Part shown: positions 1 through 64,000 of the stretch, in pieces | Numbering within the stretch: the stretch's first letter is position 1 | Layout of the letters: every line of letters starts with the position of its first letter | Assembly (NCBI RefSeq): GCF_006716125.1 | Contig: NZ_VFOM01000001.1 | Span: 1,364,001 to 1,428,000, forward strand | Length of the DNA stretch: 64,000 bases | Origin: Homoserinimonas aerilata | GTDB lineage: Bacteria; Actinomycetota; Actinomycetes; Actinomycetales; Microbacteriaceae | Direction of reading: 5' to 3' | Position numbers and translations under genes: made by a program | The notes under the pieces: generated by a model | What the model saw: the letters and a program-made list of their open reading frames with translations, nothing else | Databases searched by the model: none | What the model was told of the DNA's origin: nothing

Positions 1-871
1 CACCGGTGAGCATGCTCATGTCGACTGCGGATGCGCCATCCGTCACCAGTCCGTCGGTGGCGATCTTCTCGCCGGGCCGCACAACGAAGACGTCGCCGGG
101 CGTGAGCGCGGTGACGGCGACGGAAACCTCGACACCATCCCGCAGCACCATGGCGTCTTTCGCGCCGAGCTCCAGCAGCGCGCGCATGGCGGCGCCCGAC
201 TGCCTCTTGGTGCGGGCCTCGATGTAACGCCCACCCAGAATGAATACGGTGACCGCGGCCGCAACCTCCAGATAGATCTCTCCCGCCCCGGAACCCGGTT
301 CGGCGAGCAGGCTGAAGGTCATGTGCATGCCGGGCATACCCGCGGTGCCGAAGAACAGGGCGTAGAGCGACCAGGCGAGAGCCGCAAGAACACCGACGCT
401 GACCAGCGTGTCCATGGTGGCGGCGCCGTGGCGGGCGTTCACGAACGCCGCCCGGTGGAACGGCCACGCACCCCACACAGCGACAGGGGCGGCGAGGGTG
501 AGGGTCAGCCACTGCCAGTTGGTGAACTGGAGCGCCGGGATCATCGACAGCAGCACGACCGGAACGGTCAGCGCTGCCGACACGATCAGCCGCTGCCGCA
601 GTTCGGCGAGTCCATCGGATGCCGGGGCGCCTTCGCCTGCGGATTCGGCGACCGGCGGAGCCGGCAGCTCCGCCGTGTACCCGGCCGACTCCACGGTGGC
701 GATGAGCTGCTCGGCGCTCACCCCTTCCGGCGCACGCACTCGCGCCTTCTCGGTCGCGTAGTTGACGCTGGCCTCGACCCCGGGGAGCTTGTTCAGCTTG
801 CGCTCCACCCGGTTGGCGCAGGAGGCGCAGGTCATCCCGCCGATATCGAGTTCGACATCCGACATGGGCAT
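1..871 (-). CDS. copA: Copper-exporting P1B-type ATPase, N-terminal part (cut by window edge)
   Basis: First 290 codons of a Cu(I)-pumping P-type ATPase of the cytoplasmic membrane; the rest lies left of the window. Reading leftward from ATG at 871 there is one heavy-metal-associated domain (about residues 3-70) with the metal motif MTCASC (Cys15, Cys18), then hydrophobic helices, then the start of the actuator domain. The last visible residues are MSMLTG, the beginning of the conserved TGE loop, so the DKTG and CPC regions are out of view. It starts 2 nt after the copZ stop and must be co-transcribed with it. An in-frame ATG at 865 is an alternative start. The frame is open throughout, so I regard it as intact as far as it is seen. 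Confidence 0.9.
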   Translation of the reverse strand, partial: MPMSDVELDIGGMTCASCANRVERKLNKLPGVEASVNYATEKARVRAPEGVSAEQLIATVESAGYTAELPAPPVAESAGEGAPASDGLAELRQRLIVSAALTVPVVLLSMIPALQFTNWQWLTLTLAAPVAVWGAWPFHRAAFVNARHGAATMDTLVSVGVLAALAWSLYALFFGTAGMPGMHMTFSLLAEPGSGAGEIYLEVAAAVTVFILGGRYIEARTKRQSGAAMRALLELGAKDAMVLRDGVEVSVAVTALTPGDVFVVRPGEKIATDGLVTDGASAVDMSMLTG

Positions 872-873
872 GT

Positions 874-1206
874 CTACGCGTCCGCGAGCGCGTAGCCGGC
901 CTCGCCGACCGCGGCGCGAATGGCCGCCGAGTCGAGGGCGGAGGAGCTGGCGACCGTGACCGTGGACGCGCCGCCGACGTTCAACTGAACGTTCACCGAC
1001 TCCACGCCGTCGAGGGCGGTGAGCTCCTCGGTGATGCTGGACACGCAGTGGCCGCACGTCATTCCGGTGACCGCAACGGTGGTCTCGATCAGGCTGGCGG
1101 GGGCGGATGCTGTGTCCGCGACCGTCTGCGCAGGCGTGCTGCAGCAGGCGCATCCGCCGCCGCTGTTCTTGTCGCTCAGGCCGAGATCGATGGTGGGGTT
1201 GGACAT
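874..1206 (-). CDS. copZ: Copper chaperone CopZ-like, with N-terminal cysteine cluster
   Basis: A 110-residue protein with a C-terminal heavy-metal-associated fold (about residues 43-110) carrying MTCGHC (Cys51, Cys54), the Cu(I) site of CopZ-type chaperones. It should deliver copper to the neighbouring CopA. Unlike minimal 68-70 residue chaperones it has a 40-residue N-terminal tail with a CACC cluster (Cys19, 21, 22), a possible second metal site. The start at 1206 is chosen because AAGGAG lies just upstream; a longer frame to 1308 would run through the operator and promoter and is rejected. Tandem CsoR-type operators upstream imply copper induction of the copZ-copA operon. Confidence 0.9.
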   Translation of the reverse strand: MSNPTIDLGLSDKNSGGGCACCSTPAQTVADTASAPASLIETTVAVTGMTCGHCVSSITEELTALDGVESVNVQLNVGGASTVTVASSSALDSAAIRAAVGEAGYALADA

Positions 1207-1224
1207 GGGCGTCTCCTTGTTGTC

Positions 1225-1274
1225 GATACCGGGTGGGGGTATTGACACTACCCCCCGGGGGTATCTGGAATCAA
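1225..1274 (-). promoter_or_regulatory. CsoR-type copper operators and promoter of copZ-copA
   Basis: Reading toward copZ, TTGATT (1274-1269) and TAGTGT (1250-1245) are separated by 18 bp, a credible -35/-10 pair. The spacer holds the palindrome TACCCCCCGGGGGTAT (1249-1264), the classic CsoR box. A second, weaker copy, GATACCGGGTGGGGGTAT (1225-1242), lies downstream of the -10. A CsoR tetramer here would block polymerase and be released by Cu(I). No csoR gene lies next to it in the window. Confidence 0.8.
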
Positions 1275-1350
1275 GCTCCACATGATCACGGTCTCGCGGC
1301 TCCCCCACCCGCGCCCGACCCGTTCAGGATCACGCGGCAGAATGGAAGGG

Positions 1351-2058
1351 ATGACTACCACAAGCCTCCCCACGACCATCGGCATCCTCGGCGCCGGCAA
1401 GGTCGGCACCGTTCTTGCCCGCCTCGCGATTGCAGCCGGGTACCGCGTGCTCATCTCCGGATCCGGCGACGCCGCAAAGATCGCGCTCACCGTTGATGTG
1501 CTCAGCACGGGCGCCGTCGCCACAACGTCTGCCGAGGCCGCCGCGGGCGCCGACATCGTCATCCTCGCGCTGCCCCTCGGTAAATACCGCACGATCCCCG
1601 TCGACGAGCTGCGGGGCAAGCTCGTCGTCGACGCCATGAACTACTGGTGGGAGGTCGACGGGATCCGCGACGACCTCGACGACCCCCGCACCTCCACAAG
1701 CGAGCTGGTGCAGGCGTTCCTTGCCGACTCGACAATCGTGAAGGCCTTCAACCACATGGGCTACCACGACCTCGAAGAGGAGGCGTGCCCCTCCGGCAAG
1801 GCCGGCCGCAAGGCGCTCGCCTACTCAGGTGACGACACCGAGGCGAAAGCGAAGGTTGCCGCCCTGATCGATGCTCTGGGCTTCGACCCGGTGGATGCGG
1901 GCTCTCTCGCCGACAGCATCCGTCTCGAACCGCACGCAGAACTGTTCGGTGCGGATGTCGACGCCGCCGAGGTGCGGGCGATGCTCGAGCGCTTCCCGAC
2001 TTCGGCGCGCGGGCTTGTGGTCGCTCGCGCGCGCAACGACGACGGCGCGGTCGCTTAG
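1351..2058 (+). CDS. NAD(P)-binding F420-reductase-like protein
   Basis: A 235-residue protein of the F420-oxidoreductase/6-phosphogluconate-type Rossmann superfamily (NADPH-dependent F420 reductase-like). The N terminus has the dinucleotide motif [13 protein letters not shown] (about residues 11-23), and the motif [11 protein letters not shown] occurs around residue 133, as in Fno-like reductases. Substrate is unknown; it may reduce a cofactor or a small metabolite. The start at 1351 follows GGAAGG and avoids a 23-residue low-complexity extension. Its stop overlaps the convergent msrA stop by 4 nt. It stands alone as a transcription unit. Confidence 0.75.
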
Positions 2059-2585
2059 GCCTCTGCCGCCGCCGTCTGGGTTTCGCGGTGCGGCAGCTTC
2101 CAGCCCGGCCGCACATAGTGGCAGGTGTAGCCGTTCGGGTACTTCTGCAGGTAGTCCTGGTGCTCCTCCTCGGCCTCCCAGAACGGACCAGCAGCGGTCA
2201 CCTCGGTGACGACCTTGCCCGGCCACAGCCCGGAGGAATCGACGTCTGCAATGGTGTCCTCCGCGACGCGCTTCTGTTCGTCACTCAGGTAGAAGACCGC
2301 AGAGCGGTAGCTGGCGCCCACATCGTTGCCCTGGCGATCCTTCGTGGACGGGTCGTGGATCTGGAAGAAGAACTCCAGGATGTCGCGGTACGAGATCTGC
2401 TGCGGGTCGAAGACGATCTCGACCGCCTCGGCGTGACTGCCGTGGTTGCGATACGTCGCATTCGGGGTGGTTCCCCCGGAGTATCCGACGCGGGTGGAGA
2501 TGACGCCCGGGCGCACGCGGAGAAGTTCCTGCGCTCCCCAGAAGCACCCTCCGGCGAGGATCGCGGTTTCGGTCGTTGCAGTCAT
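2055..2585 (-). CDS. msrA: Peptide-methionine (S)-S-oxide reductase
   Basis: A 176-residue MsrA, which repairs S-epimer methionine sulfoxide in proteins using thioredoxin. The catalytic motif GCFWG is at residues 13-17 (Cys14), close to the N terminus as usual, and family blocks VGYSGG, HAEAVE, FFQIHDPT-like FFQIHDPS and SAVFY follow. AAGGAG precedes the ATG at 2585; the longer frame to 2765 is only upstream read-through. Length matches the family. It overlaps the convergent dehydrogenase gene by 4 nt. Confidence 0.95.
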
Positions 2586-2677
2586 GCTGACTCCTTCTGT
2601 GCGGGGACTTCTGTGCGGGGACGGCGGATGTCGTCGACGTATATGAGAACGTGCGGCGGGCCGAAAGTGTTCCCAGG

Positions 2678-3037
2678 CTATAGGGCGGGGCGCAGTTCCT
2701 TCGGCGCGGGGAATGGGAGGCGAAACCTGTCGCTGCCGGCGCCCACCGCCGATGCGCTGCCCCATTCGTCGGCGACAACGGTGACACCATCCGGGCTCGC
2801 CTCGGCGATGCGGACCGGGCGCTCAGACCCGTTCGGCAGCCGCAGAATGTAGCGGTCGGCGAGGAAGCCGATGCCGAGCGCGTCCAGCACTTCTTCGGCC
2901 TCGAGCCATTCGACGGGCGCAGGCGTGGCTCGCCGACCGAGAACATCCATGGGTTGAAAGCTGTCGCCCTCGGGCACAATCCAGCCCACCAACTCGCGAT
3001 CCTCGCGGCGATGTTCGATCCAGTTCTCGGGCAGCAC
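2678..3037 (-). CDS. Hypothetical protein (119 aa), likely cytoplasmic
   Basis: A soluble 119-residue acidic protein without signal peptide or membrane helix. Features visible are a tryptophan-rich start ([21 protein letters not shown]), a [18 protein letters not shown] helix and a hydrophobic strand pattern in the C-terminal half (RYILRLPNG...[21 protein letters not shown]). Codon bias is that of the surrounding genes, supporting a real gene. I do not recognise a named family and assign no function. It ends 92 nt before the msrA start on the same strand, so it may be upstream in a loose transcription unit with msrA. Confidence 0.6.
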
Positions 3038-3060
3038 GATCAGTGACGCTAGCAGCGACG

Positions 3061-3257
3061 CACGGGCATGGCAACGATGCCGGTGCTCGCCCGGCAGGGC
3101 TGGGCCTCGGAGCGTTCACGGTGCTGCTGCCGGAAGCATCCGAATTGGATGACCTGGTCGACGCCTACAACTGGCCGACCTGCGGTTCGAGCAGGATCAC
3201 ACCGGCGTGACGGTCGACGACCCGTGGGGCAATCAGGTGCGCATCACCGTGCGGTGA
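3061..3257 (+). pseudogene. VOC/glyoxalase C-terminal remnant with frameshift
   Basis: Translating from 3061 gives GLGAFTVLLPEASELDDLVDAYN; near 3172 the sense continues in the next frame as ADLRFEQDHTGVTVDDPWGNQVRITVR followed by TGA at 3255-3257. The DPWGNQVRI ending is typical of VOC (glyoxalase/bleomycin-resistance fold) proteins. No start or N-terminal half is present. The piece is therefore a degraded tail with at least one frameshift. A sequencing error could explain the shift, but not the missing N terminus. Confidence 0.55.
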
Positions 3258-3296
3258 GCGGCCGATGCGACATCAGGCGCGCGGGCGCCTGGGCGT

Positions 3297-3485
3297 TCAG
3301 GCTCCGAGAAGCACCAGTACGTGGTAGACCACATAGACCGGCCAGACGATCGCCTGCAGCAGGCCAAGGATGACCGCCCAGAAAGTGCCGTCTGATACCG
3401 AGACGAAATAGATCGCGGCGCCGATGTATGCCAACAGCCCGAAGAATCCCCACGGGGCAGCCGCGGAAGCATTGTTCTTGGCCAT
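3297..3485 (-). CDS. Small integral membrane protein (62 aa)
   Basis: A 62-residue protein (MAKNNASAAAPWGFFG...) with two closely spaced hydrophobic helices (about residues 12-30 and 35-58). Small two-helix proteins of this kind are common and uncharacterised in Actinobacteria. The start at 3485 is the first ATG before the hydrophobic part; the longer frame to 3869 runs antisense through the hydrolase and is rejected. No partner is evident. Confidence 0.6.
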   Translation of the reverse strand: MAKNNASAAAPWGFFGLLAYIGAAIYFVSVSDGTFWAVILGLLQAIVWPVYVVYHVLVLLGA

Positions 3486-3590
3486 GGGGACATGGTAGCC
3501 CTCCGCGCACGGCGTAATCGGTTCCATACCTCCCCGCCGGGTCATACAGTCGTGATCACGAGGGCGGATGTCCCGTGGAAGGAATGCGTG

Positions 3591-4292
3591 ATGGAACTGA
3601 TCTTCGTGCACGGCGCCCTGGTGCGTGACGGGCAGTGGTGGTGGCAGCATACGGCCGACCTGCTTGAGCAACGCACGGGCATCCGGAGTAGAGCCCTCGT
3701 CCTGCCGTCGTGTGGAGAGACCGCACCTGACGAGGTTGCTGGTGGCCTGGTCGCCGACGCTGCCGCGCTGCGGCGCGAGCTCGACGGGGTGGACTCCGCC
3801 ATCGTCGTCGGCCACTCCTATGGCGGCACCGTCATCGCGGAGGCGGGCCCGCATCCGGCGATCGCGCATCTGCTGTACATCTCGTCGTACCTGCCCGAGG
3901 TCGGGCAGTCGCAGGCAGCGATCATGGGCGGCGAGAGCGACCCGGTGTCGATCGGCGACAACGGGGACGGCACGCTGAGCCTGTCGGGCTACGACGTGAG
4001 CTCATTCGGGGCGCGATTCCTTCAGGATGCTGACGCCGCGACCCAGCAGCAGGCATGGGAGCGCGTGACGGCCCAGGCGGCCACGGCATTCATGACGCCG
4101 ACCAGCGCGGCCGGCTGGAAGGGCGTCGATTCGACCTACATCATCGCCGGGGAGGATCGCAGCACGTCACTCGAGCTGCAACGATTCCACGCGGCACGGG
4201 CGACGCGCTCCGTCGAGCTGCCGACGGGGCATCATCCGTTCATCTCCCGCCCGGAGCTGGTCGTCGAACAGGTGCAGGCACTGCTGCAGTAG
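3591..4292 (+). CDS. Alpha/beta hydrolase
   Basis: A 233-residue alpha/beta-hydrolase-fold protein. The oxyanion region FVHGALVRDGQWW is at the N terminus, and the nucleophile elbow GHSYGG (about residues 73-78, Ser75) and the C-terminal catalytic His in TGHHPFISRPE are visible; the order is that of esterases and hydroxynitrile-lyase-like enzymes. No signal peptide, so cytoplasmic. The start at 3591 is preceded by GGAAGG; the upstream extension to 3492 overlaps the divergent small membrane gene. Substrate unknown. Confidence 0.8.
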   Translation: MELIFVHGALVRDGQWWWQHTADLLEQRTGIRSRALVLPSCGETAPDEVAGGLVADAAALRRELDGVDSAIVVGHSYGGTVIAEAGPHPAIAHLLYISSYLPEVGQSQAAIMGGESDPVSIGDNGDGTLSLSGYDVSSFGARFLQDADAATQQQAWERVTAQAATAFMTPTSAAGWKGVDSTYIIAGEDRSTSLELQRFHAARATRSVELPTGHHPFISRPELVVEQVQALLQ

Positions 4293-4316
4293 ATCAATCG
4301 CCGGAATGGATGCGGA

Positions 4317-5096
4317 TCAGCCGGCCACGCGGGCAGCGACGATCAGTGCTGTCGCATCCGGATGCATACGATGCCCGACCGACTCTGCGACCTCAAGGAA
4401 TTCGGCGTGAGGCATCGCCTCCGCCAGCCGCTGCGCGGCCCCCGTCAGGAACGGCATCGTCTCGGTGCCGCACAGGATCGTCACCGGCATCTCCACGCCC
4501 AGCATCGCAGCGGACGGGGTGGAGGTGCGCTGCGTCACCAGCGTGTCATAGACGGTGGACTGGGCCAGCGGCAATGTCGTGGCGAAATCCGGTGTGGCCC
4601 GGAACTGTTCGATGAACTGCTCGGGCAGCCCGACGGCTTCGCGCTGGAACGCGACGACGGCATCCGCGGCGCGCCCATCATCAACCATGGCCTGCAGCCG
4701 CTCGGCGAGGTCGGTCGCGTGGGCGGTCTCGCCGAAACGGAATGGCGGTTCCGACAGGAAGAGGTGCGCCATCGGTACGCCCTCACCGGCGGCATACAGC
4801 GCGAGCACCGCGCCCGACGAGTGGCCGACAACGGCCGCGTCCCCGCCGCTTGCAGCGATGACCGCAGCCAGGTCCTCGACCTCCCGGGCTGGCTCGGCCG
4901 GAAGTGCGTTGCCGCTGTCGCCGCGTGCACGCCGGTCATAGGTGATCGCCCGCAGGCCCGCGTTCGCGAACGCATCAGCAAGATCCGCGGCATCGTTCGA
5001 CGTCGACAACGCACCGTTGACGATGACGATGACTGGCCCTGCGCCGGTGGTGTGGGTGGCGATCCGCGTACCGTCGGCCGAAATCACGTGTTCCAT
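4317..5096 (-). CDS. Alpha/beta hydrolase, probably in a MarR-linked unit
   Basis: A 259-residue alpha/beta hydrolase. It has an N-terminal strand (GPVIVIVNGALSTSND), nucleophile elbow GHSSGA (Ser about residue 93) and a late catalytic His in SVGHRMHPDA. Cytoplasmic, substrate unknown. It is downstream of a marR gene on the same strand (47 nt gap), suggesting a common transcript with it. The start at 5096 is the first ATG giving a compact N terminus, but no clear ribosome site precedes it; an ATG near 5144 would add 16 residues. Confidence 0.75.
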   Translation of the reverse strand: MEHVISADGTRIATHTTGAGPVIVIVNGALSTSNDAADLADAFANAGLRAITYDRRARGDSGNALPAEPAREVEDLAAVIAASGGDAAVVGHSSGAVLALYAAGEGVPMAHLFLSEPPFRFGETAHATDLAERLQAMVDDGRAADAVVAFQREAVGLPEQFIEQFRATPDFATTLPLAQSTVYDTLVTQRTSTPSAAMLGVEMPVTILCGTETMPFLTGAAQRLAEAMPHAEFLEVAESVGHRMHPDATALIVAARVAG

Positions 5097-5143
5097 GTGT
5101 CTACGAAACAGCGTCGCCGTACTCCCGTCAAGCAGTCCGGGCA

Positions 5144-5587
5144 TCATCGGCTGAGGCCGCGCTCCTCCGCTTCGGCCACGAGCAGGGTCGTGGTGAGTGC
5201 GACCCACCGCGAGCGCTCCGTCTCGGTCAGCGCTGCGAACATCCGGTGCACATCGTTCTCGAACTGCGAGTTGGCCGTGTCGATCAGCGCGCGCCCGGCC
5301 ACCTCGAGGTGAACTCGAACCGCCCGCCCATCCTGCTCGTGCTGCGTGCGGCTCACGAGACCGCGGCGCTCGGCACGGATCACCAGCCCGCTCACGCTGG
5401 ACTTGTCGAGGCCGAGGTGCACCGTGAGCTCGTTGATGGTCGGTTCGCGGTCACGCAGGATGCCCAGCAGGCGCATCTGCTGGACCGACAGCCCCGCTTC
5501 TGAGGCACGCGCTTCGATGCGGGCGCTCGTCACGAACGAGAGCCGGGCCAGGACGTCGACGGCGGAGGGCATGTTGTCATCATTCAC
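5144..5587 (-). CDS. MarR-family transcriptional regulator
   Basis: A 147-residue MarR-type winged-helix dimeric repressor. The core is TINELTVHLGLDKSSVSGLVIRAERRGLVSR (recognition helix about residues 58-77), followed by the wing QHEQDGRAVRVHL. It begins with GTG at 5587. It is divergent from a quinone oxidoreductase gene; the 73 nt between them holds paired repeats that are probable binding sites, so it likely represses both itself and that gene. Effector unknown. Confidence 0.88.
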   Translation of the reverse strand: MNDDNMPSAVDVLARLSFVTSARIEARASEAGLSVQQMRLLGILRDREPTINELTVHLGLDKSSVSGLVIRAERRGLVSRTQHEQDGRAVRVHLEVAGRALIDTANSQFENDVHRMFAALTETERSRWVALTTTLLVAEAEERGLSR

Positions 5588-5608
5588 TGGGCCAGCCTAG
5601 CAATATTG

Positions 5609-5647
5609 TGCGTGCCGCGTACTATAGTAGTGCGTATCACGTACTAT
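5609..5647. promoter_or_regulatory. Paired MarR operator repeats
   Basis: Two 17-bp direct repeats, TGCGTGCCGCGTACTAT (5609-5625) and TGCGTATCACGTACTAT (5631-5647), match at 14 of 17 positions and are spaced 22 bp apart, two helical turns. The palindrome TACTATAGTA lies at 5620-5629 between them. Placement in the 73-nt divergent gap marR/oxidoreductase supports a MarR operator. Confidence 0.6.
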
Positions 5648-5660
5648 CTAGGAGGTCTCC

Positions 5661-6614
5661 ATGGAGAACATCACGGCCGCGCTCGTCGAAGCATTCGGCG
5701 AACCACCGCACTACCGGTCCATCCCCGCGCCACAAGCAGACTCGCGCCACGAAGTGGCGGAGGTGCTCGCCGTCGGCATCCACCCGGTCACGCGCGCCAT
5801 CGCCTCAGGCAGGCACTACGCCAGTTCCGCAGCACTACCGTTCATCCCCGGCATCGATGCTGTCGTGCGCAGAGCTGATGGCTCGCTCGCCTACGTCGGC
5901 GGCGCGGGCAGCGGAACGCTCGCCGAACGGATACTCATCGACCCGGATGCCGCGATCCCGCTCCCGGCGCACGCAGACCCCGCGACCGTGGCAGCATCCA
6001 TGAATCCGGCCATGTCCTCCTGGATCACCCTTCGCACCCGTGTACCTTTCACTGCCGGGCAGTCGGTTCTCGTGCTGGGCGCCACAGGGAACGCGGGGTC
6101 GGTGGCCGTCAAGGCCGCCCGGCTCCTCGGAGCAGGGCGGGTGATTGCGGCCGGACGCAACCGCGAACGTCTCGAGCAGCTGCTCGCGGAGGGCGCAGAT
6201 GAGGTGATCGCGCTGTCGCCCGACGATGCAGAAACGGCTGCGGCACTGGCAGAGCGCGCCGCGCAGGTCGATGTCGTTCTCGACTACATCTGGGGCGCGC
6301 CAAGCGAGCTCGCCATGCGGGCCATTCTCGGGGCGCGCATCGACCACACCCAACTGCTCGACTGGGTGCACATCGGGGGCATGGGCGGCCCCACGATCAC
6401 GCTCGACGGCGCTGGTCTTCGCTCCAACGCCCTGCGAATCAGCGGCAGCGGGTTCGGATCAGTCGACATGTCGAAGGCCGCCCTGCCGGAGCTTGCCGCC
6501 GCCGTCGCTTCGGGCACCCTGGCAATCCGGCCCAGACCGATACCCCTCACCGAGATCGAGGCCGCGTGGTCTCACGTCGACGAGCCCGGAGAGCGCACCG
6601 TCATCATCCCGTGA
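5661..6614 (+). CDS. Zinc-independent quinone oxidoreductase-like (MDR family)
   Basis: A 317-residue medium-chain dehydrogenase/reductase-like protein. The GroES-like N-terminal half (FIPGIDAVVRR) is followed by the NAD(P)H motif LVLGATGNAGSVAVKAARLLGA (about residues 138-159) and a DYIWGAPSE segment. No zinc-binding cysteines are seen, as in QOR-type enzymes. It probably detoxifies quinones or enals under control of the divergent MarR. AGGAGG sits 5 nt before the ATG. Confidence 0.8.
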   Translation: MENITAALVEAFGEPPHYRSIPAPQADSRHEVAEVLAVGIHPVTRAIASGRHYASSAALPFIPGIDAVVRRADGSLAYVGGAGSGTLAERILIDPDAAIPLPAHADPATVAASMNPAMSSWITLRTRVPFTAGQSVLVLGATGNAGSVAVKAARLLGAGRVIAAGRNRERLEQLLAEGADEVIALSPDDAETAAALAERAAQVDVVLDYIWGAPSELAMRAILGARIDHTQLLDWVHIGGMGGPTITLDGAGLRSNALRISGSGFGSVDMSKAALPELAAAVASGTLAIRPRPIPLTEIEAAWSHVDEPGERTVIIP

Positions 6615-6640
6615 TGCGGCGGCGCGACATCCGCCCGGTG

Positions 6641-7342
6641 TCAGGCCGCTGCGGTCGCGACGTACACCGTGTTGGATGACACCCCACGCGTGAGCGCGTT
6701 GTCGAAGTCGACGGTGTGCGCCACCGGATTCTCGAACACCTCGCCCAGTCGCGTCATGAACTCATCGTCGGTGGGGTCGTCTGACCAGAGCGCAAACACT
6801 CCCCCGTCAGAGAGATGACCCCGCACTCGCCTCAGACCGTCGACGGTGTAGAGGTCGGCATGGCTCGGGTCGAGCTGGTGTCGCGGCGAATGGTCGACAT
6901 CGAGCAGGATCGCGTCGTAGCGCCTGGCAGGTTCGCCACGCATCACCGCAAAGAAGTCGGCATGCGTGAGCGTCGTGCGGAGGTCCCCGGTCAGCACCGC
7001 AGACACCGGCAGCAGGCCGCGCTCGTGCCAGTCGATCACGGTCGGTAGGGCGTCGATGACGTTGAGGCTGGCGACGCGGGGGTCGGCGAGGGCGGCAACA
7101 GCGGTGTAACCGAGGCCCAGCCCACCGACCACGACGTCAAGTTTGTCGCCAGTGGCCGCCGCAAGCCCGAGGTCGGCGAGCGCCACCTCCGCGACGGTGA
7201 ACAGGCTCGACATCAGAAACTCGTCGCCCAGCTTCACCTCGTACACGTCGACGCCGAGCGTCGGCTCGACGCGGCGACGCAGCATGAGCTCGCCCATCGG
7301 TGTCTGCTGCCAGTCGAGCTCTTCGAAGCGGGGCGTAATCAT
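6641..7342 (-). CDS. Spermidine synthase-like methyltransferase-fold protein
   Basis: A 233-residue class-I SAM-fold protein of the polyamine aminopropyltransferase type. It has glycine-rich motif VVVGGLGLGYTAVAAL (about residues 71-86), then NVIDALPTVIDWHERG and DAILLDVDHSP motifs, like SpeE homologues without the N-terminal beta-barrel domain. Whether it makes polyamines is unproven; many such actinobacterial proteins are of unknown activity. The start at 7342 gives MITPRFEELDWQQTP; the longer frame to 7660 crosses the divergent gene. Confidence 0.7.
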   Translation of the reverse strand: MITPRFEELDWQQTPMGELMLRRRVEPTLGVDVYEVKLGDEFLMSSLFTVAEVALADLGLAAATGDKLDVVVGGLGLGYTAVAALADPRVASLNVIDALPTVIDWHERGLLPVSAVLTGDLRTTLTHADFFAVMRGEPARRYDAILLDVDHSPRHQLDPSHADLYTVDGLRRVRGHLSDGGVFALWSDDPTDDEFMTRLGEVFENPVAHTVDFDNALTRGVSSNTVYVATAAA

Positions 7343-7395
7343 GTCGTTGAGCCTAGGGGCATCTGATCGCACGATGGCTGGGGCAGAATCGACTC

Positions 7396-8043
7396 GTGAC
7401 TCAGAGCACCCAGCCAGCGCCCGCGCCCACCGCAGCCGAGCGCGCCGAGATCGCGCGCTGCATAACGGCGGATGCGCGCGCGGGCCGCTTCGCCGCGTGG
7501 GGGTACTCGACGGTCGTCGACGAGGTCGTGGGGCATGCCGTGGTGCCCGAGCCCCTCTTCGCTGAGTTGAATGATCTCGCCGGCCTTGATGCCCGGTACC
7601 CCGTCGGCAATGCGGGCCTGCTTCACGTTTACGGCTACTGGTTCGCGCTCGAGCCGACACCGTTCGGGTTCAAGCGCGACCGCTGGGTCGACGGGCGGCT
7701 CGCCCGCACCTTCGGGCTGGATAGTGCGGCGTTCCGACTCGGCAGCGACCCGGATGCGACGCCGCTGCAGCGGGTCGCAGAAGCGGCGTATCCTGTGCTG
7801 CTCGATCCGCCGAGCGACGCTGTGGGTGTTGCCGAGGCTGTTGTCGAGGGGATGCTCTCGCGCGTCGTGCTCGTGCGGGCGCCGGGTGCGTCGAGCACAG
7901 CGCTGGTCTACGGCCTCGACACGGGAGACGGATTGCGCCTGATCACCGTATTCCCGGTCGCCGGCGACACGGCAGAACTGCTCCATGACTTCTCCGCTGA
8001 ACCTCGACTGCGGTGGAATGCCGCGTCGGCGCTCAAGAGTTAA
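7396..8043 (+). CDS. Conserved hypothetical protein (215 aa)
   Basis: A soluble protein of 215 residues starting with GTG at 7396. Visible segments include WGYSTVVDEVVGHAVVPEPLF, GLLHVYGYWFALEPTPFGFKRDRW and a late EAVVEGMLSRVVLVR. There is no signal peptide, membrane helix or recognised catalytic motif. I recognise it only as a sort of protein recurring in Microbacteriaceae. It is divergent from the spermidine-synthase-like gene (53 nt gap). Confidence 0.6.
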   Translation: MTQSTQPAPAPTAAERAEIARCITADARAGRFAAWGYSTVVDEVVGHAVVPEPLFAELNDLAGLDARYPVGNAGLLHVYGYWFALEPTPFGFKRDRWVDGRLARTFGLDSAAFRLGSDPDATPLQRVAEAAYPVLLDPPSDAVGVAEAVVEGMLSRVVLVRAPGASSTALVYGLDTGDGLRLITVFPVAGDTAELLHDFSAEPRLRWNAASALKS

Positions 8044-8045
8044 CC

Positions 8046-8066
8046 GGCCGTTCACCAGAAACGGCC
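8046..8066 (+). terminator. Hairpin, possible terminator
   Basis: GGCCGTT (8046-8052) pairs with AACGGCC (8060-8066) across a 7-nt loop, starting 2 nt after the stop of the preceding gene. No T-tract follows, so termination would be weak or of the GC-rich actinobacterial type. Confidence 0.4.
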
Positions 8067-8092
8067 ACTTCGGCCATAATCCGCCTTTAGCT

Positions 8093-8107
8093 TGGACGCA
8101 TTGTCCA
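8093..8107. promoter_or_regulatory. Inverted repeat, candidate RpiR operator
   Basis: TGGAC-N5-GTCCA lies 20 nt upstream of the HAD/phn operon start and could be the site of the operon-encoded RpiR regulator. The arms are only 5 bp, so this is a suggestion. Confidence 0.3.
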
Positions 8108-8126
8108 GTCAGCTGAGGAGCGTGCC

Positions 8127-8861
8127 GTGAGACCGACCATCGTATTCGACTTCGACGGCACGATCGCCACGGGGTCGGGGCCGGTCATGGCCTACGCGCG
8201 GCAGGCCGCGCCGGCCGCAGGCGACGGGTTTCTCGCACATGTCCACGAGGCACTCGCAGCCTTCGAGTCAGGCGAGCCCGGCTATCGCGACGGCTACGAT
8301 ATCGTCGGCTCGCTCGCCGCAGCCGCCGGCGTCTCGCCCGCCGAGCTCAGCACCGCCTACGAGATCAGCCGCGGCCAGCTCGGCAGCGAGCACGCGCCAG
8401 TCGAGGCCATGCCCGAACTCGTCGATTTTCTCACCGGCCTGCGCCGGCATGCGCGACTGATCCTCGCGACGAACGCGCCAGCATCCGGAATCGAACCACT
8501 GCTCGAGCGCTGGGGCGTGCACGAACTCTTCGACGAGCTCCGCTTCACCGTGGGCAAGCCCGCCGGGCTCAGCGCCGTCATCCGAGACGCCATCGCCTCG
8601 GGGCCCGTGCTCGCGGTCGGCGACATCGTCGAGAACGACCTCGCACCCGCACTCGCGCTCGGCGCCGACACCGCCCTCGTCGGAGCCACCGCATCCCACG
8701 CCCCCGACAAGGTCACGATGCGCGCCCACAGCCTCGCCGAGCTCCGCGGCGACATCGAAGCCTGGGCCGCAGCAGCAGCCGCAGCATCCGTCGCCTCGCC
8801 CTCAGCCCCCGCGCCCCAAGACGCGGTCTCCTCACCCACAGCTCCACCCAACGAAAGGTAA
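8127..8861 (+). CDS. HAD-family hydrolase, first gene of phn-like transport operon
   Basis: A 244-residue haloacid-dehalogenase-fold phosphatase. Motif I DFDGT (Asp8, Asp10), motif II ILATNAP (about residues 112-118), motif III Lys in VGKPAG and motif IV GDIVENDLA are all present; the cap is of the small alpha-helical C1 type. GTG start at 8127 follows GAGGAG. It leads an operon with a PhnD-type binding protein and transporter, so it may dephosphorylate the imported organophosphorus compound or its product. The last 30 residues are an Ala/Pro-rich tail. Confidence 0.8.
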   Translation: MRPTIVFDFDGTIATGSGPVMAYARQAAPAAGDGFLAHVHEALAAFESGEPGYRDGYDIVGSLAAAAGVSPAELSTAYEISRGQLGSEHAPVEAMPELVDFLTGLRRHARLILATNAPASGIEPLLERWGVHELFDELRFTVGKPAGLSAVIRDAIASGPVLAVGDIVENDLAPALALGADTALVGATASHAPDKVTMRAHSLAELRGDIEAWAAAAAAASVASPSAPAPQDAVSSPTAPPNER

Positions 8862-8868
8862 CCCTGTA

Positions 8869-9876
8869 ATGCGCAAGCCCCTGCTGATCACGAGCCTCGG
8901 TCTCGTGGCCGCGCTCGCCCTCGCCGGTTGCAGCACCGACACCGACGCGCCCAGCGGCGACGACGAGACCGCCTGGCCCGAGTCGATCACCATCTCGCTC
9001 GTTCCCTCGGTCGAGGGCGAGGACCTCGCCGAGGCACTCGACCCGCTCACCGCCTACCTCTCCGAGAATCTCGGCATCGACGTCAAGGGTGTTGTTGCCA
9101 ACGACTACGCCGCGACCGTTGAGGCGCTCGGCGCCGACCAGTCGCAGGTCATCATCACCGACGCGGGCTCGCTCTACAACGCGATCGAGCGCTACGACGC
9201 CAAGCTCGTGCTGCGCGACGTGCGCTTCGGGGCAACCTCGTACGCGGCCATCGCGGTGACCAACAACCCCGACAAGTACTGCGCCGACGAGCCTGCCCTG
9301 TCGAACTACGCGGCCAGCGGCATCCAGCTCTCGTACTGCAACGGCATCGAAGAGGCCGGCGCTGACGCGAAGGGTGTTGGCCCCGCCGGGCTCGACGCGC
9401 TCGCGAAGGTCTCAGGCGCGAACGTTGCCCTGCAGGCCGCAACCTCACCCGCCGGCTACCAGTACCCCGTCGTCGCCATGCGCGAGGCCGGCATCGACAC
9501 CGACGCCGACATCAAGCAGATCCCCGTCGAAGGCAACAACAACGCCATCCTCGCGGTCTACAACGGTGACGCCGAGGTCGGCTTCGCCTACTGGGATGCG
9601 CGCACCACGGTCACGAGCGAGGCACCCGACATCGCCGAGAAGGTTGTGGCATTCGCCTACACCGACATGATTCCGAACGGTGGAGTCGCCGTGTCATCGA
9701 GCCTGCCGGCCGACCTCGTCAAGAAGCTGAGCGAGCTCATGGACGGCTACGCAGACTCATCTGAAGAAGCCGCGACCGTCATGTTCGACCTGGTCGGCCT
9801 GTCTGACTGGACGAACAAGACCGCCGACGAGGAGATCACCCGCTACGGCGAGATCCTCGCTGAGTTCTCGAACTAA
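8869..9876 (+). CDS. phnD: Phosphonate/phosphate-type ABC substrate-binding lipoprotein
   Basis: A 335-residue lipoprotein of the PhnD/PtxB (phosphonate-binding) family. The signal peptide ends in lipobox LAGC (Cys20). The family hallmark [18 protein letters not shown] near residue 45 and a periplasmic-binding-protein II fold follow. It would capture a phosphonate, phosphite or related anion outside the membrane. Two cysteines near residues 143 and 160 could form a disulfide. It is 7 nt after the HAD gene. The true ligand cannot be read from the sequence. Confidence 0.85.
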
Positions 9877-9895
9877 TCAGGCACGCGAGCGACGC

Positions 9896-10717
9896 ATGAA
9901 TGACGTCACGTCAGTTGCGGGGGCCTTCTCGGCCCCCGCATCTTGGCCTATCAAATTAGCTGGCGTGTCGGTGACGTATCCCAACGGCACCGTCGCCCTC
10001 CGCGATGTCTCTCTCGACATCGCGGCCGGAGAGATGGTGTCGGTTGTCGGGCTCTCCGGCTCGGGCAAGTCGACGCTCATCCGCACCGTCAACGGCCTCG
10101 TTCCGGCGTCTTCGGGCACGGTCACGGTCGGTCCGCACACGGTGACCGGTCTGCGTGGGCGCCAACTGCGTGAGCTGCGCGGCCACATCGGCATGATCTT
10201 TCAGGGCTTCAACCTGGCCGAGCGCGTCGACGTTTATCACAACGTTCTTGTCGGGCGTTTTGCGCACGCCTCGCTCATCCGCACGCTCAGCGGTGTGCCC
10301 TCTGCCCGCGATCGTGAGCTCGCACTCAGCACCCTCGACTCTGTCGGGATGCTCGAGCGGGTGTGGGCGCGGGCAGGGTCGCTTTCGGGCGGGCAGAAGC
10401 AGCGTGTTGCCATTGCGCGGGCGCTGGCGCAGGAGCCGAGCGTCATGCTCGCCGATGAGCCGGTTGCGAGCCTCGACCCGCCGACCGCCCACTCGGTGAT
10501 GCATGAGTTGGAGCGCATTAACGCCGAGCAGGGGCTCACGGTTGTGGTGAACCTGCACCTGATGGATCTTGCGCGCCAGTACACGACCCGCATGATCGGC
10601 ATCCGTGCGGGCAAGATCGTGCACGATGGCCCCTCAGGAGAGGCCACCGACGCCGACTTCGAGCGCATCTATGGGCGTTCGATTCAGCCCCACGACCGCA
10701 TTGGCACGGCTCGGTGA
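9896..10717 (+). CDS. phnC: Phosphonate-type ABC transporter ATP-binding protein
   Basis: A 273-residue PhnC-like ATPase with Walker [10 protein letters not shown], signature LSGGQKQR, Walker B VMLADEP and the switch His in VVNLHLMD. It energises import with the two downstream permeases. The first 20 codons from the ATG at 9896 include a strong hairpin (9916-9940) and a TTA codon, and family homology begins only at [11 protein letters not shown]; the true start may be further in, for example GTG at 9965. It overlaps the next gene by 4 nt. Confidence 0.88.
9916..9940 (+). terminator. GC-rich hairpin between phnD and phnC coding cores (attenuator?)
   Basis: TGCGGGGGCC (9916-9925) pairs perfectly with GGCCCCCGCA (9931-9940) over a TTCTC loop. 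It lies 40 nt after the phnD stop and inside the annotated 5' end of phnC. Such a 3' hairpin would stabilise phnD mRNA and lower expression of the transporter genes relative to the binding protein. Confidence 0.6.
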
Positions 10718-11520
10718 GCGAGCGCGCCCCACTGCAGCTGCCGCCGAGGCCCAACACTCGGCTGCGAACCGCGCTCATCGTGCTCGCGTTCGCCGCCTTC
10801 ACGATCGCCACGTGCATCCCGGCGATCGGCGGCGTCGACATCGATTTTGCTGCGATCGCGAAGAACTGGCGCAACGGCGCCGAGAAGCTCGGGCAGATCC
10901 TGCAGCCCGACCTCGCGTTTCTGCCCCGCACCATCGAGCCGATGCTCGAGACGCTGCAGATGGCACTCATCGGCGCCGTAGCATCCGCGATCATCTCGGT
11001 CCCTCTCACCCTGTGGGCGGCGCGGCCCACCAACCCGAACCAGCTCACGCGCGGCCTCGTGCGCACCGCCGTCAATGTGATCCGCTCGGTTCCCGACCTC
11101 GTGTATGCGACCGTTCTCGTGGCGGTGATCGGCGTCGGAGCCCTGCCTGGCGTCATCACGCTGTTTCTGTTCAACCTGGGCATCGTCGTCAAGCTCGTCT
11201 CCGAGGCCATCGATTCGGCCGATCACCCCTACCTTGAGGCGAGTTTGGCTGCGGGCGGCACCCAGGCGCAGATCAATCGACTGATCGCGCTGCCGCAGAG
11301 TTGGCCGCTCTTCGCCAACCAGTGGCTGTATGCCCTCGAGTTGAATGTGCGCATTTCGGCGATCCTCGGCATCGTCGGCGCGGGCGGCATCGGCCGGCTG
11401 CTCAACGAGCGTCGCGCGTTCTACGCCTACGACGATGTCGGCACCATAATCCTCGAAATTCTTGTTGTGGTCATCCTCATCGAGGTGTGCTCAAACTTCT
11501 TGCGCCGGAGGCTCGTATGA
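10714..11520 (+). CDS. phnE: Phosphonate-type ABC transporter permease 1
   Basis: A 268-residue PhnE-family inner membrane permease with about six hydrophobic helices. The family EAA-like loop is visible as [21 protein letters not shown]. Starts with GTG in a GTGA overlap with phnC. It forms the channel with the second permease, giving a heterodimer. Confidence 0.87.
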
Positions 11521-12359
11521 GTGCCACGATGACCGCCAAGCGGATCGGCATGGATGTTCCCCCGCGGCGTTCACGGCTCGGCTCGACAATCGCCGCTCTC
11601 ATTGTCGGTGTCATAGTCATCGCGGCCAGCCTCGATCTCGACATCAACTGGTCTGAGACGGGCGAGATTCCGGGCGAACTGCTGCGCTACGGCGGGCTCA
11701 TGTTTGAGCACCCCAACTGGCAGAAGCTGCCGCGGGCGCTCTTCGAAATGTGGCGCTCCATCTCGATGGCGTGGCTGGGCGCAATGCTGTGCGTTGTGCT
11801 GTCGATTCCACTCGGGATGCTGGCGGCACGCTCCGTGGGCCCCGCCTGGTTGCGCATCCCCCTGCGCGGTCTGTTCGCCGTCATTCGTGCCGTGCCCGAG
11901 GTGATCATCGCGCTCATCCTTCTCACCGTGACAGGGCTCACCCCGTTCACGGGTGCGCTCGCGCTCGGCATTGCCGGCATCGGCACGCAGGGCAAGTGGG
12001 TGTACGAGACGATCGAGTCGGTGCAGGAGGGCGCATCAGAGGCGGTGCGCGCAGCCGGTGCGGGTGTCGCCGAGGTGACGCGCTGGGCGCTGTGGCCGGC
12101 ATCCGCCCCCGCCCTCATGTCGTTTGCGCTCTACCGTTTCGAGATCAACATCCGCACATCCGCGGTGTTGGGCCTCGTCGGTGCGGGCGGAATCGGCAGC
12201 ATGCTGTCGAACTACACCAACTATCGCGAGTGGGATACGGTGGGCATGCTGCTCATCGTGGTCGTTGTCGTCACCATGATCATCGACTGGATCTCCGGTG
12301 CTCTGCGCCGTCGCATCATGGAGGGGGCGAGAGCGCGTGGCATGGGACGGACCAACTGA
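11517..12359 (+). CDS. phnE: Phosphonate-type ABC transporter permease 2
   Basis: A 280-residue second PhnE-like permease. About six helices and the ATPase-contact loop EAVRAAGAGVAEVTRWALWP are visible. The ATG at 11517 overlaps the first permease's stop by 4 nt, so the pair is translationally coupled; the longer upstream frame is antisense-like overlap and rejected. Tandem PhnE genes occur in other phosphonate importers. Confidence 0.87.
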   Translation: MSATMTAKRIGMDVPPRRSRLGSTIAALIVGVIVIAASLDLDINWSETGEIPGELLRYGGLMFEHPNWQKLPRALFEMWRSISMAWLGAMLCVVLSIPLGMLAARSVGPAWLRIPLRGLFAVIRAVPEVIIALILLTVTGLTPFTGALALGIAGIGTQGKWVYETIESVQEGASEAVRAAGAGVAEVTRWALWPASAPALMSFALYRFEINIRTSAVLGLVGAGGIGSMLSNYTNYREWDTVGMLLIVVVVVTMIIDWISGALRRRIMEGARARGMGRTN

Positions 12360-13200
12360 CGCCCCGCCGACCGCGAGGATCGTCGCGCTCGGCCCCTCAC
12401 TGCAGCCCAGCGAACGGCGCATCCTCGAAACCATCCTGGCCGACCTCGGCGCAGCGGTAGACAGCACCGCGCAGGAGCTCGCGACCACGGCCGGGGTTGG
12501 GCGCGCGAGCGTGATTCGTGCGGCGCAGTCGCTAGGCTACGAGGGCTACCCACAACTGCGGGTGGCTCTCGCCCAGGAGCTCGCGCTCGGCACATCCGCT
12601 GAGAGAGTCACCGACGACGGAACCATGCTCGGCGCCCTGCGCGCGGGCGTCGACCGCTTCGGCTCCCGCCTCGGGCACACTTTTTCGGCCATCACAGAAG
12701 AGACCGTGCAGGCCTTCATTGGTGCCCTTGACGGCGCAAACCGCGTGCTTGTAATCGCTAACGGCCTGTCGGCACCGCTCGGGCTCGACATGGTGCTGCG
12801 CCTCAGCGCGGTCGGGCGGCCCGCAGAGCTCCTCTCCGACCCGCTCGCGCAGCAGATCGCCGCGAGACACCTCGGCGCGGGCTCCGTCTGCCTGGTGCTG
12901 TCAGGCTCGGGCGCGAGCAGGGCCACCCTCACCGGCATGACGGCCGCACACGACAGCGGCGCCCAGACGCTCGCGATCACCTCATTCTCACGCTCCCCCG
13001 TCGCCGAACTCGCCGACATCGCCCTCGTCGTGCCGCCCGCCGGCGGTAGCTTCACCGACGAGCTGCTCCACGCATCCAGGGCCGCACTCATGCTCGTCAC
13101 CGAGGGTCTCGTCGACGTGCTCGTCGAGCGCCGCGGAGGGCGCGGGTACGAGGCGCGTGCGACAACGCTCTCGGTGCTGGGCGCGGCGATTCAGGAGTAA
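12337..13200 (+). CDS. MurR/RpiR-family transcriptional regulator
   Basis: A 287-residue regulator with an N-terminal RpiR helix-turn-helix (about residues 20-80; TAQELATTAGVGRASVIRAAQSLGY) and a C-terminal SIS phosphosugar-binding domain (about 110-250; VLVIANGLSAPLG...CLVLSGSGAS). The GTG at 12337 follows GGAGGGGG and overlaps the permease by 23 nt, so it is the last gene of the operon. SIS domains sense phosphorylated sugars, which hints that the transported compound is a phosphorylated metabolite rather than a simple phosphonate. Confidence 0.85.
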   Translation: MAWDGPTDAPPTARIVALGPSLQPSERRILETILADLGAAVDSTAQELATTAGVGRASVIRAAQSLGYEGYPQLRVALAQELALGTSAERVTDDGTMLGALRAGVDRFGSRLGHTFSAITEETVQAFIGALDGANRVLVIANGLSAPLGLDMVLRLSAVGRPAELLSDPLAQQIAARHLGAGSVCLVLSGSGASRATLTGMTAAHDSGAQTLAITSFSRSPVAELADIALVVPPAGGSFTDELLHASRAALMLVTEGLVDVLVERRGGRGYEARATTLSVLGAAIQE

Positions 13201-13227
13201 GCCCCCCGAGCGATCAGCTGTGCCTCA

Positions 13228-13931
13228 TCAGGGACGCATGGCATGCGCTCCACGACCAACGCGGCCCCTGAGCGCTCCGTCTGCGATGTGCAGAATACGG
13301 TCGGCTGAATCCTGAACCGAATTGTCGTGAGTGGCAATCAGGGCAGTCGCCGACTCGGCGTGCACCGCCGCTCGAATGAGGTCCATGATTGCAGCCCCGG
13401 TGGCGGCGTCGAGTTGCCCAGTGGGTTCATCTGCGATGAGCAGCCGAGGCGAGTTGGCCAGGGCGCGAGCAATGGCTACGCGCTGCTGCTGCCCGCCCGA
13501 CAGCTCATCCGGGTGAGATCCGCCACGTCGCGCGAGGCCAACCAAGTCGAGCAGATGCGCAACACGCTCCTCACGAAGCTCAGGATGCTCTCGCCGCAGC
13601 CGCAGCGGAAGCCCGACGTTCTCAGCAATCGTGAGGTGAGGCAGCAGGCCGAACGTCTGAAAGATGAACGCAATCGAGTCGCGGCGCATGCGCGTGCGCG
13701 CCGCTTCGTCGAGCCCTGTCACCGACTGGCCGTCCAACATGACAGTTCCGGAGGAAGGGAGATCGAGGCCGCTGACGCAGTTCAACAGAGTGGTCTTGCC
13801 CGACCCTGACCGCCCAGAGAGGGCGACGATTTCACCCCGAGGAATCCGAAATGACACGTCCTTGAGCGCCGTGACCTCGCCGGCCGGCGTGCGGAATTTT
13901 CGGGTCAGGTTCTCCACCACGAGCACGTCAG

Positions 13932-13935
<4 letters not shown>
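13228..13935 (-). CDS. ABC transporter ATP-binding protein (MacB/LolD type)
   Basis: A 235-residue ATPase of the MacB/LolD/FtsE class. Walker [11 protein letters not shown]-loop [11 protein letters not shown], signature LSGGQQQR, Walker [10 protein letters not shown] and H-loop ATHD are complete. It is the last gene of a four-gene minus-strand operon with another ATPase and two FtsX-like permeases (4-nt overlaps). These systems export peptides or lipids or resist antimicrobial compounds; the substrate is unknown. Confidence 0.9.
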
Positions 13936-14869
<934 letters not shown>

Positions 14870-14873
<4 letters not shown>

Positions 14874-17599
14874 GATTCCTCCCCTGTTCGCAGGATCTCT
14901 GCCGTGCTGACGCGCCGCGAGAGTGGCATATCGATCGCGACCGCAATCGCCAGCGCCACTGCGGCGGCCCCGACAACTGCGGCGATCAGCCATGGTGACA
15001 CGATGATGGGCGCGGGCCCTCCCGCAAGAATCTCAACGCCGAAAGCCGACCCGGCCACGCCGATCGCGACGGCAGCGGCAACCCCTCCGCCGACGATCCC
15101 GCTCACGACCAACGGCACCAGTTCACCGGTTGCAAGAGCGATGTTGGCTCGCTTGGGTACGCCGAGTGCGCCCAGCAGCGCCAAGATGCGCCCCCGACGC
15201 CGGGCACCGAGAACAGCGGTGACGACGAGGGCCAACAGCGCCAGGATCCCGGTGCCGATAAGCGACTGCAGGGTTGCCGTTGCAACGCCCGACACCAGGG
15301 CATCAGCGCGGAGTTGCGTGAGAACATCCTCGCGAATCATGACGCTGCCTTCGTCACCGTTGGAGATCGCTTGCGCGGTGGAGCGCGCGTTCGTGCCGGC
15401 GGCAAGCACAGTTGACAGCGGAACGGCCGCCAGCGACTCCTCCCCTGCCGAGGGTGCGACCACGCCGTCCAGATAGGCCAACAAGCTCGACCTGTCGATA
15501 AACACCGAGCGCCCCGACCCCGCCGGTCCGGCTACGGCTGCGCCGACAACCGTCACCGGAACAGACGTGCCGTCGATGTCCAGGGTGACGGTGTCGCCTT
15601 CGGTAACAGCCGTCAGCCGGGCGTCGAACAACACAGGCACCGGGCCCTGGGCGCCGCCGTCCTGCGCCACAAGTCGTCTCACCGCGTCGGCATCCGCACG
15701 CTGTGCATGACCGGCAGGAAGCGCCGACAGCACCTGGGCGTAATCCTCCTCGACGGCAAACACCGTCGCCTTGCTCGACCTGCCGTCACCCTTGACATCC
15801 ACGCCCGGGAGCTCCGCGATCGCCGCTGCTGTTGCTCCCGCGCCCTCAAATTCATCAACCAGGGTGGCGGCATCCGTCGCATCGTCGATGCGCACGTCGG
15901 CACCCACCGCCCGCCAGGACGCAGATTCCTGACCCGCCGCCACGGTATGGAGCAGCACAACGGAGGTCACCGCGACGCTGACGGCGAGGATCAACGCGAA
16001 CAATGTCACGGCCGACCGCCCATCCCTGGCGCTTGACGCAGCGAGAAGCGCGCCAGGCCCGCGTGTGCGGGACGCAAGCCTCGAGATCGGCCGCACAGCA
16101 GCCCCGGACAGCGGCGAAAGCACCAGAGCGACCACTGCGGCGCACAGTATCGGAGCAGCAAGAGCGAGTGGATCGATACGCGCACCCTCCACGCTCACTC
16201 CTGAACGCTGCGCGATCACCGCCAGGGCAGCCACTGCGACCAGAACCGCAACCCCGGCAATGCGGAAGGCGCGTGCTCGAGACGATGTTACGGCTTCTCT
16301 TGCCCAGTTCAGAGTGGTCACGACAGGGGTCACGGCGACGATGACCATCGCGCCACACAGGAGCAGCAGAGAGTCGACACGATCGCCGAACATCGAAGCG
16401 GCAGCGACGCCCAGACCGGCGCCGATCAGGGTGACGACCGCCGATTCGGTGGCCGCGTGTGCGCCGATCACACCAAGTGAGGCTCCGCGTGAGCGAAGCA
16501 GCGCGATCTCCGTTCGCCGACGACGAGCCAACGCTGTAGTCGACAGCACTGTGATGAGCACAGCCACGCCGAGCAACCCGGCCGCGAGCACAGACAGCTG
16601 AGCCGTCGCAGCAGTCACCGCCGCGGTAAACCCCTCCAATGCGGCCTCGTACCCCGAAGTGGCGCTGACACTGAGCGGCGCCCCTTGACTGATGTCGGAC
16701 GTCGATGTCTCTATTGCGTCGATCTCCGCACGCACGTCATCGACTCGCTGCAGGGTGAACGTCGAGGGCTCGAATGCGGTGCGGATGATGCCCATCGACA
16801 CATCAGAAAATTCATTCGACACCCGATCGAACGCGGCCACGTCGCTGAGAACAGTGAACGTCACCCCTGAACGAGCTCCCCGTGAAGAGATCTCCCGCGG
16901 GTCCCACACACCAGGAAGGTCAACCCACGCCCGTGCAGAAGCGTCGATCACTTCGGCTATGCCGACAACACGAACGGTGATGTCGTTGCCGCCTACGCGG
17001 CCCGCGACGGTGACGGAGTCGCCGACAGTGAGCCCCGCCGCCTCGGCGGAAGGAGCGGAGATGACGACATCGATCGGCGCGACGGCCGCTCCCTCGACCG
17101 CTCCCTCGCTCTCATCACCGCTCGGCAACTCCCCCTGCACAACGCGCAGATCGGCTTCGGCTGATGGATCCAACACACCGATACGCATCCGCACAACTCC
17201 GAGCGGACCTGTTCCGCTGAGTTCTGGACCAAGGATTCCGGTGTGCACTTCCGCCACAGCAGCGGACAGGCCATCCGGCAAGCGCCCCGGCATTTCGCCG
17301 GCGAACGTGAGGAGCCGTTCAGCCGTCGTGGTTCCGACGCCCGCTTCATCCGAAATGGACGAGCGCAGCAGCAGATCTGCCCCCGTGCCGGCGGCGGCAA
17401 CTGCCTCGCGGGCAGCGCGGTCAAGTGTCGCGTCGACCTCGCGGGGCGCCGCCACCGCGATCGCGCTCATGATGGCGATCAGCACGACGATTCCGAGCAG
17501 GGGTGCCAGATCTTTGCGCGCCCGCCGCACGACGAGAAGGAACGATGCGCCGATAGCCCTCACACCGCGCCATCCGCTGCCGGACCGATACACGCTCAT
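14870..17599 (-). CDS. FtsX-like ABC transporter permease (909 aa)
   Basis: A large permease with an N-terminal helix (about residues 33-50), a long extracytoplasmic domain, a central bundle of helices with FtsX-like motifs and a second extracellular domain before the final helices, i.e. the duplicated FtsX layout seen in antimicrobial-resistance exporters. It starts in a 4-nt overlap with the upstream permease and overlaps the downstream ATPase, so all four genes are one operon. Confidence 0.85.
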
Positions 17600-20500
17600 C
17601 CGTCTGCCCCCAGTCGCAGGAGATCGGGAAGCGGCAGGCGACGCTGCCCGTTCGCGATTCCGACGGAGATGACGGCGAGCGCCCCCAGTAGTACGAGAGG
17701 AAGAACGGTCACAGCCTGCCAGGGCACTACGAGGTTGACCCCCATCCCTCCACTCGCGGTCACGACTCGGGTGCCGACAAGCATCAGCGTCACGAGGCCG
17801 GCTCCGAGCCCGATGACGATGCCGCCTGCAGCAACCGCACCGGCGTCGGCGGACGCGACACCCAGCATCCCGCGTCGCGACAGCCCGAGGGCGCGCAACT
17901 GCGCCGACTCAAGACGACGAGACCGGCTGATCGCGGCTGTTCGGGCGCCGAATCCTGCGAGCGCGAGCAACACGCTGGCCCAGACGGCGATCGCTGACGT
18001 TGCGGGGATCTCTGCTCTGAGCGGTGCCTCCATCATCCCCTGCGCGAGAGTCGCGGTATCGACGATTGCTCCCGCGTTGCTGTCAGACGTGAGCGAGGCG
18101 TCTGCGACCTCGCCACTCAGCCAGAACTCGTCGACAAGCGGCCCATGCGCTGAAGCCTGCACAAGCCAGTGAACGAGAGCTTTTCCGTCGACGACTATGG
18201 TCGACGTCATTCGAGACGGTGAGGGAAGCCCGGATTCGAGTGCCGCAAGGTCACTGGCCGTTGCCGAACCCGGTACGCCGCTCGTGTCGGCGACGATTCG
18301 GAACGACACCGGTGTGCCCGCGATGAAACCCTGCAGCTGCGCGCCCGCCTCCACATCAAGGTCATCCATCAAGGACTCGGGAACCACTGCGCTGATCGCC
18401 CCCGACGGGTCCCACCCGACCGCGCCGTAGGTGACCGGCGAATAGCTGACCCCGACGACGGAATCGAGGCGGATCTCGGAATCCGTCACCGTGACCGTGG
18501 GCGGCTCTGCCTCGTCGTTGCTGTTCGTGCCGCGCCAGCTCGAAGCATCACGCAGTGTCATCTGCGAGCTCGTGGCCGTGCCCTCTGCGGTCAACGCCGT
18601 CAGTGTGCCGATAGTCAGTTCGGCTGGCGTCTCACCCGTCAGGGGCACGTCGGAATCGAGGTGCATGGTTGCGGCGACCAAGCGGACATCCTCCTGCAAC
18701 CCGTCCGATGCTATCGGCGCCACCAACGTCACCGCGGTGCCGGCGGTGATGGAACCCAGCGGAACGACGGTGATGGTGCCTGCTGCGTCTTCGAGCGCAA
18801 TCGAGACCTCGGCGACCACACCCTCCGGCCCTTCGAACGCCACCCCGGCCTGCAGGGATACAGCACCGGTGGGCACCATAGGCCCGGTGTCTTCGGAGCC
18901 TGCCTCAGTCAGGGCTCTGGTGATCGCCGATCCGCCCGCTTCTGCAGCCGGTCCCTCGTCAAGCACAGCGCGTGCTGCGGCGCTGAGCCCCAGCACCTGC
19001 GCCGGTGCTACCGGCACGGGTCCGCCGGGACCCGCAGGATCTGTCTTGGAGATCAGCGCGTCCCGGCGCATCACGGGCGCGGCACTTGCCGCGATGCTCG
19101 GAGCGATGGAGACATCGCCCGACTCGACTCGTGCGGGTGCCCCCAACGCCACGGCAGCCTCATTCTGAACAGACTGTTGCCAGGTCGCATTCACGCCGAG
19201 AATCACCACGGATGCGCCCACCGTCAACGCAATGAGCACCGCCCCGGCGGACCGGCCAGGGCCGCGGGCTGCGAACCAGCCACCCAGCGGCAGGATCGCT
19301 CCCCGCGCCTTCGACGTCAACGCCGCAATCCCCCGGGTTGCGACGATCAGAACACGGCTTCCGATAATCACGGCGGCGATCAGGAGCACTGCGGGTGTGG
19401 CGGTGAGGAGGAGGTCGCCCCCCTCGGGCTGAACTGCTGCGATTCTCCACACCATCAGCATCGCGGCCACAACGACGGCGCTCTCGGTTGCCACTGCCAT
19501 CGCGGGCGCCCACGTCGTCGCGGTCAGCTGGCGAGGTGCAACCGACGGCACGAAGATCAGTGCGGCGATGACCACCGCAAACGCGATCGCACCTGACCAC
19601 ACCGCCGCATCCGGGAGAACCCACTGTTCGAGCCCCGCCTTGTTCAGCGGCGCAGACCCGACGATCAGCGCATGAAGAAGCACGCCACCCCAGGGGCTGG
19701 CAAGCGCGACCACAATTGCGATGGCCGTCGCGTCGATCGCGACGGCGAGGGAAGTCTGCAGCCACGACGCCCCTCGCGAACGGAGCAGCTCGAATTCTGC
19801 GGCACGGGCATCCGCAAGCAACCGCGTCACCGAGGCGACCGCAACGGCGACGACAACAAGCACCAGAAGGATGATGATCAGTGCTGCCGCACGCGATGCC
19901 GTGAGCCCCTCGGAGACAGCATCGAGCGCGGTGTCCATCTTGGTGTCGATGATGAGCATCTCACCGGGGTACTCGGCGGCCCGCGCTATCTCAATCTCAG
20001 CATCCGCCACCCGCTCGTGCAGGGCAGGCAACCCGGCCACACCCGTGGAGGTGAACGACGGATGCTCCACCACCGACAGCTGCGCCGGCGGGATGTGAGA
20101 TGCGTCTACCCCATTCGGTGCCGCGATGAGCGGGCCCACTGCGTGCACGGGAAAGTAGAACGATCTGCCCGGTTCTGCAAAATCGACGGCATTCCCCGCC
20201 GCCGCCAGCGGGTCGTTCTGCCAGAACACGCCGGAGTCTGGCGATGACCGGTAGAGACCGTCGACGTGCAGCTCGACGGGAGTCTCATCGTTCACGAGCG
20301 TGAACGTGTCGCCGACGCCGACGCCGAGGGAGCGCGCGGCTGCCTCGGGCATTGCGATGCCGAGCCCCGACGTCGGCCACCGGCCGACCACAAGCTCTGC
20401 CTCCGCAGCGGGGTCGTCGAGTTCAACAAGGTAGGAATAGACACCTGCTGCGGTCGTCCGCCAGTCGGAGCTCACCCAGCCGGTGCTCGACCAGCTGACC

Positions 20501-20793
20501 TCAGGCCCATAGGCCTTCGCGGTCGCGTCATCCAGAGCCTTTCGAGTCTCGGCGACAGGGCTCGAGGGGCCGATCACTCGGATGGTGACGTCCACCTGAT
20601 CGCCGGTCATCGACGTCAGGGCATCTCGAACGCCCGCCTCTTCTGCAGCGCGAACGAGGAGCAACGATCCGGCAAGCACCGATCCGGCGATGACAGCGAC
20701 GGCAACGACGAGGGCAAACAGCCTGGATTGCGCGCGCCAGCGGCGTACTGCGAGGGCGCCGACCCACCCTCGAAGAGCCCCTGACGAATGAAT
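17596..20793 (-). CDS. FtsX-like ABC transporter permease (1065 aa), apparent AUU start
   Basis: Large permease partner of the preceding gene, with N-terminal helix (LFALVVAVAVIAGSVLAG), a long extracellular part and about ten helices in all. The only ATG/GTG/TTG in frame near the N terminus is GTG at 20679, which sits inside the first membrane helix and would truncate it. Upstream the frame is open back to TGA at 20802-20800, and ATT at 20793 lies 7 nt after a perfect GGAGGTG (20807-20801). I therefore place the start at the rare codon AUU (protein begins IHSSGALRGWVGAL). A frameshift near the 5' end is the alternative. Confidence 0.8.
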   Translation of the reverse strand: MHSSGALRGWVGALAVRRWRAQSRLFALVVAVAVIAGSVLAGSLLLVRAAEEAGVRDALTSMTGDQVDVTIRVIGPSSPVAETRKALDDATAKAYGPEVSWSSTGWVSSDWRTTAAGVYSYLVELDDPAAEAELVVGRWPTSGLGIAMPEAAARSLGVGVGDTFTLVNDETPVELHVDGLYRSSPDSGVFWQNDPLAAAGNAVDFAEPGRSFYFPVHAVGPLIAAPNGVDASHIPPAQLSVVEHPSFTSTGVAGLPALHERVADAEIEIARAAEYPGEMLIIDTKMDTALDAVSEGLTASRAAALIIILLVLVVVAVAVASVTRLLADARAAEFELLRSRGASWLQTSLAVAIDATAIAIVVALASPWGGVLLHALIVGSAPLNKAGLEQWVLPDAAVWSGAIAFAVVIAALIFVPSVAPRQLTATTWAPAMAVATESAVVVAAMLMVWRIAAVQPEGGDLLLTATPAVLLIAAVIIGSRVLIVATRGIAALTSKARGAILPLGGWFAARGPGRSAGAVLIALTVGASVVILGVNATWQQSVQNEAAVALGAPARVESGDVSIAPSIAASAAPVMRRDALISKTDPAGPGGPVPVAPAQVLGLSAAARAVLDEGPAAEAGGSAITRALTEAGSEDTGPMVPTGAVSLQAGVAFEGPEGVVAEVSIALEDAAGTITVVPLGSITAGTAVTLVAPIASDGLQEDVRLVAATMHLDSDVPLTGETPAELTIGTLTALTAEGTATSSQMTLRDASSWRGTNSNDEAEPPTVTVTDSEIRLDSVVGVSYSPVTYGAVGWDPSGAISAVVPESLMDDLDVEAGAQLQGFIAGTPVSFRIVADTSGVPGSATASDLAALESGLPSPSRMTSTIVVDGKALVHWLVQASAHGPLVDEFWLSGEVADASLTSDSNAGAIVDTATLAQGMMEAPLRAEIPATSAIAVWASVLLALAGFGARTAAISRSRRLESAQLRALGLSRRGMLGVASADAGAVAAGGIVIGLGAGLVTLMLVGTRVVTASGGMGVNLVVPWQAVTVLPLVLLGALAVISVGIANGQRRLPLPDLLRLGADG

Positions 20794-20873
20794 GACGGTT
20801 CACCTCCATTGGTGGCGTCATCTGATGCGACGGCCCTGCGGCAGTTTAGGGGATCATGCGACCAGCACGGCGA

Positions 20874-22841
20874 TCACTGGCTCGTCGACTCGGGGTCTTG
20901 GCTCTGGCCGAGCGTCGGGGACTGCCCGTCAGCAGCATCCGGGTCGCTCACCGCTGCGTCGGTGTCTGCCTCGGTGAGCGGCGGCGAAGCGGTCTCGAAG
21001 ATTTCGGTGAACGCCTCGTCTGCCGGTTCGTCGACCCACGGATGCTCGTCAAGCGAGTGGTCATATTCGGTCGAGACGAGCGCGAAGTCGTCCCCGTGCT
21101 CCTCCAACCCTGTGCGCACGCTGTGGCGGAGTGCCTGCCGCGCATACTTGTCTCGCAGGATCAGCGGGTCGCGCCTGAGGTCCTTCATCAGCGCGACCAT
21201 TATGAAGACGAGAATGAGCGCGAACGGCAGTGCCGCGATGATTGTCACGTTCTGCAGCGCGCGCAGGCCACTCCCCTCCACTCCTGTGGCAAGCAGCACC
21301 GCGGCGATCACGCCAACGAGCGTGCCCCACGTGATTGTGACCCAGCGTTTGGGGGTGGGGCGACCCTGCTGCGACATGGTTCCCATGACGAGGGATGCCG
21401 AGTCGGCACCGGTGATGAAGAAGATCGCGATGAGGAGGATCAGCAGGATGTTCGTGATCTCGGTGAACGGAAGGTTCGCGAGTACACCGAAGAGCACATT
21501 CTCGGGCGGTGTCGTCGGCAGCTCGGCCCCGTTCATCTGCTGATCGATCGCGGTCGACCCGAAGATCGCGAACCAGATCAGAGAGATCAGTGACGGCACG
21601 AGGATCACGACCGTCACGAACTGTCGGATTGTGCGGCCTCGAGAGATCTTGGCGATGAACATGCCGACGAATGGTGACCACGAGATCCACCAGGCCCAGT
21701 AGAAGATCGTCCAGGCGGCGAGGAACTGCTCCGTCGCCTCGCCCTGCGCGCCGGAACGCCCCATCATCTGCGGAAGGTTATTGATGAACTCAAACGCGAT
21801 CGTGGGGATCATGTTCATGATCAGCAGGGTCGGGCCGACGAAGAAGACGAACAGCGACAGAACGATGGCCGCGACAGAGTTGGTGTTCGACAGCGCCTGG
21901 ATTCCTTTGGAGACACCGGATGCTGCGGATGCGATGAAGCACGCGGTGAGAACCGCAATCACGGCGATGAGAACCCCGTTGCCGATCTCGCCGATGCCGG
22001 AGACGATCTCGATGCCGTGGCCGATCTGCAGGGCGCCCAGGCCAAGGGATGCGGCGGTGCCGAACAGTGTCACGAGGATCGAGAAGATGTCGATCGTCTT
22101 GCCGAGTGGCCCGGTCGTCTTGTTCTCCCCCAGCAGCGGTGCGAAAACCGACGAGATCAGTGGTGTGCGCCCGCGACGGAACGACCCGTACGCGATCGCC
22201 ACACCCACCAGCGCATAGAACGACCATGCCTGCGGCCCCCAGTGGTACAGCACCTGGGCTTGTGCGGTCTGCATGGCCTCGAGCGTGCCGCCCTCGACTG
22301 TTCCCGGCGGCGGTGTCTCGAAGAAGGTCAGAGGCTCCGCAGCCCCCCAGAAAACCAGGCCGATGCCCATGCCTGCGGCGAACAGCATCGAGATCCACGA
22401 GAACATCGAGAACTCGGGGGCTTCATCATCACGCCCGAGGCTGATGCGACCGTACTTGCTGACGCCAAGAAAAATCATGAACAGCAGAATCGCCGTCGCC
22501 ACCGAGGTGAAGAACACCCCCGTGTACTCGATCACCCAGTTCAGCGAGGACTGCGCGGTCGCGGCGAGGTTATCGCCAGCCAAGATGCCCCAGCCGATGA
22601 AGGCGACGGTGAAGGCCGCGGCGACACCGAACACCAGCCAGTCGGTGCGGTAGACCCGCCCGGTCTGCTCCACCCCCACTCCGGGGATCAGCGCCGGATG
22701 CACACCCTTCGGCGCCAGGCCTTTCAGCCCGCGGGCGATGTTTCGTGCTACTCCTGCGGCGTGGGCGCCTGGACGCGCCGCAGACCGCGACGTGTTGTTG
22801 GCGTTGTCATCCGTTCCGTGATCGCTGTTCACGAGTCCCAT
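20874..22841 (-). CDS. BCCT-family transporter (betaine/choline/carnitine)
   Basis: A 655-residue secondary transporter with twelve predicted helices between cytoplasmic tails of about 65 and 110 residues. The BCCT signature WWISWSPFVGMFIAKISRGRTIRQF region and the aromatic GMGIGLVFWGAAEP motif are present. It probably takes up glycine betaine or a related osmolyte with sodium. Charged terminal tails are typical of osmosensing members such as BetP. It begins 33 nt after a marR gene on the same strand and may be co-transcribed. Confidence 0.9.
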   Translation of the reverse strand: MGLVNSDHGTDDNANNTSRSAARPGAHAAGVARNIARGLKGLAPKGVHPALIPGVGVEQTGRVYRTDWLVFGVAAAFTVAFIGWGILAGDNLAATAQSSLNWVIEYTGVFFTSVATAILLFMIFLGVSKYGRISLGRDDEAPEFSMFSWISMLFAAGMGIGLVFWGAAEPLTFFETPPPGTVEGGTLEAMQTAQAQVLYHWGPQAWSFYALVGVAIAYGSFRRGRTPLISSVFAPLLGENKTTGPLGKTIDIFSILVTLFGTAASLGLGALQIGHGIEIVSGIGEIGNGVLIAVIAVLTACFIASAASGVSKGIQALSNTNSVAAIVLSLFVFFVGPTLLIMNMIPTIAFEFINNLPQMMGRSGAQGEATEQFLAAWTIFYWAWWISWSPFVGMFIAKISRGRTIRQFVTVVILVPSLISLIWFAIFGSTAIDQQMNGAELPTTPPENVLFGVLANLPFTEITNILLILLIAIFFITGADSASLVMGTMSQQGRPTPKRWVTITWGTLVGVIAAVLLATGVEGSGLRALQNVTIIAALPFALILVFIMVALMKDLRRDPLILRDKYARQALRHSVRTGLEEHGDDFALVSTEYDHSLDEHPWVDEPADEAFTEIFETASPPLTEADTDAAVSDPDAADGQSPTLGQSQDPESTSQ

Positions 22842-22874
22842 ACTTGCAGCAACTGCGTGCGGTCGGCCGCCGCA

Positions 22875-23333
22875 TCAGGCTGATTCGGGTTTGTGGGCCT
22901 GCAGCAGTTTGGCGAGAAGAGAATTGAGCTGCTGACGCTCGGCCGCGTCAAGCCCGACGAGGAGTTCGCCCTGGGCGACGTCAGCGTGCCGCTGGATCTC
23001 GTCGAGGTAGCGGATGCCTGCGTCGGTGAGCGTGACGAGGTTGCGTCGTCGGTCGGCGGGGTTGGCCTTGCGGTTGACGTGCCCACCAGCCTCAAGCCGG
23101 GCAGTGATGCCACTCACGTCGTTGCGATCGAGGCCCAGCCGCCTGCCAAGGTCGGCCTGACTGAGCGACCCATACTCTTCGAGAGCGGCGAGTACGGCGA
23201 ACTCTGCGCGGGCGGACAGCGGCATGTGGCGCGCAGTCATACGGGCACCGATCGTGGAGACCTTGTTCGCCTGCCAGCTCGCCAGCGCGTGCAGCCGCGC
23301 CGGGGATTGAAGTCCGTCATCCGCCTCTTTCAT
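22875..23333 (-). CDS. MarR-family transcriptional regulator
   Basis: A 152-residue MarR dimeric repressor with recognition region LSQADLGRRLGLDRNDVSGITARLEAGGHV and wing NPADRRRNLV. I choose ATG 23333 over GTG 23357 because the latter would lie inside a candidate operator (23349-23363). It is divergent from an SDR gene and upstream of the BCCT transporter; both are likely targets. Confidence 0.87.
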   Translation of the reverse strand: MKEADDGLQSPARLHALASWQANKVSTIGARMTARHMPLSARAEFAVLAALEEYGSLSQADLGRRLGLDRNDVSGITARLEAGGHVNRKANPADRRRNLVTLTDAGIRYLDEIQRHADVAQGELLVGLDAAERQQLNSLLAKLLQAHKPESA

Positions 23334-23348
23334 ACACCGAGGATATCC

Positions 23349-23407
23349 GTTGGTCACCTCAACGCAATCCGTGCTACGTTGGGGATATCAACGTTGGCAT
23401 AGCCAAC
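23349..23407. promoter_or_regulatory. Three GTTG-N7-CAAC MarR operators
   Basis: Three 15-bp inverted repeats of identical form occur in the divergent marR/SDR gap: GTTGGTCACCTCAAC (23349-23363), GTTGGGGATATCAAC (23378-23392) and GTTGGCATAGCCAAC (23393-23407). The third has perfect 6-bp arms and abuts the second. Identical geometry and position make them the probable MarR binding sites. Confidence 0.75.
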
Positions 23408-23462
23408 ACTACCTGTGAGCGCGTCGCCATTGGGCGCGCACCGATCCTTCAGGAGCGATCTC

Positions 23463-24212
23463 ATGACTGACAGCCTCACTCATCCCGACCTTTCCGGCCG
23501 GCACATCCTCATCCCGGGCGGCACCGGCGGCGTCGGCGAGGGCGCAGTCCGCGCCTATCTCGCCGCCGGAGCTGACGTCGTGGTCCCGACCCGCAGCACG
23601 GCCCGCGCAGACGAGTTCCGCACCGCACTCGGTGATGCAGCATCCGAACACCTGCACCTTGTCGTGCACGACTACACGACCTTCGCCGGGGCTGAGGAAC
23701 TCGTGAACACGATGGTGATGCAGCTCGGCAGCGTCGATGACGTGGTCGCCCCGATCGGCGGCTGGTGGTCGGGAAAGCGGCTGTGGGAGATCGACGAGGA
23801 TGACTGGCAGTCGGCGTTCGTCGGGCTCGCGACCACCCACATGGCGGTCCTGCGCGCTGCCCTGCCCCGCATGACCGCTCAGGGCGCTTACTCCATCGTG
23901 GTCGGCCAGTCCGCACACTACGCGGTGCCCGGCAGCGGTCTGGTCAGTATGGAGCAGAGCGCACTCGCGATGATGCAGCAGGTGCTTGCCGCCGAGCTGG
24001 GAGGCAGCAAGCGCGTCTTCCTGCTCGAGCTTGGCCCGGTGGCGACCCGTTTCATCGCCCACAGCGCCCCCAACCTGGTCACCTCCGAGCAGATCGGCGC
24101 GGTTGCGGTCGCCGTCTCCGCAGCTCCCGACCTGCCTGGGCAGCTGGTGCACCTCCCGAACCGGGCCAAGGCCGATGAGGCCCTCGCAGCCTTCGGGCAG
24201 TCGACGAGGTAA
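23463..24212 (+). CDS. Short-chain dehydrogenase/reductase-like protein lacking catalytic Tyr/Lys
   Basis: A 249-residue SDR-fold protein with NAD(P) motif PGGTGGVGEG near residue 18 and the NAG-like region VVAPIGGWW. Where classical SDRs have YxxxK, alignment on the following ALxxMMxxLAAEL helix gives VSMEQ (Tyr to Val, Lys to Gln). It may have another chemistry or be a binding protein. CAGGAG precedes the ATG at 23463. The divergent MarR and operators indicate stress-inducible expression. Confidence 0.8.
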   Translation: MTDSLTHPDLSGRHILIPGGTGGVGEGAVRAYLAAGADVVVPTRSTARADEFRTALGDAASEHLHLVVHDYTTFAGAEELVNTMVMQLGSVDDVVAPIGGWWSGKRLWEIDEDDWQSAFVGLATTHMAVLRAALPRMTAQGAYSIVVGQSAHYAVPGSGLVSMEQSALAMMQQVLAAELGGSKRVFLLELGPVATRFIAHSAPNLVTSEQIGAVAVAVSAAPDLPGQLVHLPNRAKADEALAAFGQSTR

Positions 24213-24327
24213 GCGCAGGCAAGCTCGACCACCGCGCCTTCGCATTGGGCGACTTACACGCACGACCATGAGCGCGAAATTGGCGATAACCGGGCGTCGC
24301 AGTGCCTCTCAGGCGGATGATGGTCGC

Positions 24328-24786
24328 ATGACGACTGAGTCAGCTGGCGCAAGCCCAAACCACGACACGGAGCGTGCGGCGTCGACGCACCGCGCCGCGG
24401 ACTGGTACGAACTGTTCTTTGACCTTGTCTTCGTCGTGGTCATCGCGATCTCGGCAGGGTTGCTGGAGAAGGACATGAGCTTCGCCGCGGTCGTGGCCTT
24501 CCTGCTGCTGCTCTTTCCGCTGTGGTGGACGTGGGTGAACCTGATGGTCACCAATAACCTCTTCGGCGCCAGCCATCGCTCCATTGGGGTGCTCGTCATC
24601 ACGGCGATGCCTGGCGCGGCGGCGATGGCGATCGCGATCTCAGCGGGCATTGAGCATTCGGCATGGCTGTTCGCGGCCGGAGCGATCTGGATTCGACTCG
24701 TGCTGCTCGTGATGTGGCTGGTGCCGCATGCGAGGGGGCGGCAGCCTTTCTCGATCTGGCGAACATTGGGACTGCTGCACGGATAG
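24328..24786 (+). pseudogene. ltrA: LtrA-like membrane protein, truncated by IS element
   Basis: The N-terminal 147 residues of a low-temperature-requirement A (LtrA) family membrane protein (DWYELFFDLVFVVVIAI motif, about four helices). The reading frame then enters the left end of the IS (24768) and stops at TAG 24784-24786 after five or six IS-derived residues. Full LtrA proteins are about 370-400 residues, so more than half is missing. The remainder is not on the other side of the IS. Confidence 0.75.
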
Positions 24787-24799
24787 GTGACAGTTATAG

Positions 24800-25687
24800 T
24801 CACGCCACCAGTGCGACGGTCGTGTTCATGATGGTCTCGAATTCGACGGGCGTCAAACGCCCCAGAGCGGCTTGCCGTCGGCGTCGGTGATAGGTGCGTT
24901 CGATCCAGGTCACGATCGCGATGCGCAGCTGCTCGCGGGTTGTCCAGGAGCGATGGTCGAGGACGTTCTTTTGCAGCAGCGCAAAGAACGATTCCATCGC
25001 GGCGTTGTCTCCGCATGATGCAACCCGGCCCATTGATCCGACCAGGCGGTTGCGGGATAGAGCACGCAGGAATTTTCGGCTTCGAAATTGCGATCCGCGG
25101 TCGGAGTGGACCACGCACCCGGCGACGTCACCGCGCATCTGGACGGCGTTCTCCAGCGCGCGGACAGCGAGACTCGACTTCATCCGCGAGTCGATCGAGT
25201 ACCCGACGATCTTGTTCCCGAACACGTCTTTAATCGCGCAGAGGTAGAGCTTGCCCTCTGCGGTCTTGTGTTCGGTGATGTCGGTCAGCCAGAGCTGGTT
25301 CGGACCCTCGGCGGTGAACTCGTGCCGGACCCGCCCGCTCTCATCGGTGACCGTGCAGAGGTCGTCGTGAACGGCAGGGCCGGGTTTCTTGCCGTTCTTG
25401 CCCCGTTTCTTCCCGAACACACTCCACCAGCCGTTCGCGGCCGTGATGCGCCACGCGGTCCGGTCCGCCATTGATTCCCCGGCGTCGCGGGCCTCGTCTG
25501 CGAGCAACCGGTGACCGAACTCGGGGTCGTCCTTGTGCGCGTCGAACAACGCGTTCGCACGATATGCCTGCACTACCTCGCTGGTCGTGATGGGGTCAGC
25601 CAGCCACCGGTAGTAAGGCTGGCGAGCAAGCTTCAATACCCGACACGTCACCGTCACGGGGATCCCCGCAGCGGCGAGCTCTGTCAC
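24800..25687 (-). CDS. IS3-family transposase OrfB (DDE integrase domain)
   Basis: A 295-residue transposase with an N-terminal HTH-like region and an rve-type integrase core. DDE residues are visible in WLTDITEH, VVHSDRGSQF and NAAMESFFALLQK. Starts at GTG 25687 in a GTGA overlap with orfA, so it is made by coupled re-initiation or by a -1 frameshift fusion as in other IS3 elements. It appears intact. Confidence 0.92.
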   Translation of the reverse strand: MTELAAAGIPVTVTCRVLKLARQPYYRWLADPITTSEVVQAYRANALFDAHKDDPEFGHRLLADEARDAGESMADRTAWRITAANGWWSVFGKKRGKNGKKPGPAVHDDLCTVTDESGRVRHEFTAEGPNQLWLTDITEHKTAEGKLYLCAIKDVFGNKIVGYSIDSRMKSSLAVRALENAVQMRGDVAGCVVHSDRGSQFRSRKFLRALSRNRLVGSMGRVASCGDNAAMESFFALLQKNVLDHRSWTTREQLRIAIVTWIERTYHRRRRQAALGRLTPVEFETIMNTTVALVA

Positions 25688-25992
25688 GAGCGGGTAGAAC
25701 CTTTTCCCGGCAGATTCGCCTGCGACAGATACGCCGCCGCACGGCGGAGCACCTCATTCTCTTGCTCGAGCAGACGAATCCTCTGACGCGCTTCCCGCAA
25801 CTCCGCGGCCTCACCACGGCTTTCGCCGGGCTTGACCCCGTCGTCGACCGCCGCGCGCTGCAACCACTTATGCAACGTCACCGCATGGACACCGAAATCT
25901 TTCGCGACCTGCTTGATCGTCACACCAGGCTCACGGCCCCGCGCGACGCGCACGACGTCATCACGGAACTCTCGCGGATAGGGCTTAGGCAT
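25684..25992 (-). CDS. IS3-family transposase OrfA (helix-turn-helix)
   Basis: A 102-residue OrfA with a transposase-8 type HTH (EFRDDVVRVARG...TIKQVAKDFGVHAVTLHKWL) and a C-terminal leucine zipper (LREARQRIRLLEQENEVLRRA). The start at 25992 gives MPKPYPREF, the usual IS3 beginning. Confidence 0.9.
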   Translation of the reverse strand: MPKPYPREFRDDVVRVARGREPGVTIKQVAKDFGVHAVTLHKWLQRAAVDDGVKPGESRGEAAELREARQRIRLLEQENEVLRRAAAYLSQANLPGKGSTRS

Positions 25993-26061
25993 GATGCCAT
26001 CCTTCCAGGCCAACCCTCCGGGCTAGCCAGATCAGATGTCACCTATTCGTGCAGCAGTCCC

Positions 26062-26160
26062 GCACGTGCCGGGGTCTTCGTCGCGCTGGGTGCAGCGATC
26101 CTCGCTGGCGGCGGCGTGACGTGGATGAACTGGCTCATTCAGTTGGGTGAGCAGCTGTAG
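26062..26160 (+). pseudogene. C-terminal remnant of a DUF6112-like conjugation membrane protein
   Basis: Immediately right of the IS the plus strand reads ARAGVFVALGAAILAGGGVTWMNWLIQLGEQL and stops. It parallels RGKLGVLISCGAAVICGASVTLINFFWNVGQQV, the end of the intact gene at 27044-27355. It is the last 30 or so residues of a paralogue whose 5' part has been lost at the IS. Confidence 0.7.
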
Positions 26161-26259
26161 TTTTCGCTGTCACGCAGTCCCACGCGCGCCACTTCACACA
26201 CCACTAGGTCTCGGGCAAATTCAGCGTAGGAACGGCGAATCAGCGAGAGATGGTCTGCT

Positions 26260-26898
26260 CTAGTTCTTGCCAGACAACAGCGCCGCGAAGGCTACTCCGA
26301 AGCTTGCGATGTTAGCGGCACCTGCGCCTTTATCCGCGACATTAAGCGCCTTCAACACAAACCCTTTCTTTCGCTCTGGCAAAGCAGCGATCATCGTATC
26401 CCGAAGATCACCGATCTCTTGCTCACTCAAGCCGCCGCTGTTTAAGACTTTCGACCAGAAATCGATAACGTCCACTTTCAGATGCCCGGGTGTCAGAGAT
26501 GAGCGGACGAGCGCAGGGTTCGGCGATTCACGCAGCTTTTCGGTGAGAACATCTTTGAGGAATGGATCCTTTACGTGGAGCACCAACTCATCCCCGCTCT
26601 TATCCACCGCGTTCAGCGTGACGCAGTCATTGTCGAGCAGCTCGTTCCAATCCCATGTGGTCTTTCCACGATATTGACGTTGCTGAGCTTTGAAGCGCAG
26701 TGTCCGAATCTTGGTCAGATTAGTGGAAAGTTCCTGAGCGAGTCGCACGTCGCTCCATTCAAGTTTGAGTTTTCCCGCTTCTACAAGAAGCAAAAATAGG
26801 CGGAACTCAAGTTCCGATTTTGACAACGACCCCCACGGGATTCTGAGGAGATCATCGGCGAACTCAGCGAAGACGGTGCTACCGGAAGGCTTGCTCAT
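26260..26898 (-). CDS. Hypothetical protein in low-GC insert within conjugation operon
   Basis: A 212-residue soluble protein. Visible parts are an N-terminal helical block (LSKSELEFRLFLLLVEAGKLKL), a possible winged-helix-like stretch (SDVRLAQELSTNLTKIRTLRFKAQQRQY), a middle charged region, and a C terminus with two short hydrophobic stretches (AANIASFGVAFAALLSGKN). GC content is about 50 percent, well below its neighbours, and it runs against the conjugation genes between two related membrane-protein genes. This looks like a recently acquired accessory gene; defence or regulatory roles are possible but unproven. The start may be GTG at 26904. Confidence 0.6.
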   Translation of the reverse strand: MSKPSGSTVFAEFADDLLRIPWGSLSKSELEFRLFLLLVEAGKLKLEWSDVRLAQELSTNLTKIRTLRFKAQQRQYRGKTTWDWNELLDNDCVTLNAVDKSGDELVLHVKDPFLKDVLTEKLRESPNPALVRSSLTPGHLKVDVIDFWSKVLNSGGLSEQEIGDLRDTMIAALPERKKGFVLKALNVADKGAGAANIASFGVAFAALLSGKN

Positions 26899-26930
26899 CG
26901 GCACAGCCTATCGACCAGGCGGTTGATTCC

Positions 26931-26998
26931 AGCGTCGACAACTTGGCCCCACTTTCCATCGAGGAGTGGACACGACGGTGCACCTTGTTGTCGACGCT
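26931..26998. repeat. Perfect 12-bp inverted repeat between divergent genes
   Basis: AGCGTCGACAAC (26931-26942) and GTTGTCGACGCT (26987-26998) are perfect inverted copies 44 bp apart, between the low-GC gene and the conjugation operon. Each also contains GTCGAC. It may be an operator pair or the edge of an inserted segment. Confidence 0.6.
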
Positions 26999-27043
26999 GT
27001 TTCACGATCCGCCGCCAAGGCGCCCCGACTGCAAGGAGCCACC

Positions 27044-27355
27044 GTGTTTGAACTCATCACGACCATCACCTCAGCCCTGCCGATGGACATCGACATCACC
27101 CCGAACGACTCGGGGCTGCCGGGGATCGCGCAGCTGCGCACCATCGTCGGCGCCGTCATGACGATCGGCTTGATTCTCTCCGTGCTCGCGCTCATCATCT
27201 CGGCGATCGTCTGGGGATTCGGATCGAACTCGTCCAACCCGCACCTCGCGTCTCGCGGCAAGCTCGGCGTGCTCATCTCCTGTGGTGCCGCCGTCATTTG
27301 CGGCGCATCGGTGACGCTCATCAATTTCTTCTGGAACGTCGGACAGCAGGTCTGA
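27044..27355 (+). CDS. DUF6112-like small membrane protein of conjugation system
   Basis: A 103-residue protein with two hydrophobic helices (about residues 35-60 and 76-98), similar in size and layout to VirB2/TrbC pilin-like proteins and to DUF6112 proteins that precede TrbL/SCO6880 genes in actinobacterial ICEs. GTG at 27044 follows AAGGAG; a longer ATG start at 26966 would cross the inverted repeat. It is 34 nt before the TrbL-like gene, in the same operon. Confidence 0.72.
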   Translation: MFELITTITSALPMDIDITPNDSGLPGIAQLRTIVGAVMTIGLILSVLALIISAIVWGFGSNSSNPHLASRGKLGVLISCGAAVICGASVTLINFFWNVGQQV

Positions 27356-27389
27356 GACTCACCCATCCATCACTTCCGGGAGGCCTGCG

Positions 27390-28733
27390 ATGAGTGTCTG
27401 CGATATTCCTGTCATCTCCAACGTGTGTGATGCCGTCGGTGAGGGGGCCGCAACACTCGTGTCAGCGCCATTCGACTGGCTCGCCTCCACGATGGGGCAA
27501 GCTGCCGGATGGCTCATCGAAGCCATGTGGACCGTCTTCGACAGCACAACCCTCGTGGACGTCCAATCCCCGGGCTACCTGAACGTCTACAACCTGCTCT
27601 TCGGCATCGGTGTCTTCATCGTTCTCCTGTTCTTCTGCTTCCAGCTGATTCTCGGCCTGATCCGGCGCGAACCCGCCGCACTTTCCCGCGCGGCCCTCGG
27701 CGCAGCCAAGGCGGTCCTGGGATCGTTCGTCGTCATCACGTTGACGGCGACGGCCTTGGAGATCGTGGATCAGCTGTGCATCGGGGTTGTTCAGGCCGCG
27801 GGAGAAACCACCGCCACCATGGGCGACAAGATCGCGCTCCTGACCGCGGGACTCACGACAATCAATATCGCTGCTCCCGGGGTCGGTGCGATCGTCACAA
27901 TCTTCCTCGCCGGGCTCATGATCTGTGCTGTCGCTATCGTGTGGTTCTCGCTCCTGATCCGCAAGGCGCTGCTGCTCGTCGCAATAGTGCTCGCGCCGAT
28001 CGCATTCGGTGGAGCGGCATGGGATGTCACCCGCGGATGGATCGGCAAATGGGCCGCGTTCGTGGTCGCGCTCATCATCTCCAAGCTCGTACTCGTCGTC
28101 GTGTTCCTCATTGCGATCACGCAGGTCTCGACCCCGATCGAGGCTGACTTGTCGGCAGTGACTGAACCGATCTCAGGCATCGTGCTGCTGTTCATCGCAG
28201 CCTTTGCGCCGTACATGGTCTACCGGTTCATCTCTTTCCTCGGCTTCGATCTTTACCACGCGATGGGAAGCGAGCAGGAAGCGAAGAGCGCCGTGAACCG
28301 ACCGGTGCCTGTGCCGTCGAAGCTTCAGAGCGACGGAGTGAAGAAAGTTCTCGACGGTGGCTCCGGTGGTGGCGGGACATCCAACGCCGCTCCAGCAGCA
28401 ACCGCTTCACCCAGCGCGTCTGCTTCGGGTGGGGCGACGTCCGGCGGATCAGCTGCCGGAGCGGGGGCGGGAGCCAGTGCCGGTGCCGGTGGCGCTGCCG
28501 CAGCTGCCGGCCCCGCAGCGGCAGCGGTCATTGGCGCGAAGGTCATCAAAGCTGCCGCTACTGCCGGACCCCAGCTCGGAGGCGCTGTTGGCAGCACAGC
28601 CGAAACTGCGGCTGCCGGTGCAGGTGGTTCGGGTGCGGCTGCACCCGCTCCTCATTCCACGCCTCAGCCTCCTGCACCGCGATCAGATCCAGCACCACCC
28701 AGAACCCAGCAGCCACGATCTGGGAAGGAATAG
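27390..28733 (+). CDS. TrbL/VirB6-like conjugal transfer membrane protein
   Basis: A 447-residue protein. Residues about 1-300 hold six or so helices in TrbL/VirB6 style; residues about 310-447 form a low-complexity Gly/Ala/Ser/Pro tail. It would form part of the inner-membrane channel of the mating pore. It ends 6 nt before the SCO6880 gene. The tail is extremely GC-rich and repetitive, as in other actinobacterial TrbL homologues. Confidence 0.82.
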   Translation: MSVCDIPVISNVCDAVGEGAATLVSAPFDWLASTMGQAAGWLIEAMWTVFDSTTLVDVQSPGYLNVYNLLFGIGVFIVLLFFCFQLILGLIRREPAALSRAALGAAKAVLGSFVVITLTATALEIVDQLCIGVVQAAGETTATMGDKIALLTAGLTTINIAAPGVGAIVTIFLAGLMICAVAIVWFSLLIRKALLLVAIVLAPIAFGGAAWDVTRGWIGKWAAFVVALIISKLVLVVVFLIAITQVSTPIEADLSAVTEPISGIVLLFIAAFAPYMVYRFISFLGFDLYHAMGSEQEAKSAVNRPVPVPSKLQSDGVKKVLDGGSGGGGTSNAAPAATASPSASASGGATSGGSAAGAGAGASAGAGGAAAAAGPAAAAVIGAKVIKAAATAGPQLGGAVGSTAETAAAGAGGSGAAAPAPHSTPQPPAPRSDPAPPRTQQPRSGKE

Positions 28734-28739
28734 CTGACC

Positions 28740-30206
28740 ATGTCAAAGGACTACGACAATCAACGAGCCGGGGACCTCATTCCGGTGAAATTCTCCCGAC
28801 TGACACGAAGGGGCATCCTGCTCGGTCTATCCCTCTCACAGCTGGTGGCGCTCGGAATTGGTGTGACCACGCTTGTGTGGGCCTTCTATGCCGGCGGCGG
28901 CATGCTCATCGCGTTGTCGGCACCCGTATGGCTCTGTGCCGCATCCGTGGTGTGGATCCGGATCGCTGGGCGTCCGATCGTCGAATGGATTCCCGTTGCC
29001 TTCTGGTGGATGTGGAAAACCACCGGTGGACAGCTGCTCTACCGGCGACGCGTTGTGAAGCCGCGGCCTGCGGGCTCGCTCGCACTACCCGGCGACATGG
29101 CACGGCTGCGCGAGTACGACGACCCGATCACTGGCGCCGGAATGGTTCATGACCCCACCGCCAGCACTCTCACGGCCATCATTGCAGTCTCGCACCCAGC
29201 ATTCGCGCTCCTCGATCCCGGTGAGCAGGAACGGCGTGTCTCCTCCTGGGGGCGTGTGCTCGCGACCGTCTGCAGGTCCGGGCGCCTCTCAATGATGCAA
29301 GTGCTTGAGCGCACCCTCCCAGACTCCGGGACAGGACTCGCTGAATGGTGGGCATCGCACGGCAACGCAGATGACTCCTGGGCCTCGACGACGTACGCCG
29401 AACTCATCGACCGCGCAGCACCCGCTGGAGAACGCCACGCCACCACGCTCTCCCTCTCGCTCGACATGCAGACAGCGGCACGACAGATCCGCACTGCCGG
29501 TGGTGGCATCCGTGGCGCTGCTGCTGTCCTTCGCCAAGAGATGTCCACGCTCATCGCCGCGCTGCGCTCAGCCGACCTCGCACCCTCATCGTGGTTGACG
29601 TGCGGCGAGATCGCCGTCATCCTGCGTTCGGCATACGACCCGGCAGTCGCCGCGACACTTGAACGGCACGGCGAACTCGGCCAGTCGCTCGCCACCGCAG
29701 GTCCGGTCGCAGTGAACGAATCCTGGTCCCGGCTACGCACAGACTCGGCCTTCCACGCGGTGTTATGGATCTCAGAGTGGCCGCGGTCGATGGTCTACCC
29801 GGGCTTCTTGGCACCCGTGCTTCTGTCGACCGGGATACAGCGGTCCTTCTCGCTGCTCTGCACACCGATGCGGTCCGACCAGGCAGCACGTGACATCCGA
29901 AAAAAGAAGACGGAGTACATCTCAGACGCAGCTCAGCGTCAACGCATCGGCCAGATAGAGGATGCCTCGCAGACGGCTGAGTTTCAGGACGTTCTCCAGC
30001 AGGAAGCTGACCTCACGGCTGGGCACGGCGTCCTGCGCTACACCGGACTCATCTCGGTCTCAGCACGAACAGCCGAAGACCTCGACGCCGCCGTCGCCGC
30101 GATCGAGCAAGCCGCCATTCAAGCATCCTGCGAGACGCGCCTCCTCGTCGGACAGCAGGCCCAAGCATTCACCGCCGCGGCTCTGCCACTTTGTCGCGTG
30201 GTGTGA
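28740..30206 (+). CDS. SCO6880-family conjugation protein
   Basis: A 488-residue protein of the SCO6880 family, a constant member of actinobacterial ICE conjugation operons. Two helices near the N terminus (about residues 30-75) resemble VirB3/PrgI proteins. The rest is a large cytoplasmic domain resembling the N-terminal part of VirB4. It ends with LPLCRVV, so it seems full length. In related elements a VirB4-like ATPase gene follows closely; here that gene is 22.5 kb away at 52679. Confidence 0.85.
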   Translation: MSKDYDNQRAGDLIPVKFSRLTRRGILLGLSLSQLVALGIGVTTLVWAFYAGGGMLIALSAPVWLCAASVVWIRIAGRPIVEWIPVAFWWMWKTTGGQLLYRRRVVKPRPAGSLALPGDMARLREYDDPITGAGMVHDPTASTLTAIIAVSHPAFALLDPGEQERRVSSWGRVLATVCRSGRLSMMQVLERTLPDSGTGLAEWWASHGNADDSWASTTYAELIDRAAPAGERHATTLSLSLDMQTAARQIRTAGGGIRGAAAVLRQEMSTLIAALRSADLAPSSWLTCGEIAVILRSAYDPAVAATLERHGELGQSLATAGPVAVNESWSRLRTDSAFHAVLWISEWPRSMVYPGFLAPVLLSTGIQRSFSLLCTPMRSDQAARDIRKKKTEYISDAAQRQRIGQIEDASQTAEFQDVLQQEADLTAGHGVLRYTGLISVSARTAEDLDAAVAAIEQAAIQASCETRLLVGQQAQAFTAAALPLCRVV

Positions 30207-30483
30207 GCCATACACAGCGCGTGCACGGAGCCGGTCCACTACCGCGCCTGGCAACGATGAATCAGGTGTCTAGGCATCGATCGATATGGTGTGCCCGGCG
30301 ATCCATGCTGCGTCACGACAGCGCCCTACGTCGCGAAATATGTCAACAGTTACGTTCCGATCTGGCGCCTCCTGTCCACCGAAAACGGTGGCAGTCTATT
30401 TCGGCGCTCCTACGTTTCGGCGGGAAGTTTCGGCGGGCACTTTACTGGCGCACCCCATGCGCCTTGCTCTGGGCGCGGAAGCC
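30207..30483. other. Left edge of cargo, non-coding
   Basis: No convincing gene. It holds the hairpin CCACCGAAAACGGTGG (30376-30391), an 11-bp direct repeat GTTTCGGCGGG (30414-30424 and 30427-30437), and a degenerate left arm resembling the 84-bp element facing the inverted copy next to it. GCGTGCAC at 30219-30226 recurs at 51856-51863 at the other end of the cargo. Confidence 0.5.
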
Positions 30484-30568
30484 CGTCAAAAACGATCGTT
30501 TGCGGCGCGGTGAGTGAAGGCACACCAGATCGAATGCCAGAAACGTGCGCCGTAAGCGGGTTTCGGTA
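30484..30568 (-). repeat. 84-bp cassette-boundary element, copy 1 (inverted)
   Basis: On the minus strand: TACCGAAA outer arm (30568-30561), inner arm CGTTTCTGGC, variable centre, inner arm GCCGCAAACG, core AAACGATCGTTT (30490-30501). It is 85 bp and opposite in orientation to copies 4-8. It marks the left end of the cmtR-cadA module. Confidence 0.75.
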
Positions 30569-30658
30569 GGCGTATTCGGTGGGGTGTGAGCCGGATGTAC
30601 TTACACCCAGGCCCCAGAGATGTCGCCTGGGGTGAAGCCGTTCCAATAGGTCATCAAT

Positions 30659-30675
30659 CACTGTATAGTTCAGTG
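30659..30675. promoter_or_regulatory. CmtR operator candidate
   Basis: CACTG-TATAGTT-CAGTG, a perfect 5-bp inverted repeat ending 1 nt before the GTG of cmtR. The central TATAGTT can be the -10 region, so the regulator would cover its own promoter and transcripts may be nearly leaderless. Confidence 0.6.
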
Positions 30676-30676
30676 T

Positions 30677-31036
30677 GTGCTGACTATTTCCTCACGCCTC
30701 GATGTCATGAACCGGCTCGGCCGGGCCATGGCCGATCCCACGCGTTCCCGAATCCTAATGTCTCTGCTCGGTGGACCGAGCTACCCGGCTGTGCTCTCTC
30801 GTGAGCTGGAGCTGACGCGTTCGAACGTGTCGAACCATCTCACCTGCCTGCGTGACTGCGGGATTGTCGTTGCCGAGCCGGAGGGTCGCCAGACTCGTTA
30901 CGAGATCGCCGACCCGCATCTTACGGCTGCGCTCGTCGCGCTCGTGGACGTGACGCTGGCGGTCGATGAGCACGCGCCGTGCGTGGACTCTGCGTGCACG
31001 GTGGCTGGCTGCTGTGGGACGGGGGCGGACGCGTGA
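30677..31036 (+). CDS. cmtR: ArsR/SmtB-family Cd/Pb sensor, CmtR-like
   Basis: A 119-residue winged-helix metalloregulator. It keeps the exact CmtR metal ligands: Cys57 and Cys61 in LTCLRDCG, plus Cys102 in APCVDS. It should repress the cadA-cadD-lspA genes until Cd(II) or Pb(II) binds. A Cys-rich tail (AGCCG) is extra. GTG start at 30677 next to the operator; its stop overlaps cadA by 4 nt. Confidence 0.92.
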   Translation: MLTISSRLDVMNRLGRAMADPTRSRILMSLLGGPSYPAVLSRELELTRSNVSNHLTCLRDCGIVVAEPEGRQTRYEIADPHLTAALVALVDVTLAVDEHAPCVDSACTVAGCCGTGADA

Positions 31037-32958
31037 GCGCGGCGTGTGGCTGCGAGCACGAGCCTGCCCAGCCTGCCACTGCGGCGGAGGATGAGACCGA
31101 AGAGGTTGTGCGGCCCTGGTGGAGGGACCGTGGGATCATGGTGCCGGTCTTCTCCGGTGTCGCATTCCTGGCCGGTCTGATCCTTGAATGGTCCGGCCTC
31201 GAGATCCCGGCGCTGGTGTTGTTCTGGGCCGGTCTGCTCCTCGGTGCGTCGACGTTCACGCCCGGCGCGATCCGGAAACTGTTCAAGGGCAAGCTCGGTA
31301 TCGGGCTGCTGATGACGATCAGCGCGATCGGCGCGGTCATCCTCGGCTACGTGGAGGAGGCTGCGGCTCTGGCGTTCTTGTACTCGATTGCTGAGGCGCT
31401 CGAGGACAAAGCGATGGACCGTGCCCGGGGCGGGCTGAGGGCGCTGCTGAAGCTCGTGCCGGAGACAGCGACCGTGCTGCAGAACGGCGTCTCTGCGCAG
31501 GTGCCCGCGAGAGAGCTGACGGTCGGCCAGGTCATGGTGGTCCGTCCCGGCGAGCGGATCGCAACCGACGGGATCGTCCGTTCTGGCCGCTCCAGCCTGG
31601 ACACCTCGGCGATCACCGGGGAGTCGATCCCCGTCGAGGTCGAGCCCGGCGATGCGGTGTCGGCCGGTGCGATCAACAGCGCCGGCGCGCTGGAGGTCGA
31701 AACGACCGCTGCGGGCACCGACAACTCGCTCACCACGATCGTGGAGCTGGTCGAGAAGGCGCAGACCGAGAAGGGCGAGCGTGCACGTCTCGCGGACAAG
31801 ATCGCCCGCCCGCTCGTGCCCGGTGTGCTGATCCTCGCAGCGCTCGTCGCGATCATCGGGTCGCTGCTGGGAGATCCAGAGGTATGGATAACCCGCGCGC
31901 TCGTTGTGCTGGTCGCGGCGTCTCCGTGTGCACTGGCAATTTCGGTGCCGCTGACGGTCGTCGCCGCGATCGGTGCGGCAAGTAAGTTCGGCGTGATCAT
32001 CAAGTCTGGCGCTGTCTTCGAGCGCTTCGGCACAGTACGTCACGTCGCCGTCGACAAGACCGGCACCCTTACCCGCAACGAGCCCGCCGTCACCGCCGTG
32101 CTCACCACCAATGGTGTGACGGAGGCTCAGGCGCTGGCCTGGGCGGCCGCGTTGGAGCAGCACAGCACGCATCCTCTCGCCGCCGCGATCACCGCCGCCG
32201 CTCCGGGCACTCCGGCAGCTGCAGACGTGACCGAGCAGGCCGGCCATGGCATTGACGGCACCGCGGACGGATCGAAAATCACTGTCGGAAGTCCTCGTTG
32301 GCTTGACGCTGGCGAGCTCGGCAACCGGGTCGTAGCTCTCGAGGAGCAGGGCATGACCGTCGTGATCGTCCACTGTGACGGGTCACCGGTCGCCGCGATC
32401 GGCGTTCGTGACGAGTTGCGCACTGAAGTCCCCGAGGTCGTCCGGACACTCACAGGTCAGGGCGTTGGTGTGACGATGCTCACCGGCGACAACGCCCGCA
32501 CGGCTCATGCGCTGGCTGCGCAGGCCGGGATCAGTGACGTGCGCGCCGAGCTGCGCCCTGAGGACAAGGCGACCGCGATTCGAGAGCTGTCGAAGGCGGG
32601 GCCGGTCGCAATGATCGGCGACGGCATCAACGATGCCCCAGCCCTTGCTGGTGCGGACGTCGGTATCGCTATGGGCGCCACGGGCTCCGATGCGGCGATC
32701 GAATCCGCGGATGTGGCCTTCACCGGTCACGATCTCCGCCTCATCCCACGGGCGTTTGACCACGCCCGCCGGGGCCGCCGGATCATCAACCAGAACATCA
32801 TTCTGTCGTTGTTGATCATCACCGCACTGCTTCCGCTCGCACTCTTCGGGGTGCTTGGGCTCGCGGCCGTCGTCATGGTGCACGAGGTCGCAGAGGTCAT
32901 CGTGATCCTCAACGGCCTACGTGCCGCCCGCACCCGCACACCACGGGTGGCCAGCTGA
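31033..32958 (+). CDS. cadA: Heavy-metal P1B-type ATPase (Cd/Pb export, CtpG-like)
   Basis: A 641-residue P1B ATPase. The N-terminal soluble part is short (CGCEHE, no HMA domain), followed by the actuator motif TGES, the transmembrane metal motif SPC (VAASPCALAIS), phosphorylation motif DKTGTLT, HP motif STHPLA and hinge GDGINDAPALA. SPC in place of CPC, with HEVAEVIVILNGLR in the last helices, resembles CtpG, the CmtR-controlled pump of mycobacteria. Substrates are probably Cd and Pb, perhaps Co. GTG start couples it to cmtR. Confidence 0.9.
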   Translation: MSAACGCEHEPAQPATAAEDETEEVVRPWWRDRGIMVPVFSGVAFLAGLILEWSGLEIPALVLFWAGLLLGASTFTPGAIRKLFKGKLGIGLLMTISAIGAVILGYVEEAAALAFLYSIAEALEDKAMDRARGGLRALLKLVPETATVLQNGVSAQVPARELTVGQVMVVRPGERIATDGIVRSGRSSLDTSAITGESIPVEVEPGDAVSAGAINSAGALEVETTAAGTDNSLTTIVELVEKAQTEKGERARLADKIARPLVPGVLILAALVAIIGSLLGDPEVWITRALVVLVAASPCALAISVPLTVVAAIGAASKFGVIIKSGAVFERFGTVRHVAVDKTGTLTRNEPAVTAVLTTNGVTEAQALAWAAALEQHSTHPLAAAITAAAPGTPAAADVTEQAGHGIDGTADGSKITVGSPRWLDAGELGNRVVALEEQGMTVVIVHCDGSPVAAIGVRDELRTEVPEVVRTLTGQGVGVTMLTGDNARTAHALAAQAGISDVRAELRPEDKATAIRELSKAGPVAMIGDGINDAPALAGADVGIAMGATGSDAAIESADVAFTGHDLRLIPRAFDHARRGRRIINQNIILSLLIITALLPLALFGVLGLAAVVMVHEVAEVIVILNGLRAARTRTPRVAS

Positions 32959-33566
32959 TGCTCGCCACCATCGGGTCAGCGATCGGCCTGTTCGCCGCGA
33001 CCAACATCGACGACATTGTCGTCCTCACCGTGCTGTTCCTCGCCTCCAGCCGAGGAAAACCCCGGCCATGGCAGATCGTTGCAGGTCAATACCTCGGCTT
33101 CATCACCCTCGTCGTAATCAGTGTGATCGCTGCGCTCGGCCTCACCATCGTCCCGGACGAGTGGGTCGGCTTCCTCGGCCTGATCCCGCTCGGCATCGGC
33201 ATCTGGACGCTCATTCGCGGCCTGCGCCGTAACAGCGATGACGATGATGACGACTCGAAGATCACCGCGGTCGGACTATGGGGGGTCGCGGGAATCACGA
33301 TCGCCAACGGTGCGGACAACATCTCCCTGTACACGCCGATCTTCCGCACCAGCACGCCAGGCGACGTCGCCGTCATGATCGTCGTGTTCCTCATCCTCGT
33401 CGCCGTATGGTGCGCCGCCGGGCGGCTGATCGGCACCAACAAGGCCGTCACCGAGGGACTGGAGCGCGTCGAGCACTGGCTCGTACCGGCCGTGTTCATC
33501 GGTCTTGGGCTGTTCATCCTGATCGAATCCGGCGTCATCGTCCGCTTGATCGAGGTCCTCGCATGA
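32958..33566 (+). CDS. cadD: CadD-family cadmium resistance transporter
   Basis: A 202-residue membrane protein of the CadD family with five to six helices. It has the characteristic ATNIDDIVVL and NGADNISLYTPIF motifs, and an acidic cytoplasmic loop (SDDDDDDSK) that could attract divalent cations. It overlaps the cadA stop by 1 nt and the lspA start by 4 nt, so all are translated from one mRNA. Confidence 0.9.
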   Translation: MLATIGSAIGLFAATNIDDIVVLTVLFLASSRGKPRPWQIVAGQYLGFITLVVISVIAALGLTIVPDEWVGFLGLIPLGIGIWTLIRGLRRNSDDDDDDSKITAVGLWGVAGITIANGADNISLYTPIFRTSTPGDVAVMIVVFLILVAVWCAAGRLIGTNKAVTEGLERVEHWLVPAVFIGLGLFILIESGVIVRLIEVLA

Positions 33567-34096
33567 CATCGTCCGAGGCAGAATCTCAGCCGTCTGTTGC
33601 GCGACAGCTGCCGTCCGCGCGGCGTTGGCAGCTCACCGGCGGAGCGCTCCTGATCGCGCTGGTCGTCGTTCTGATCGATCAGGGGACGAAAGCGTGGGCC
33701 GAAGCGACCCTCACCGAGCGCGAGCGCATCCCGCTGATCGGTGACCTGCTTGGCCTGCAACTCGCGTACAACCCCGGTGCGGCATTCTCGTTCGGGGAGG
33801 GCTTCACCTGGGTGTTCGCGTTGCTCGCTGTCGCAGCCACCGTCACAGCGATCGTGTTCGCGTTCCGGATTCGCCGCCTGGGGTGGGCGGTCATCGTCGG
33901 CGCGCTCGGTGGAGCTGCCGCCTCACATGCAGGCGACCGCCTCTTCCGGGATCCGGGATTCGCCCAGGGGCACGTCGTTGACTTCCTCGCCTACGGGAAC
34001 TGGTTCATCGGGAACATTGCCGACATCGTGATCTTCGCTGCCGCGATCGCCGGAGGGTTCCTTATGATCCGGGGCGGTGATGAGTCCAAAGACTGA
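33563..34096 (+). CDS. lspA: Signal peptidase II (accessory copy)
   Basis: A 177-residue lipoprotein signal peptidase with four helices. Catalytic aspartates are Asp125 (GDRLF) and Asp154 (NIADI); LIDQGTK and NPGAAFS blocks are present. The usual GN of GGxxGNxxDR is SH. LspA homologues travel with metal pumps (PbrC in lead operons), where they are needed for full resistance. The ATG overlaps the cadD stop; the gene ends 40 nt before element copy 2. Confidence 0.9.
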   Translation: MTSSEAESQPSVARQLPSARRWQLTGGALLIALVVVLIDQGTKAWAEATLTERERIPLIGDLLGLQLAYNPGAAFSFGEGFTWVFALLAVAATVTAIVFAFRIRRLGWAVIVGALGGAAASHAGDRLFRDPGFAQGHVVDFLAYGNWFIGNIADIVIFAAAIAGGFLMIRGGDESKD

Positions 34097-34112
34097 CCCC
34101 GATGCTTCACGG

Positions 34113-34143
34113 CGACAGACCGCGCCGAAATCGATCGTTACCG
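34113..34143 (-). repeat. Cassette-boundary element, copy 2 (half copy)
   Basis: The minus strand reads GTAACGATCGATTTCGGC, one base shorter than the right half of copy 5 (GTAAACGATCGATTTCGGC). Only this half is clear; the other half would be inside lysR, whose TAA stop (34140-34138) is part of the core. It separates cmtR-cadA-cadD-lspA from lysR/yeiH. Confidence 0.55.
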
Positions 34144-35043
34144 GTCAGTTCGCGCGATGACGTCCAGGAAGTCCCGTATGTGAGGGGGCGGAGTCGTCCC
34201 GGCCCAGATGGCGGTGAGCGGGCGGGTGATCTGGAGATTGTTGATCCGAACTCGCACGAGTCGGCCGGCGCGGGCGTCCTCGGACACGGCGAGGGAGCTC
34301 AACGCGCCGGGGGCTATGCCGGCCATAATCGCGCTGCGAACGCCGAGCGTGGTCGTCAGCACGGCTGCGGGCTCGGCTGCGAGGGGAAAGCCCGCCTCGG
34401 TGAGGGCGTTCTCGAGCGCTTGTCGGGTGCCGCTGCCGGTCTCGCGGAGCACCAACCCAGTGCCCGCCAGTTCACGGACGGACACCCGGCGGGTCTTCGC
34501 CCATCGGTGACCGTGCTGCACAACGACTTCGATGGTGTCGTAAGCGACGGTGACCGACCGGAGGCCGGCGGGAACGACAGGGGTCTCGACGAGCCCGAGG
34601 TCTGCGGTTCCCTCGCGTATGGCCTCGACGACCGTGCTGCTGTTGGCGGCTGTGAGTTGAACGACCGGGCCGTCATTGCCGTGAGAGATGCGCCACCGGG
34701 CGATCCATTCCGGTAGGAGGTGTTCTGCGATCGTGAGGCTCGCGGCGATGCGCATCATCTTCCCGCGATCCGTGCGGAGCGAGTTGACAGCATCCGAGAA
34801 CTCGTCGGCCGCTGTCAGCAGCGTTGTTCCCCAGCCAACAACCAGCTCGCCTGTCGGAGTCAGTCGGGAGCCCCGTGCGGAACGCACCAGCAGTCGCATG
34901 CGCAGATCTTTTTCCAGGTTCCGGATGCGCAGAGATATCGCCTGCTGACTCACGCCCAACTGCGCGCTTGCCGCCGACATGCTGCTTTCCTTCGCGACGA
35001 GCGCCAAGGCTCGCAGTGCCTCCAAGTCCGGCCCGTTGCGCAT
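34138..35043 (-). CDS. LysR-family transcriptional regulator
   Basis: A 301-residue LysR regulator with an N-terminal winged HTH (LEALRALALVAKESSMSAASAQLGVSQQAISLRIRNLE) and an effector-binding domain with the usual GTRQALENAL motif. The ATG at 35043 follows GGAGG; the start at 35067 is less likely. It is divergent from yeiH and probably activates it. The stop codon lies in the repeat element. Confidence 0.88.
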   Translation of the reverse strand: MRNGPDLEALRALALVAKESSMSAASAQLGVSQQAISLRIRNLEKDLRMRLLVRSARGSRLTPTGELVVGWGTTLLTAADEFSDAVNSLRTDRGKMMRIAASLTIAEHLLPEWIARWRISHGNDGPVVQLTAANSSTVVEAIREGTADLGLVETPVVPAGLRSVTVAYDTIEVVVQHGHRWAKTRRVSVRELAGTGLVLRETGSGTRQALENALTEAGFPLAAEPAAVLTTTLGVRSAIMAGIAPGALSSLAVSEDARAGRLVRVRINNLQITRPLTAIWAGTTPPPHIRDFLDVIARTDR

Positions 35044-35063
35044 CTTCCGCCTCCCAAGCACAA

Positions 35064-35079
35064 GCATAACTTGTATGGC
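35064..35079. promoter_or_regulatory. LysR box candidate in lysR/yeiH gap
   Basis: GCATAACTTGTATGGC contains CATA-N5-TATG, a T-N11-A type dyad, in the 87-nt divergent gap. It is the only good dyad there. Confidence 0.45.
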
Positions 35080-35130
35080 GGACGGTATCTGCCTCTACTC
35101 GCACGAGCGGTCCGAGGAAATGATGGATGC

Positions 35131-36192
35131 ATGACCCATGCCCAGGACGTTGCGACCGCCCGACCGGAACACACGCTGCTTGCCCGAGTCCGCGCGCTGC
35201 TGCCCGGGCTTGTCCTCTGCCTCGCCGCGGCCGGAGCATCGTACGGGGTCAGCCTGCTGCTGCCGGGAGTCAGCCCGCTCATTATCGCGATCGTGCTTGG
35301 CGTACTCCTGGCCAACGTCGTCCGGCTGCCAGCAGCGGCCTCCGACGGCATCGACTTCTCCGCGAAAAAGCTCCTGCGCGCCGGCATCGTCTTCCTCGGA
35401 CTCCAACTGGTACTGACAGACATCCTCGAACTCGGAGCCCCGATGCTGGTCGTCATCGTGTGCATTGTCGCCGGCGGACTGTTCGGCACCGTTCTCCTGG
35501 GGAAGCTGCTACGGGTTCCATCCGGGCTCTCGCTGCTAATCGCCTGCGGATTCTCCATCTGCGGCGCGGCAGCCGTGGCGGGCGCGGCAGGGGTCACCGA
35601 CCCGGACGACGAGGCCGAGGAAGACACCATCACCGCGGTCGCCCTCGTGGTGATCTTCGGAACGCTGATGATTCCCCTCGTCCCACTGATCACGGACCTG
35701 CTTGGCCTGGGCTCCGAGACGGCCGGGATGTGGGCAGGGGGTTCCATCCATGAAATCGCGCAAGTCGTCGCCGCTGGAGGCATCATCGGTGGCGGAGCGC
35801 TCACGGTCGCGGTCATCGTCAAACTCGCCCGAGTGCTGCTGCTCGCCCCTGTCGTGGCCATCCTTAGCATCCGGCAGCGCCGTCTCAGCCGTACGGCAGG
35901 CGAACCCGGTCAACAGATGTCGCATTCGAAGCTGCCGCCCGTCGTCCCGCTGTTCATCATCGGGTTCATCGCCATGGTGCTCCTGCGTTCCTTTATCCCT
36001 CTGCCGGACTTCGTGCTGACGACCGGCGGGCTGCTGCAGACAGGGTTGCTGGCTGCAGCGATGTTCGGACTCGGCTGCGGCGTCAAGATTCGGAACCTCA
36101 TCAAGGTGGGCCTCAAGCCCTTCGCCCTCGCCGCGCTCTCCACCCTCCTCGTCGCCACCATCGCCTATTGCGGAGTCACCCTCGCCGGCTGA
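35131..36192 (+). CDS. yeiH: YeiH-family putative sulfate/anion exporter
   Basis: A 353-residue membrane protein of the YeiH (UPF0324) family with about ten helices. Family motifs are visible: LLRAGIVFLGLQL, CGFSICGAAAVAGAAG and GSIHEIAQVVAAG. Members are proposed to export sulfate or sulfonates. It is controlled by the divergent LysR. Its stop is 18 nt before the half copy of the boundary element. The start may be one of several nearby ATGs. Confidence 0.87.
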   Translation: MTHAQDVATARPEHTLLARVRALLPGLVLCLAAAGASYGVSLLLPGVSPLIIAIVLGVLLANVVRLPAAASDGIDFSAKKLLRAGIVFLGLQLVLTDILELGAPMLVVIVCIVAGGLFGTVLLGKLLRVPSGLSLLIACGFSICGAAAVAGAAGVTDPDDEAEEDTITAVALVVIFGTLMIPLVPLITDLLGLGSETAGMWAGGSIHEIAQVVAAGGIIGGGALTVAVIVKLARVLLLAPVVAILSIRQRRLSRTAGEPGQQMSHSKLPPVVPLFIIGFIAMVLLRSFIPLPDFVLTTGGLLQTGLLAAAMFGLGCGVKIRNLIKVGLKPFALAALSTLLVATIAYCGVTLAG

Positions 36193-36210
36193 ACATGGCC
36201 GGCACCAGGG

Positions 36211-36244
36211 CGTCACTACGCGCCGCAAACGATCGTTTTCGGCA
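36211..36244 (+). repeat. Cassette-boundary element, copy 3 (right half)
   Basis: CGCCGC followed by AAACGATCGTTTTCGGCA; the core is at 36227-36238. No convincing left arm upstream, where yeiH coding ends at 36192; the gene probably replaced it. It separates the lysR/yeiH and merR/sulP modules. Confidence 0.65.
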
Positions 36245-36294
36245 GACCGATCGACTATGGGCCGAGGCCTCCAACGCGGTGCATCCGTCTCTCT

Positions 36295-36699
36295 TTAGAG
36301 CTGACCGAGCAGTTGCACGAACTCGTCGGCCATGGCGAGCTGCTCCGTGAGTTTCTGGCGACGCTGGTCGGCGCCGTCGCGGATGTCATCGATCCGGGCG
36401 CGCAACGCCACGTCGCTCGGGTCGACGGTGAGGGCGTCGACGACGTCGAGGAGTTCGCGCATCTCGTCGAGGGTGTATCCCAACGGTTTCATTCTGCGGA
36501 TGATGAGGATGCGATCGACATCTTTCTCGGTGTAAAGCCGGAACCCGCCCTCCGTGCGCGCGGACGGCTGCACGAGCCCCACGTCGTCCCAGTGTCGAAG
36601 CGAGCGGAACGAGAGCGCCGTGCGCTCGGCCACTTCGCCGATCCGCATCGTCTCGACGGTCCTGTGTTCGTCTTCCACTGATTTCCCCACAACACTCAC
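36295..36699 (-). CDS. MerR-family transcriptional regulator
   Basis: A 134-residue MerR-type regulator: MRIGEVAERTALSFRSLRHWDDVGLVQPS winged helix, then the coiled-coil dimerisation helix (about residues 95-130). No cysteine metal site is seen, so it is not a classic metal sensor. It is divergent from the SulP gene. The start at 36699 (GTG) would lie within the presumed operator; ATG 36648 (MRIGEVAERT) is an alternative. Confidence 0.85.
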   Translation of the reverse strand: MSVVGKSVEDEHRTVETMRIGEVAERTALSFRSLRHWDDVGLVQPSARTEGGFRLYTEKDVDRILIIRRMKPLGYTLDEMRELLDVVDALTVDPSDVALRARIDDIRDGADQRRQKLTEQLAMADEFVQLLGQL

Positions 36700-36712
36700 G
36701 TTACGTTAGAGT
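36694..36712. promoter_or_regulatory. MerR operator candidate upstream of sulP
   Basis: ACTCACGTTACGTTAGAGT: ACTC and GAGT outer arms around ACGT-T-ACGT, a 19-bp dyad of the size MerR proteins use between -35 and -10. It is 128 nt before the sulP start and overlaps the annotated merR start. Confidence 0.5.
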
Positions 36713-36840
36713 CTAGATCGGCGCGGCTCTCGCGCCCGCTCCCCTTATCTTTCCGTGTCGGCCTGACCGACGCCTGCGCACCGCTGCGCTCCCATTCGTT
36801 TCCCGCGCTCTCACGAGAGAGCCCAGCACCCGGAGGGCAC

Positions 36841-38358
36841 ATGACTGCCGTCACCCCCACCCGCGACTCCGCGTCGCGTTACCGCATCGAACCCACCGTC
36901 ATGCAGGCGCTGCGCAGCCCGCGCCTTTTGACCCGTGAAGTCCTCGCGGGCCTCGTCGTCGCCCTTGCCCTGATCCCGGAGGCGATCGCGTTCTCGATCA
37001 TCGCGGGCGTCGACCCCCGAGTCGGCCTGTTCTCGTCCTTCATCATGGCCGTCGCGATCGCGTTCCTCGGCGGACGCCCTGCCATGATCACCGCGGCCAC
37101 CGGAGCAATCGCGCTCGTCATCGCGCCCGTCGCTCGTGAGTACGGCATGGACTACTTCATCGCCACGGTCCTGCTCGGTGGACTCATCCAGATCGTCCTC
37201 GCGTTGCTCGGGGTCGCCAAGCTGATGCGGTTCATCCCGCGCTCGGTGATGGTCGGGTTCGTGAACGCTCTGGCGATCTTGATCTTCACTTCGCAGTTTC
37301 CGCAGCTCATCGGCGTTCCCTGGCTGGTCTACCCGCTCGTCGCGGTCGGCCTGCTGGTGATGTATCTCATGCCGCGGATCACGAAGGTGATCCCGGCGCC
37401 ACTCGTCGCGATCGTGCTGCTCACCGCGGCAGTCGTGGTCTTCGCGTGGAACGTGCCGAACGTGGGCGATCAGGGAGAACTTCCCGAGAGCTTGCCGGCG
37501 CTGTTCATTCCGAATGTGCCGCTCACCTTCGAGACGCTGCAGATCATCGCTCCCTACGCGCTGGCTATGGCCGTGGTCGGCCTGCTCGAGTCGCTCATGA
37601 CCGCGAAGCTCGTTGACGACATCACCGACACCCACTCCCGCAAGACCCGCGAGGCACTTGGACAGGGCGCCGCGAACGTTCTCTCCGGCGCGTTCGGCGG
37701 CATGGGTGGCTGCGCGATGATCGGCCAGACCATGATCAACGTCAAAGCCTCCGGCGCACGCACCCGGATCTCGACCTTCCTCGCCGGCGTCTTCCTGCTG
37801 GTCCTCGTGCTCGCGCTCGGCGACGTGGTGGCGATCATTCCCATGGCAGCGCTCGTCGCCGTCATGATCCTCGTCTCGATTGCGACTTTCGACTGGCACA
37901 GCATCCGCCTGAGCACGCTCAAGCGCATGCCGAAGAGCGAGACCGCCGTCATGCTCATCACCGTCATCGCCACCGTCTGGACCCACAACCTCGCCGTTGG
38001 CGTCATCCTCGGAGTCGTGGCCGCGATGATCATGTTCGCCCGACGCGTCGCACACTTCGTCAGCGTCACCCGCACCCTCAGTGACGACGGCGACACAGCG
38101 CATTACGCCGTCGATGGAGAACTCTTCTTCGCCTCCAGCAACGACCTCACCACCCAGTTCGAGTACGGCGACGACCCCGACACGGTAGTCATCGACATGA
38201 GTCACTCCCACGTCTGGGACGCTTCCACCGTGGCCGCCCTCGACGCCATCGTCACCAAGTACGAAAACCACGGGAAGACCGTCACCATCCAAGGCCTGAA
38301 CGACACCGCAGCAGCGTTCCACGGCCGCCTCACCGGAAACCTCGGCGCCGGGCACTGA
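36841..38358 (+). CDS. SulP-family inorganic anion transporter
   Basis: A 505-residue SulP (SLC26-like) transporter: about 12 helices (residues about 20-400), then a C-terminal STAS domain (about 410-500; [21 protein letters not shown]). It should import sulfate, bicarbonate or a similar anion. It shares a divergent promoter with the MerR regulator and ends in a strong terminator. Next to the sulfate-type exporter and persulfide modules it makes the cargo sulfur-themed. Confidence 0.9.
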
Positions 38359-38374
38359 GTCACGATTCACGCAA

Positions 38375-38407
38375 GAAGAAGGGGCGGCCTCGGGTCGCCC
38401 CTTCTTC
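38375..38407 (+). terminator. Rho-independent terminator of sulP
   Basis: GAAGAAGGGGCG (38375-38386) and CGCCCCTTCTTC (38396-38407) form a perfect 12-bp stem with a 9-nt loop, beginning 17 nt after the stop. Confidence 0.88.
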
Positions 38408-38491
38408 GTCATCCACCGACGCCGCCGCTCCTCGACCCTCAAGCTCGGCATCGAGCGCGAGGCTCGGCCCTCCAGCGCGCCGAAACAGTCT

Positions 38492-38575
38492 GCCGAAACC
38501 GGCTTCCGGTGCACGTTTGCGGCACCCCTCGCAGAGCAGAATACGAAATCACGCCGTAAACGATCGTTTTCGGCA
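38492..38575 (+). repeat. 84-bp cassette-boundary element, copy 4 (best copy)
   Basis: Outer arms TGCCGAAA (38492-38499) and TTTTCGGCA (38567-38575); inner arms CGTTTGCGGC (38515-38524) and GCCGTAAACG (38553-38562), pairing at 9 of 10; a 28-nt variable centre; and a small hairpin ACCGG-CTT-CCGGT in the left spacer. It lies between sulP and the orphan gene at 38632. A partial extra arm CGCCGAAAC precedes it. Confidence 0.85.
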
Positions 38576-38631
38576 CTCCACAACTACGGAGTATGCCCTT
38601 CGTCAGATGAGACCCACCGTAGGCTCAGAGG

Positions 38632-39213
38632 ATGAGCACGGGTCAGGTGTTGCGCATCCCGTTCGAGTCGAAGGGGTTTGCAGGCGTCGTCACTGTAGAC
38701 ACGGTGACGAGCACGAACATTTCGCAGACTGGGCTGAACGCCCTTCTGAACGATGTGCCACACGAACGGCTCATCGGCTACCCGATCATGACGGCAACCG
38801 TTGAGCATGCCGGCTCCGGCTACAACGCTGTGTTCGCCTGGGTTCAGTTCGTGGAGATGACCCCCGCAGATGAATCGCCCTCGACAGCGTTCTTGGACAA
38901 TATGCCGAGCCTGAACCAGCAGGGTCCTTTCAGTTCGCTTGGGTTTCTGCCGACGCTGTTTGACGCCCCCGCGAATCCCAACGCGCCAGACCTTCAATGG
39001 CGCGCCCATTCATATCTTGTCCGGTTCTCTGTTTACGAACCGCGAGTGATCACGCCGATTGCAGCGTTCCAATGGGGGTACGACCTATGCGCGGGAAAGC
39101 CCAGCGTCGTACATGCGACCCCTCTTCCCTGGCAAGACATGCTGCGCTGGACGAGCTCGCTGCCTGACTCGTTAGGCGGTTGGGACGTTAACGTAGCTCC
39201 CGACGCTGACTAG
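38632..39213 (+). CDS. Hypothetical cassette protein (193 aa)
   Basis: A soluble protein of 193 residues with no signal peptide or helix-forming membrane segment. Its sequence alternates strands (VLRIPFESKGFAGVVTVDTVTST...YNAVFAWVQFVEMTP...SYLVRFSVYEPRVITPIAAFQWGYDLCAG), suggesting a beta-rich fold. No family recognised. It is alone between two boundary elements. Slightly lower GC than neighbours suggests separate origin. Confidence 0.6.
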   Translation: MSTGQVLRIPFESKGFAGVVTVDTVTSTNISQTGLNALLNDVPHERLIGYPIMTATVEHAGSGYNAVFAWVQFVEMTPADESPSTAFLDNMPSLNQQGPFSSLGFLPTLFDAPANPNAPDLQWRAHSYLVRFSVYEPRVITPIAAFQWGYDLCAGKPSVVHATPLPWQDMLRWTSSLPDSLGGWDVNVAPDAD

Positions 39214-39262
39214 TGGCGAGCTCCTAGCGTCGCTGTCACCCGCACGCTCAGCCGAAAACCTC

Positions 39263-39350
39263 TGCCGCTTGGTGGTTACGCCGCGCGTTTTCGGCAGGCC
39301 TTCCGTTGCACACGCCAGGATCGCGCCGTAAACGATCGATTTCGGCTGCG
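39263..39350 (+). repeat. Cassette-boundary element, copy 5 (diverged, 88 bp)
   Basis: Contains TGCCGCTTG at the left, inner arm CGCGTTTTCGGCA, and at the right GCGCCGTAAACGATCGATTTCGGC (core 39332-39343, one base changed). It is longer by 4 bp and more diverged than copies 4, 6, 7 and 8, but the order of arms is the same. An extra arm GCCGAAAAC is at 39251. Confidence 0.65.
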
Positions 39351-39412
39351 ATCGCGGCTATTCTCCGGGGGATCCCGTTGAACCACATCTCCGACATTTC
39401 TCGAGCTTCGGA

Positions 39413-39436
39413 GTGAGAGAGTGAGAGAGTGAGAGC
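39413..39436 (+). repeat. 8-bp tandem repeat abutting a start codon
   Basis: GTGAGAGA at 39413 and 39421, then GTGAGAGC at 39429, ending directly at the GTG start of the lipoprotein gene. It includes the only purine-rich ribosome site. Slippage could alter translation. Confidence 0.7.
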
Positions 39437-39982
39437 GTGGAGATGAGGCGGAAGGGCAGAGCGGGCGCGATGTTCCTCTGCGCAATCGTGGCGACGACAA
39501 CATTCACAGGATGCGCTGTCGAATACCATGGCTATCCCAGCGGAATAGATGGTGTGCTCTGGCGACAAGTCGCATCCTTCGAAGATCCTCTATCCCAGCG
39601 TCTCTACAGTCCCCCAGTTGATGGTCCGACGGCTTACCTCGACACCCTTCCTGGCGCACGGTGGGATGGCGACGCCCTCTCAGCGGCTGAGTTCGAGATC
39701 GAGCAGGGTGGCATCGTCCTCTACAACATCTCTTCGACGGATGCCTTCGCTCACGTCTCGGTGTTCATCGCCTCAGGACCACGACCGGCCATCCCGACCG
39801 ATGATGGCTATGCCTACAACGGGCCAAGCGAGGTTTACACCTGCTACGACGTGAGGGCCGATTTTCGCTCGCAGCCAATGCCGTCAGCAGAACGAGACAT
39901 CCTCACGAAGTGTCCAACACCCCTCGTGGAACTCTTAGCCGAGGATGCCGCATTTGCTAGTGGTGAGGTGTTCGACGGGTAG
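39437..39982 (+). CDS. Hypothetical lipoprotein, single-gene cassette
   Basis: A 181-residue exported lipoprotein: positively charged N terminus, hydrophobic core and lipobox TFTGC with Cys at residue 26. The mature part is acidic, without a recognised domain; cysteines occur in YTCYD and LTKCP. It is flanked by boundary element copies 5 and 6. Start is GTG 39437 or ATG 39443, directly after tandem repeats. Function unknown. Confidence 0.65.
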   Translation: MEMRRKGRAGAMFLCAIVATTTFTGCAVEYHGYPSGIDGVLWRQVASFEDPLSQRLYSPPVDGPTAYLDTLPGARWDGDALSAAEFEIEQGGIVLYNISSTDAFAHVSVFIASGPRPAIPTDDGYAYNGPSEVYTCYDVRADFRSQPMPSAERDILTKCPTPLVELLAEDAAFASGEVFDG

Positions 39983-40033
39983 GCATCGACTTTTTCCGTC
40001 CGCCGGCGATCAACGGGAGCTGCCGAAAGCGCC

Positions 40034-40118
40034 TGCCGAAACGCGCTTCCGGCGAACGTTAGTGGCACCCTCGAAAGCGCACGACACCTGACCTCACCGT
40101 AAACGATCGTTTTCGGTG
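40034..40118 (+). repeat. 84-bp cassette-boundary element, copy 6
   Basis: Left outer arm TGCCGAAAC (40034), inner arm CGTTAGTGGC, variable centre, right inner arm CACCGTAAACG and core AAACGATCGTTT (40101-40112), outer arm TTTTCGGTG. Outer pairs that differ from copy 4 remain as G-T wobbles. An extra TGCCGAAAG precedes it at 40021. It separates the lipoprotein gene and the sulfur operon. Confidence 0.85.
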
Positions 40119-40139
40119 GGCTAAGGCGAGCAGGTTTGA

Positions 40140-40178
40140 ACAGTCGGGGCGGGCATCTGGCGACCCCGCCCCGACTGT
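40140..40178. terminator. Long GC-rich hairpin near end of sulfur operon
   Basis: ACAGTCGGGGCGGG (40140-40153) pairs with CCCGCCCCGACTGT (40165-40178), 14 bp perfect, 11-nt loop. It follows the hairpin at 40229-40254 in the direction of transcription of the minus-strand operon and isolates it from element copy 6. Confidence 0.7.
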
Positions 40179-40228
40179 GCATCGCGAGGCAGTGCTCGAG
40201 CGATGCGGTGGCGTGCTGTGCACGCAGG

Positions 40229-40254
40229 TACGTGCTCGTGGGGGCGAGCACGTA
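40229..40254 (-). terminator. Terminator of the sulfur operon
   Basis: TACGTGCTCG (40229-40238) and CGAGCACGTA (40245-40254), a perfect 10-bp stem with a 6-nt loop, 4 nt beyond the stop of the rhodanese lipoprotein. Confidence 0.75.
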
Positions 40255-40258
40255 CGTC

Positions 40259-40624
40259 TCAGGGCTGCACGACGGGGAGGCCTGTCGTGGCGGCGGCGTC
40301 TTCCAGGGAGCCGAGGTTGAGGAGGTCGGTGAAGCCGGCCTGCTTCATCAGGTCGATGGCGACTCCTGCCCGGTTACCTGAACGGCAGTAGACGAGGTAG
40401 GTGGCTTCGGGGTCAAGGTCCGGCAGCGCAGCTTGGAGGTCGCCGCCCGTGACGTCGAGCAGGAGGGCGCCGTCGAGGTGGCCGGTGGCGCGCTCGGCGG
40501 GGGTGCGCACGTCGATGATGACCGCGTCGGGGCCGAGGTCAGCCTGTGGTGTGGGTGTGCTGGCGCAGGAGGTGAGCGTGAGTGCGGTGATGACGGCGAG
40601 GGTGGTGAGGGTTAGGCGGCCCAT
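40259..40624 (-). CDS. Rhodanese-domain lipoprotein
   Basis: A 121-residue lipoprotein: signal peptide with lipobox LTSC (Cys20) and one rhodanese domain. The catalytic loop CRSGNRA holds the persulfide-forming cysteine. It would move sulfane sulfur outside the membrane. Last gene of the minus-strand sulfur operon, ended by two hairpins. Confidence 0.88.
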   Translation of the reverse strand: MGRLTLTTLAVITALTLTSCASTPTPQADLGPDAVIIDVRTPAERATGHLDGALLLDVTGGDLQAALPDLDPEATYLVYCRSGNRAGVAIDLMKQAGFTDLLNLGSLEDAAATTGLPVVQP

Positions 40625-40656
40625 GTGCGTCCTTTCGTTGTGAGGGAGCGAGAGTG

Positions 40657-41175
40657 TCAGCGGTCGCAGGCGCCGTTGGCGCAGTGGCGGGTGGGCTGCC
40701 TACTGAAGCGTTGGTGCAGGGCACATCCCGCGCACCACCCGAGGGTGGCTTCTAGGAGCAGGACTGTGAAGCAGACTCCGCAGAGCCCGAGAGTCACGGG
40801 TAGCGGGACCATTCCAGCGCTCATCGTCACGCACGAGATAGCAGCGAGACCGAGGGCGAGCCACCAGGCGAAGACCTTCTGCGGCGCGCCCACCCAGTGC
40901 CGACGGCGGCGGCGTGTCAGAGCACGGCCGAGGGCGAGAGTGAGGGACAGCCGGTCGCTGATGAGTACGCGCGTCGTCATGTCGAGGAGGAAGAACATGC
41001 CGAACATCTGCAGCGGCCTGATGCTGTCGGAGGCGAGCGTGATGGTAAGGGCGGTGATGCCTATGGCGAGGAGGATGCCGGCGGCGATGCGGACGGCGTG
41101 CTCGTCGAGGACGGGCACCTCGTATCCGTCGACGTGTTCCCCGGTGCGGGGCGCGGTGTCGGTCGCGTGAGGCAT
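40657..41175 (-). CDS. DUF4395-like integral membrane protein
   Basis: A 172-residue protein with four helices and a C-terminal cysteine motif WCAGCALHQRF, which resembles DUF4395 proteins that accompany rhodaneses and thioredoxins. The paired cysteines may relay thiol redox across the membrane. It is between TSUP and the rhodanese lipoprotein in the operon. The start at 41175 gives MPHATDTAPRTG; the longer frame to 42303 is antisense-overlapping and rejected. Confidence 0.72.
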   Translation of the reverse strand: MPHATDTAPRTGEHVDGYEVPVLDEHAVRIAAGILLAIGITALTITLASDSIRPLQMFGMFFLLDMTTRVLISDRLSLTLALGRALTRRRRRHWVGAPQKVFAWWLALGLAAISCVTMSAGMVPLPVTLGLCGVCFTVLLLEATLGWCAGCALHQRFSRQPTRHCANGACDR

Positions 41176-41195
41176 GGGCTTCTTTCTGGTGGTGG

Positions 41196-41966
41196 TCAGG
41201 CGGAGAGCGTCTGAATGATGAGGGTGGCGAGCATGGTCAGCCCCACGGCCAGCACCAGAACCCCGAACCCGGTCCGGATGCCGGCAGCCGGGAGGCGATG
41301 CGACAGTGCCAGACCGATGAAGGATCCAGCGACGGCGAGCGCGGTGAAGGTGAGGACGATGGGCCAGTGGATGGCCACGGTCGTGATCTGGGTGAGGAAG
41401 CCGGCGGACGAGTTCACGGCGACGACTAGCAGCGATGTCCCCACTGCAGCGGCGATGGGCTGGCCGAGGAAGGTGAGGGCGGGGACGATGAGGAACCCGC
41501 CGCCTGCTCCCAGTGCCCCTGTGAGGACTCCCACGCCGAGTCCCGTAGCTGTCGTTCGGATTCCACGGACGACCGGCCGCGTCGGAGGGCGCGCCGCGCG
41601 TCCTCGTCGCGGCCGCATCATGGCGATCGCTGTGACGATCATGATCGCCGCGAACAGAACGGTGAGCACGGTTTCTGGTAGCAGCTGACCAACCATCCCG
41701 CCACCGATTCCCCCGATCAAGCCGGTCGCCGCGAAGACGCCGGCGACTTTCCAGCGCACCTCGCGTCGGCGCACACGGAAGGCGGCGGAGACGGCGCTGG
41801 TGATAGCGACGACGAAGAGAGAGGAGACGATCGTCTCCCTCGTTCCGATGCCCAGGACGAGGGAGAAGATGGGGAAAGTGAGGATGGAGCCCCCGCCGCC
41901 GAGGAGCCCGAGTGCGACACCGACAAGGGCCGCGAGAGTCATCGCGAGGATGATGGAGGTGTCCAC
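41196..41966 (-). CDS. TSUP-family sulfite/organosulfur transporter
   Basis: A 256-residue TSUP (TauE/SafE) protein with about eight helices and duplicated halves. The signatures GLLGGGGSILTFP and GALGAGGGFLIVPAL are both present. It would export sulfite or thiosulfate made by the neighbouring persulfide dioxygenase. It is 17 nt after the metallo-hydrolase gene in the same operon. Confidence 0.9.
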   Translation of the reverse strand: MDTSIILAMTLAALVGVALGLLGGGGSILTFPIFSLVLGIGTRETIVSSLFVVAITSAVSAAFRVRRREVRWKVAGVFAATGLIGGIGGGMVGQLLPETVLTVLFAAIMIVTAIAMMRPRRGRAARPPTRPVVRGIRTTATGLGVGVLTGALGAGGGFLIVPALTFLGQPIAAAVGTSLLVVAVNSSAGFLTQITTVAIHWPIVLTFTALAVAGSFIGLALSHRLPAAGIRTGFGVLVLAVGLTMLATLIIQTLSA

Positions 41967-41983
41967 TCGAGCTCCTCGGCCGC

Positions 41984-43393
41984 TCAGGCGGCCGTCGGCC
42001 GAGACGGCGTCGCGGCGAGCCAGGCGTTGTAGCTGCCTTCGATCTCGATGACGTCGAGGCCGGCCCGGCGCAGGGCGCTGGCGGCGACGCTGTTGCGGAC
42101 GCCGCTCTGGCAGTAGGTGAGGATCTTGCCGGCGGGCAGTTCGTCGGTGTGCCAGAGGGCCCGACCACCGGAGAGCTGCGCGGCGCCGGGGATGTGCCCG
42201 GCGTTGTACTCGGTACGGTTTCGCACGTCGAGGAGGAGCGCCGCGTCGACCTGGTCCAGGTCGGTGGGGGCGATCGTCTTGGGCTGCACCGTGGGGAGGC
42301 CATCGAGTGTGGTGATGAACCCGTCGACCTGATCGATGCCGACCCGCAGCAGATGATCCCGGAACCGGGCCGCGGCGTCCCCCGAGTCGATGATGAGGAC
42401 GAGCGGCCGCGTCTCGGTGTCGGGGTCGTAGACCCAGGCGCCGTAGCTGGCTGCTTTCGCGACTCCGGGCACGTTCAGCGCGCCCTGAACAGTGCCCTCG
42501 TGCACGAGGGAGTGGTGGCGGGTGTCGACCATGATGACCCGGTCGGCGTCGATGTCGGCGTCAAGATCGAAGACGCTGCGCTCGAGGAGCGGAGGAAGTT
42601 CGCCCAGCACGGCCGGTCCGACGCGGTTCTGCCGCTTCATTCGTGCGAAGTAGGCGTGTGCGTCGGGCTGATCGTTCAACAGCGTGTCGATGAATCCCTG
42701 CTCATCGCCGGCCTCGAGGTAGGGAGCCCACCAGGCGAAACGCCGCTCGTATCCGACTGTCGAGCTTGGGACGGCGCCGAGCGCCTTGCCGCAGGCGGAC
42801 CCCGACCCGTGCGCGGGGAGCACCTGCACGTAGTCGGGCAGGGTGAGGAAGTGGTCGCGGAGGCTCGCGAATAGATCCCGTGCGCCGTCGAAGCGGGTGT
42901 CGATGCCGCCTGCGGCCTCGTCCAGCAGGTCCGGGCGTCCGACGTCCCCGACGAACACGAAGTCACCGGTGAGGACATAGCCCGGCTCGGAGGTCGTGGC
43001 GCCGTCGATGACGAGGAAGGACAGGTGCTCGGGGGTGTGCCCGGGAGTGTGGACCGCCTCGACCGTGATGTTGCCGACCGTGATGCGGTGACCGTGCATT
43101 ATCCGGGTGGCGTCTTGGAACCCGACACCGTACTGCCAGTCCGGGCCGCCCTCGCCGGAGACATACATCGTCGCCCCGGTACGGGCTGCGAGCTCGCGGG
43201 TGCCGGAGAGGTAGTCGGCGTGGATGTGGGTCTCGGTGACCGCGGTGATGGTCATGCTGTTCTTCGCGGCGAGGTCGAGGTAGACCTGGATGTCGCGGCG
43301 CGGGTCGACGACGATCGCTTCACCGGTGCGCTGGCAGCCGATGATGTAGCTGGCGTGGGCGAGGTCGTCGTCGTAGAGGCGTTCGAGGAGCAT
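41984..43393 (-). CDS. Persulfide dioxygenase-rhodanese fusion (MBL-fold)
   Basis: A 469-residue fusion. Residues about 1-240 are a metallo-beta-lactamase fold of the ETHE1/CstB kind (THIHADYLSG, His56, His58, Asp60; GHTPEHLSF). Residues about 260-350 are a rhodanese domain lacking its cysteine (IIDSGDAA), and about 370-469 an active-type rhodanese domain (YCQSGVRNS, Cys428). It oxidises persulfides to sulfite/thiosulfate. The ATG at 43393 follows GGAGACC. Such fusions are typically under CstR control. Confidence 0.92.
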   Translation of the reverse strand: MLLERLYDDDLAHASYIIGCQRTGEAIVVDPRRDIQVYLDLAAKNSMTITAVTETHIHADYLSGTRELAARTGATMYVSGEGGPDWQYGVGFQDATRIMHGHRITVGNITVEAVHTPGHTPEHLSFLVIDGATTSEPGYVLTGDFVFVGDVGRPDLLDEAAGGIDTRFDGARDLFASLRDHFLTLPDYVQVLPAHGSGSACGKALGAVPSSTVGYERRFAWWAPYLEAGDEQGFIDTLLNDQPDAHAYFARMKRQNRVGPAVLGELPPLLERSVFDLDADIDADRVIMVDTRHHSLVHEGTVQGALNVPGVAKAASYGAWVYDPDTETRPLVLIIDSGDAAARFRDHLLRVGIDQVDGFITTLDGLPTVQPKTIAPTDLDQVDAALLLDVRNRTEYNAGHIPGAAQLSGGRALWHTDELPAGKILTYCQSGVRNSVAASALRRAGLDVIEIEGSYNAWLAATPSRPTAA

Positions 43394-43419
43394 AAGGGTC
43401 TCCGTCGCTTTCTTCTGGG

Positions 43420-43539
43420 TCAGTGCGTGCAAGTGCAGCGCTGGGATACGGGGACGCCCGCGAGGGCTTGTTCGATGTGCTGGCCGCAGCCGTCCCAGGT
43501 GGGCTTGCCGCAGGAGGAGCAGGTGATTCGTGCGCACAT
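43420..43539 (-). CDS. Mini zinc-ribbon protein A (39 aa)
   Basis: A 39-residue protein with cysteine pattern CSSCGKPTWDGCGQH, like a small zinc ribbon. It is a paralogue of the 61-residue protein at 43926-44111, sharing CxxCGKxTWxGCGQH. Ribosome site GAAAGGACC precedes the ATG. It is between thioredoxin and the persulfide dioxygenase, so a redox-partner or metal-buffer role in sulfur handling is possible. Confidence 0.75.
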   Translation of the reverse strand: MCARITCSSCGKPTWDGCGQHIEQALAGVPVSQRCTCTH

Positions 43540-43553
43540 GGTGCCAGGTCCTT

Positions 43554-43919
43554 TCAGGGGGTAGCGGTGTTGGCGAGCTGGCGGCGGACGTCGTCCATGT
43601 CCAGTTCGCGGGCCTTCTCGATGAGCAGCTCGAGCTGCGGTTCGGCAAGAGCTCCCGGCTGCCGGTAGACCAGGACGCCGTCGCGGACGACCATCAGGGT
43701 CGGAATCGAGGTGATGCGGTGGGCGGAGGCCAGAGCGGTCTCGGCCTCGGTGTCGACCTTCCCGAAGAGGATGTCGGGGTGCCTGTCGGATGCTGCATCG
43801 AATACCGGGGCGAAGGCCCGGCAGGGTCCACACCACTCAGCCCAGAAGTCGATCAGCGCGATGCCCTCGGCGTGGGTGAGCTGTTCGAAGTTCCCGGTGG
43901 TCAGTTCAACAGTTGCCAT
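43554..43919 (-). CDS. trxA: Thioredoxin
   Basis: A 121-residue thioredoxin with active site WCGPC (Cys30, Cys33) and the cis-proline region SIPTLMV. It should reduce protein persulfides or supply electrons in the sulfur operon. It is 7 nt after the larger mini zinc-ribbon gene. The C-terminal 15 residues exceed the usual length. Confidence 0.93.
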   Translation of the reverse strand: MATVELTTGNFEQLTHAEGIALIDFWAEWCGPCRAFAPVFDAASDRHPDILFGKVDTEAETALASAHRITSIPTLMVVRDGVLVYRQPGALAEPQLELLIEKARELDMDDVRRQLANTATP

Positions 43920-43925
43920 CGCCGA

Positions 43926-44111
43926 TCACCGTCCGAACAGGCGGGCGAAGAAGCCACCCCGCTGAGACTGGGCGGCCTGGACTTCGGCACGGGTATGGCT
44001 GCCATTGCACCAGTCGGATGCGGGCACGGATTTCCGCACGGATGCGACGTGCTGACCGCACCCGGTCCAGGTCGTCTTTCCACAGGTGTGGCACTTCGTT
44101 GCTCTGCACAT
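43926..44111 (-). CDS. Mini zinc-ribbon protein B (61 aa)
   Basis: A 61-residue protein, first gene of the sulfur operon after the CstR-type promoter. Pattern CHTCGKTTWTGCGQH near the N terminus, then a basic tail ending GGFFARLFGR, an amphipathic end that might touch membranes. AAGGAG lies upstream. Paralogue of the 39-residue protein three genes downstream, with trxA between them. Confidence 0.78.
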   Translation of the reverse strand: MCRATKCHTCGKTTWTGCGQHVASVRKSVPASDWCNGSHTRAEVQAAQSQRGGFFARLFGR

Positions 44112-44132
44112 ACGCTGATCTCCTTGCTCGGC

Positions 44133-44182
44133 GATACCCCGGGGAGTATCAGTTCATGTGAATACGATACCCCAGGGGGTAT
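44133..44182. promoter_or_regulatory. Paired CsoR/CstR operators of the sulfur operon and regulator gene
   Basis: GATACCCCGGGGAGTATC (44133-44150) and GATACCCCAGGGGGTAT (44166-44182) lie in the 102-nt divergent gap between the zinc-ribbon/trxA operon and the CstR-like gene, 33 bp apart (about three helical turns). One site probably serves each promoter. Confidence 0.82.
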
Positions 44183-44213
44183 AGTGGTTGTCAACTCGAC
44201 GGAAGGACCACCC

Positions 44214-44507
44214 ATGACCGACACCCTCGTCACCGGCGACCCGCTCGTCCACGACCCCGAAGCCAAGCGCAAAGTCGTCAACCGCCTCAAGCGAGCTCAG
44301 GGCCAGCTGGCGGCGGTCATTACGGCCGTCGAGGACGACGCGCACTGCCGCGACGTCGTGCAGCAGCTCTCCGCCGTCTCGAAGGCCCTCGACCGGGCCG
44401 GATTCCTCGTGATCTCGACCGCGCTGCGGGAATGCCTCACCGATCCGGACGCCGACGACGTCACCTCCCCCGCCGAGTTGGAGAAGCTCTTCCTCTCCCT
44501 GGCCTGA
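44214..44507 (+). CDS. cstR: CsoR-family regulator, CstR-like persulfide sensor
   Basis: A 97-residue all-helical CsoR/RcnR-type repressor. Cys45 and Cys74 correspond to the two Cys ligands of CsoR (Cys36, Cys65), but the position of the copper-binding His61 is Ala70. Without that His, copper sensing is unlikely, and the Cys pair matches CstR, which forms a di- or trisulfide bridge. Gene content of the divergent operon agrees. The start at 44214 follows GGAAGG. Confidence 0.85.
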   Translation: MTDTLVTGDPLVHDPEAKRKVVNRLKRAQGQLAAVITAVEDDAHCRDVVQQLSAVSKALDRAGFLVISTALRECLTDPDADDVTSPAELEKLFLSLA

Positions 44508-44675
44508 ACCGGTCAGGCCCGCTCCTCGGGGCCCTCGCCTGGTGACCTGGGAGGAGTTCGACGATTCCCGTGTCGAACACCGTTAGTCTTCCCAGGGCGC
44601 TGTTCGCATGGGACCGGCGCTGAACAATGATGTGTTGAAGCATTCACAGTGATGCCAGATGAGGAGCGGTGCTTC

Positions 44676-45563
44676 GTGCTTTTGACGAGTCTTCCCAGCC
44701 CCCCACCGTCGTGGGCACAGTTCACCCTCGGGCCGCTCACAATCCACACCTACGCGCTGTGCATCATCGCCGGGATCATCGCCGCCGTGATCATCACCCA
44801 ACGACGCCTGTCGGCACGAGGCGCGGAGGACGGCGTGGTTGTCGACATCGTCATCTGGGCTGTCCCGATCGGCATCATCGGAGCCCGGTTCTATCACGTG
44901 TTCACCCACGTCGGGGACTACTTCTATCCGGGCGCGAACCTCGGGAACATCTTCGCCATCTGGGACGGCGGCAACGCCCTCTACGGGTCCCTCCTGGGCG
45001 GCGCTGTCGGTGCGTACATCGGCTGCCGACGAACCGGTATCCGGCTGTGGTCCTTCGCCGACGCTCTCGCGCCCGCGATGCTCATCGCGCAGTCCATGGG
45101 TCGGATCGGCAACTACTTCAACCACGAACTCTTCGGGCTGCCCACCACGCTGCCGTGGGGGCTCGAGATCCTGCCGACGGACACCATGTTCCCGGACGGC
45201 CTCCCGGCCGGAACGCTGTTCCACCCGCTGTTCCTGTACGAGATCATCTGGAACCTGATCGGCGTGGCGATCATCCTCCTCCTCGAGCGCAGATACCGGT
45301 TCCGGTGGGGACGAACCTTCGCCCTCTATATGATCTGGTACGGCCTCGGACGCAGCTGGCTCGAGGCCATCAGGATCGACCCCACCAGCGACGCCCTGTT
45401 CGGCATCCCCGCGAACGTCTGGGCATCCGTCGTCGTCGTCGCCCTCGGCATCGCGCTATTCGTCGTCCAGGGGCGACGACACCCCGAACCCGAACCCTCC
45501 GTGTACCAAGAAGGACGCGCGCCAGCGGTGGAACATCAGCCCAGCAGCGCAGACGAGAGCTGA
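44676..45563 (+). CDS. lgt: Prolipoprotein diacylglyceryl transferase (accessory copy)
   Basis: A 295-residue Lgt with about seven helices and the signature GRIGNYFNHELFG. It attaches diacylglycerol to the lipobox cysteine of prolipoproteins. Not part of the core sulfur pathway, but the cargo encodes lipoproteins. GTG 44676 follows AGGAG; ATGs at 44649 and 44652 would add nine or eight residues. Ends 87 nt before element copy 7. Confidence 0.92.
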   Translation: MLLTSLPSPPPSWAQFTLGPLTIHTYALCIIAGIIAAVIITQRRLSARGAEDGVVVDIVIWAVPIGIIGARFYHVFTHVGDYFYPGANLGNIFAIWDGGNALYGSLLGGAVGAYIGCRRTGIRLWSFADALAPAMLIAQSMGRIGNYFNHELFGLPTTLPWGLEILPTDTMFPDGLPAGTLFHPLFLYEIIWNLIGVAIILLLERRYRFRWGRTFALYMIWYGLGRSWLEAIRIDPTSDALFGIPANVWASVVVVALGIALFVVQGRRHPEPEPSVYQEGRAPAVEHQPSSADES

Positions 45564-45649
45564 ACGCCACCCACACCTCCAGCTGTCAGCTAGTTCTGTC
45601 TAAGCGATCACGGACACAACGCCTCTTGACGTGGTGCGCCGAAAATCCC

Positions 45650-45733
45650 TGCCGAGAGGGGTTTCCGAAGATCGTTTGTGGCGCCTCATAAGGAGCCACC
45701 GGGCCAGTGACGCCAAAACGATCGTTTCTGGTG
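45650..45733 (+). repeat. 84-bp cassette-boundary element, copy 7
   Basis: Outer arms TGCCGAGAG (45650) and TTTCTGGTG (ends 45733), mostly kept as G-T wobble pairs; inner arms CGTTTGTGGC and GCCAAAACG; core AAACGATCGTTT (45716-45727). Same 84-bp length as copies 4 and 8. A preceding extra arm CGCCGAAAAT is at 45638. It separates the sulfur/lgt module and the two-component module. Confidence 0.82.
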
Positions 45734-45832
45734 TGACGGACGACGGCATGCGGAAGATCATCCGGGTTACCCGACCCGGTTTGCGCCGGGCGTACGCTGA
45801 TGGTCTCGATCGCGGAAGACGGGACGACGACC

Positions 45833-46513
45833 ATGGGCGACTCGGCACAGGGGCCACGCGGTTCGCTGCTCTATGTTGAAGATGATGCGGAGATCGCTGC
45901 GCTGACCGTCGAAGTGCTGGAAGAGGTGTACGACGTCGAGCATGCCGCGGACGGCGAGACCGCGCTCCGGCTCGCGCTGAGCAGGCGATACGACGCCATG
46001 GTGGTCGATCGACGCCTCCCCGGCATGGACGGCGTCGATTTCATCTGTGCCGTGCGTACCGCGCACATCACGACGCCGGTCCTGATGCTGACCGCGCTCG
46101 GCACCGTGGACGATCGTGTCACCGGTCTCGACGGCGGAGCGAACGACTACCTGGTGAAGCCGTTCGATTACGACGAGCTGCTGGCGCGCCTTCGGGCGCT
46201 GCGACGCGCGTTCAGGGCTGATGGGGTACGTCGACGCCTCGGCGAGTGGGTGTTCACGCCGGACGCCCAGGCCGCGTACGATCCATCTGGAATCCGAGTG
46301 GCGCTGACGGCGACGGAGAGCGCGCTCCTGGAGCTGTTGAGCACCAGCCCCGAGCACGTGTTCAGTCGGGACGAGATCCTCCGCGCCGTGTTCCATGAAG
46401 GAGATACGACGAGTTCGGTGGACACGTACGTGCACTATGTGCGGCGCAAGACGTCCCCCGACATGATCGAGACCGTCCGCGCACGCGGCTACCGCGCGGG
46501 AACACCGTCATGA
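45833..46513 (+). CDS. OmpR/PhoB-type response regulator
   Basis: A 226-residue response regulator: receiver domain (acceptor Asp59 in VVDRRLPGMDG, Lys in YLVKPFD) and C-terminal winged helix ending RARGYRAG. Paired with the histidine kinase (4-nt overlap). It probably controls the convergent flavin electron-transfer genes. Start uncertain: ATG at 45800 would add 11 residues. Confidence 0.9.
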   Translation: MGDSAQGPRGSLLYVEDDAEIAALTVEVLEEVYDVEHAADGETALRLALSRRYDAMVVDRRLPGMDGVDFICAVRTAHITTPVLMLTALGTVDDRVTGLDGGANDYLVKPFDYDELLARLRALRRAFRADGVRRRLGEWVFTPDAQAAYDPSGIRVALTATESALLELLSTSPEHVFSRDEILRAVFHEGDTTSSVDTYVHYVRRKTSPDMIETVRARGYRAGTPS

Positions 46514-47487
46514 GCGACGCCGATAATCGACGCGTGCGTCGCGCAGCGCTATCCATCGGACTCTGGGTCGGAGTCTCGTCGGGTGTGATCGTCGCGATCG
46601 GCATCGGCGTGCTGATCGCGGTGGTGCTCTCAACGTCGCGCCGCGAAGGCGAGGAGCACGGCGGCGGCTGGTTCGGCGGTCCCGCCGGAACGCGGGACGA
46701 CTTCATCGTCGACATCGACGTGATCGTTCCGGCCGTGATCATCATCGGAGTGATCGGCGTGGTGCTGCTCGGGGTTGTCGCCGCGGTCGCCGCTCGACGA
46801 TCGGTCCGCCCGCTCGGGGAGGCGCTGCGTCGGCAGCGAAACTTCGTGGCCGACGCGAGCCACGAACTGCGTACGCCGCTGACGGCGCTGACGAGCCGTA
46901 TCCAGGTGTTGCAACGCCGTCATGACCGAGGCGAGGACCTCGGAGCGGGTCTCACCAACCTCCGGCGCGATGCGGACATGATGGCCGACGTGCTCAACGA
47001 CCTGCTCATCGCCGCGGAAGGAGAATCGTTCGCCGACGGGAACGCGGACGTCGCGACAGCGGCGGCGACAGCGGTCGCAGCGATGACGACGAGCGAGAAG
47101 CGCTCCGAGGTCTCGCTCGCGATCACCGTGGATCAGGAGGTGAAGGCGCAGCTGCCGGAAGTCACGCTCGTCCGCATCCTGGTCGCGCTGCTCGACAACG
47201 CCGTGCAGCACTCCCCGGCGCGAGGTACCGTCTCGATCCGCATCGCGCGGGACGCCCGCAACGTGACGGTGCGCGTCATCGACGAGGGCTCCGGGATCGA
47301 AGGCATCTCGCCCGAGCAGGTCTTCGAGCGCTTCGCGCGTCCGCGCGAGAGTGGGCGCCCTCGCAGCTTCGGTCTCGGACTCTCACTCGTGCGAGATGTC
47401 GCTCGCCGTGCCGGAGGGTCCATCGAGGTCGAACGGTCGACAGCATCCGGCACGACTTTCCTGCTCACACTGCCGGCTCATCCCTGA
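46510..47487 (+). CDS. Sensor histidine kinase
   Basis: A 325-residue membrane kinase: helix 1 (about residues 14-40), a short extracytoplasmic loop with acidic and Gly residues (REGEEHGGGWFGG), helix 2 (about 72-95), H-box ADASHELRTPL (His118), N-box DNAVQHSP, and G boxes DEGSGI and GLGLSLV. The short sensor loop suggests a membrane-internal or partner-sensed signal. The end overlaps apbE by 10 nt on the other strand. Confidence 0.9.
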   Translation: MSDADNRRVRRAALSIGLWVGVSSGVIVAIGIGVLIAVVLSTSRREGEEHGGGWFGGPAGTRDDFIVDIDVIVPAVIIIGVIGVVLLGVVAAVAARRSVRPLGEALRRQRNFVADASHELRTPLTALTSRIQVLQRRHDRGEDLGAGLTNLRRDADMMADVLNDLLIAAEGESFADGNADVATAAATAVAAMTTSEKRSEVSLAITVDQEVKAQLPEVTLVRILVALLDNAVQHSPARGTVSIRIARDARNVTVRVIDEGSGIEGISPEQVFERFARPRESGRPRSFGLGLSLVRDVARRAGGSIEVERSTASGTTFLLTLPAHP

Positions 47488-48317
47488 ACGAGTGCGTCTC
47501 CTCCGATCGGATGCGAACCGACCGTCGTCGTCTGCACGTCCACCATCGTCGTGCCGAGCCAGCGGGTCACGCGACGATCAGCATCGACGACGATGCCGGT
47601 GCGCGACCCCGCAGCCGCGATCCACGAGCGGTTCGCCGGGCCGGCCACCACGGCAGCGGTCGCCCAGACGTCCGCTTGCGTGAGACCGTCGGTCACGATC
47701 GTGGCCGACGCGGTGCCTGTCGCGGGCCTACCGGTGCGCGGATCGAGGATATGATGCCCGCGCTCCGCCGTCCCTGAGGTCGCCACCGCACCGTTCACCA
47801 CGTCGACCACCGCGATCAACTGACCGCGGTCGTGCGGGTCGGCGATTCCCACCGGCCATCGCCAGTCGGCTCCCTCGGCTGTGAACAGCTGCAGGTCTCC
47901 TCCGGCGTTGATGCCGACCGCGGTCGCGGCAGCCAGCAGCGGCTCGAGGTGCCGACGGCCCGCAGCTTCCACCGCCCAGCCCTTGACGTATCCCGTCGGG
48001 TCGAACCTTCCCCGCCACCGGGCGGAGACCAGGCCGCCAGTCTCCTCTTCGGCGCGTTCGCAGGCATCCGCGACCAGCGCCACCCTGCTGTCAGCGTCGG
48101 CGATGGAGAGTTCACCGCGACGGATGCGGCTGATGTCGGAATCAGTGCGATATGTCGAGAAGACCCGGTCGATGTCACGCAGTTCGTCGAAGCATGCTCG
48201 CACTGCCCGGTCGGCGCCCTCGTCGGTCATTTCCCCCGGAGCAATCAGATGGATGCTCATCGGAATGCCCATGATCTCCTCGACCCAGACCCGCGTCACC
48301 TCATTCGCGGTACGCAT
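47478..48317 (-). CDS. apbE: FAD:protein FMN transferase
   Basis: A 279-residue ApbE that covalently links FMN to threonine in target proteins. The family motifs DPTGYVKGWAVE, INAGGDLQLF and the HHILDPRTGRP-like region are present. It overlaps by 3 nt (ATGA-type) the FMN-binding protein gene, its evident substrate. No lipobox is visible, so it may act in the cytoplasm or use an exported form. Confidence 0.92.
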   Translation of the reverse strand: MRTANEVTRVWVEEIMGIPMSIHLIAPGEMTDEGADRAVRACFDELRDIDRVFSTYRTDSDISRIRRGELSIADADSRVALVADACERAEEETGGLVSARWRGRFDPTGYVKGWAVEAAGRRHLEPLLAAATAVGINAGGDLQLFTAEGADWRWPVGIADPHDRGQLIAVVDVVNGAVATSGTAERGHHILDPRTGRPATGTASATIVTDGLTQADVWATAAVVAGPANRSWIAAAGSRTGIVVDADRRVTRWLGTTMVDVQTTTVGSHPIGGDALVQG

Positions 48318-48796
48318 CAGCTCTGCGCCTGGTCGATCGCGCTCTGCAGCGACGAGAGGTAGCCACCGCTCGTGTATGTGGCACCGGACACCATCTGGAT
48401 CTTCGAGCTCTGCGCCTGGATCGTCTCCGAGACGAGCCTCGGGATCGCGGTGCCGTTGATCTGCCGGTCCCGACCGTTGCTGTTCGGGTAATCGACCGCC
48501 TGTGCGTCCGTGATCTGTCCACCGGAGACGGTTATCTGCACCTGCACCGGCCCGTAGCGGGTCTGCGATGATGCGCCGGTGTAGGTTCCGTCGGCGAGGC
48601 CGGTGCCAGACATGGTTCCCGAGTTCGTCGATGTGGTTCCCGAGCCGCTCGCGCCGGTCTCGGCGGTCGTCAATGAACTGCCCGCTGTCGCCGCACTGGC
48701 GTCGGTCGGGGTGACCGCCTCCAGAGACGTTCGGTAGCTGAACAGCAGCACGAGTCCGCTGACGGTCGCGAGCAGCGTGTAGAGGATCTTCTTCAT
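48317..48796 (-). CDS. FMN-binding domain protein (flavinylation target)
   Basis: A 159-residue protein with an N-terminal membrane anchor (about residues 4-22), a Ser/Thr/Gly-rich linker, and a C-terminal FMN-binding domain (about 70-159) with flavinylation motif SGATYTS (residues 137-143). It would carry electrons outside the membrane. Genes for ApbE and a ferric-reductase-like flavoprotein flank it, which is a typical extracellular flavin electron-transfer set. Confidence 0.9.
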   Translation of the reverse strand: MKKILYTLLATVSGLVLLFSYRTSLEAVTPTDASAATAGSSLTTAETGASGSGTTSTNSGTMSGTGLADGTYTGASSQTRYGPVQVQITVSGGQITDAQAVDYPNSNGRDRQINGTAIPRLVSETIQAQSSKIQMVSGATYTSGGYLSSLQSAIDQAQS

Positions 48797-48810
48797 GGCC
48801 GTCTCCCTGC

Positions 48811-50232
48811 TCAGATCGTGAACGATTCGGAATGGATGCGATGGGCGGGGAACCCGGCGCCAACCAGGTCGCGCCTGAGGTCTTTCATCCAGGCCTCACC
48901 GCCACAGATGAACACGTCGTGGTCCTTCGGCTCCGGCACGAGATGGCGGAGGAGATCTGCGCCCGACCACGCCTCGTGCGTGGCAGGGATCCAGCTCGAC
49001 GCGCCGGAAGATCGCGGGCCGATGAACGGCAGGTAGCTCAGGCCACGGGTACTGATGAGGTGAGCGATGGCCTCCTGCCGAAGAGCGTCCTCGGCCGCGG
49101 ACTCCCGGGTGATAAGCATCGCTTCTCCCGGTCCGTAGCCTTCCGTCTCGAGCAGCGAGACGAGCGGTGCGACCCCGGCGCCTGCGCCGATCATAAGCAG
49201 CTTCGTCCCGGTCCTGCGCTCACCGGTCATCTCCCCGTATGGTCCTTCCACGATGACCCTGGTGCCAGGGAGCAGCGCGGTGAGGCGTCGCGTGCCGTCG
49301 CCCAGCACACGGGCAGTCAACGTCAGCTCGCTTCCCGGCGCAGCGGAGAGCGAGAACGGGTGCGCGCGAGTCCAGCCTGGTCCATCGAGGAACCGCCAGA
49401 CGAAGAACTGACCAGCCCTGGCACCGAGCGTCGCGAGGTCGCGACCGGTGACCCGGATGGTGACGCCCCGAGCACCGTCCGCCTCGACCCCCGCCACCCG
49501 CAGGGCCCGACGAGTGGACCGCAGCAGCGGCATCCCGATGCGGAAGAGCAGTACCGATCCTGCGGAGAGCGCCCAGATCGACCACCAGTAGACGGTCGCG
49601 ATCGGTGAGGACAGGAAGTCGGCGCCCGTCCACAGCTGGTGCGGCAGCGCGAGCCCGACGCCCAGGTACGCGTACAGGTGCAGGAGGTGCCAGGACTCGT
49701 ACCGCAGGTGCCGACGAGCACGCCGGATCGAGGTGACGACCACGAGCAGGATCAGCAGAGTGCCGGCAGTCGCCAGGAGCATGCCGGGGTATTCCCAGAT
49801 GAAGCTCCACAGCTGGACGAGCGGGTTGATGCCGGCAGCCATCGCGTAGCCCACCGCGAGCAGTGCGATGTGCGCGCCCATCAACCAGAACGACCAGAAT
49901 CCGACGAAGCGATGCAGCCGCGTGATCCCGTCGCGACCGAATCCGCGCTCGAACAGCGGGACGCGCGCCATCAGCAGCACCTGATAGAGCAGCAGATTCG
50001 CCGCGACCAACCCGGTGAGGCGTCCGAGCGTCGTGACGGTCTCGGCGTTGACTCCCAGGACTGCGGTCACTCCACCACAGGCGATCCACAAAGCGACGAC
50101 GAACAGGCTGGTCGCCCAGATCACCGTGATCGCCGCTGCACGCCAGACCCGCGCGCGGCCATGGGCTGCCCGCCGTGGCTCAGGGGAAGCGGCGGGGACG
50201 GAAGCACGCGGTCTCGTCGTCAGAGTGGTCAT
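48811..50232 (-). CDS. Ferric reductase-like transmembrane flavoprotein
   Basis: A 473-residue protein: six helices with haem-type His residues (LHRFVGFWSFWLMGAH, WHLLHLYAYLG), then an FAD-binding (HPFSLSAAP) and an NAD-binding domain (MIGAGAGVAPLVSLLE, FICGGEAWM). It takes electrons from NAD(P)H across the membrane and would pass them to the FMN-binding protein 14 nt downstream. It is first in the apbE operon. Confidence 0.9.
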   Translation of the reverse strand: MTTLTTRPRASVPAASPEPRRAAHGRARVWRAAAITVIWATSLFVVALWIACGGVTAVLGVNAETVTTLGRLTGLVAANLLLYQVLLMARVPLFERGFGRDGITRLHRFVGFWSFWLMGAHIALLAVGYAMAAGINPLVQLWSFIWEYPGMLLATAGTLLILLVVVTSIRRARRHLRYESWHLLHLYAYLGVGLALPHQLWTGADFLSSPIATVYWWSIWALSAGSVLLFRIGMPLLRSTRRALRVAGVEADGARGVTIRVTGRDLATLGARAGQFFVWRFLDGPGWTRAHPFSLSAAPGSELTLTARVLGDGTRRLTALLPGTRVIVEGPYGEMTGERRTGTKLLMIGAGAGVAPLVSLLETEGYGPGEAMLITRESAAEDALRQEAIAHLISTRGLSYLPFIGPRSSGASSWIPATHEAWSGADLLRHLVPEPKDHDVFICGGEAWMKDLRRDLVGAGFPAHRIHSESFTI

Positions 50233-50305
50233 AGGGGAATCGTGCTGCGCCGACTCTGAGACAGGTCTAAGGAACGGCTCCCGATAGGCAACTCATATCT
50301 GTCTC

Positions 50306-51022
50306 TCAGGCAACGCCACTCGTCCCGAGCAGCGTACCGATCGCGAACGTGACCACCAGCGCGATCGCCCCACCGAGCACCACCCTGATCGTGGGCCTCA
50401 GCGCGGGGTTCCCGCCGATCCTCGCGCTCAGGAATCCGGTCAGCGCGAGCGCCAGCAGCACCACCGCGAAAGCGACCGGCACCCGGATCTCGGGAGGCGG
50501 GAGCAGTATCGCCAAGAGCGGAAGCAGCGCTCCGAGTGCGAAGGCAAGTGCGGAGGCCCCCGCCGCCGCCCACGGACTGACCACCTGATTCTCCGTGATG
50601 CCTAGTTCCGCTTCGAGGTGCGCGGTCAGCGGGTCGTGCGCGGTGAGCTCCTCCGCAACGAGGCGTGCGGTCGCCGGGCTAAGACCTTTCGCCTGATAGA
50701 TGCCCGCCAGCTCCTCGAGCTCGGTCGCAGGATTATCGGCCAGCTCTCCTCGTTCCTTCTCGATCAGAGCCCGTTGGCTGTCTCGCTGGCTGCTCACCGA
50801 CACGTACTCCCCGAGCGCCATCGAGATCGCACCGCCGACGAGACCGGCGACACCCGCGGCGAGCAGCGTCGCGGAATCGGTCGTCGCCCCCGCGACACCG
50901 ACGACGAGCGACGCGACCGACACGATGCCGTCGTTCGCGCCGAGCACTCCGGCTCTGAGCCAGTTGAGCCGCCCAGCGAGATCGCCGCGGTGGGGTTCAC
51001 CCGGATGCGTCGCCAACATCAT
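50306..51022 (-). CDS. VIT1/CCC1-family transporter
   Basis: A 238-residue VIT-family membrane protein with five helices; motif GANDGIVSVASLVVGVAGA near residue 28 and the EYVSVSSQRD segment are diagnostic. Related proteins move Fe(II)/Mn(II). Cytoplasmic loop residues about 80-140 are acidic. It starts at ATG ATG (51022) and lies 73 nt upstream of the ferric-reductase-like gene, so iron handling and electron transfer may be linked. Confidence 0.87.
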   Translation of the reverse strand: MMLATHPGEPHRGDLAGRLNWLRAGVLGANDGIVSVASLVVGVAGATTDSATLLAAGVAGLVGGAISMALGEYVSVSSQRDSQRALIEKERGELADNPATELEELAGIYQAKGLSPATARLVAEELTAHDPLTAHLEAELGITENQVVSPWAAAGASALAFALGALLPLLAILLPPPEIRVPVAFAVVLLALALTGFLSARIGGNPALRPTIRVVLGGAIALVVTFAIGTLLGTSGVA

Positions 51023-51203
51023 CGCCCCGTTCTTTCTCCCGGCGCGGCTATGGAAGGCACATCCCGACGTAGGTCGAGCTCTGCGTGCGCGGAATGCCAC
51101 TTCGTGAGAGGTCGAGTCATCGGACAAGAATACGCCCGCCACAAACGCGCCCTCCGCAGCTCGACCGCTAGCAAGTCCGGTCGCGGCACCAACCGAAGGC
51201 CCA

Positions 51204-51287
51204 TGCCAGAACGGGGTTCCGGCTCCCGTTAGCGGCGACCGCCCCGGCAACCAAGTGATACCGCGCCGGAAACGATCGTTTTCGGCG
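51204..51287 (+). repeat. 84-bp cassette-boundary element, copy 8
   Basis: Outer arms TGCCAGAAC (51204) and TTTTCGGCG; inner arms CGTTAGCGGCG and CGCCGGAAACG pairing at 9 of 11; core AAACGATCGTTT (51270-51281). It is the last copy, right of the VIT gene, near the right edge of the cargo. Confidence 0.85.
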
Positions 51288-51857
51288 AGTCGCGCGGGCC
51301 GTTCTGATAGACGCGAACCGCCAGAAGCATTGCTGGCATTTGATCGCGAGAATCGGGAGAACGTCCAGCCTTCCGACCTTGGTTTATAGGCCGCAATGGC
51401 TGTCGCGCATCCCATGGGATGCACGACAGCTGCCTATCCGTGGGATCGGCTGACGCCACGAGTGTTGAGGGCTTCGGGCAGAAGTGCCGATGACTTGGGA
51501 CATCGACATGCGCAGGTATCTGAGCTACTTGCCACGATCACGGAACTGGCTCAGACAAGCACGTTTAAGGATCTGAAGAGCCCGGCCCTCGTCGTCCAGG
51601 AGTCTCTAAAGAGTGGAAAGGTCATAGAACCTAGATCCTGTTCGCAAGCGACGATCCCCGGACAGAATGGCGAATCGTGGCGTCCTAGCGCGGCTCTGCC
51701 CGCACAGTGTTGCAGTGAGAGCCAAGTTGGCGAGCGAGCAACATCATGGTGACCCGTCGGCGCAAGCGCACGAATACATGCCCTCAGCCTCATGTTGCTT
51801 GTTCACGTGGCGTCCGATTGACCCACCACTGGGGCCTTCGACGTAGAGGATCGTTGC
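51288..51857. other. Right edge of cargo, no clear gene
   Basis: About 570 bp with lower coding character. A 32-bp palindrome lies at 51399-51430. Short frames exist (for example plus strand 51396-51752), but they have no ribosome site or family match. The conjugation genes resume at 51900; GCGTGCAC at 51856-51863 matches a site at the left cargo edge. Confidence 0.5.
51399..51430. repeat. 32-bp near-perfect palindrome
   Basis: GCTGTCG at 51399-51405 and CGACAGC at 51424-51430 flank the self-complementary GCATCCCATGGGATGC (51407-51422); one mismatch pair (51406/51423). It is the longest palindrome I found. It may be a resolution site, operator or hairpin origin. Confidence 0.75.
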
Positions 51858-51899
51858 GTGCACCTCCTGGATGTCACGCAACTACCTTGGGAGGTCGCC

Positions 51900-52682
51900 A
51901 TGCCCACGTTCTACGATCCCGGCGCTGACGCCGGGGAAGCATCCGAAGCGTTGCGCGGTCTCGCCCACGCGACACGAACGTTCGAGAGTCCTCAGAATCT
52001 CTACGGCGTTCTCGGTGACCTGCTTTCAGGCGTGCAATCGCTCAAGCAGATTCTCGATCAGCTCGCCTCCGCCCACGTCAAGAATCGCCCTCGCGCGTTC
52101 GACGACCAAGGTGACCACTCCATCGGATCCAAGGATGCCCTGGCAGCCGCCGACGAACTACACCAAGCCGCGACCCTGATCGACCAGGCCGAGGAACGAC
52201 TCGACGCCGCAGCGGGTGCGGCGAGTCGCGTTGCTTGGCACGAAGTTCCAGCCAGCGAAGCACCGGCTGTCGCTCGTTGGATCAATGTCGTCTTCATGCA
52301 AGGTCAAGAGGCGGGAGAGGTGCTGGACATAATCGACGCCGACGGTGCTCTCGCCGGGCTCAACCATCTGAAGTACTGGGATTACGGCGACGAGACCACC
52401 AGCGCAGCGATGGAGAATGGATACGTCTACGACGCGCCGCCGAGCGGGCCGCTTGAGCATGAACTGCACGACGGTGATTACCACCTCGCCTACAGTCACG
52501 CGTTCGCGCACGTCGCGCTCTACCGAATCCACGCGGTGGACATGGTAGATCAACTGCCAGATGACGCTCGAAGCCTTGCTGCTCCGTCGGCACCGAGCCG
52601 GGCTCGCGAGTCTCAGAGAGTTTCTTGGTTTGAGCCCGCCAGCATCACGGCGGTCAGGCAGCAGCGAGGTCTGGCACTGTGA
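51900..52682 (+). CDS. Conserved hypothetical protein of ICE conjugation operon
   Basis: A 260-residue soluble protein. An N-terminal helical part (SEALRGLAHATRTFESPQNLYGVLGDLLSG...QILDQL) and a coiled-coil-like stretch (about residues 75-115) are followed by an acidic half. ATG at 51900 follows GGGAGG; the GTG at 51858 is rejected. Its stop overlaps the VirB4-like gene by 4 nt. It sits where such a protein sits in SCO6880-type operons. Confidence 0.7.
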   Translation: MPTFYDPGADAGEASEALRGLAHATRTFESPQNLYGVLGDLLSGVQSLKQILDQLASAHVKNRPRAFDDQGDHSIGSKDALAAADELHQAATLIDQAEERLDAAAGAASRVAWHEVPASEAPAVARWINVVFMQGQEAGEVLDIIDADGALAGLNHLKYWDYGDETTSAAMENGYVYDAPPSGPLEHELHDGDYHLAYSHAFAHVALYRIHAVDMVDQLPDDARSLAAPSAPSRARESQRVSWFEPASITAVRQQRGLAL

Positions 52683-54163
52683 GCCGCAACAATGCCGAGC
52701 GCCTGCACACTGCGGTCCTCGTCGCTCCAGCATCCGAGAAGCGGCGCATACGCAAGCAGCGCAGGCAGGCTGCCGCGAAGTTGCAAGCGGAGCAACTGAG
52801 GGCTAAGCATCAGGCATCCCGCGCAAAGTACGCCGCGGATCTGGCTGAGCGTCGGGCAACCACATACATTTCGCCTACTGGTGAACCGGGACCAGCTCAG
52901 CTGCGTTCGCCCGGAAGGCTTCGTCTGCCACGGCATCAAGACACCTCGGCAACCCTTGCGGGTGCGTACCCATTCTTGGCTGAAGGTGGGCTCGGATCCG
53001 ACGGGGTCTTCGTTGGTCAGGATCTGTACTCCGGGGGATCTTTCGTCTACGACCCCTGGGTGCTCTACGCGCGCGGCCTCATCACCGCCCCGAACCTCGT
53101 GCTCGCAGGCATTGTCGGCTCCGGAAAATCCAGCTTGGCTAAGAGCCTCTACACACGTTCGATCCCGTTCGGTCGTCGCGTCTACGTCCCCGGCGATCCG
53201 AAGGGCGAGCACACTGCGATCGCTGAAGCTGTGGGTGGGCGGGCGATCGTGCTCGGTCATGGGCTTGCCGCTCGGCTCAATCCTCTCGACGAAGGCTACC
53301 GACCCGCCGGAATGAGCGAGGAGACCTGGGCATCCACGGTCGCCGCTCGACGACGCGACTTGATCGGCGCACTCGCCGAAACGGTTCTGACGCGCCCCCT
53401 CACGCCTTTGGAACACACTGCGATCGACACTGCTCTGACCGGGGTCGTTCGCAGCAACGATGTACCGATCCTGCCAATGATTGTCGAACACATCCTCACC
53501 CCGACAGAGCAGGCCGATCCGGATGGGCGCCTCGCTGAAGACGGGCGTCTCGTCGGGCATGCACTTCGGCGTCTTGTCGCCGGTGACCTCGCCGGACTCT
53601 TCGATGGTCCGTCGACAGTGCGTTTCGATCCGTCACTACCGATGATCTCTCTTGACCTATCGAGAGTCACAGAGAACTCGACTCTGACCTCGGTCCTCAT
53701 GACCTGTTCGTCGGCTTGGATGGAATCCGCCCTACTCGACCCCAACGGTGGTCAGCGCTGGTGCATCTACGACGAGGCATGGCGCCTCATGTCTCATCCG
53801 GCGTTGTTGCGTCGGATGGATGCGCACTGGCGGCTCGCCCGCCACTACGGGATCGCGAACATGTTGATCTTCCACAAGCTGACCGACTTGGAGAATGTCG
53901 GTGACCAGGGCTCCGCGATGCGAGCGCTGGCAAGCAGCCTTCTCGCTAACGCCGAGACGCGAATCATCTACCGGCAGGAATCCGATCAGCTCGGAGCCAC
54001 TGCGAGAGCGCTCGGGCTTACCGGCACCGAGCAGAGGTTGCTGCCCGGGCTCGGCGTGGGCCAAGGACTCTGGCGCATCAAGGACCGTTCCTTCGTTTGC
54101 CAACACCAGTTACACCCCGGAGAGCTGGAACTTTTCGATACCACCAGCCGAATGACGAGCTGA
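52679..54163 (+). CDS. VirB4/TraC-like conjugation ATPase
   Basis: A 494-residue ATPase. The N terminus is a charged helix (residues about 15-60); the P-loop is GIVGSGKSS (about residues 148-156), Walker B WCIYDEAW (about 363), and the late motif ADNLSFR-like tail LFDTTSRM is present. It powers DNA transfer through the mating pore. GTG start in a GTGA overlap. Its normal neighbour upstream (SCO6880) is separated from it by the whole cargo. Confidence 0.88.
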   Translation: MSRNNAERLHTAVLVAPASEKRRIRKQRRQAAAKLQAEQLRAKHQASRAKYAADLAERRATTYISPTGEPGPAQLRSPGRLRLPRHQDTSATLAGAYPFLAEGGLGSDGVFVGQDLYSGGSFVYDPWVLYARGLITAPNLVLAGIVGSGKSSLAKSLYTRSIPFGRRVYVPGDPKGEHTAIAEAVGGRAIVLGHGLAARLNPLDEGYRPAGMSEETWASTVAARRRDLIGALAETVLTRPLTPLEHTAIDTALTGVVRSNDVPILPMIVEHILTPTEQADPDGRLAEDGRLVGHALRRLVAGDLAGLFDGPSTVRFDPSLPMISLDLSRVTENSTLTSVLMTCSSAWMESALLDPNGGQRWCIYDEAWRLMSHPALLRRMDAHWRLARHYGIANMLIFHKLTDLENVGDQGSAMRALASSLLANAETRIIYRQESDQLGATARALGLTGTEQRLLPGLGVGQGLWRIKDRSFVCQHQLHPGELELFDTTSRMTS

Positions 54164-54375
54164 ATCATTTCTATTGCCATGTCGGCGGCAACTGTGCAGA
54201 ACCGAACGATCCGTCGCACGATGACTCCACCGTCCGCAGACTGTGGCTTTGTCAACCTGAAGTGACCCTACCGCGACGGCCACATCTGGCCCCACCTCCG
54301 TTCTTAATTGTGCTCGCCAACGGCGCAAGCCAAGTGAGCGCTCGTTGGGGATGAACCTGAGCAGGATTGGTGCGC
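54164..54375. other. Intergenic region, possible IS end debris
   Basis: About 210 bp with no gene. A stretch around 54245-54300 (CCTGAAGTGACCC followed by GGCCACATCTGGCCCC) resembles end sequences of actinobacterial IS21-like elements, but I cannot confirm this. The conjugation genes stop here. Confidence 0.35.
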
Positions 54376-54612
54376 AGGTTCGCGTATCAGGCGTCCCGCA
54401 AGCCGAACGCCGTATGCGACGCCAACTTCGTCCAGACCTAGGGCTGCTTCGACAAGCCCAGCGAGATAATGCTGCGCGTCGAGCGCAGCTCCGCAGCCGG
54501 TTCCTGCCGCGGTGGTGGGATGCTGCACACACACGTAACCGTCTTCGTTGAGTTCAACTTGGCCGCGCACGAGCTCGTTGCGTGGGTCGTGGCCGATGGC
54601 GACAAACGGGAT
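54376..54612 (-). pseudogene. trxB: Thioredoxin reductase fragment with internal deletion
   Basis: The minus strand reads [32 protein letters not shown], an obvious TrxB segment, and then directly [19 protein letters not shown], the TrxB C terminus. The 25-30 residues normally between, with the FAD-contacting GVFACGD motif, are missing in frame, and the N-terminal two thirds are absent. It is a non-functional remnant between the ICE and the copper cluster. Confidence 0.75.
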
Positions 54613-54655
54613 CTGTAGCAGCTGTCCGAGTTGCACAAGCCTGCGATGTACGCGT

Positions 54656-54853
54656 TCATGCCGTGGAGTAGTCGCTCGTCCGGGGTGGGTGGGAAGGTGC
54701 CGGAGGTGATGCGGGTACGGCGCCTGATGCGCGTGCTTCACCGGAGGGCCCAGATGATGAGGAGTAGCTGACGATTGTGAGCAGGATGACGAAGATGGTC
54801 CCGGCGGCGATGAAGTCGGCGGGGCTTTGGAGCGATGTCTTGAATCTGTTCAT
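54656..54853 (-). CDS. Small single-helix membrane protein (65 aa)
   Basis: A 65-residue protein with one hydrophobic helix ([17 protein letters not shown], about residues 14-30) and a Pro/Ser-rich outer tail. It starts 12 nt after the F510_1955-type gene, likely in the same operon. No family recognised. Confidence 0.55.
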
Positions 54854-54865
54854 GGTGAGTTCCGG

Positions 54866-55705
54866 CTATCGAGGTGGGCTGAGGATGGTGGTTCCGTCGG
54901 GGGTGATCTCGACGATGCCGCGATCATCGACGAGAACGATGCGGTTGGCGTCGATGACGCTGAAAGCTTGAACGGCACCTTCGAGTGCTTCCAGGCTCTG
55001 CCAGGTGTTGTCCGGGTTCTGTGTCCAGATCGCGCCGTCGGTACCTACGCCCAGGAGGGTGCCATCGGGGCGTGCGTCGAGCGTGTAGAGCAGTGGGGCG
55101 CTTTCGTCGCGGGAGAATGTCACGCCTTGGTCGGTGCTGTGAAGTAGTCCTTCTTCTGCTGCGGCGTAGAGGCCGTCGTCCGTGACGACGAGGTCCGCTG
55201 CGGCGATGGATGCTCCTCGGGTCCATTCGCCGCCGCTGTCGGTGCTGCGGAGGAGGTCGACCCCGCTGGAGGCGATCCCGTAGAGGGTGCCGTCGGGGCC
55301 GGCGGTGAGGACATGGAAGTCCGTGCTGCCGTTCAACGCAACCGGGGACCATGTCTGGCCGTAGTCATCGCTTTGGATGATTCCGAGGTTGGGCGCGCCG
55401 AGCTCTGCCGCGGTGTCGGGCCCGCGGTGCCCGGAGGCGAAGAGTGTGTTGTCGGTGACGGTGAATCCCATGGCGTCGAAGTCGTGGCCGCCGATGGGGC
55501 CGGAGACGTCACCGGTGGGGGTGACGGTGAAGATGCCGTTGTGGGTGGCGACGAGTAGGTCGCTCCCGCGTGGGTCTTCGGCGATGCCGTGGACATGCTC
55601 TATGCGCGGCGGGGCGATGTCTGTTGCGGTTGTCTGTGTGCTGGCACACCCGGTGATCGTGAGGGCCAGCGTGGTGAGAACGGTCAGGGGCAGGAGGCGG
55701 TTCAT
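54866..55705 (-). CDS. F510_1955-family beta-propeller lipoprotein
   Basis: A 279-residue lipoprotein (lipobox ITGC, Cys20) with a sialidase-like propeller. Three Asp-box-like motifs (SDDYGQTW, STDSGGEW, STDQGVTF) are visible. Such proteins are named glycosylhydrolases by homology only; they often sit next to DUF305 and DUF6153 genes in actinobacterial copper clusters. The start at 55705 follows GGAGA. Confidence 0.8.
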   Translation of the reverse strand: MNRLLPLTVLTTLALTITGCASTQTTATDIAPPRIEHVHGIAEDPRGSDLLVATHNGIFTVTPTGDVSGPIGGHDFDAMGFTVTDNTLFASGHRGPDTAAELGAPNLGIIQSDDYGQTWSPVALNGSTDFHVLTAGPDGTLYGIASSGVDLLRSTDSGGEWTRGASIAAADLVVTDDGLYAAAEEGLLHSTDQGVTFSRDESAPLLYTLDARPDGTLLGVGTDGAIWTQNPDNTWQSLEALEGAVQAFSVIDANRIVLVDDRGIVEITPDGTTILSPPR

Positions 55706-55834
55706 AGGGTCTCCGGTAGTAGTAAAAGGTTTCCGCACCGGGCGACAGATCGCGGGCGGGGGTGCGGGAGCTGGGGGTGTTGTGACCTGGTGAGGCCGGG
55801 CGGGCCGTTTCGGGTGTCGACCCGCCCGGAAGTT

Positions 55835-56440
55835 TCACAGCTCGTTGAGGAGGTCCTGCATGGTTGAGATTTCGGCGGTTTGGTCGTCGATCACCTGTTG
55901 GGCGAGGTCGAGGACGTCCTGGTTCTGACCGTCGTCGAGCGCGGTGCGCGCCATGTCCACGGCGCCCTCGTGGTGCATGATCATCTGTTCGAGGAAGAGG
56001 CGGCTCGCTTGCGTGGCGTCTGCCTCTTCCAGGGCCGTCATGTCTTCGTCGGACATCATGCCGTCGCCGGAGTCGTCCATTGATCCGTGGTCCATGCCGC
56101 CCATGGCGTCGGGGTCGTACTCGACGCCCCAGTTCTCGAGCCAGCCGAGCATCAGGTCCATCTCTGGGCCTTGGGCGTCCTTGATCTGTTGGGCGAGCTC
56201 CGCGACACGTGGGTCGAGTCCGTCCTTGGTGAGCACGATGTCGGCCATCTTGATGGCCTGCTGGTGGTGCGGGATCATCATGGTCACGAACATCTCGTCG
56301 GCGTCGTTCGCCGTGGCGGTGGACGAGGTATCGGACGATGTGGTGGTTTCGCCTGTCGGTGCTGATGCGTCAGCGCAGCCCGTGAGAACGAGAGCGAGGC
56401 TGAGCATGCCAGTGCCGAAGGCAAGGGGAAGCTTCTTCAT
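55835..56440 (-). CDS. DUF305 lipoprotein
   Basis: A 201-residue lipoprotein (lipobox LTGC, Cys22) with a DUF305 helical domain. The two His-His motifs MMIPHHQQAI and MIMHHEGAV, with Met- and Asp-rich loops (MGGMDHGSMDD), suggest extracytoplasmic copper binding. It lies in a minus-strand group with the F510_1955 and DUF6153 genes. Confidence 0.88.
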   Translation of the reverse strand: MKKLPLAFGTGMLSLALVLTGCADASAPTGETTTSSDTSSTATANDADEMFVTMMIPHHQQAIKMADIVLTKDGLDPRVAELAQQIKDAQGPEMDLMLGWLENWGVEYDPDAMGGMDHGSMDDSGDGMMSDEDMTALEEADATQASRLFLEQMIMHHEGAVDMARTALDDGQNQDVLDLAQQVIDDQTAEISTMQDLLNEL

Positions 56441-56537
56441 GAGTAATTCCTTCGATGGGGTCGTGTGTGAGGGGTCGGGAGTAGCGCGCCACGCAGAGGG
56501 GACGCGATGATGCCGGCGAGATGCCGGTTGCGACCTA

Positions 56538-56990
56538 TCAGGTACGACTGATCGAGAGGGCTAAGGGCGAGGGTGTGCGCGGCAGGATACTCACAGCCTG
56601 CAGGCGCACTGAGGACGCAACGATCTGCAGAGGCGGCCCGAGACGACGGGCCACGAGGATTGGGCGCAGTAGGAGGAGTAGTCCGGCAAGCAGCGCGAGG
56701 ATGCAGGCCGTGGTCATGTCCGGATGGCCTTGCCCTGTCCCCGAGAGGCAGGCGTCATCACAGGGAACGGAGGCAGCCTCGGAGGCTGCCGGTGTCAGTG
56801 CGTCGTGGCCGGTATCCGCGGCCATCGTCGTCGCGGAGTGGTGTGCGGTGACGGTGCCGTGGCCGGCTGGATCCGCACTGAAGGTATGCATGCCAAGCAG
56901 GCCGACGATGATCAAGACAGCCGCACCGACGAGCGGGAGAAGGACGCGCAGCGACAGTTGCTGACGCTGAATGCGTGATGCGATCTGCAT
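56538..56990 (-). CDS. DUF6153-like membrane protein
   Basis: A 150-residue protein with helices at about residues 12-35 and 90-110 and an outer loop with His (HGTVTAHHSATT) and Cys (PCDDAC) residues. The pattern matches DUF6153, a family neighbouring copper genes. The ATG at 56990 follows GGGGAGA. A role in copper trafficking is inferred from neighbours. Confidence 0.75.
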   Translation of the reverse strand: MQIASRIQRQQLSLRVLLPLVGAAVLIIVGLLGMHTFSADPAGHGTVTAHHSATTMAADTGHDALTPAASEAASVPCDDACLSGTGQGHPDMTTACILALLAGLLLLLRPILVARRLGPPLQIVASSVRLQAVSILPRTPSPLALSISRT

Positions 56991-57159
56991 GCTTGTCTCT
57001 CCCCTCCCGCGACACACGCTAGCACCGTCGACTTTGCGCACCCTCGGGGAACTGATTCACCGCCCACAGCCGAGTGACGAGTTCCTGGACCAGTGCGCGA
57101 ATCTGCTTCAGTAGACGTCTATTTGAGCGAGTTCATGCCGCTCCGCACACTCTACAGGA

Positions 57160-57177
57160 ATACCCCCGGTGGGTATA
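57160..57177. promoter_or_regulatory. CsoR-type operator upstream of YHS-copB
   Basis: ATACCCCCGGTGGGTATA, 53 nt before the YHS gene. It matches the C-rich/G-rich dyad of CsoR-family proteins. Probably governs the YHS-copB operon by copper. Confidence 0.78.
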
Positions 57178-57229
57178 TGGTTGTCCGCGTCAGAGACGAA
57201 CCACTCGAACGTGAAAGAGGAACACCCAC

Positions 57230-57490
57230 ATGTCCGATTCCCCCACTGGATCTTGCTGCAGCCATAACAATCACGGTGCGGTCGCCGCCGAAGGACGCAC
57301 AGATCTCCTCGCCCCATCCGCGGAGGAACTCGCACAATGCCCCGTGATGGCCGGCAGTGTTGTCGTCAAGGCGGATGCCGAGTCCGCGGGACTGTTCCGC
57401 GACTACGAGGGCACCCGCTACTACTTCTGCTGCGCCGCATGCGGCCCCCGCTTCGACGCTGACCCCGCAAAATACGCGGCCGCAGCCTGA
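57230..57490 (+). CDS. YHS-domain protein (metal-binding)
   Basis: An 86-residue protein. A Cys/His-rich start (CCSHNNH) is followed by a YHS domain (about residues 30-82): CPVMAGSVVVKADAESAG and YYFCCAACGPRFDADPAKY. YHS domains bind copper or serve ATPases as metal loaders. It is first in the operon with copB (62-68 nt gap) and behind the CsoR-type operator. Confidence 0.85.
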   Translation: MSDSPTGSCCSHNNHGAVAAEGRTDLLAPSAEELAQCPVMAGSVVVKADAESAGLFRDYEGTRYYFCCAACGPRFDADPAKYAAAA

Positions 57491-57558
57491 CTACTTCACT
57501 CGCGGGGTCCGCCGCCCTGGCAGCCCCACAGGTTCATTACTCCGAGGAGGATATGACC

Positions 57559-59685
57559 ATGAGCCACTCGCACAACGACGAGGTCGAACATACGCACGCG
57601 CATCCCGCTTCCCCCAGCCCGGCCGGGCACGAGACGCACAGTGCCCACGGCGTCCACGGAAACGAGGGCGCCAGTCACGACAGTCACGAGGGTCATGGTG
57701 GCCATGGGGATCACGTCGGACAGTTCCGGCGGTTGTTCTGGATCATGCTCATCCTGGCGGTCCCGACCGTTGCCCTGTCGGGCATGTTCTCGATGATCCT
57801 CGGCTACACCCTCCCCGACATCCCCGGGATCGCCTGGGTGTCGCCAGTGCTCGGAACGGTGATGTATGTCTGGGGCGGGAAACCGTTCCTCGTCGGCGCC
57901 GTCAGCGAAATCCGCTCCCGCAAGCCCGGGATGATGCTCCTGATTGGCCTCGCGATCACGGTCGCATTCCTCGCATCCTGGGGTGCGAGCGTGGGGCTGC
58001 TGCATCACGATCTGGACTTCTGGTGGGAGCTGGCACTCCTGATTGTGATCATGCTGCTCGGCCACTGGATCGAGATGCGCTCCCTCGCCCAGACCACCTC
58101 CGCCCTCGACTCCCTGGCCGCCCTTCTGCCGGATGAGGCGGAACGTGTCGAGAACGGCGAGGTCGTCGTCGTCTCACCCACTGAGCTCGTCGTTGGCGAT
58201 GTTGTCGTCGTTCGGCCTGGTGGCAGCGTTCCCGCGGATGGGCGCATTATTGATGGTCGCGCGTCGATGGATGAATCCATGGTCACGGGCGAATCCCGTA
58301 CGGTCACTCGCGGCACGGGCGACACGGTCACGGCGGGCACTGTCGCCACCGATTCCGGGTTGCGTGTCGAGATCACCGCGACCGGTGACGACACCACCCT
58401 CGCGGGCATTCAGCGGCTGGTGACCGAAGCGCAGAGCTCGTCCTCTCGCGCCCAGCGTCTCGCCGACACCGCCGCGGGGTGGCTGTTCTGGTTCGCGCTG
58501 GGATCTGCGGCCATCACCGCGATCGTGTGGATATTGGTGGGCTTCCCGGATGCCGCGGTCATCCGCACGATCACCGTCTTGGTGATTGCCTGCCCCCACG
58601 CGCTCGGTCTTGCCATCCCTCTGGTCGTGTCGATCGCGACCGAGCGCGCCGCGCGCGGCGGGGTGCTCGTCAAGGACCGTCTGGCGTTGGAGAGCATGCG
58701 CACCGTTGACACGGTGCTGTTCGACAAGACCGGGACCCTCACGAAGGGCGAGCCCCGCGTCTCCGAAGTGTCAGTCACCGACGGTCGTGACGCAGACCAG
58801 GTGCTCGCCCTCGCTGCCGCCGCCGAGGTAGACAGTGAGCACCCTCTGGCGAAGGCCATTGTCCGTGCCGCTGCCGACAAGAAGCTCACGGTGCCCGGAA
58901 GCCGTGACTTCACCTCGTCTCCCGCCGTTGGCGTCACCGCAACCGTGGACGGCACCACCGTCCGGGTGGGTGGACCGCACCTCCTCACCGAAGAGAACGC
59001 AGATGAGCTTCCCGTCGTAGACCAGTGGCGTGCCGATGGCGCGATCATCCTCCATGTCGTTCAGGATGGGGACGTCATCGGTGCGCTGAAGCTCGCCGAC
59101 GAGGTGCGTTCGGAGTCGCGCGAAGCGGTCGACGCGCTGCACGTCTTGGGCGTGCAGGTGGTCATGATCACCGGAGACGCCGAGGCCGTCGCACATGCCG
59201 TCGCGCAGGATCTCGGCATCGACCGGGTCTTCGCCGGCGTGCGCCCCGAAGACAAGGCCGCGAAGGTCCAAGAGCTGCAGAAAGAGGGCCGGAAGGTCGC
59301 GATGGTCGGCGACGGCGTCAATGACGCCCCCGCCCTCGCGCAGGCCGACGTCGGGCTCGCCATCGGAGCGGGCACGGATGTGGCGATCGCCTCGGCTGGG
59401 GTCATCCTCGCCAGCGACGACCCCCGCTCTGTGCTCTCCGTGATCGAGCTGTCCCGTGCGGCGTATCGGAAGATGAAGCAGAACCTCTGGTGGGCCGCGG
59501 CCTACAACCTCATCTCCGTCCCCCTCGCCGCCGGCGTCCTCGCACCCATCGGGTTCATCCTGCCGATGTCGGTCGGCGCGATCCTAATGTCGCTGTCCAC
59601 GATCGTCGTCGCCCTCAACGCCCAGCTGCTGCGACGCCTCGACCTCAGGCCGGAGACCACGACCCGGACCATCCTCGACCGATGA
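57559..59685 (+). CDS. copB: CopB-type copper-translocating P-type ATPase
   Basis: A 708-residue P1B-3 ATPase. The N terminus is a His-rich tail of about 50 residues (repeats of HGxHG, HDSHEGHGGHGDH) instead of an HMA domain. The membrane motif CPH (IACPHALGL), TGES, DKTGTLT, STHP-like SEHPLA and GDGVNDAPALA are complete. P1B-3 pumps export Cu(II)/Cu(I). I prefer ATG 57559 (8 nt from AGGAGG) over 57553 (2 nt away). Confidence 0.92.
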   Translation: MSHSHNDEVEHTHAHPASPSPAGHETHSAHGVHGNEGASHDSHEGHGGHGDHVGQFRRLFWIMLILAVPTVALSGMFSMILGYTLPDIPGIAWVSPVLGTVMYVWGGKPFLVGAVSEIRSRKPGMMLLIGLAITVAFLASWGASVGLLHHDLDFWWELALLIVIMLLGHWIEMRSLAQTTSALDSLAALLPDEAERVENGEVVVVSPTELVVGDVVVVRPGGSVPADGRIIDGRASMDESMVTGESRTVTRGTGDTVTAGTVATDSGLRVEITATGDDTTLAGIQRLVTEAQSSSSRAQRLADTAAGWLFWFALGSAAITAIVWILVGFPDAAVIRTITVLVIACPHALGLAIPLVVSIATERAARGGVLVKDRLALESMRTVDTVLFDKTGTLTKGEPRVSEVSVTDGRDADQVLALAAAAEVDSEHPLAKAIVRAAADKKLTVPGSRDFTSSPAVGVTATVDGTTVRVGGPHLLTEENADELPVVDQWRADGAIILHVVQDGDVIGALKLADEVRSESREAVDALHVLGVQVVMITGDAEAVAHAVAQDLGIDRVFAGVRPEDKAAKVQELQKEGRKVAMVGDGVNDAPALAQADVGLAIGAGTDVAIASAGVILASDDPRSVLSVIELSRAAYRKMKQNLWWAAAYNLISVPLAAGVLAPIGFILPMSVGAILMSLSTIVVALNAQLLRRLDLRPETTTRTILDR

Positions 59686-59834
59686 CCATGACGAACCCGG
59701 AGGACGTGATGGCCGACGCCATTGAACCCGCAACGGCCTGCGACCACGGTGAAAACGGCTACAGCAGCGACAACGTCCGCTACCTCGCCCCCCTTATTCG
59801 TGAGGTCCTCCCTGACCTCTTCGCAAGACCCTAA
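59682..59834 (+). CDS. Small hypothetical protein (50 aa) coupled to copB
   Basis: A 50-residue frame starting in an ATGA overlap with copB (MTMTNPEDVMADAIEP...). It has a CDHGENG segment, then LAPLIREVLPDLFARP. Coupling and codon use favour a real gene, but no family is known and a truncated end is possible. Confidence 0.45.
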   Translation: MTMTNPEDVMADAIEPATACDHGENGYSSDNVRYLAPLIREVLPDLFARP

Positions 59835-59878
59835 CAACTCGCATTCTGTTCGCCAACCGGTGAGGACTGGCGTGAGGA

Positions 59879-60040
59879 CTACTTCATCTCGCCGTTCTGA
59901 TCGGCGTGCTCTTCCGCACGGAGTCTCTCACGATCGTCCTTTAGACCATCGCGCACACCCTTGCGGACGGCACCGTAGACGGCGTAAGCCAACACCCCAA
60001 TGGTGACGGCGGTCAGGGCGAGCAATGACAAGGGGTCCAT
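59879..60040 (-). CDS. Small membrane protein (53 aa)
   Basis: A 53-residue protein, one N-terminal helix (LSLLALTAVTIGVLAYAVYGA) and a charged tail (KDDRERLRAEEHADQ). ATG at 60040 follows GGAGAG. Unknown function. Confidence 0.6.
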   Translation of the reverse strand: MDPLSLLALTAVTIGVLAYAVYGAVRKGVRDGLKDDRERLRAEEHADQNGEMK

Positions 60041-60504
60041 AGGCTCTCCTCCAAATTTCGGTTCACTGTACGCCGTCGGCCGTCGCGGGCTGAGGCTCGT
60101 AGTCATGTCGTTCGGCCTCGTGGGCGGGCGTCACCAGAAGGCCGAAATGAACGCACAAGAGGCTGCAACTGTTGAGAGACAGAGGCGTTTGGTCGCGCCG
60201 CATCCGATACCCCGCCCGGACGGGTGACGGTCCGTCTGTATGCGGACGGATCTCGGGCATTCTCTTCGATGGAGGTCCCTGTCGAGCAGGCCAACGCCGA
60301 TGATCAGATCAGCCCATATTCGATCCAAGGAGGCAGCTACTCATCCGCCGCCCCGCCGCGACGAATGCAGAGCACCACCATGCTGCGGACATCGCACCCA
60401 TCGGCACGTCGCGGTCGGAGACGGCTCGTGGACGAAGCAGCTGACATCTGCTCGCCGATCGTCTCTCATCCTGGTCTCATGATCGGGGTTCTAACGTCAC
60501 TGTC
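60041..60504. other. Intergenic region without clear gene
   Basis: About 460 bp with no convincing reading frame. CAAGGAGG occurs near 60328 but no start codon follows at suitable distance. It probably holds the promoter for the ABC-2 operon and scars of rearrangement. Confidence 0.4.
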
Positions 60505-61242
60505 ATGAGAGATTCAGCGATCGTCCTGACGCGGCTCAGCCGCAGGTTCGGGGCCACACCCGCGGTCACCGATGTGAGTGTCGAGATCCCGGCGGGCGAG
60601 ATCTTCGGCCTGCTCGGCCACAACGGGGCGGGCAAGACGACGACGGTCAACATGCTGACCACCCTGCTTCCGCCGACGTCGGGAGACGCGGTGGTCGGAG
60701 GGAAGAGCATCATCGCGGATGCTGCGGCGGTGCGCAGTCTGATCGGCTATCTGCCGGAGAACGTGCAGTTCTACGACAATCTGACGCTGGTGGAGAATCT
60801 GCAGTTCTTCGGTCGACTGTCGGGGTTGCGCCGCCCGGATGCACGGATCGCGGATGTTCTGCGGTTCCTGGACTTCACGGGGCACGACAGCCAACGGCTG
60901 GGCACGTTCAGCAAGGGTATGCGTCAGCGGGTAGGGATCGCACAGGCGATCCTGCACGCCCCGGCCGTTCTCTTTCTGGACGAGCCGACGTCTGGCCTGG
61001 ACCCGGAGGGCGTCCGAACCCTGCGCGAGACGATCGTGCGACTGAACAAGGAACTCGGGCTGACAGTGTTCATGAACACGCATCTGCTCTCAGAGGTCAC
61101 CCGCACGTGCACCAGCATCGGCATCCTCAATCAAGGACGCCTGGTGCACCATGACACGGTCGCGAGCACTCTGGCGGCGTATCCCGAAGAGCAGTCGTTG
61201 GAGGAGATCTTCTTCCAGCTGGAGCGGGCCGGGACACCGTGA
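60505..61242 (+). CDS. ABC-2 type transporter ATP-binding protein (NosF-like)
   Basis: A 245-residue ATPase: Walker A GHNGAGKTT, Q-loop LPENVQFYDNL, variant signature FSKGMRQR, Walker B VLFLDEPTSGLDP and H-loop NTHLLSE. Similar to NosF/YtrB ATPases that work with NosY-type permeases. Overlaps the next gene by 4 nt. Confidence 0.88.
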   Translation: MRDSAIVLTRLSRRFGATPAVTDVSVEIPAGEIFGLLGHNGAGKTTTVNMLTTLLPPTSGDAVVGGKSIIADAAAVRSLIGYLPENVQFYDNLTLVENLQFFGRLSGLRRPDARIADVLRFLDFTGHDSQRLGTFSKGMRQRVGIAQAILHAPAVLFLDEPTSGLDPEGVRTLRETIVRLNKELGLTVFMNTHLLSEVTRTCTSIGILNQGRLVHHDTVASTLAAYPEEQSLEEIFFQLERAGTP

Positions 61243-62138
61243 ATGGCTTCTGGACGAGCGCCCGGCATGAGGTGCTCAGCATCACCCGCGCACGCATCGC
61301 ACTATTGCTACTGATGGTGTTCGTCGGCATGGTGTCCGTGTCTGCGATTATCGGATGGATCACCACGCGTACCGTCACCTCCGTGTATGAGGGCATCCTC
61401 GCGGCGGGTCTGACCGCCGCGCCCAACCCGTTCACTGACGTGGCCCCGCTGTACTACGCACGTAACTCGGCGATCTACGTTGTCTTGATCGGGTGCCTCA
61501 TGGCGATCGTCCTCGGCGCGCAGGCCACGCTCCGCGACCGCAAGCAGGGCACCTCCATCCTGGTGCTCACCCGCCCTCTCGCCATCCAGGCGCGTCTGCT
61601 CGGGCAGCTGGCCGGGATCGGGCTGGTCCTTGCCACGGTGTCACTGGTGAGCACCCTGATCAGCTGGGTCTCGATCGCGATCATCACCGGAACCCCCCTC
61701 GGCGGGGACCTCACCGCCCGGCTGGTGGGCTTCGCGGGCACGTCGTGGTTGCTGCTGATGGTCTTCGCGATCATCGGGATGATCTCCGGCCTGTTCGCCC
61801 GCCGCGAGAGCACCGCCTTCCTTGTGCCGTTCGTGGTGTGGAGCGGAATCACATTCGTGCTGCCCCAGTTGGGCTCCGCCGCCCGGCCTGTGGCACTGCT
61901 GAACCCCGTGCCGGCTGTTCCCGTCGCGGGGGACTCGTTCTCGGTCCTGTCCGCGTTGACCGGCCCGCTCGCGATCACTGAACAGTTCAAGACGACCGCG
62001 AGCGTGCTGCTCCAGAACGACCTGGTGGTCGGCAGCGCCGGGGCCGGTGTCCTCGTCCTGGCGATATTCCTGCTCGCGGGCCTGATCGCGATCACCGTGA
62101 TCCCTCGACGAAAGATCCGGAGTGCCCTTCATGACTGA
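61239..62138 (+). CDS. ABC-2 permease (NosY-like) 1
   Basis: A 299-residue membrane protein with six helices, GTG start, and the ABC-2/NosY outline (N-terminal helix, AQATLRDRKQGTSILVLTRPL loop after helix 2). It would pair with the second permease to form the channel. Confidence 0.82.
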   Translation: MNGFWTSARHEVLSITRARIALLLLMVFVGMVSVSAIIGWITTRTVTSVYEGILAAGLTAAPNPFTDVAPLYYARNSAIYVVLIGCLMAIVLGAQATLRDRKQGTSILVLTRPLAIQARLLGQLAGIGLVLATVSLVSTLISWVSIAIITGTPLGGDLTARLVGFAGTSWLLLMVFAIIGMISGLFARRESTAFLVPFVVWSGITFVLPQLGSAARPVALLNPVPAVPVAGDSFSVLSALTGPLAITEQFKTTASVLLQNDLVVGSAGAGVLVLAIFLLAGLIAITVIPRRKIRSALHD

Positions 62139-63102
62139 CATCGCCACGGTGGCCCGCAAAGAGATCCTGGAACTGCGCCGCGACCGCCTTTTCCTCATCC
62201 TGATCGGCTTCCTCGCCGTCGTCACCGTGATCTCGGTCGCGGTGGGCGCCGCCGACTTCCGGGCGCAGCTGGACGCCTACACCCTGTACGTCGCAGACGT
62301 CACTGCCAGCGGCTCCGGTGTGACGCCCGCCGCCCCGCAGCTGTTCCCCCTGCAACTACTGCGAGGTGGGATGGAGTACCTCGAGATCCTCGGGGCGCTG
62401 TTCGCGATCGTGTTGGGTTACGCCACCATTGCGAAAGAGAAGCATCGCGGGACGTTGCCGCTGCTGCTCAGCCGCCCCGTGCAGCGCTTCGCGCTGGCCG
62501 GCGGCAAGATCGCAGCCCTTGCGACGATATGGGGACTGGTCGTGCTGGGCCTAGCGATCGTCTCCGCCATCGCGGTCACCACCATCGGCGGGGGAACCCT
62601 GACCGGAACCGACCTGGCCCGGCTCGCAGTCAGTTGCGGCTTCGCCTGGTTGTACCTGGTGTTCTGGTCGGCCATCGCGATCGCTGTCACTGTGCTCACT
62701 AGGCAGCTCAGCGCCGGACTGATCATCAGCCTGCTGGTCTGGCTGACCTTCGTGCTGCTCATACCCCAGATCGGCGACACGATGGACCCGGACAATCAGG
62801 TCCCGGGCGGGCTGTTCGCCGCGTTGCAGATTCAGAAACCGGATGAGCTGGCCGTGCTCGCCCAGTTCGCACGCTTCGACAGCATCCGCAACGGACTGGA
62901 AGTGTCCTCGGTTACCAAGCACTTCGAACGGATCGCGTTCGCGTTTCTGGGGATCAAGGGCCAGTACAACCAACAACCACTGCCCGTGGTGTGGATGGCG
63001 ATGCTGCCCTACATCCTCACGCTCACCGCCGCGACCGTCGCCTCCATCACTATCGCCAGCGCCGTCACCACCCGGCGCGCTCTGCAAAGGAAACAATCAT
63101 GA
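62131..63102 (+). CDS. ABC-2 permease (NosY-like) 2
   Basis: A 323-residue permease with six helices and the same EKHRGTLPLLLSRPV motif (Glu-Lys before R-GTLPLLLSRP), typical of NosY. The ATG at 62131 lies 8 nt after CGGAG and inside the previous gene; a longer GTG start is at 62122. Overlaps the lipoprotein gene by 4 nt. Confidence 0.82.
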   Translation: MTDIATVARKEILELRRDRLFLILIGFLAVVTVISVAVGAADFRAQLDAYTLYVADVTASGSGVTPAAPQLFPLQLLRGGMEYLEILGALFAIVLGYATIAKEKHRGTLPLLLSRPVQRFALAGGKIAALATIWGLVVLGLAIVSAIAVTTIGGGTLTGTDLARLAVSCGFAWLYLVFWSAIAIAVTVLTRQLSAGLIISLLVWLTFVLLIPQIGDTMDPDNQVPGGLFAALQIQKPDELAVLAQFARFDSIRNGLEVSSVTKHFERIAFAFLGIKGQYNQQPLPVVWMAMLPYILTLTAATVASITIASAVTTRRALQRKQS

Positions 63103-63674
63103 ACACCAAAAACCTGATCCCTTTCGTCGCCGCAATGGTCCTGACCGCCGGCGTCCTCACCGGCTGCCAAGCTGCCACCGGCACCGCCCTGGCGACCCCC
63201 GGTGCCTCTGCCAGCGCGACACCGGGCTCCAACTCCGTGCTGCCGGTCGCGTCCAACCCGATCAGCAACACCAGCACGGCACCAGGTCTGAGTATCGCCT
63301 CGGCGGCCGTGGAGGACCTCGTCGACCCGGCCACCGGGAAGGCGATGGATGACCGGCTGCAGATCACGTTGACCAACAGCACCAGCACACCCTTGACCAA
63401 CGTCGAGATCTACTATCAGATGACCGATGTCACCACCCAACAGTCTGAGGGGTACTACATGGCACTTGATGACGTGACAATTCCTGCCCAGGACGAGACG
63501 ACCGTGTACTTCGACAACGGCACCGAGCCCGGGCACTTCCCCGAGAACACCTTCAGCCTGTACCGCACGTCCACCAACCAGGTCGATTTCGTCATCCAGG
63601 CCAGCGCCGACGGCGTTCAGGTCGCTACCGCGAACGCATCGAAAGGGGCCGGTACCGGTGAACAGCCCGACTGA
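63099..63674 (+). CDS. Lipoprotein of ABC-2 operon
   Basis: A 191-residue lipoprotein (lipobox LTGC, Cys23) with a Thr/Ser/Ala-rich linker, then a beta-sandwich-like domain (about residues 65-175; LQITLTNSTSTPLTNVEIYYQMTD). It could be the extracytoplasmic partner of the transporter. No named family. Confidence 0.72.
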   Translation: MNTKNLIPFVAAMVLTAGVLTGCQAATGTALATPGASASATPGSNSVLPVASNPISNTSTAPGLSIASAAVEDLVDPATGKAMDDRLQITLTNSTSTPLTNVEIYYQMTDVTTQQSEGYYMALDDVTIPAQDETTVYFDNGTEPGHFPENTFSLYRTSTNQVDFVIQASADGVQVATANASKGAGTGEQPD

Positions 63675-63707
63675 CCGACGCCCCGGCCTGCGGCAGGCGG
63701 GTGCCCG

Positions 63708-64000
63708 GTGAGGATTCTCGTCGTCGAGGATGACGTCGCGCTCGGCGACGTCATCCGCCGCGCCCTCGCTGAGACCGGGTATGCCGTCACCATCGCCGGA
63801 ACCGCTCCGGGCGGGATCGAAGCATTCGAGATCGACACGTACGACCTGGTCGTCCTGGATCTGATGCTCCCCGGACTGCCGGACGGCGGCATGGGCGTCT
63901 GTCGGCGCATCCGCGAGATCAACCACGACACGCCGGTGCTGATGCTGACCGCGCTGGACTCGATGCGCTCCAAGGTCGCGGGGCTGGACGCGGGCGCCGA
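63708..64000 (+). CDS. Response regulator (N-terminal part, cut by window edge)
   Basis: GTG at 63708 begins MRILVVEDDVALGDVIRRAL, a receiver domain with the acceptor Asp in VVLDLMLPGLPDGG. It continues past the right edge, and a kinase probably follows. It may regulate the ABC-2 operon or the copper cluster. Confidence 0.88.
   Translation, partial: MRILVVEDDVALGDVIRRALAETGYAVTIAGTAPGGIEAFEIDTYDLVVLDLMLPGLPDGGMGVCRRIREINHDTPVLMLTALDSMRSKVAGLDAGA

Follow-up and report, generated by a model that had tools for sequence, protein, structure and literature searches.

Arrays of gene cassettes or modules are known for tyrosine recombinases, namely the integron integrases and the Xer recombinases of dif modules. 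In integrons the tyrosine integrase IntI acts on attC sites, which carry R and L boxes, form imperfect hairpins and recombine as single strands. Module exchange at res sites is reportedly the subject of work on "The shuffling function of resolvases", and we know of no multi-cassette array for Tn3-type res sites comparable to the one described below. The res sites of the Tn3 family and of plasmids are composed of a palindromic crossover subsite and accessory subsites, with a central AT in Tn3 and gamma-delta (PMC12217951). In Acinetobacter, sites of a resolution system (dif or pdif) bound gene modules that are shuffled between plasmids, for which models via a cointegrate are given, and Xer recombination at dif-type sites is described as unique to this genus (PMC13141974).

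In this work we focused on a window of 64,000 nucleotides, the whole stretch of DNA analysed, which probably carries an integron-like cassette array assembled by a serine resolvase through recombination of the res type. This system resembles Tn3-type res in its small serine resolvase, the site upstream of the resolvase gene, the crossover and accessory subsites and the central AT, but here the cassettes of multi-cassette arrays end in sites of a second class, many of them orphans, and most of the arrays examined lack an adjoining resolvase. With integrons and CALINs it shares one entry-type site, one end site per cassette, a mostly uniform orientation, cassettes common to several species in differing order, and the existence of clusters lacking the enzyme. 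It differs from integrons by a serine resolvase in place of a tyrosine integrase, by a symmetric core with a one-sided arm, and by recurrent units of 0.77-7.5 kb, several of which contain multiple genes and occupy both strands. Gene modules bounded by resolution-system sites are also found in the dif/pdif modules, which involve XerC/XerD in Acinetobacter, whereas the present system, seen mainly in Microbacteriaceae, has a serine resolvase from plasmids and a site whose arm is one-sided; the array core is presumably unlike dif. No description of arrays of this kind was found in the open-licence PMC literature, preprints being outside this scope. If our reading is true, a serine resolvase with attI-like and attC-like classes of sites would have arrived independently at the architecture of these arrays, and one would have to ask how a normally fusion-undoing enzyme serves gene collection. 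The sites also provide a handle for finding and delimiting mobile units in Microbacteriaceae.

Sites and cassettes of the array

An earlier note on this DNA had placed six full copies of a repeated element in the window, and all of them were borne out (Table 1), although the conserved unit measures about 98 bp and not about 84 bp as first given. Together with two core-only copies they span 30.4-51.3 kb of the window. The 22-bp palindrome GCCGNAAACGATCGTTTTCGGC closes every full copy, and a search with the palindrome CCGNAAACGATCGTTTNCGG, allowing up to 3 mismatches, gave 8 matches in the window versus 0.04 expected from shuffles, corresponding to the six full-copy cores and to 34124-34145 and 36222-36243. 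These last two had been correctly located as "half copies", but they are cores without an arm. A further site at 30378-30511, missed by the earlier note, is longer than the six copies and different from them, with the same core.

A sequence-only profile (R1), trained on the six copies of the window, retrieved these copies from the complete 2.84 Mb genome with E values of 1e-19 to 1e-23, and the remaining matches better than E 0.02 were all fragments of the same array. The copies had been described as confined to this stretch, and R1 indeed found none outside the array in the whole genome; an even spread, which would have contradicted a role at cargo borders, was not seen in this genome. A later A-site model indicated one more A-like site, a distant one (C1:493736-493862, E 1e-10). 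No Rfam match was found in the window.

Table 1. Features of the array and its flanks (positions in the window)
Feature	Position	Strand	Remarks
Conjugation-type genes left of array	27390..30206	+	NCBIfam SCO6881- and SCO6880-family; first below curated cut-off
Type A site	30378..30511	+	Model R3, 76.6 bits; res-like; no resolvase gene adjoining here
Type B site 1	30483..30581	-	R1 79.5 bits, R2 72.1 bits; inverted; end of cad cassette
Core 1	30485..30506		Belongs both to the type A site on its left and to the inverted type B site on its right
Cassette 1 (inverted)	30495..34135		ArsR-type regulator, P-type ATPase, CadD, LspA; Pfam
Core 2, armless ("half copy")	34124..34145		Block end versus two other genomes
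Cassette 2	34134..36233		LysR regulator and YeiH-type protein (PF03601); Pfam
Core 3, armless ("half copy")	36222..36243		Left end of 15-kb block common with G337
Cassette 3	36232..38564		MerR regulator and SulP transporter; Pfam
Type B site 2	38478..38575	+	Core 38553-38574; profile match
Cassette 4	38563..39336		Orphan 1 (193 aa)
Type B site 3	39250..39347	+	Core 39325-39346; profile match
Cassette 5	39335..40107		Orphan 2 (181 aa)
Type B site 4	40021..40119	+	Core 40096-40117; block start versus G079 and M. aerolatum
Cassette 6	40106..45722		Rhodanese, TauE, metallo-beta-lactamase-fold/rhodanese, Lgt; 5616 bp in five arrays
Type B site 5	45637..45734	+	Core 45711-45732; profile match
Cassette 7	45721..51276		Response regulator, histidine kinase, ApbE, ferric-reductase-like, VIT1
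Type B site 6	51191..51288	+	Core 51265-51286; profile match
VirB4-like conjugation ATPase right of array	52679..54163	+	NCBIfam; all matches below curated cut-offs

The gene contents of the intervals are those named in the earlier note, with which Pfam agrees; orphan 1 and orphan 2 had no Pfam or NCBIfam match at E up to 0.001.

The sites fall into two classes with a common core, the res-like class A and class B, which ends gene cassettes and comprises the six copies of the window. Model R3 was trained on 8 sites, the class A site of the window among them, and this site was compared with resolvase-adjacent sites. In 22 arrays, 57 of 61 B sites lie on the strand of A and 4 are reversed relative to it, while 60 of the 61 are on its cargo side. 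The arm flanks the core on one side only in all cases, and its length is nearly constant (74-76 bp in 14 aligned B copies). The half-site GCCGAAAAC, with up to 2 mismatches, occurs 30 times in 14 B arms versus 5.3 by shuffle (maximum 11, 200 shuffles), and 24 times in 8 A arms versus 4.6 (maximum 11). As in res, a palindromic crossover subsite with a 2-bp centre (AT in GCCGNAAACGATCGTTTTCGGC) is thus accompanied by arms enriched, in both A and B, in copies of the same half-site. Since class A adjoins a resolvase gene or operon elsewhere, the shared core looks, by sequence comparison, like res subsite I, the crossover site of a serine resolvase.

The nearly constant arm length and the repeated half-sites fit double-stranded, protein-binding DNA, and the elements appear unlike attC sites. 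They had been described as two-stem elements, which holds for the core dyad (93% of cells paired, both-side changes in 4 of 7 pairs in 14 B copies) and poorly for the inner dyad (74% of cells paired, both-side changes in 1 of 8 pairs). A folded single-strand, attC-like reading was set aside because the predicted folds vary among copies and the inner stem is weak. Against this decision, both dyads jointly beat all or nearly all of 500 shuffles.

Exchange at the cores between related arrays

Exchange at the cores rests on the comparison of relatives. Positions 36222-51286 of the window are 99.9% identical to two contigs of Microbacterium sp. K24 (G337), with both ends inside cores, and the core of site 6 is the right end of the blocks common with K24, A20, Bi121 and M. 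aerolatum. Compared with G079, the window switches at the 40096 core, where G079 carries an A arm and a resolvase gene. In Microbacterium sp. Bi121 the SulP cassette with its B site is joined straight to the sulfur-Lgt cassette, and both orphan cassettes (4 and 5) are missing between them, a loss between two copies of the kind anticipated by the earlier note.

Among 45 sequences, 108 of 217 interior block ends had a core centre no more than 25 bp away in each of the two partners, against a mean of 0.006 and a maximum of 1 in 1000 shifted-core controls, and 109 were away from cores in one or both partners. The prediction that copies mark the borders of shared blocks is borne out by this comparison and by that with K24; the opposite outcome, that cassettes of relatives do not break at the elements, is contradicted by roughly one block end in two. 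The ends away from cores include that of the cad block, which in six comparisons stops on its right side at position 34084 of the window, 40 bp before core 2. The resolution of the crossover is limited to the conserved part of the core, as the cores are alike in both parents.

Eleven core-to-core intervals, one of merely 148 bp, recur in at least two arrays, and six of them have differing neighbours. The cad unit (4200 bp) is 99.8-100% identical in six genomes, to which the 3640-bp cassette 1 of the window is about 92% identical; the 2099-bp unit of cassette 2 recurs at 98% in two other genomes in the opposite orientation; and the SulP (2332 bp) and sulfur-Lgt (5616 bp) units are each found in five arrays. 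Certain units are 99.8-100% identical across genomes representing different species. A cassette array, a uniform orientation and exchange at sites are therefore all present, and "integron-like" is meant here for the way the array works, membership not being implied. Besides the overlapping loci of the window itself, the conjugation genes of the window, looked for with the aim of finding an empty insertion site, had one distant match among the fetched loci (L351, 38%).

A plasmid serine resolvase at class A sites

A recombinase co-occurring with the repeats, which the earlier note had proposed to look for, was found in a small serine resolvase of actinobacterial plasmids (about 186-210 aa, PF00239). 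At 17 of the 22 closest resolvase loci of a family-genome scan, five of the 17 being training sites of the A model, an A site lies up to 3 kb upstream with its arm facing the gene; the absence of an A match at the other 5 is soft, because large scans score few candidates per genome. Of 15 plasmids examined (14 hand-picked from at least 40 records, plus pL3i23), 14 also have an A site at a distance of up to about 320 bp from the resolvase operon, three of these matches being arm-only, two weak (22-25 bits) and three training sites. A site upstream of the resolvase, as in res, is thus found for class A in both sets, which have one plasmid in common. Class B, checked unsystematically, was not seen upstream of a resolvase gene so far.

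Co-occurrence was analysed in 398 genomes, a B match at E up to 1e-8 defining a B genome. Class A was present in 10 of 13 B genomes and in 24 of 385 others (P 1e-9), with A training sites coming from the genome of the window and from five among the 34, and B training sites from six of the 13; as the two classes have a common core, a B core may account for weak A matches in B genomes, such as that of G002 (24 bits). The lack of an A match in 3 of the 13 is again soft, few candidates being scored per genome. Five weaker B genomes lie outside the main count, and with them the figures become 12 of 18 versus 22 of 380. A close resolvase was found in 5 of 13 B genomes versus 16 of 385 others (P 2e-4). 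Among the matches listed by a single pattern scan across about 85,000 species genomes were 80 loci, and 70 of these, mostly from Microbacterium, fit the B profile with E values no higher than 1e-6.

The resolvase lies within 3.5 kb of A in 6 of 22 arrays only, one copy being fragmented and one matched from residue 37 onward, and the other 16 arrays, the window's included, have none beside A; the idea that every array is autonomous was rejected on this basis. Homologues at E up to 1e-15 were found in only 6 of 25 searched array genomes, just two of them close (86-91%). The genome of the window has no PF00239 match, and within the reach of this search the earlier note was correct in seeing no integrase in the vicinity; pNx66 carries a full B site, yet no PF00239 match. 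A BLAST comparison of ORFs up to 3.5 kb from A, aimed at a gene that arrays lacking the resolvase might share to the left of A, showed only the resolvase and its reverse-frame ORFs to recur in more than two arrays. When 1160 ORFs from 27 genomes or records were clustered and part of the clusters profiled, the resolvase was the sole recognised recombinase in the 25 commonest clusters near arrays (9 of 27 genomes or records), and no IntI-type integrase was recognised among the widespread ones.

Proposed mechanism and alternatives

The cassette units, the block ends at cores, the position of A beside the resolvase and the shared half-sites support, at the sequence level, the following scheme. The 22-bp palindrome with its central AT would be the crossover subsite, and the 75-110 bp left of the core would be accessory DNA with extra GCCGAAA half-sites. 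Class A, upstream of the resolvase gene or operon, would take the role of the integron attI, and class B, at the cassette end, that of attC. Recombination via the core (A x B or B x B) would add, remove, invert or exchange the DNA right of the core, so that units composed of cargo and B would line up behind A. We infer that the resolvase acts on B sites, which it would bind and cut, presumably at the central AT. Cassettes may enter via plasmid fusion followed by resolution. According to PMC12217951 resolvases strongly prefer resolution over fusion, and capture would thus need a rarer reaction or another route. Arrays without a resolvase, such as that of the window, may have been built in a resolvase-bearing host and now be dormant or served in trans. 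There is an even chance, in our estimate, that resolvase, A and B-ended cassettes form a serine-recombinase integron moving metal, sulfur and redox units among Microbacteriaceae, the enzyme-less chromosomal or ICE arrays being stores served in trans by plasmids.

Another recombinase (host XerC/D, or a tyrosine integrase of an ICE or integron) could exchange the cores, the link to the resolvase being incidental. Most arrays examined, including that of the window, indeed have no resolvase beside A, and the search for tyrosine recombinases covered ORF clusters near the arrays; we nevertheless consider this unlikely in view of the association of A with the resolvase gene or operon (17/22 loci, 14/15 plasmids) and of the resolvase being alone among the recombinases recognised in the partly profiled 25 commonest clusters (9/27). 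Still less probable is a shuffling of blocks by homologous recombination between repeats, for which a dedicated enzyme is unneeded: where A joins SulP or sulfur the parents have just about 17-20 bp in common, one in two block ends is at the core, and the B copies, repeated and alike as they are, have diverged (identity to a reference copy 62-78% along 50 nt and 67-75% along 95 nt), although this process could account for some B-to-B losses.

The earlier note had considered both a cassette array with a new site family and a MITE, and the comparison supports the former. A MITE-like or REP-like transposable repeat lying in intergenic gaps by chance would agree with short, non-coding, repeated and partly palindromic elements, but it is very improbable, since full copies are restricted to one 21-kb stretch of the genome, the arm is one-sided throughout and the adjoining DNA is exchanged at the core; in place of the dispersed insertions expected of a MITE, copies are found in one array with neighbours swapped at the cores. 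Terminators or other RNA elements retained between operons, which the intergenic position and the dyads exceeding shuffles might suggest, are equally improbable given a window devoid of Rfam matches, a poorly conserved inner stem, the lack of copies in the rest of the genome and block ends that coincide with the core.

The solved chain nearest to the resolvase is the DNA invertase 4m6f, followed by gamma-delta resolvase, Tn552 bin3, Tn3 resolvase and Sin. A Fic gene adjoins the resolvase in 9 of the 15 examined plasmids.

The 98-bp element and its distribution

A 98-bp element occurs in six full copies between 30.4 and 51.3 kb of the window, where its last 22 bp are also found alone in two further copies. 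The repeat family described in the earlier note, six copies and two halves, is thereby recovered, its length being 98 bp rather than about 84 bp. Each full copy is one-sided, with a 75-bp arm followed by the palindromic core GCCGNAAACGATCGTTTTCGGC; the arm runs in the plus direction in five of the six, the copy at 30483-30581 being inverted. A profile built from these copies recovered all six in a whole-genome search (E 1e-19 to 1e-23), and no match better than E 0.02 was found in the same genome outside the window array.

The profile was then searched against 199 genomes (own included), of which 20 matched at E up to 0.01. Strong matches beyond the own genome were obtained in G079, G109, G060 and G002, with one to three copies each, and one full copy is carried by each of the plasmids pNx66 (Microbacterium) and pL3i23 (Herbiconiux). 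A wider profile, built from 14 copies, matched 18 of 398 family genomes at E up to 1e-4, including 13 at E up to 1e-8, six of which had supplied training copies. A pattern scan of named species genomes yielded 104 stretches, 80 of which were examined as loci. The wider profile reached E 1e-6 in 70 of them, all labelled Actinomycetota, mostly Microbacterium, with the single exception of an Acidobacteria MAG; the ten falling short comprised nine from other or unlabelled lineages and one Streptomyces. In a deeper search of 18 of the scan genomes (E up to 0.001), 1 to 25 matches were found per genome, often clustered, both strands of one core possibly being counted.

Two site classes and a serine resolvase

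Homology between G079 and the window sets in within the core of element 40021-40119; to its left, G079 carries another kind of arm, directly adjoining the gene of a 186-aa serine resolvase (PF00239, E 6e-35). This arm recurs beside related resolvases and, by alignment and a dedicated model, defines class A, the cassette-end elements being class B. The two classes are distinct: B sites score 60-80 bits with the wider B profile for the 14 training copies, about 38-66 bits for other full matches, and at most 25 bits with the A model for every copy, whereas A sites score 30-95 bits with the A model and at most 28 with the wider B profile.

Among the 22 closest resolvase loci of the family scan (E up to 1e-45), 17 have an A match no more than 3 kb upstream whose arm faces the gene, five of these 17 having trained the model; at the other five no A match was found. 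The distance is within 30 bp in seven loci and 0.96-2.2 kb in ten. In pL3i23 the gap holds two annotated genes, one for Fic and a small one, and the other wide gaps presumably do likewise. In 14 of 15 annotated resolvase plasmids, selected from the matches listed, the A model matches no further than about 320 bp from the resolvase operon, three of these matches being arm-only, two weak (22-25 bits) and three used in training; pL3i23 (G214 of the family scan) is counted in both sets. The protein is an enzyme of the resolvase/invertase kind, its closest matches among solved chains being DNA invertase 4m6f, gamma-delta, Tn552 bin3, Tn3 resolvase and Sin. In three resolvase plasmids, 12-41 kb separate the match to the A arm from that to the core end, which looks like the result of an insertion between them, res-site-hunting transposons being one possibility.

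The core half-site is enriched in the arms of both classes (14 B arms: 30 observed against 5.3 expected; 8 A arms: 24 against 4.6), so that the same protein may bind A and B. In pL3i23, the near half of the A core bears GCTCA, the box type of the plasmid itself, and the far half CCGAAA, that of the cassettes, an asymmetry that would be predicted from an exchange between two sites differing in specificity. Cores with arms on both sides also occur and suggest that the palindromic core permits joining in either orientation.

Coordinates of individual sites and open reading frames
Feature	Sequence	Coordinates	Remark
Class A site	window	30378-30511	without resolvase gene
Core with A arm and inverted B arm	window	30378-30581	
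Orphan ORF	window	38632-39213	
Orphan ORF	window	39437-39982	
Second A-like site	own genome, G000:C1 (L024)	493736-493862 (-)	A model, E 1.2e-10; far from window
Asymmetric A core	pL3i23 (L066)	22206-22343	
Core with two opposed B arms	L195	7753-7924	
Core with two opposed B arms	L375	12883-13053	
Core with two opposed B arms	L215	7054-7225	
Core with B arm and weak A match	L058	10219-10420	
Split A site	NZ_CP053550	6781-6871 / 48308-48343	arm / core end
Split A site	NZ_CP012699	43212-43293 / 31065-31119	arm / core end
Split A site	NZ_CP043643	11196-11276 / 25024-25064	arm / core end

Cassette borders and exchange among relatives

Homology blocks (at least 400 bp, at least 90% identity) were collected from 45 sequences (36 array-genome loci and 9 further) totalling 1.29 Mb and 134 cores. 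Of 217 interior block ends, 108 lay no more than 25 bp from the centre of a core in both partners and 109 in at least one; 1000 random core shifts gave means of 0.006 (maximum 1) and 2.3 (maximum 15), respectively. The 108 ends involve 59 different cores and are not independent, because cassettes are shared. The 109 ends not at cores in both partners include cases of extra DNA (for instance the 1.6 kb that G079 has at window 41007), of divergence, and some unexplained ones. One of these is in the window, where the cad block stops on its right at 34084, 40 bp before core 2 is reached. In 22 arrays with both classes, 57 of 61 B sites share the strand of their nearest A site, and 60 of 61 lie on the cargo side of it. 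Across the 398 family genomes, A is present in 10 of 13 with B versus 24 of 385 without, and a close resolvase in 5 of 13 versus 16 of 385.

Window 36222-50392 and 50410-51286 are 99.9% identical to two contigs of Microbacterium sp. K24. The left end of this block falls in core 3, where K24 carries an A site instead of the window's LysR-YeiH and cad cassettes, and the right end of the block in the last core. Microbacterium sp. A20 shares 15 kb with the window at 99.9%, and M. aerolatum window 40097-51286, both core to core. The Bi121 array reads A site, cad (opposite to the window), SulP, sulfur-Lgt and VIT; its SulP cassette, 100% identical to that of the window, is joined directly to sulfur-Lgt, the two orphan cassettes being absent. 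Eleven core-to-core intervals, one of only 148 bp, recur in at least two arrays, six with different neighbours. Two other genomes contain LysR-YeiH, reversed, as a unit of 2099 bp from core to core, and a unit of 7517 bp stands behind VIT in one genome and behind SulP in a second. A 4200-bp cad unit, of which the shorter window unit is a 92% relative, is 99.8-100% identical among six genomes. In three of them (C5A9, SZ1 and Se63.02b) the similarity extends, at 98-99.9%, into adjacent DNA. Such near-identity across species shows recent cassette traffic, from which ongoing traffic in this strain does not follow.

The chromosome of Microbacterium sp. CBA3102 (L355-L358, L385) contains pNx66-like plasmid DNA at 99%, with one end of the stretches at the plasmid's B-site core in two places, so plasmid DNA has entered the chromosome at such sites.

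Origin of the arrays and their cargo

Shuffling at res sites is reportedly already on record. On the best reading of the sequence comparisons, a plasmid serine resolvase has lent its res-type sites to gene-cassette arrays, in which they now serve as joints. The sites agree with the res architecture described in PMC12217951, namely a central AT, a palindromic core and a position upstream of the gene; against the reading stands that resolvases, according to the same paper, normally disfavour fusion. The arrays work like integrons and dif modules without necessarily belonging to either, and module exchange in dif systems is on record (PMC13141974). In a literature search of open-licence papers, we recognised no account of arrays with two serine-resolvase site classes. 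Should capture of cassettes by the resolvase at A x B be demonstrated, the system would deserve its own name.

Also against the resolvase reading, 16 of 22 arrays have no such gene next to A, and 19 of 25 array genomes searched contain no homologue at all; a PF00239 search of the window's whole genome gave zero matches. Enzyme-less arrays could be relics or be served by plasmids. Around the second A-like site of the own genome, neither a full B match nor a PF00239 gene was found with the six-copy profile and PF00239 searches.

A search for an empty site to set against the window array gave none. Its left flank carries SCO6881- and SCO6880-family conjugation-type genes and its right flank a VirB4-like gene (NCBIfam, SCO6880 alone above the curated cut-off); such genes on both flanks support the earlier note's view of the array as ICE cargo, and Pfam agrees with the interval contents it named. 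Neither orphan ORF matches a Pfam or NCBIfam family (E up to 0.001), although both cassettes recur at 99-100% identity in two Microbacterium genomes.
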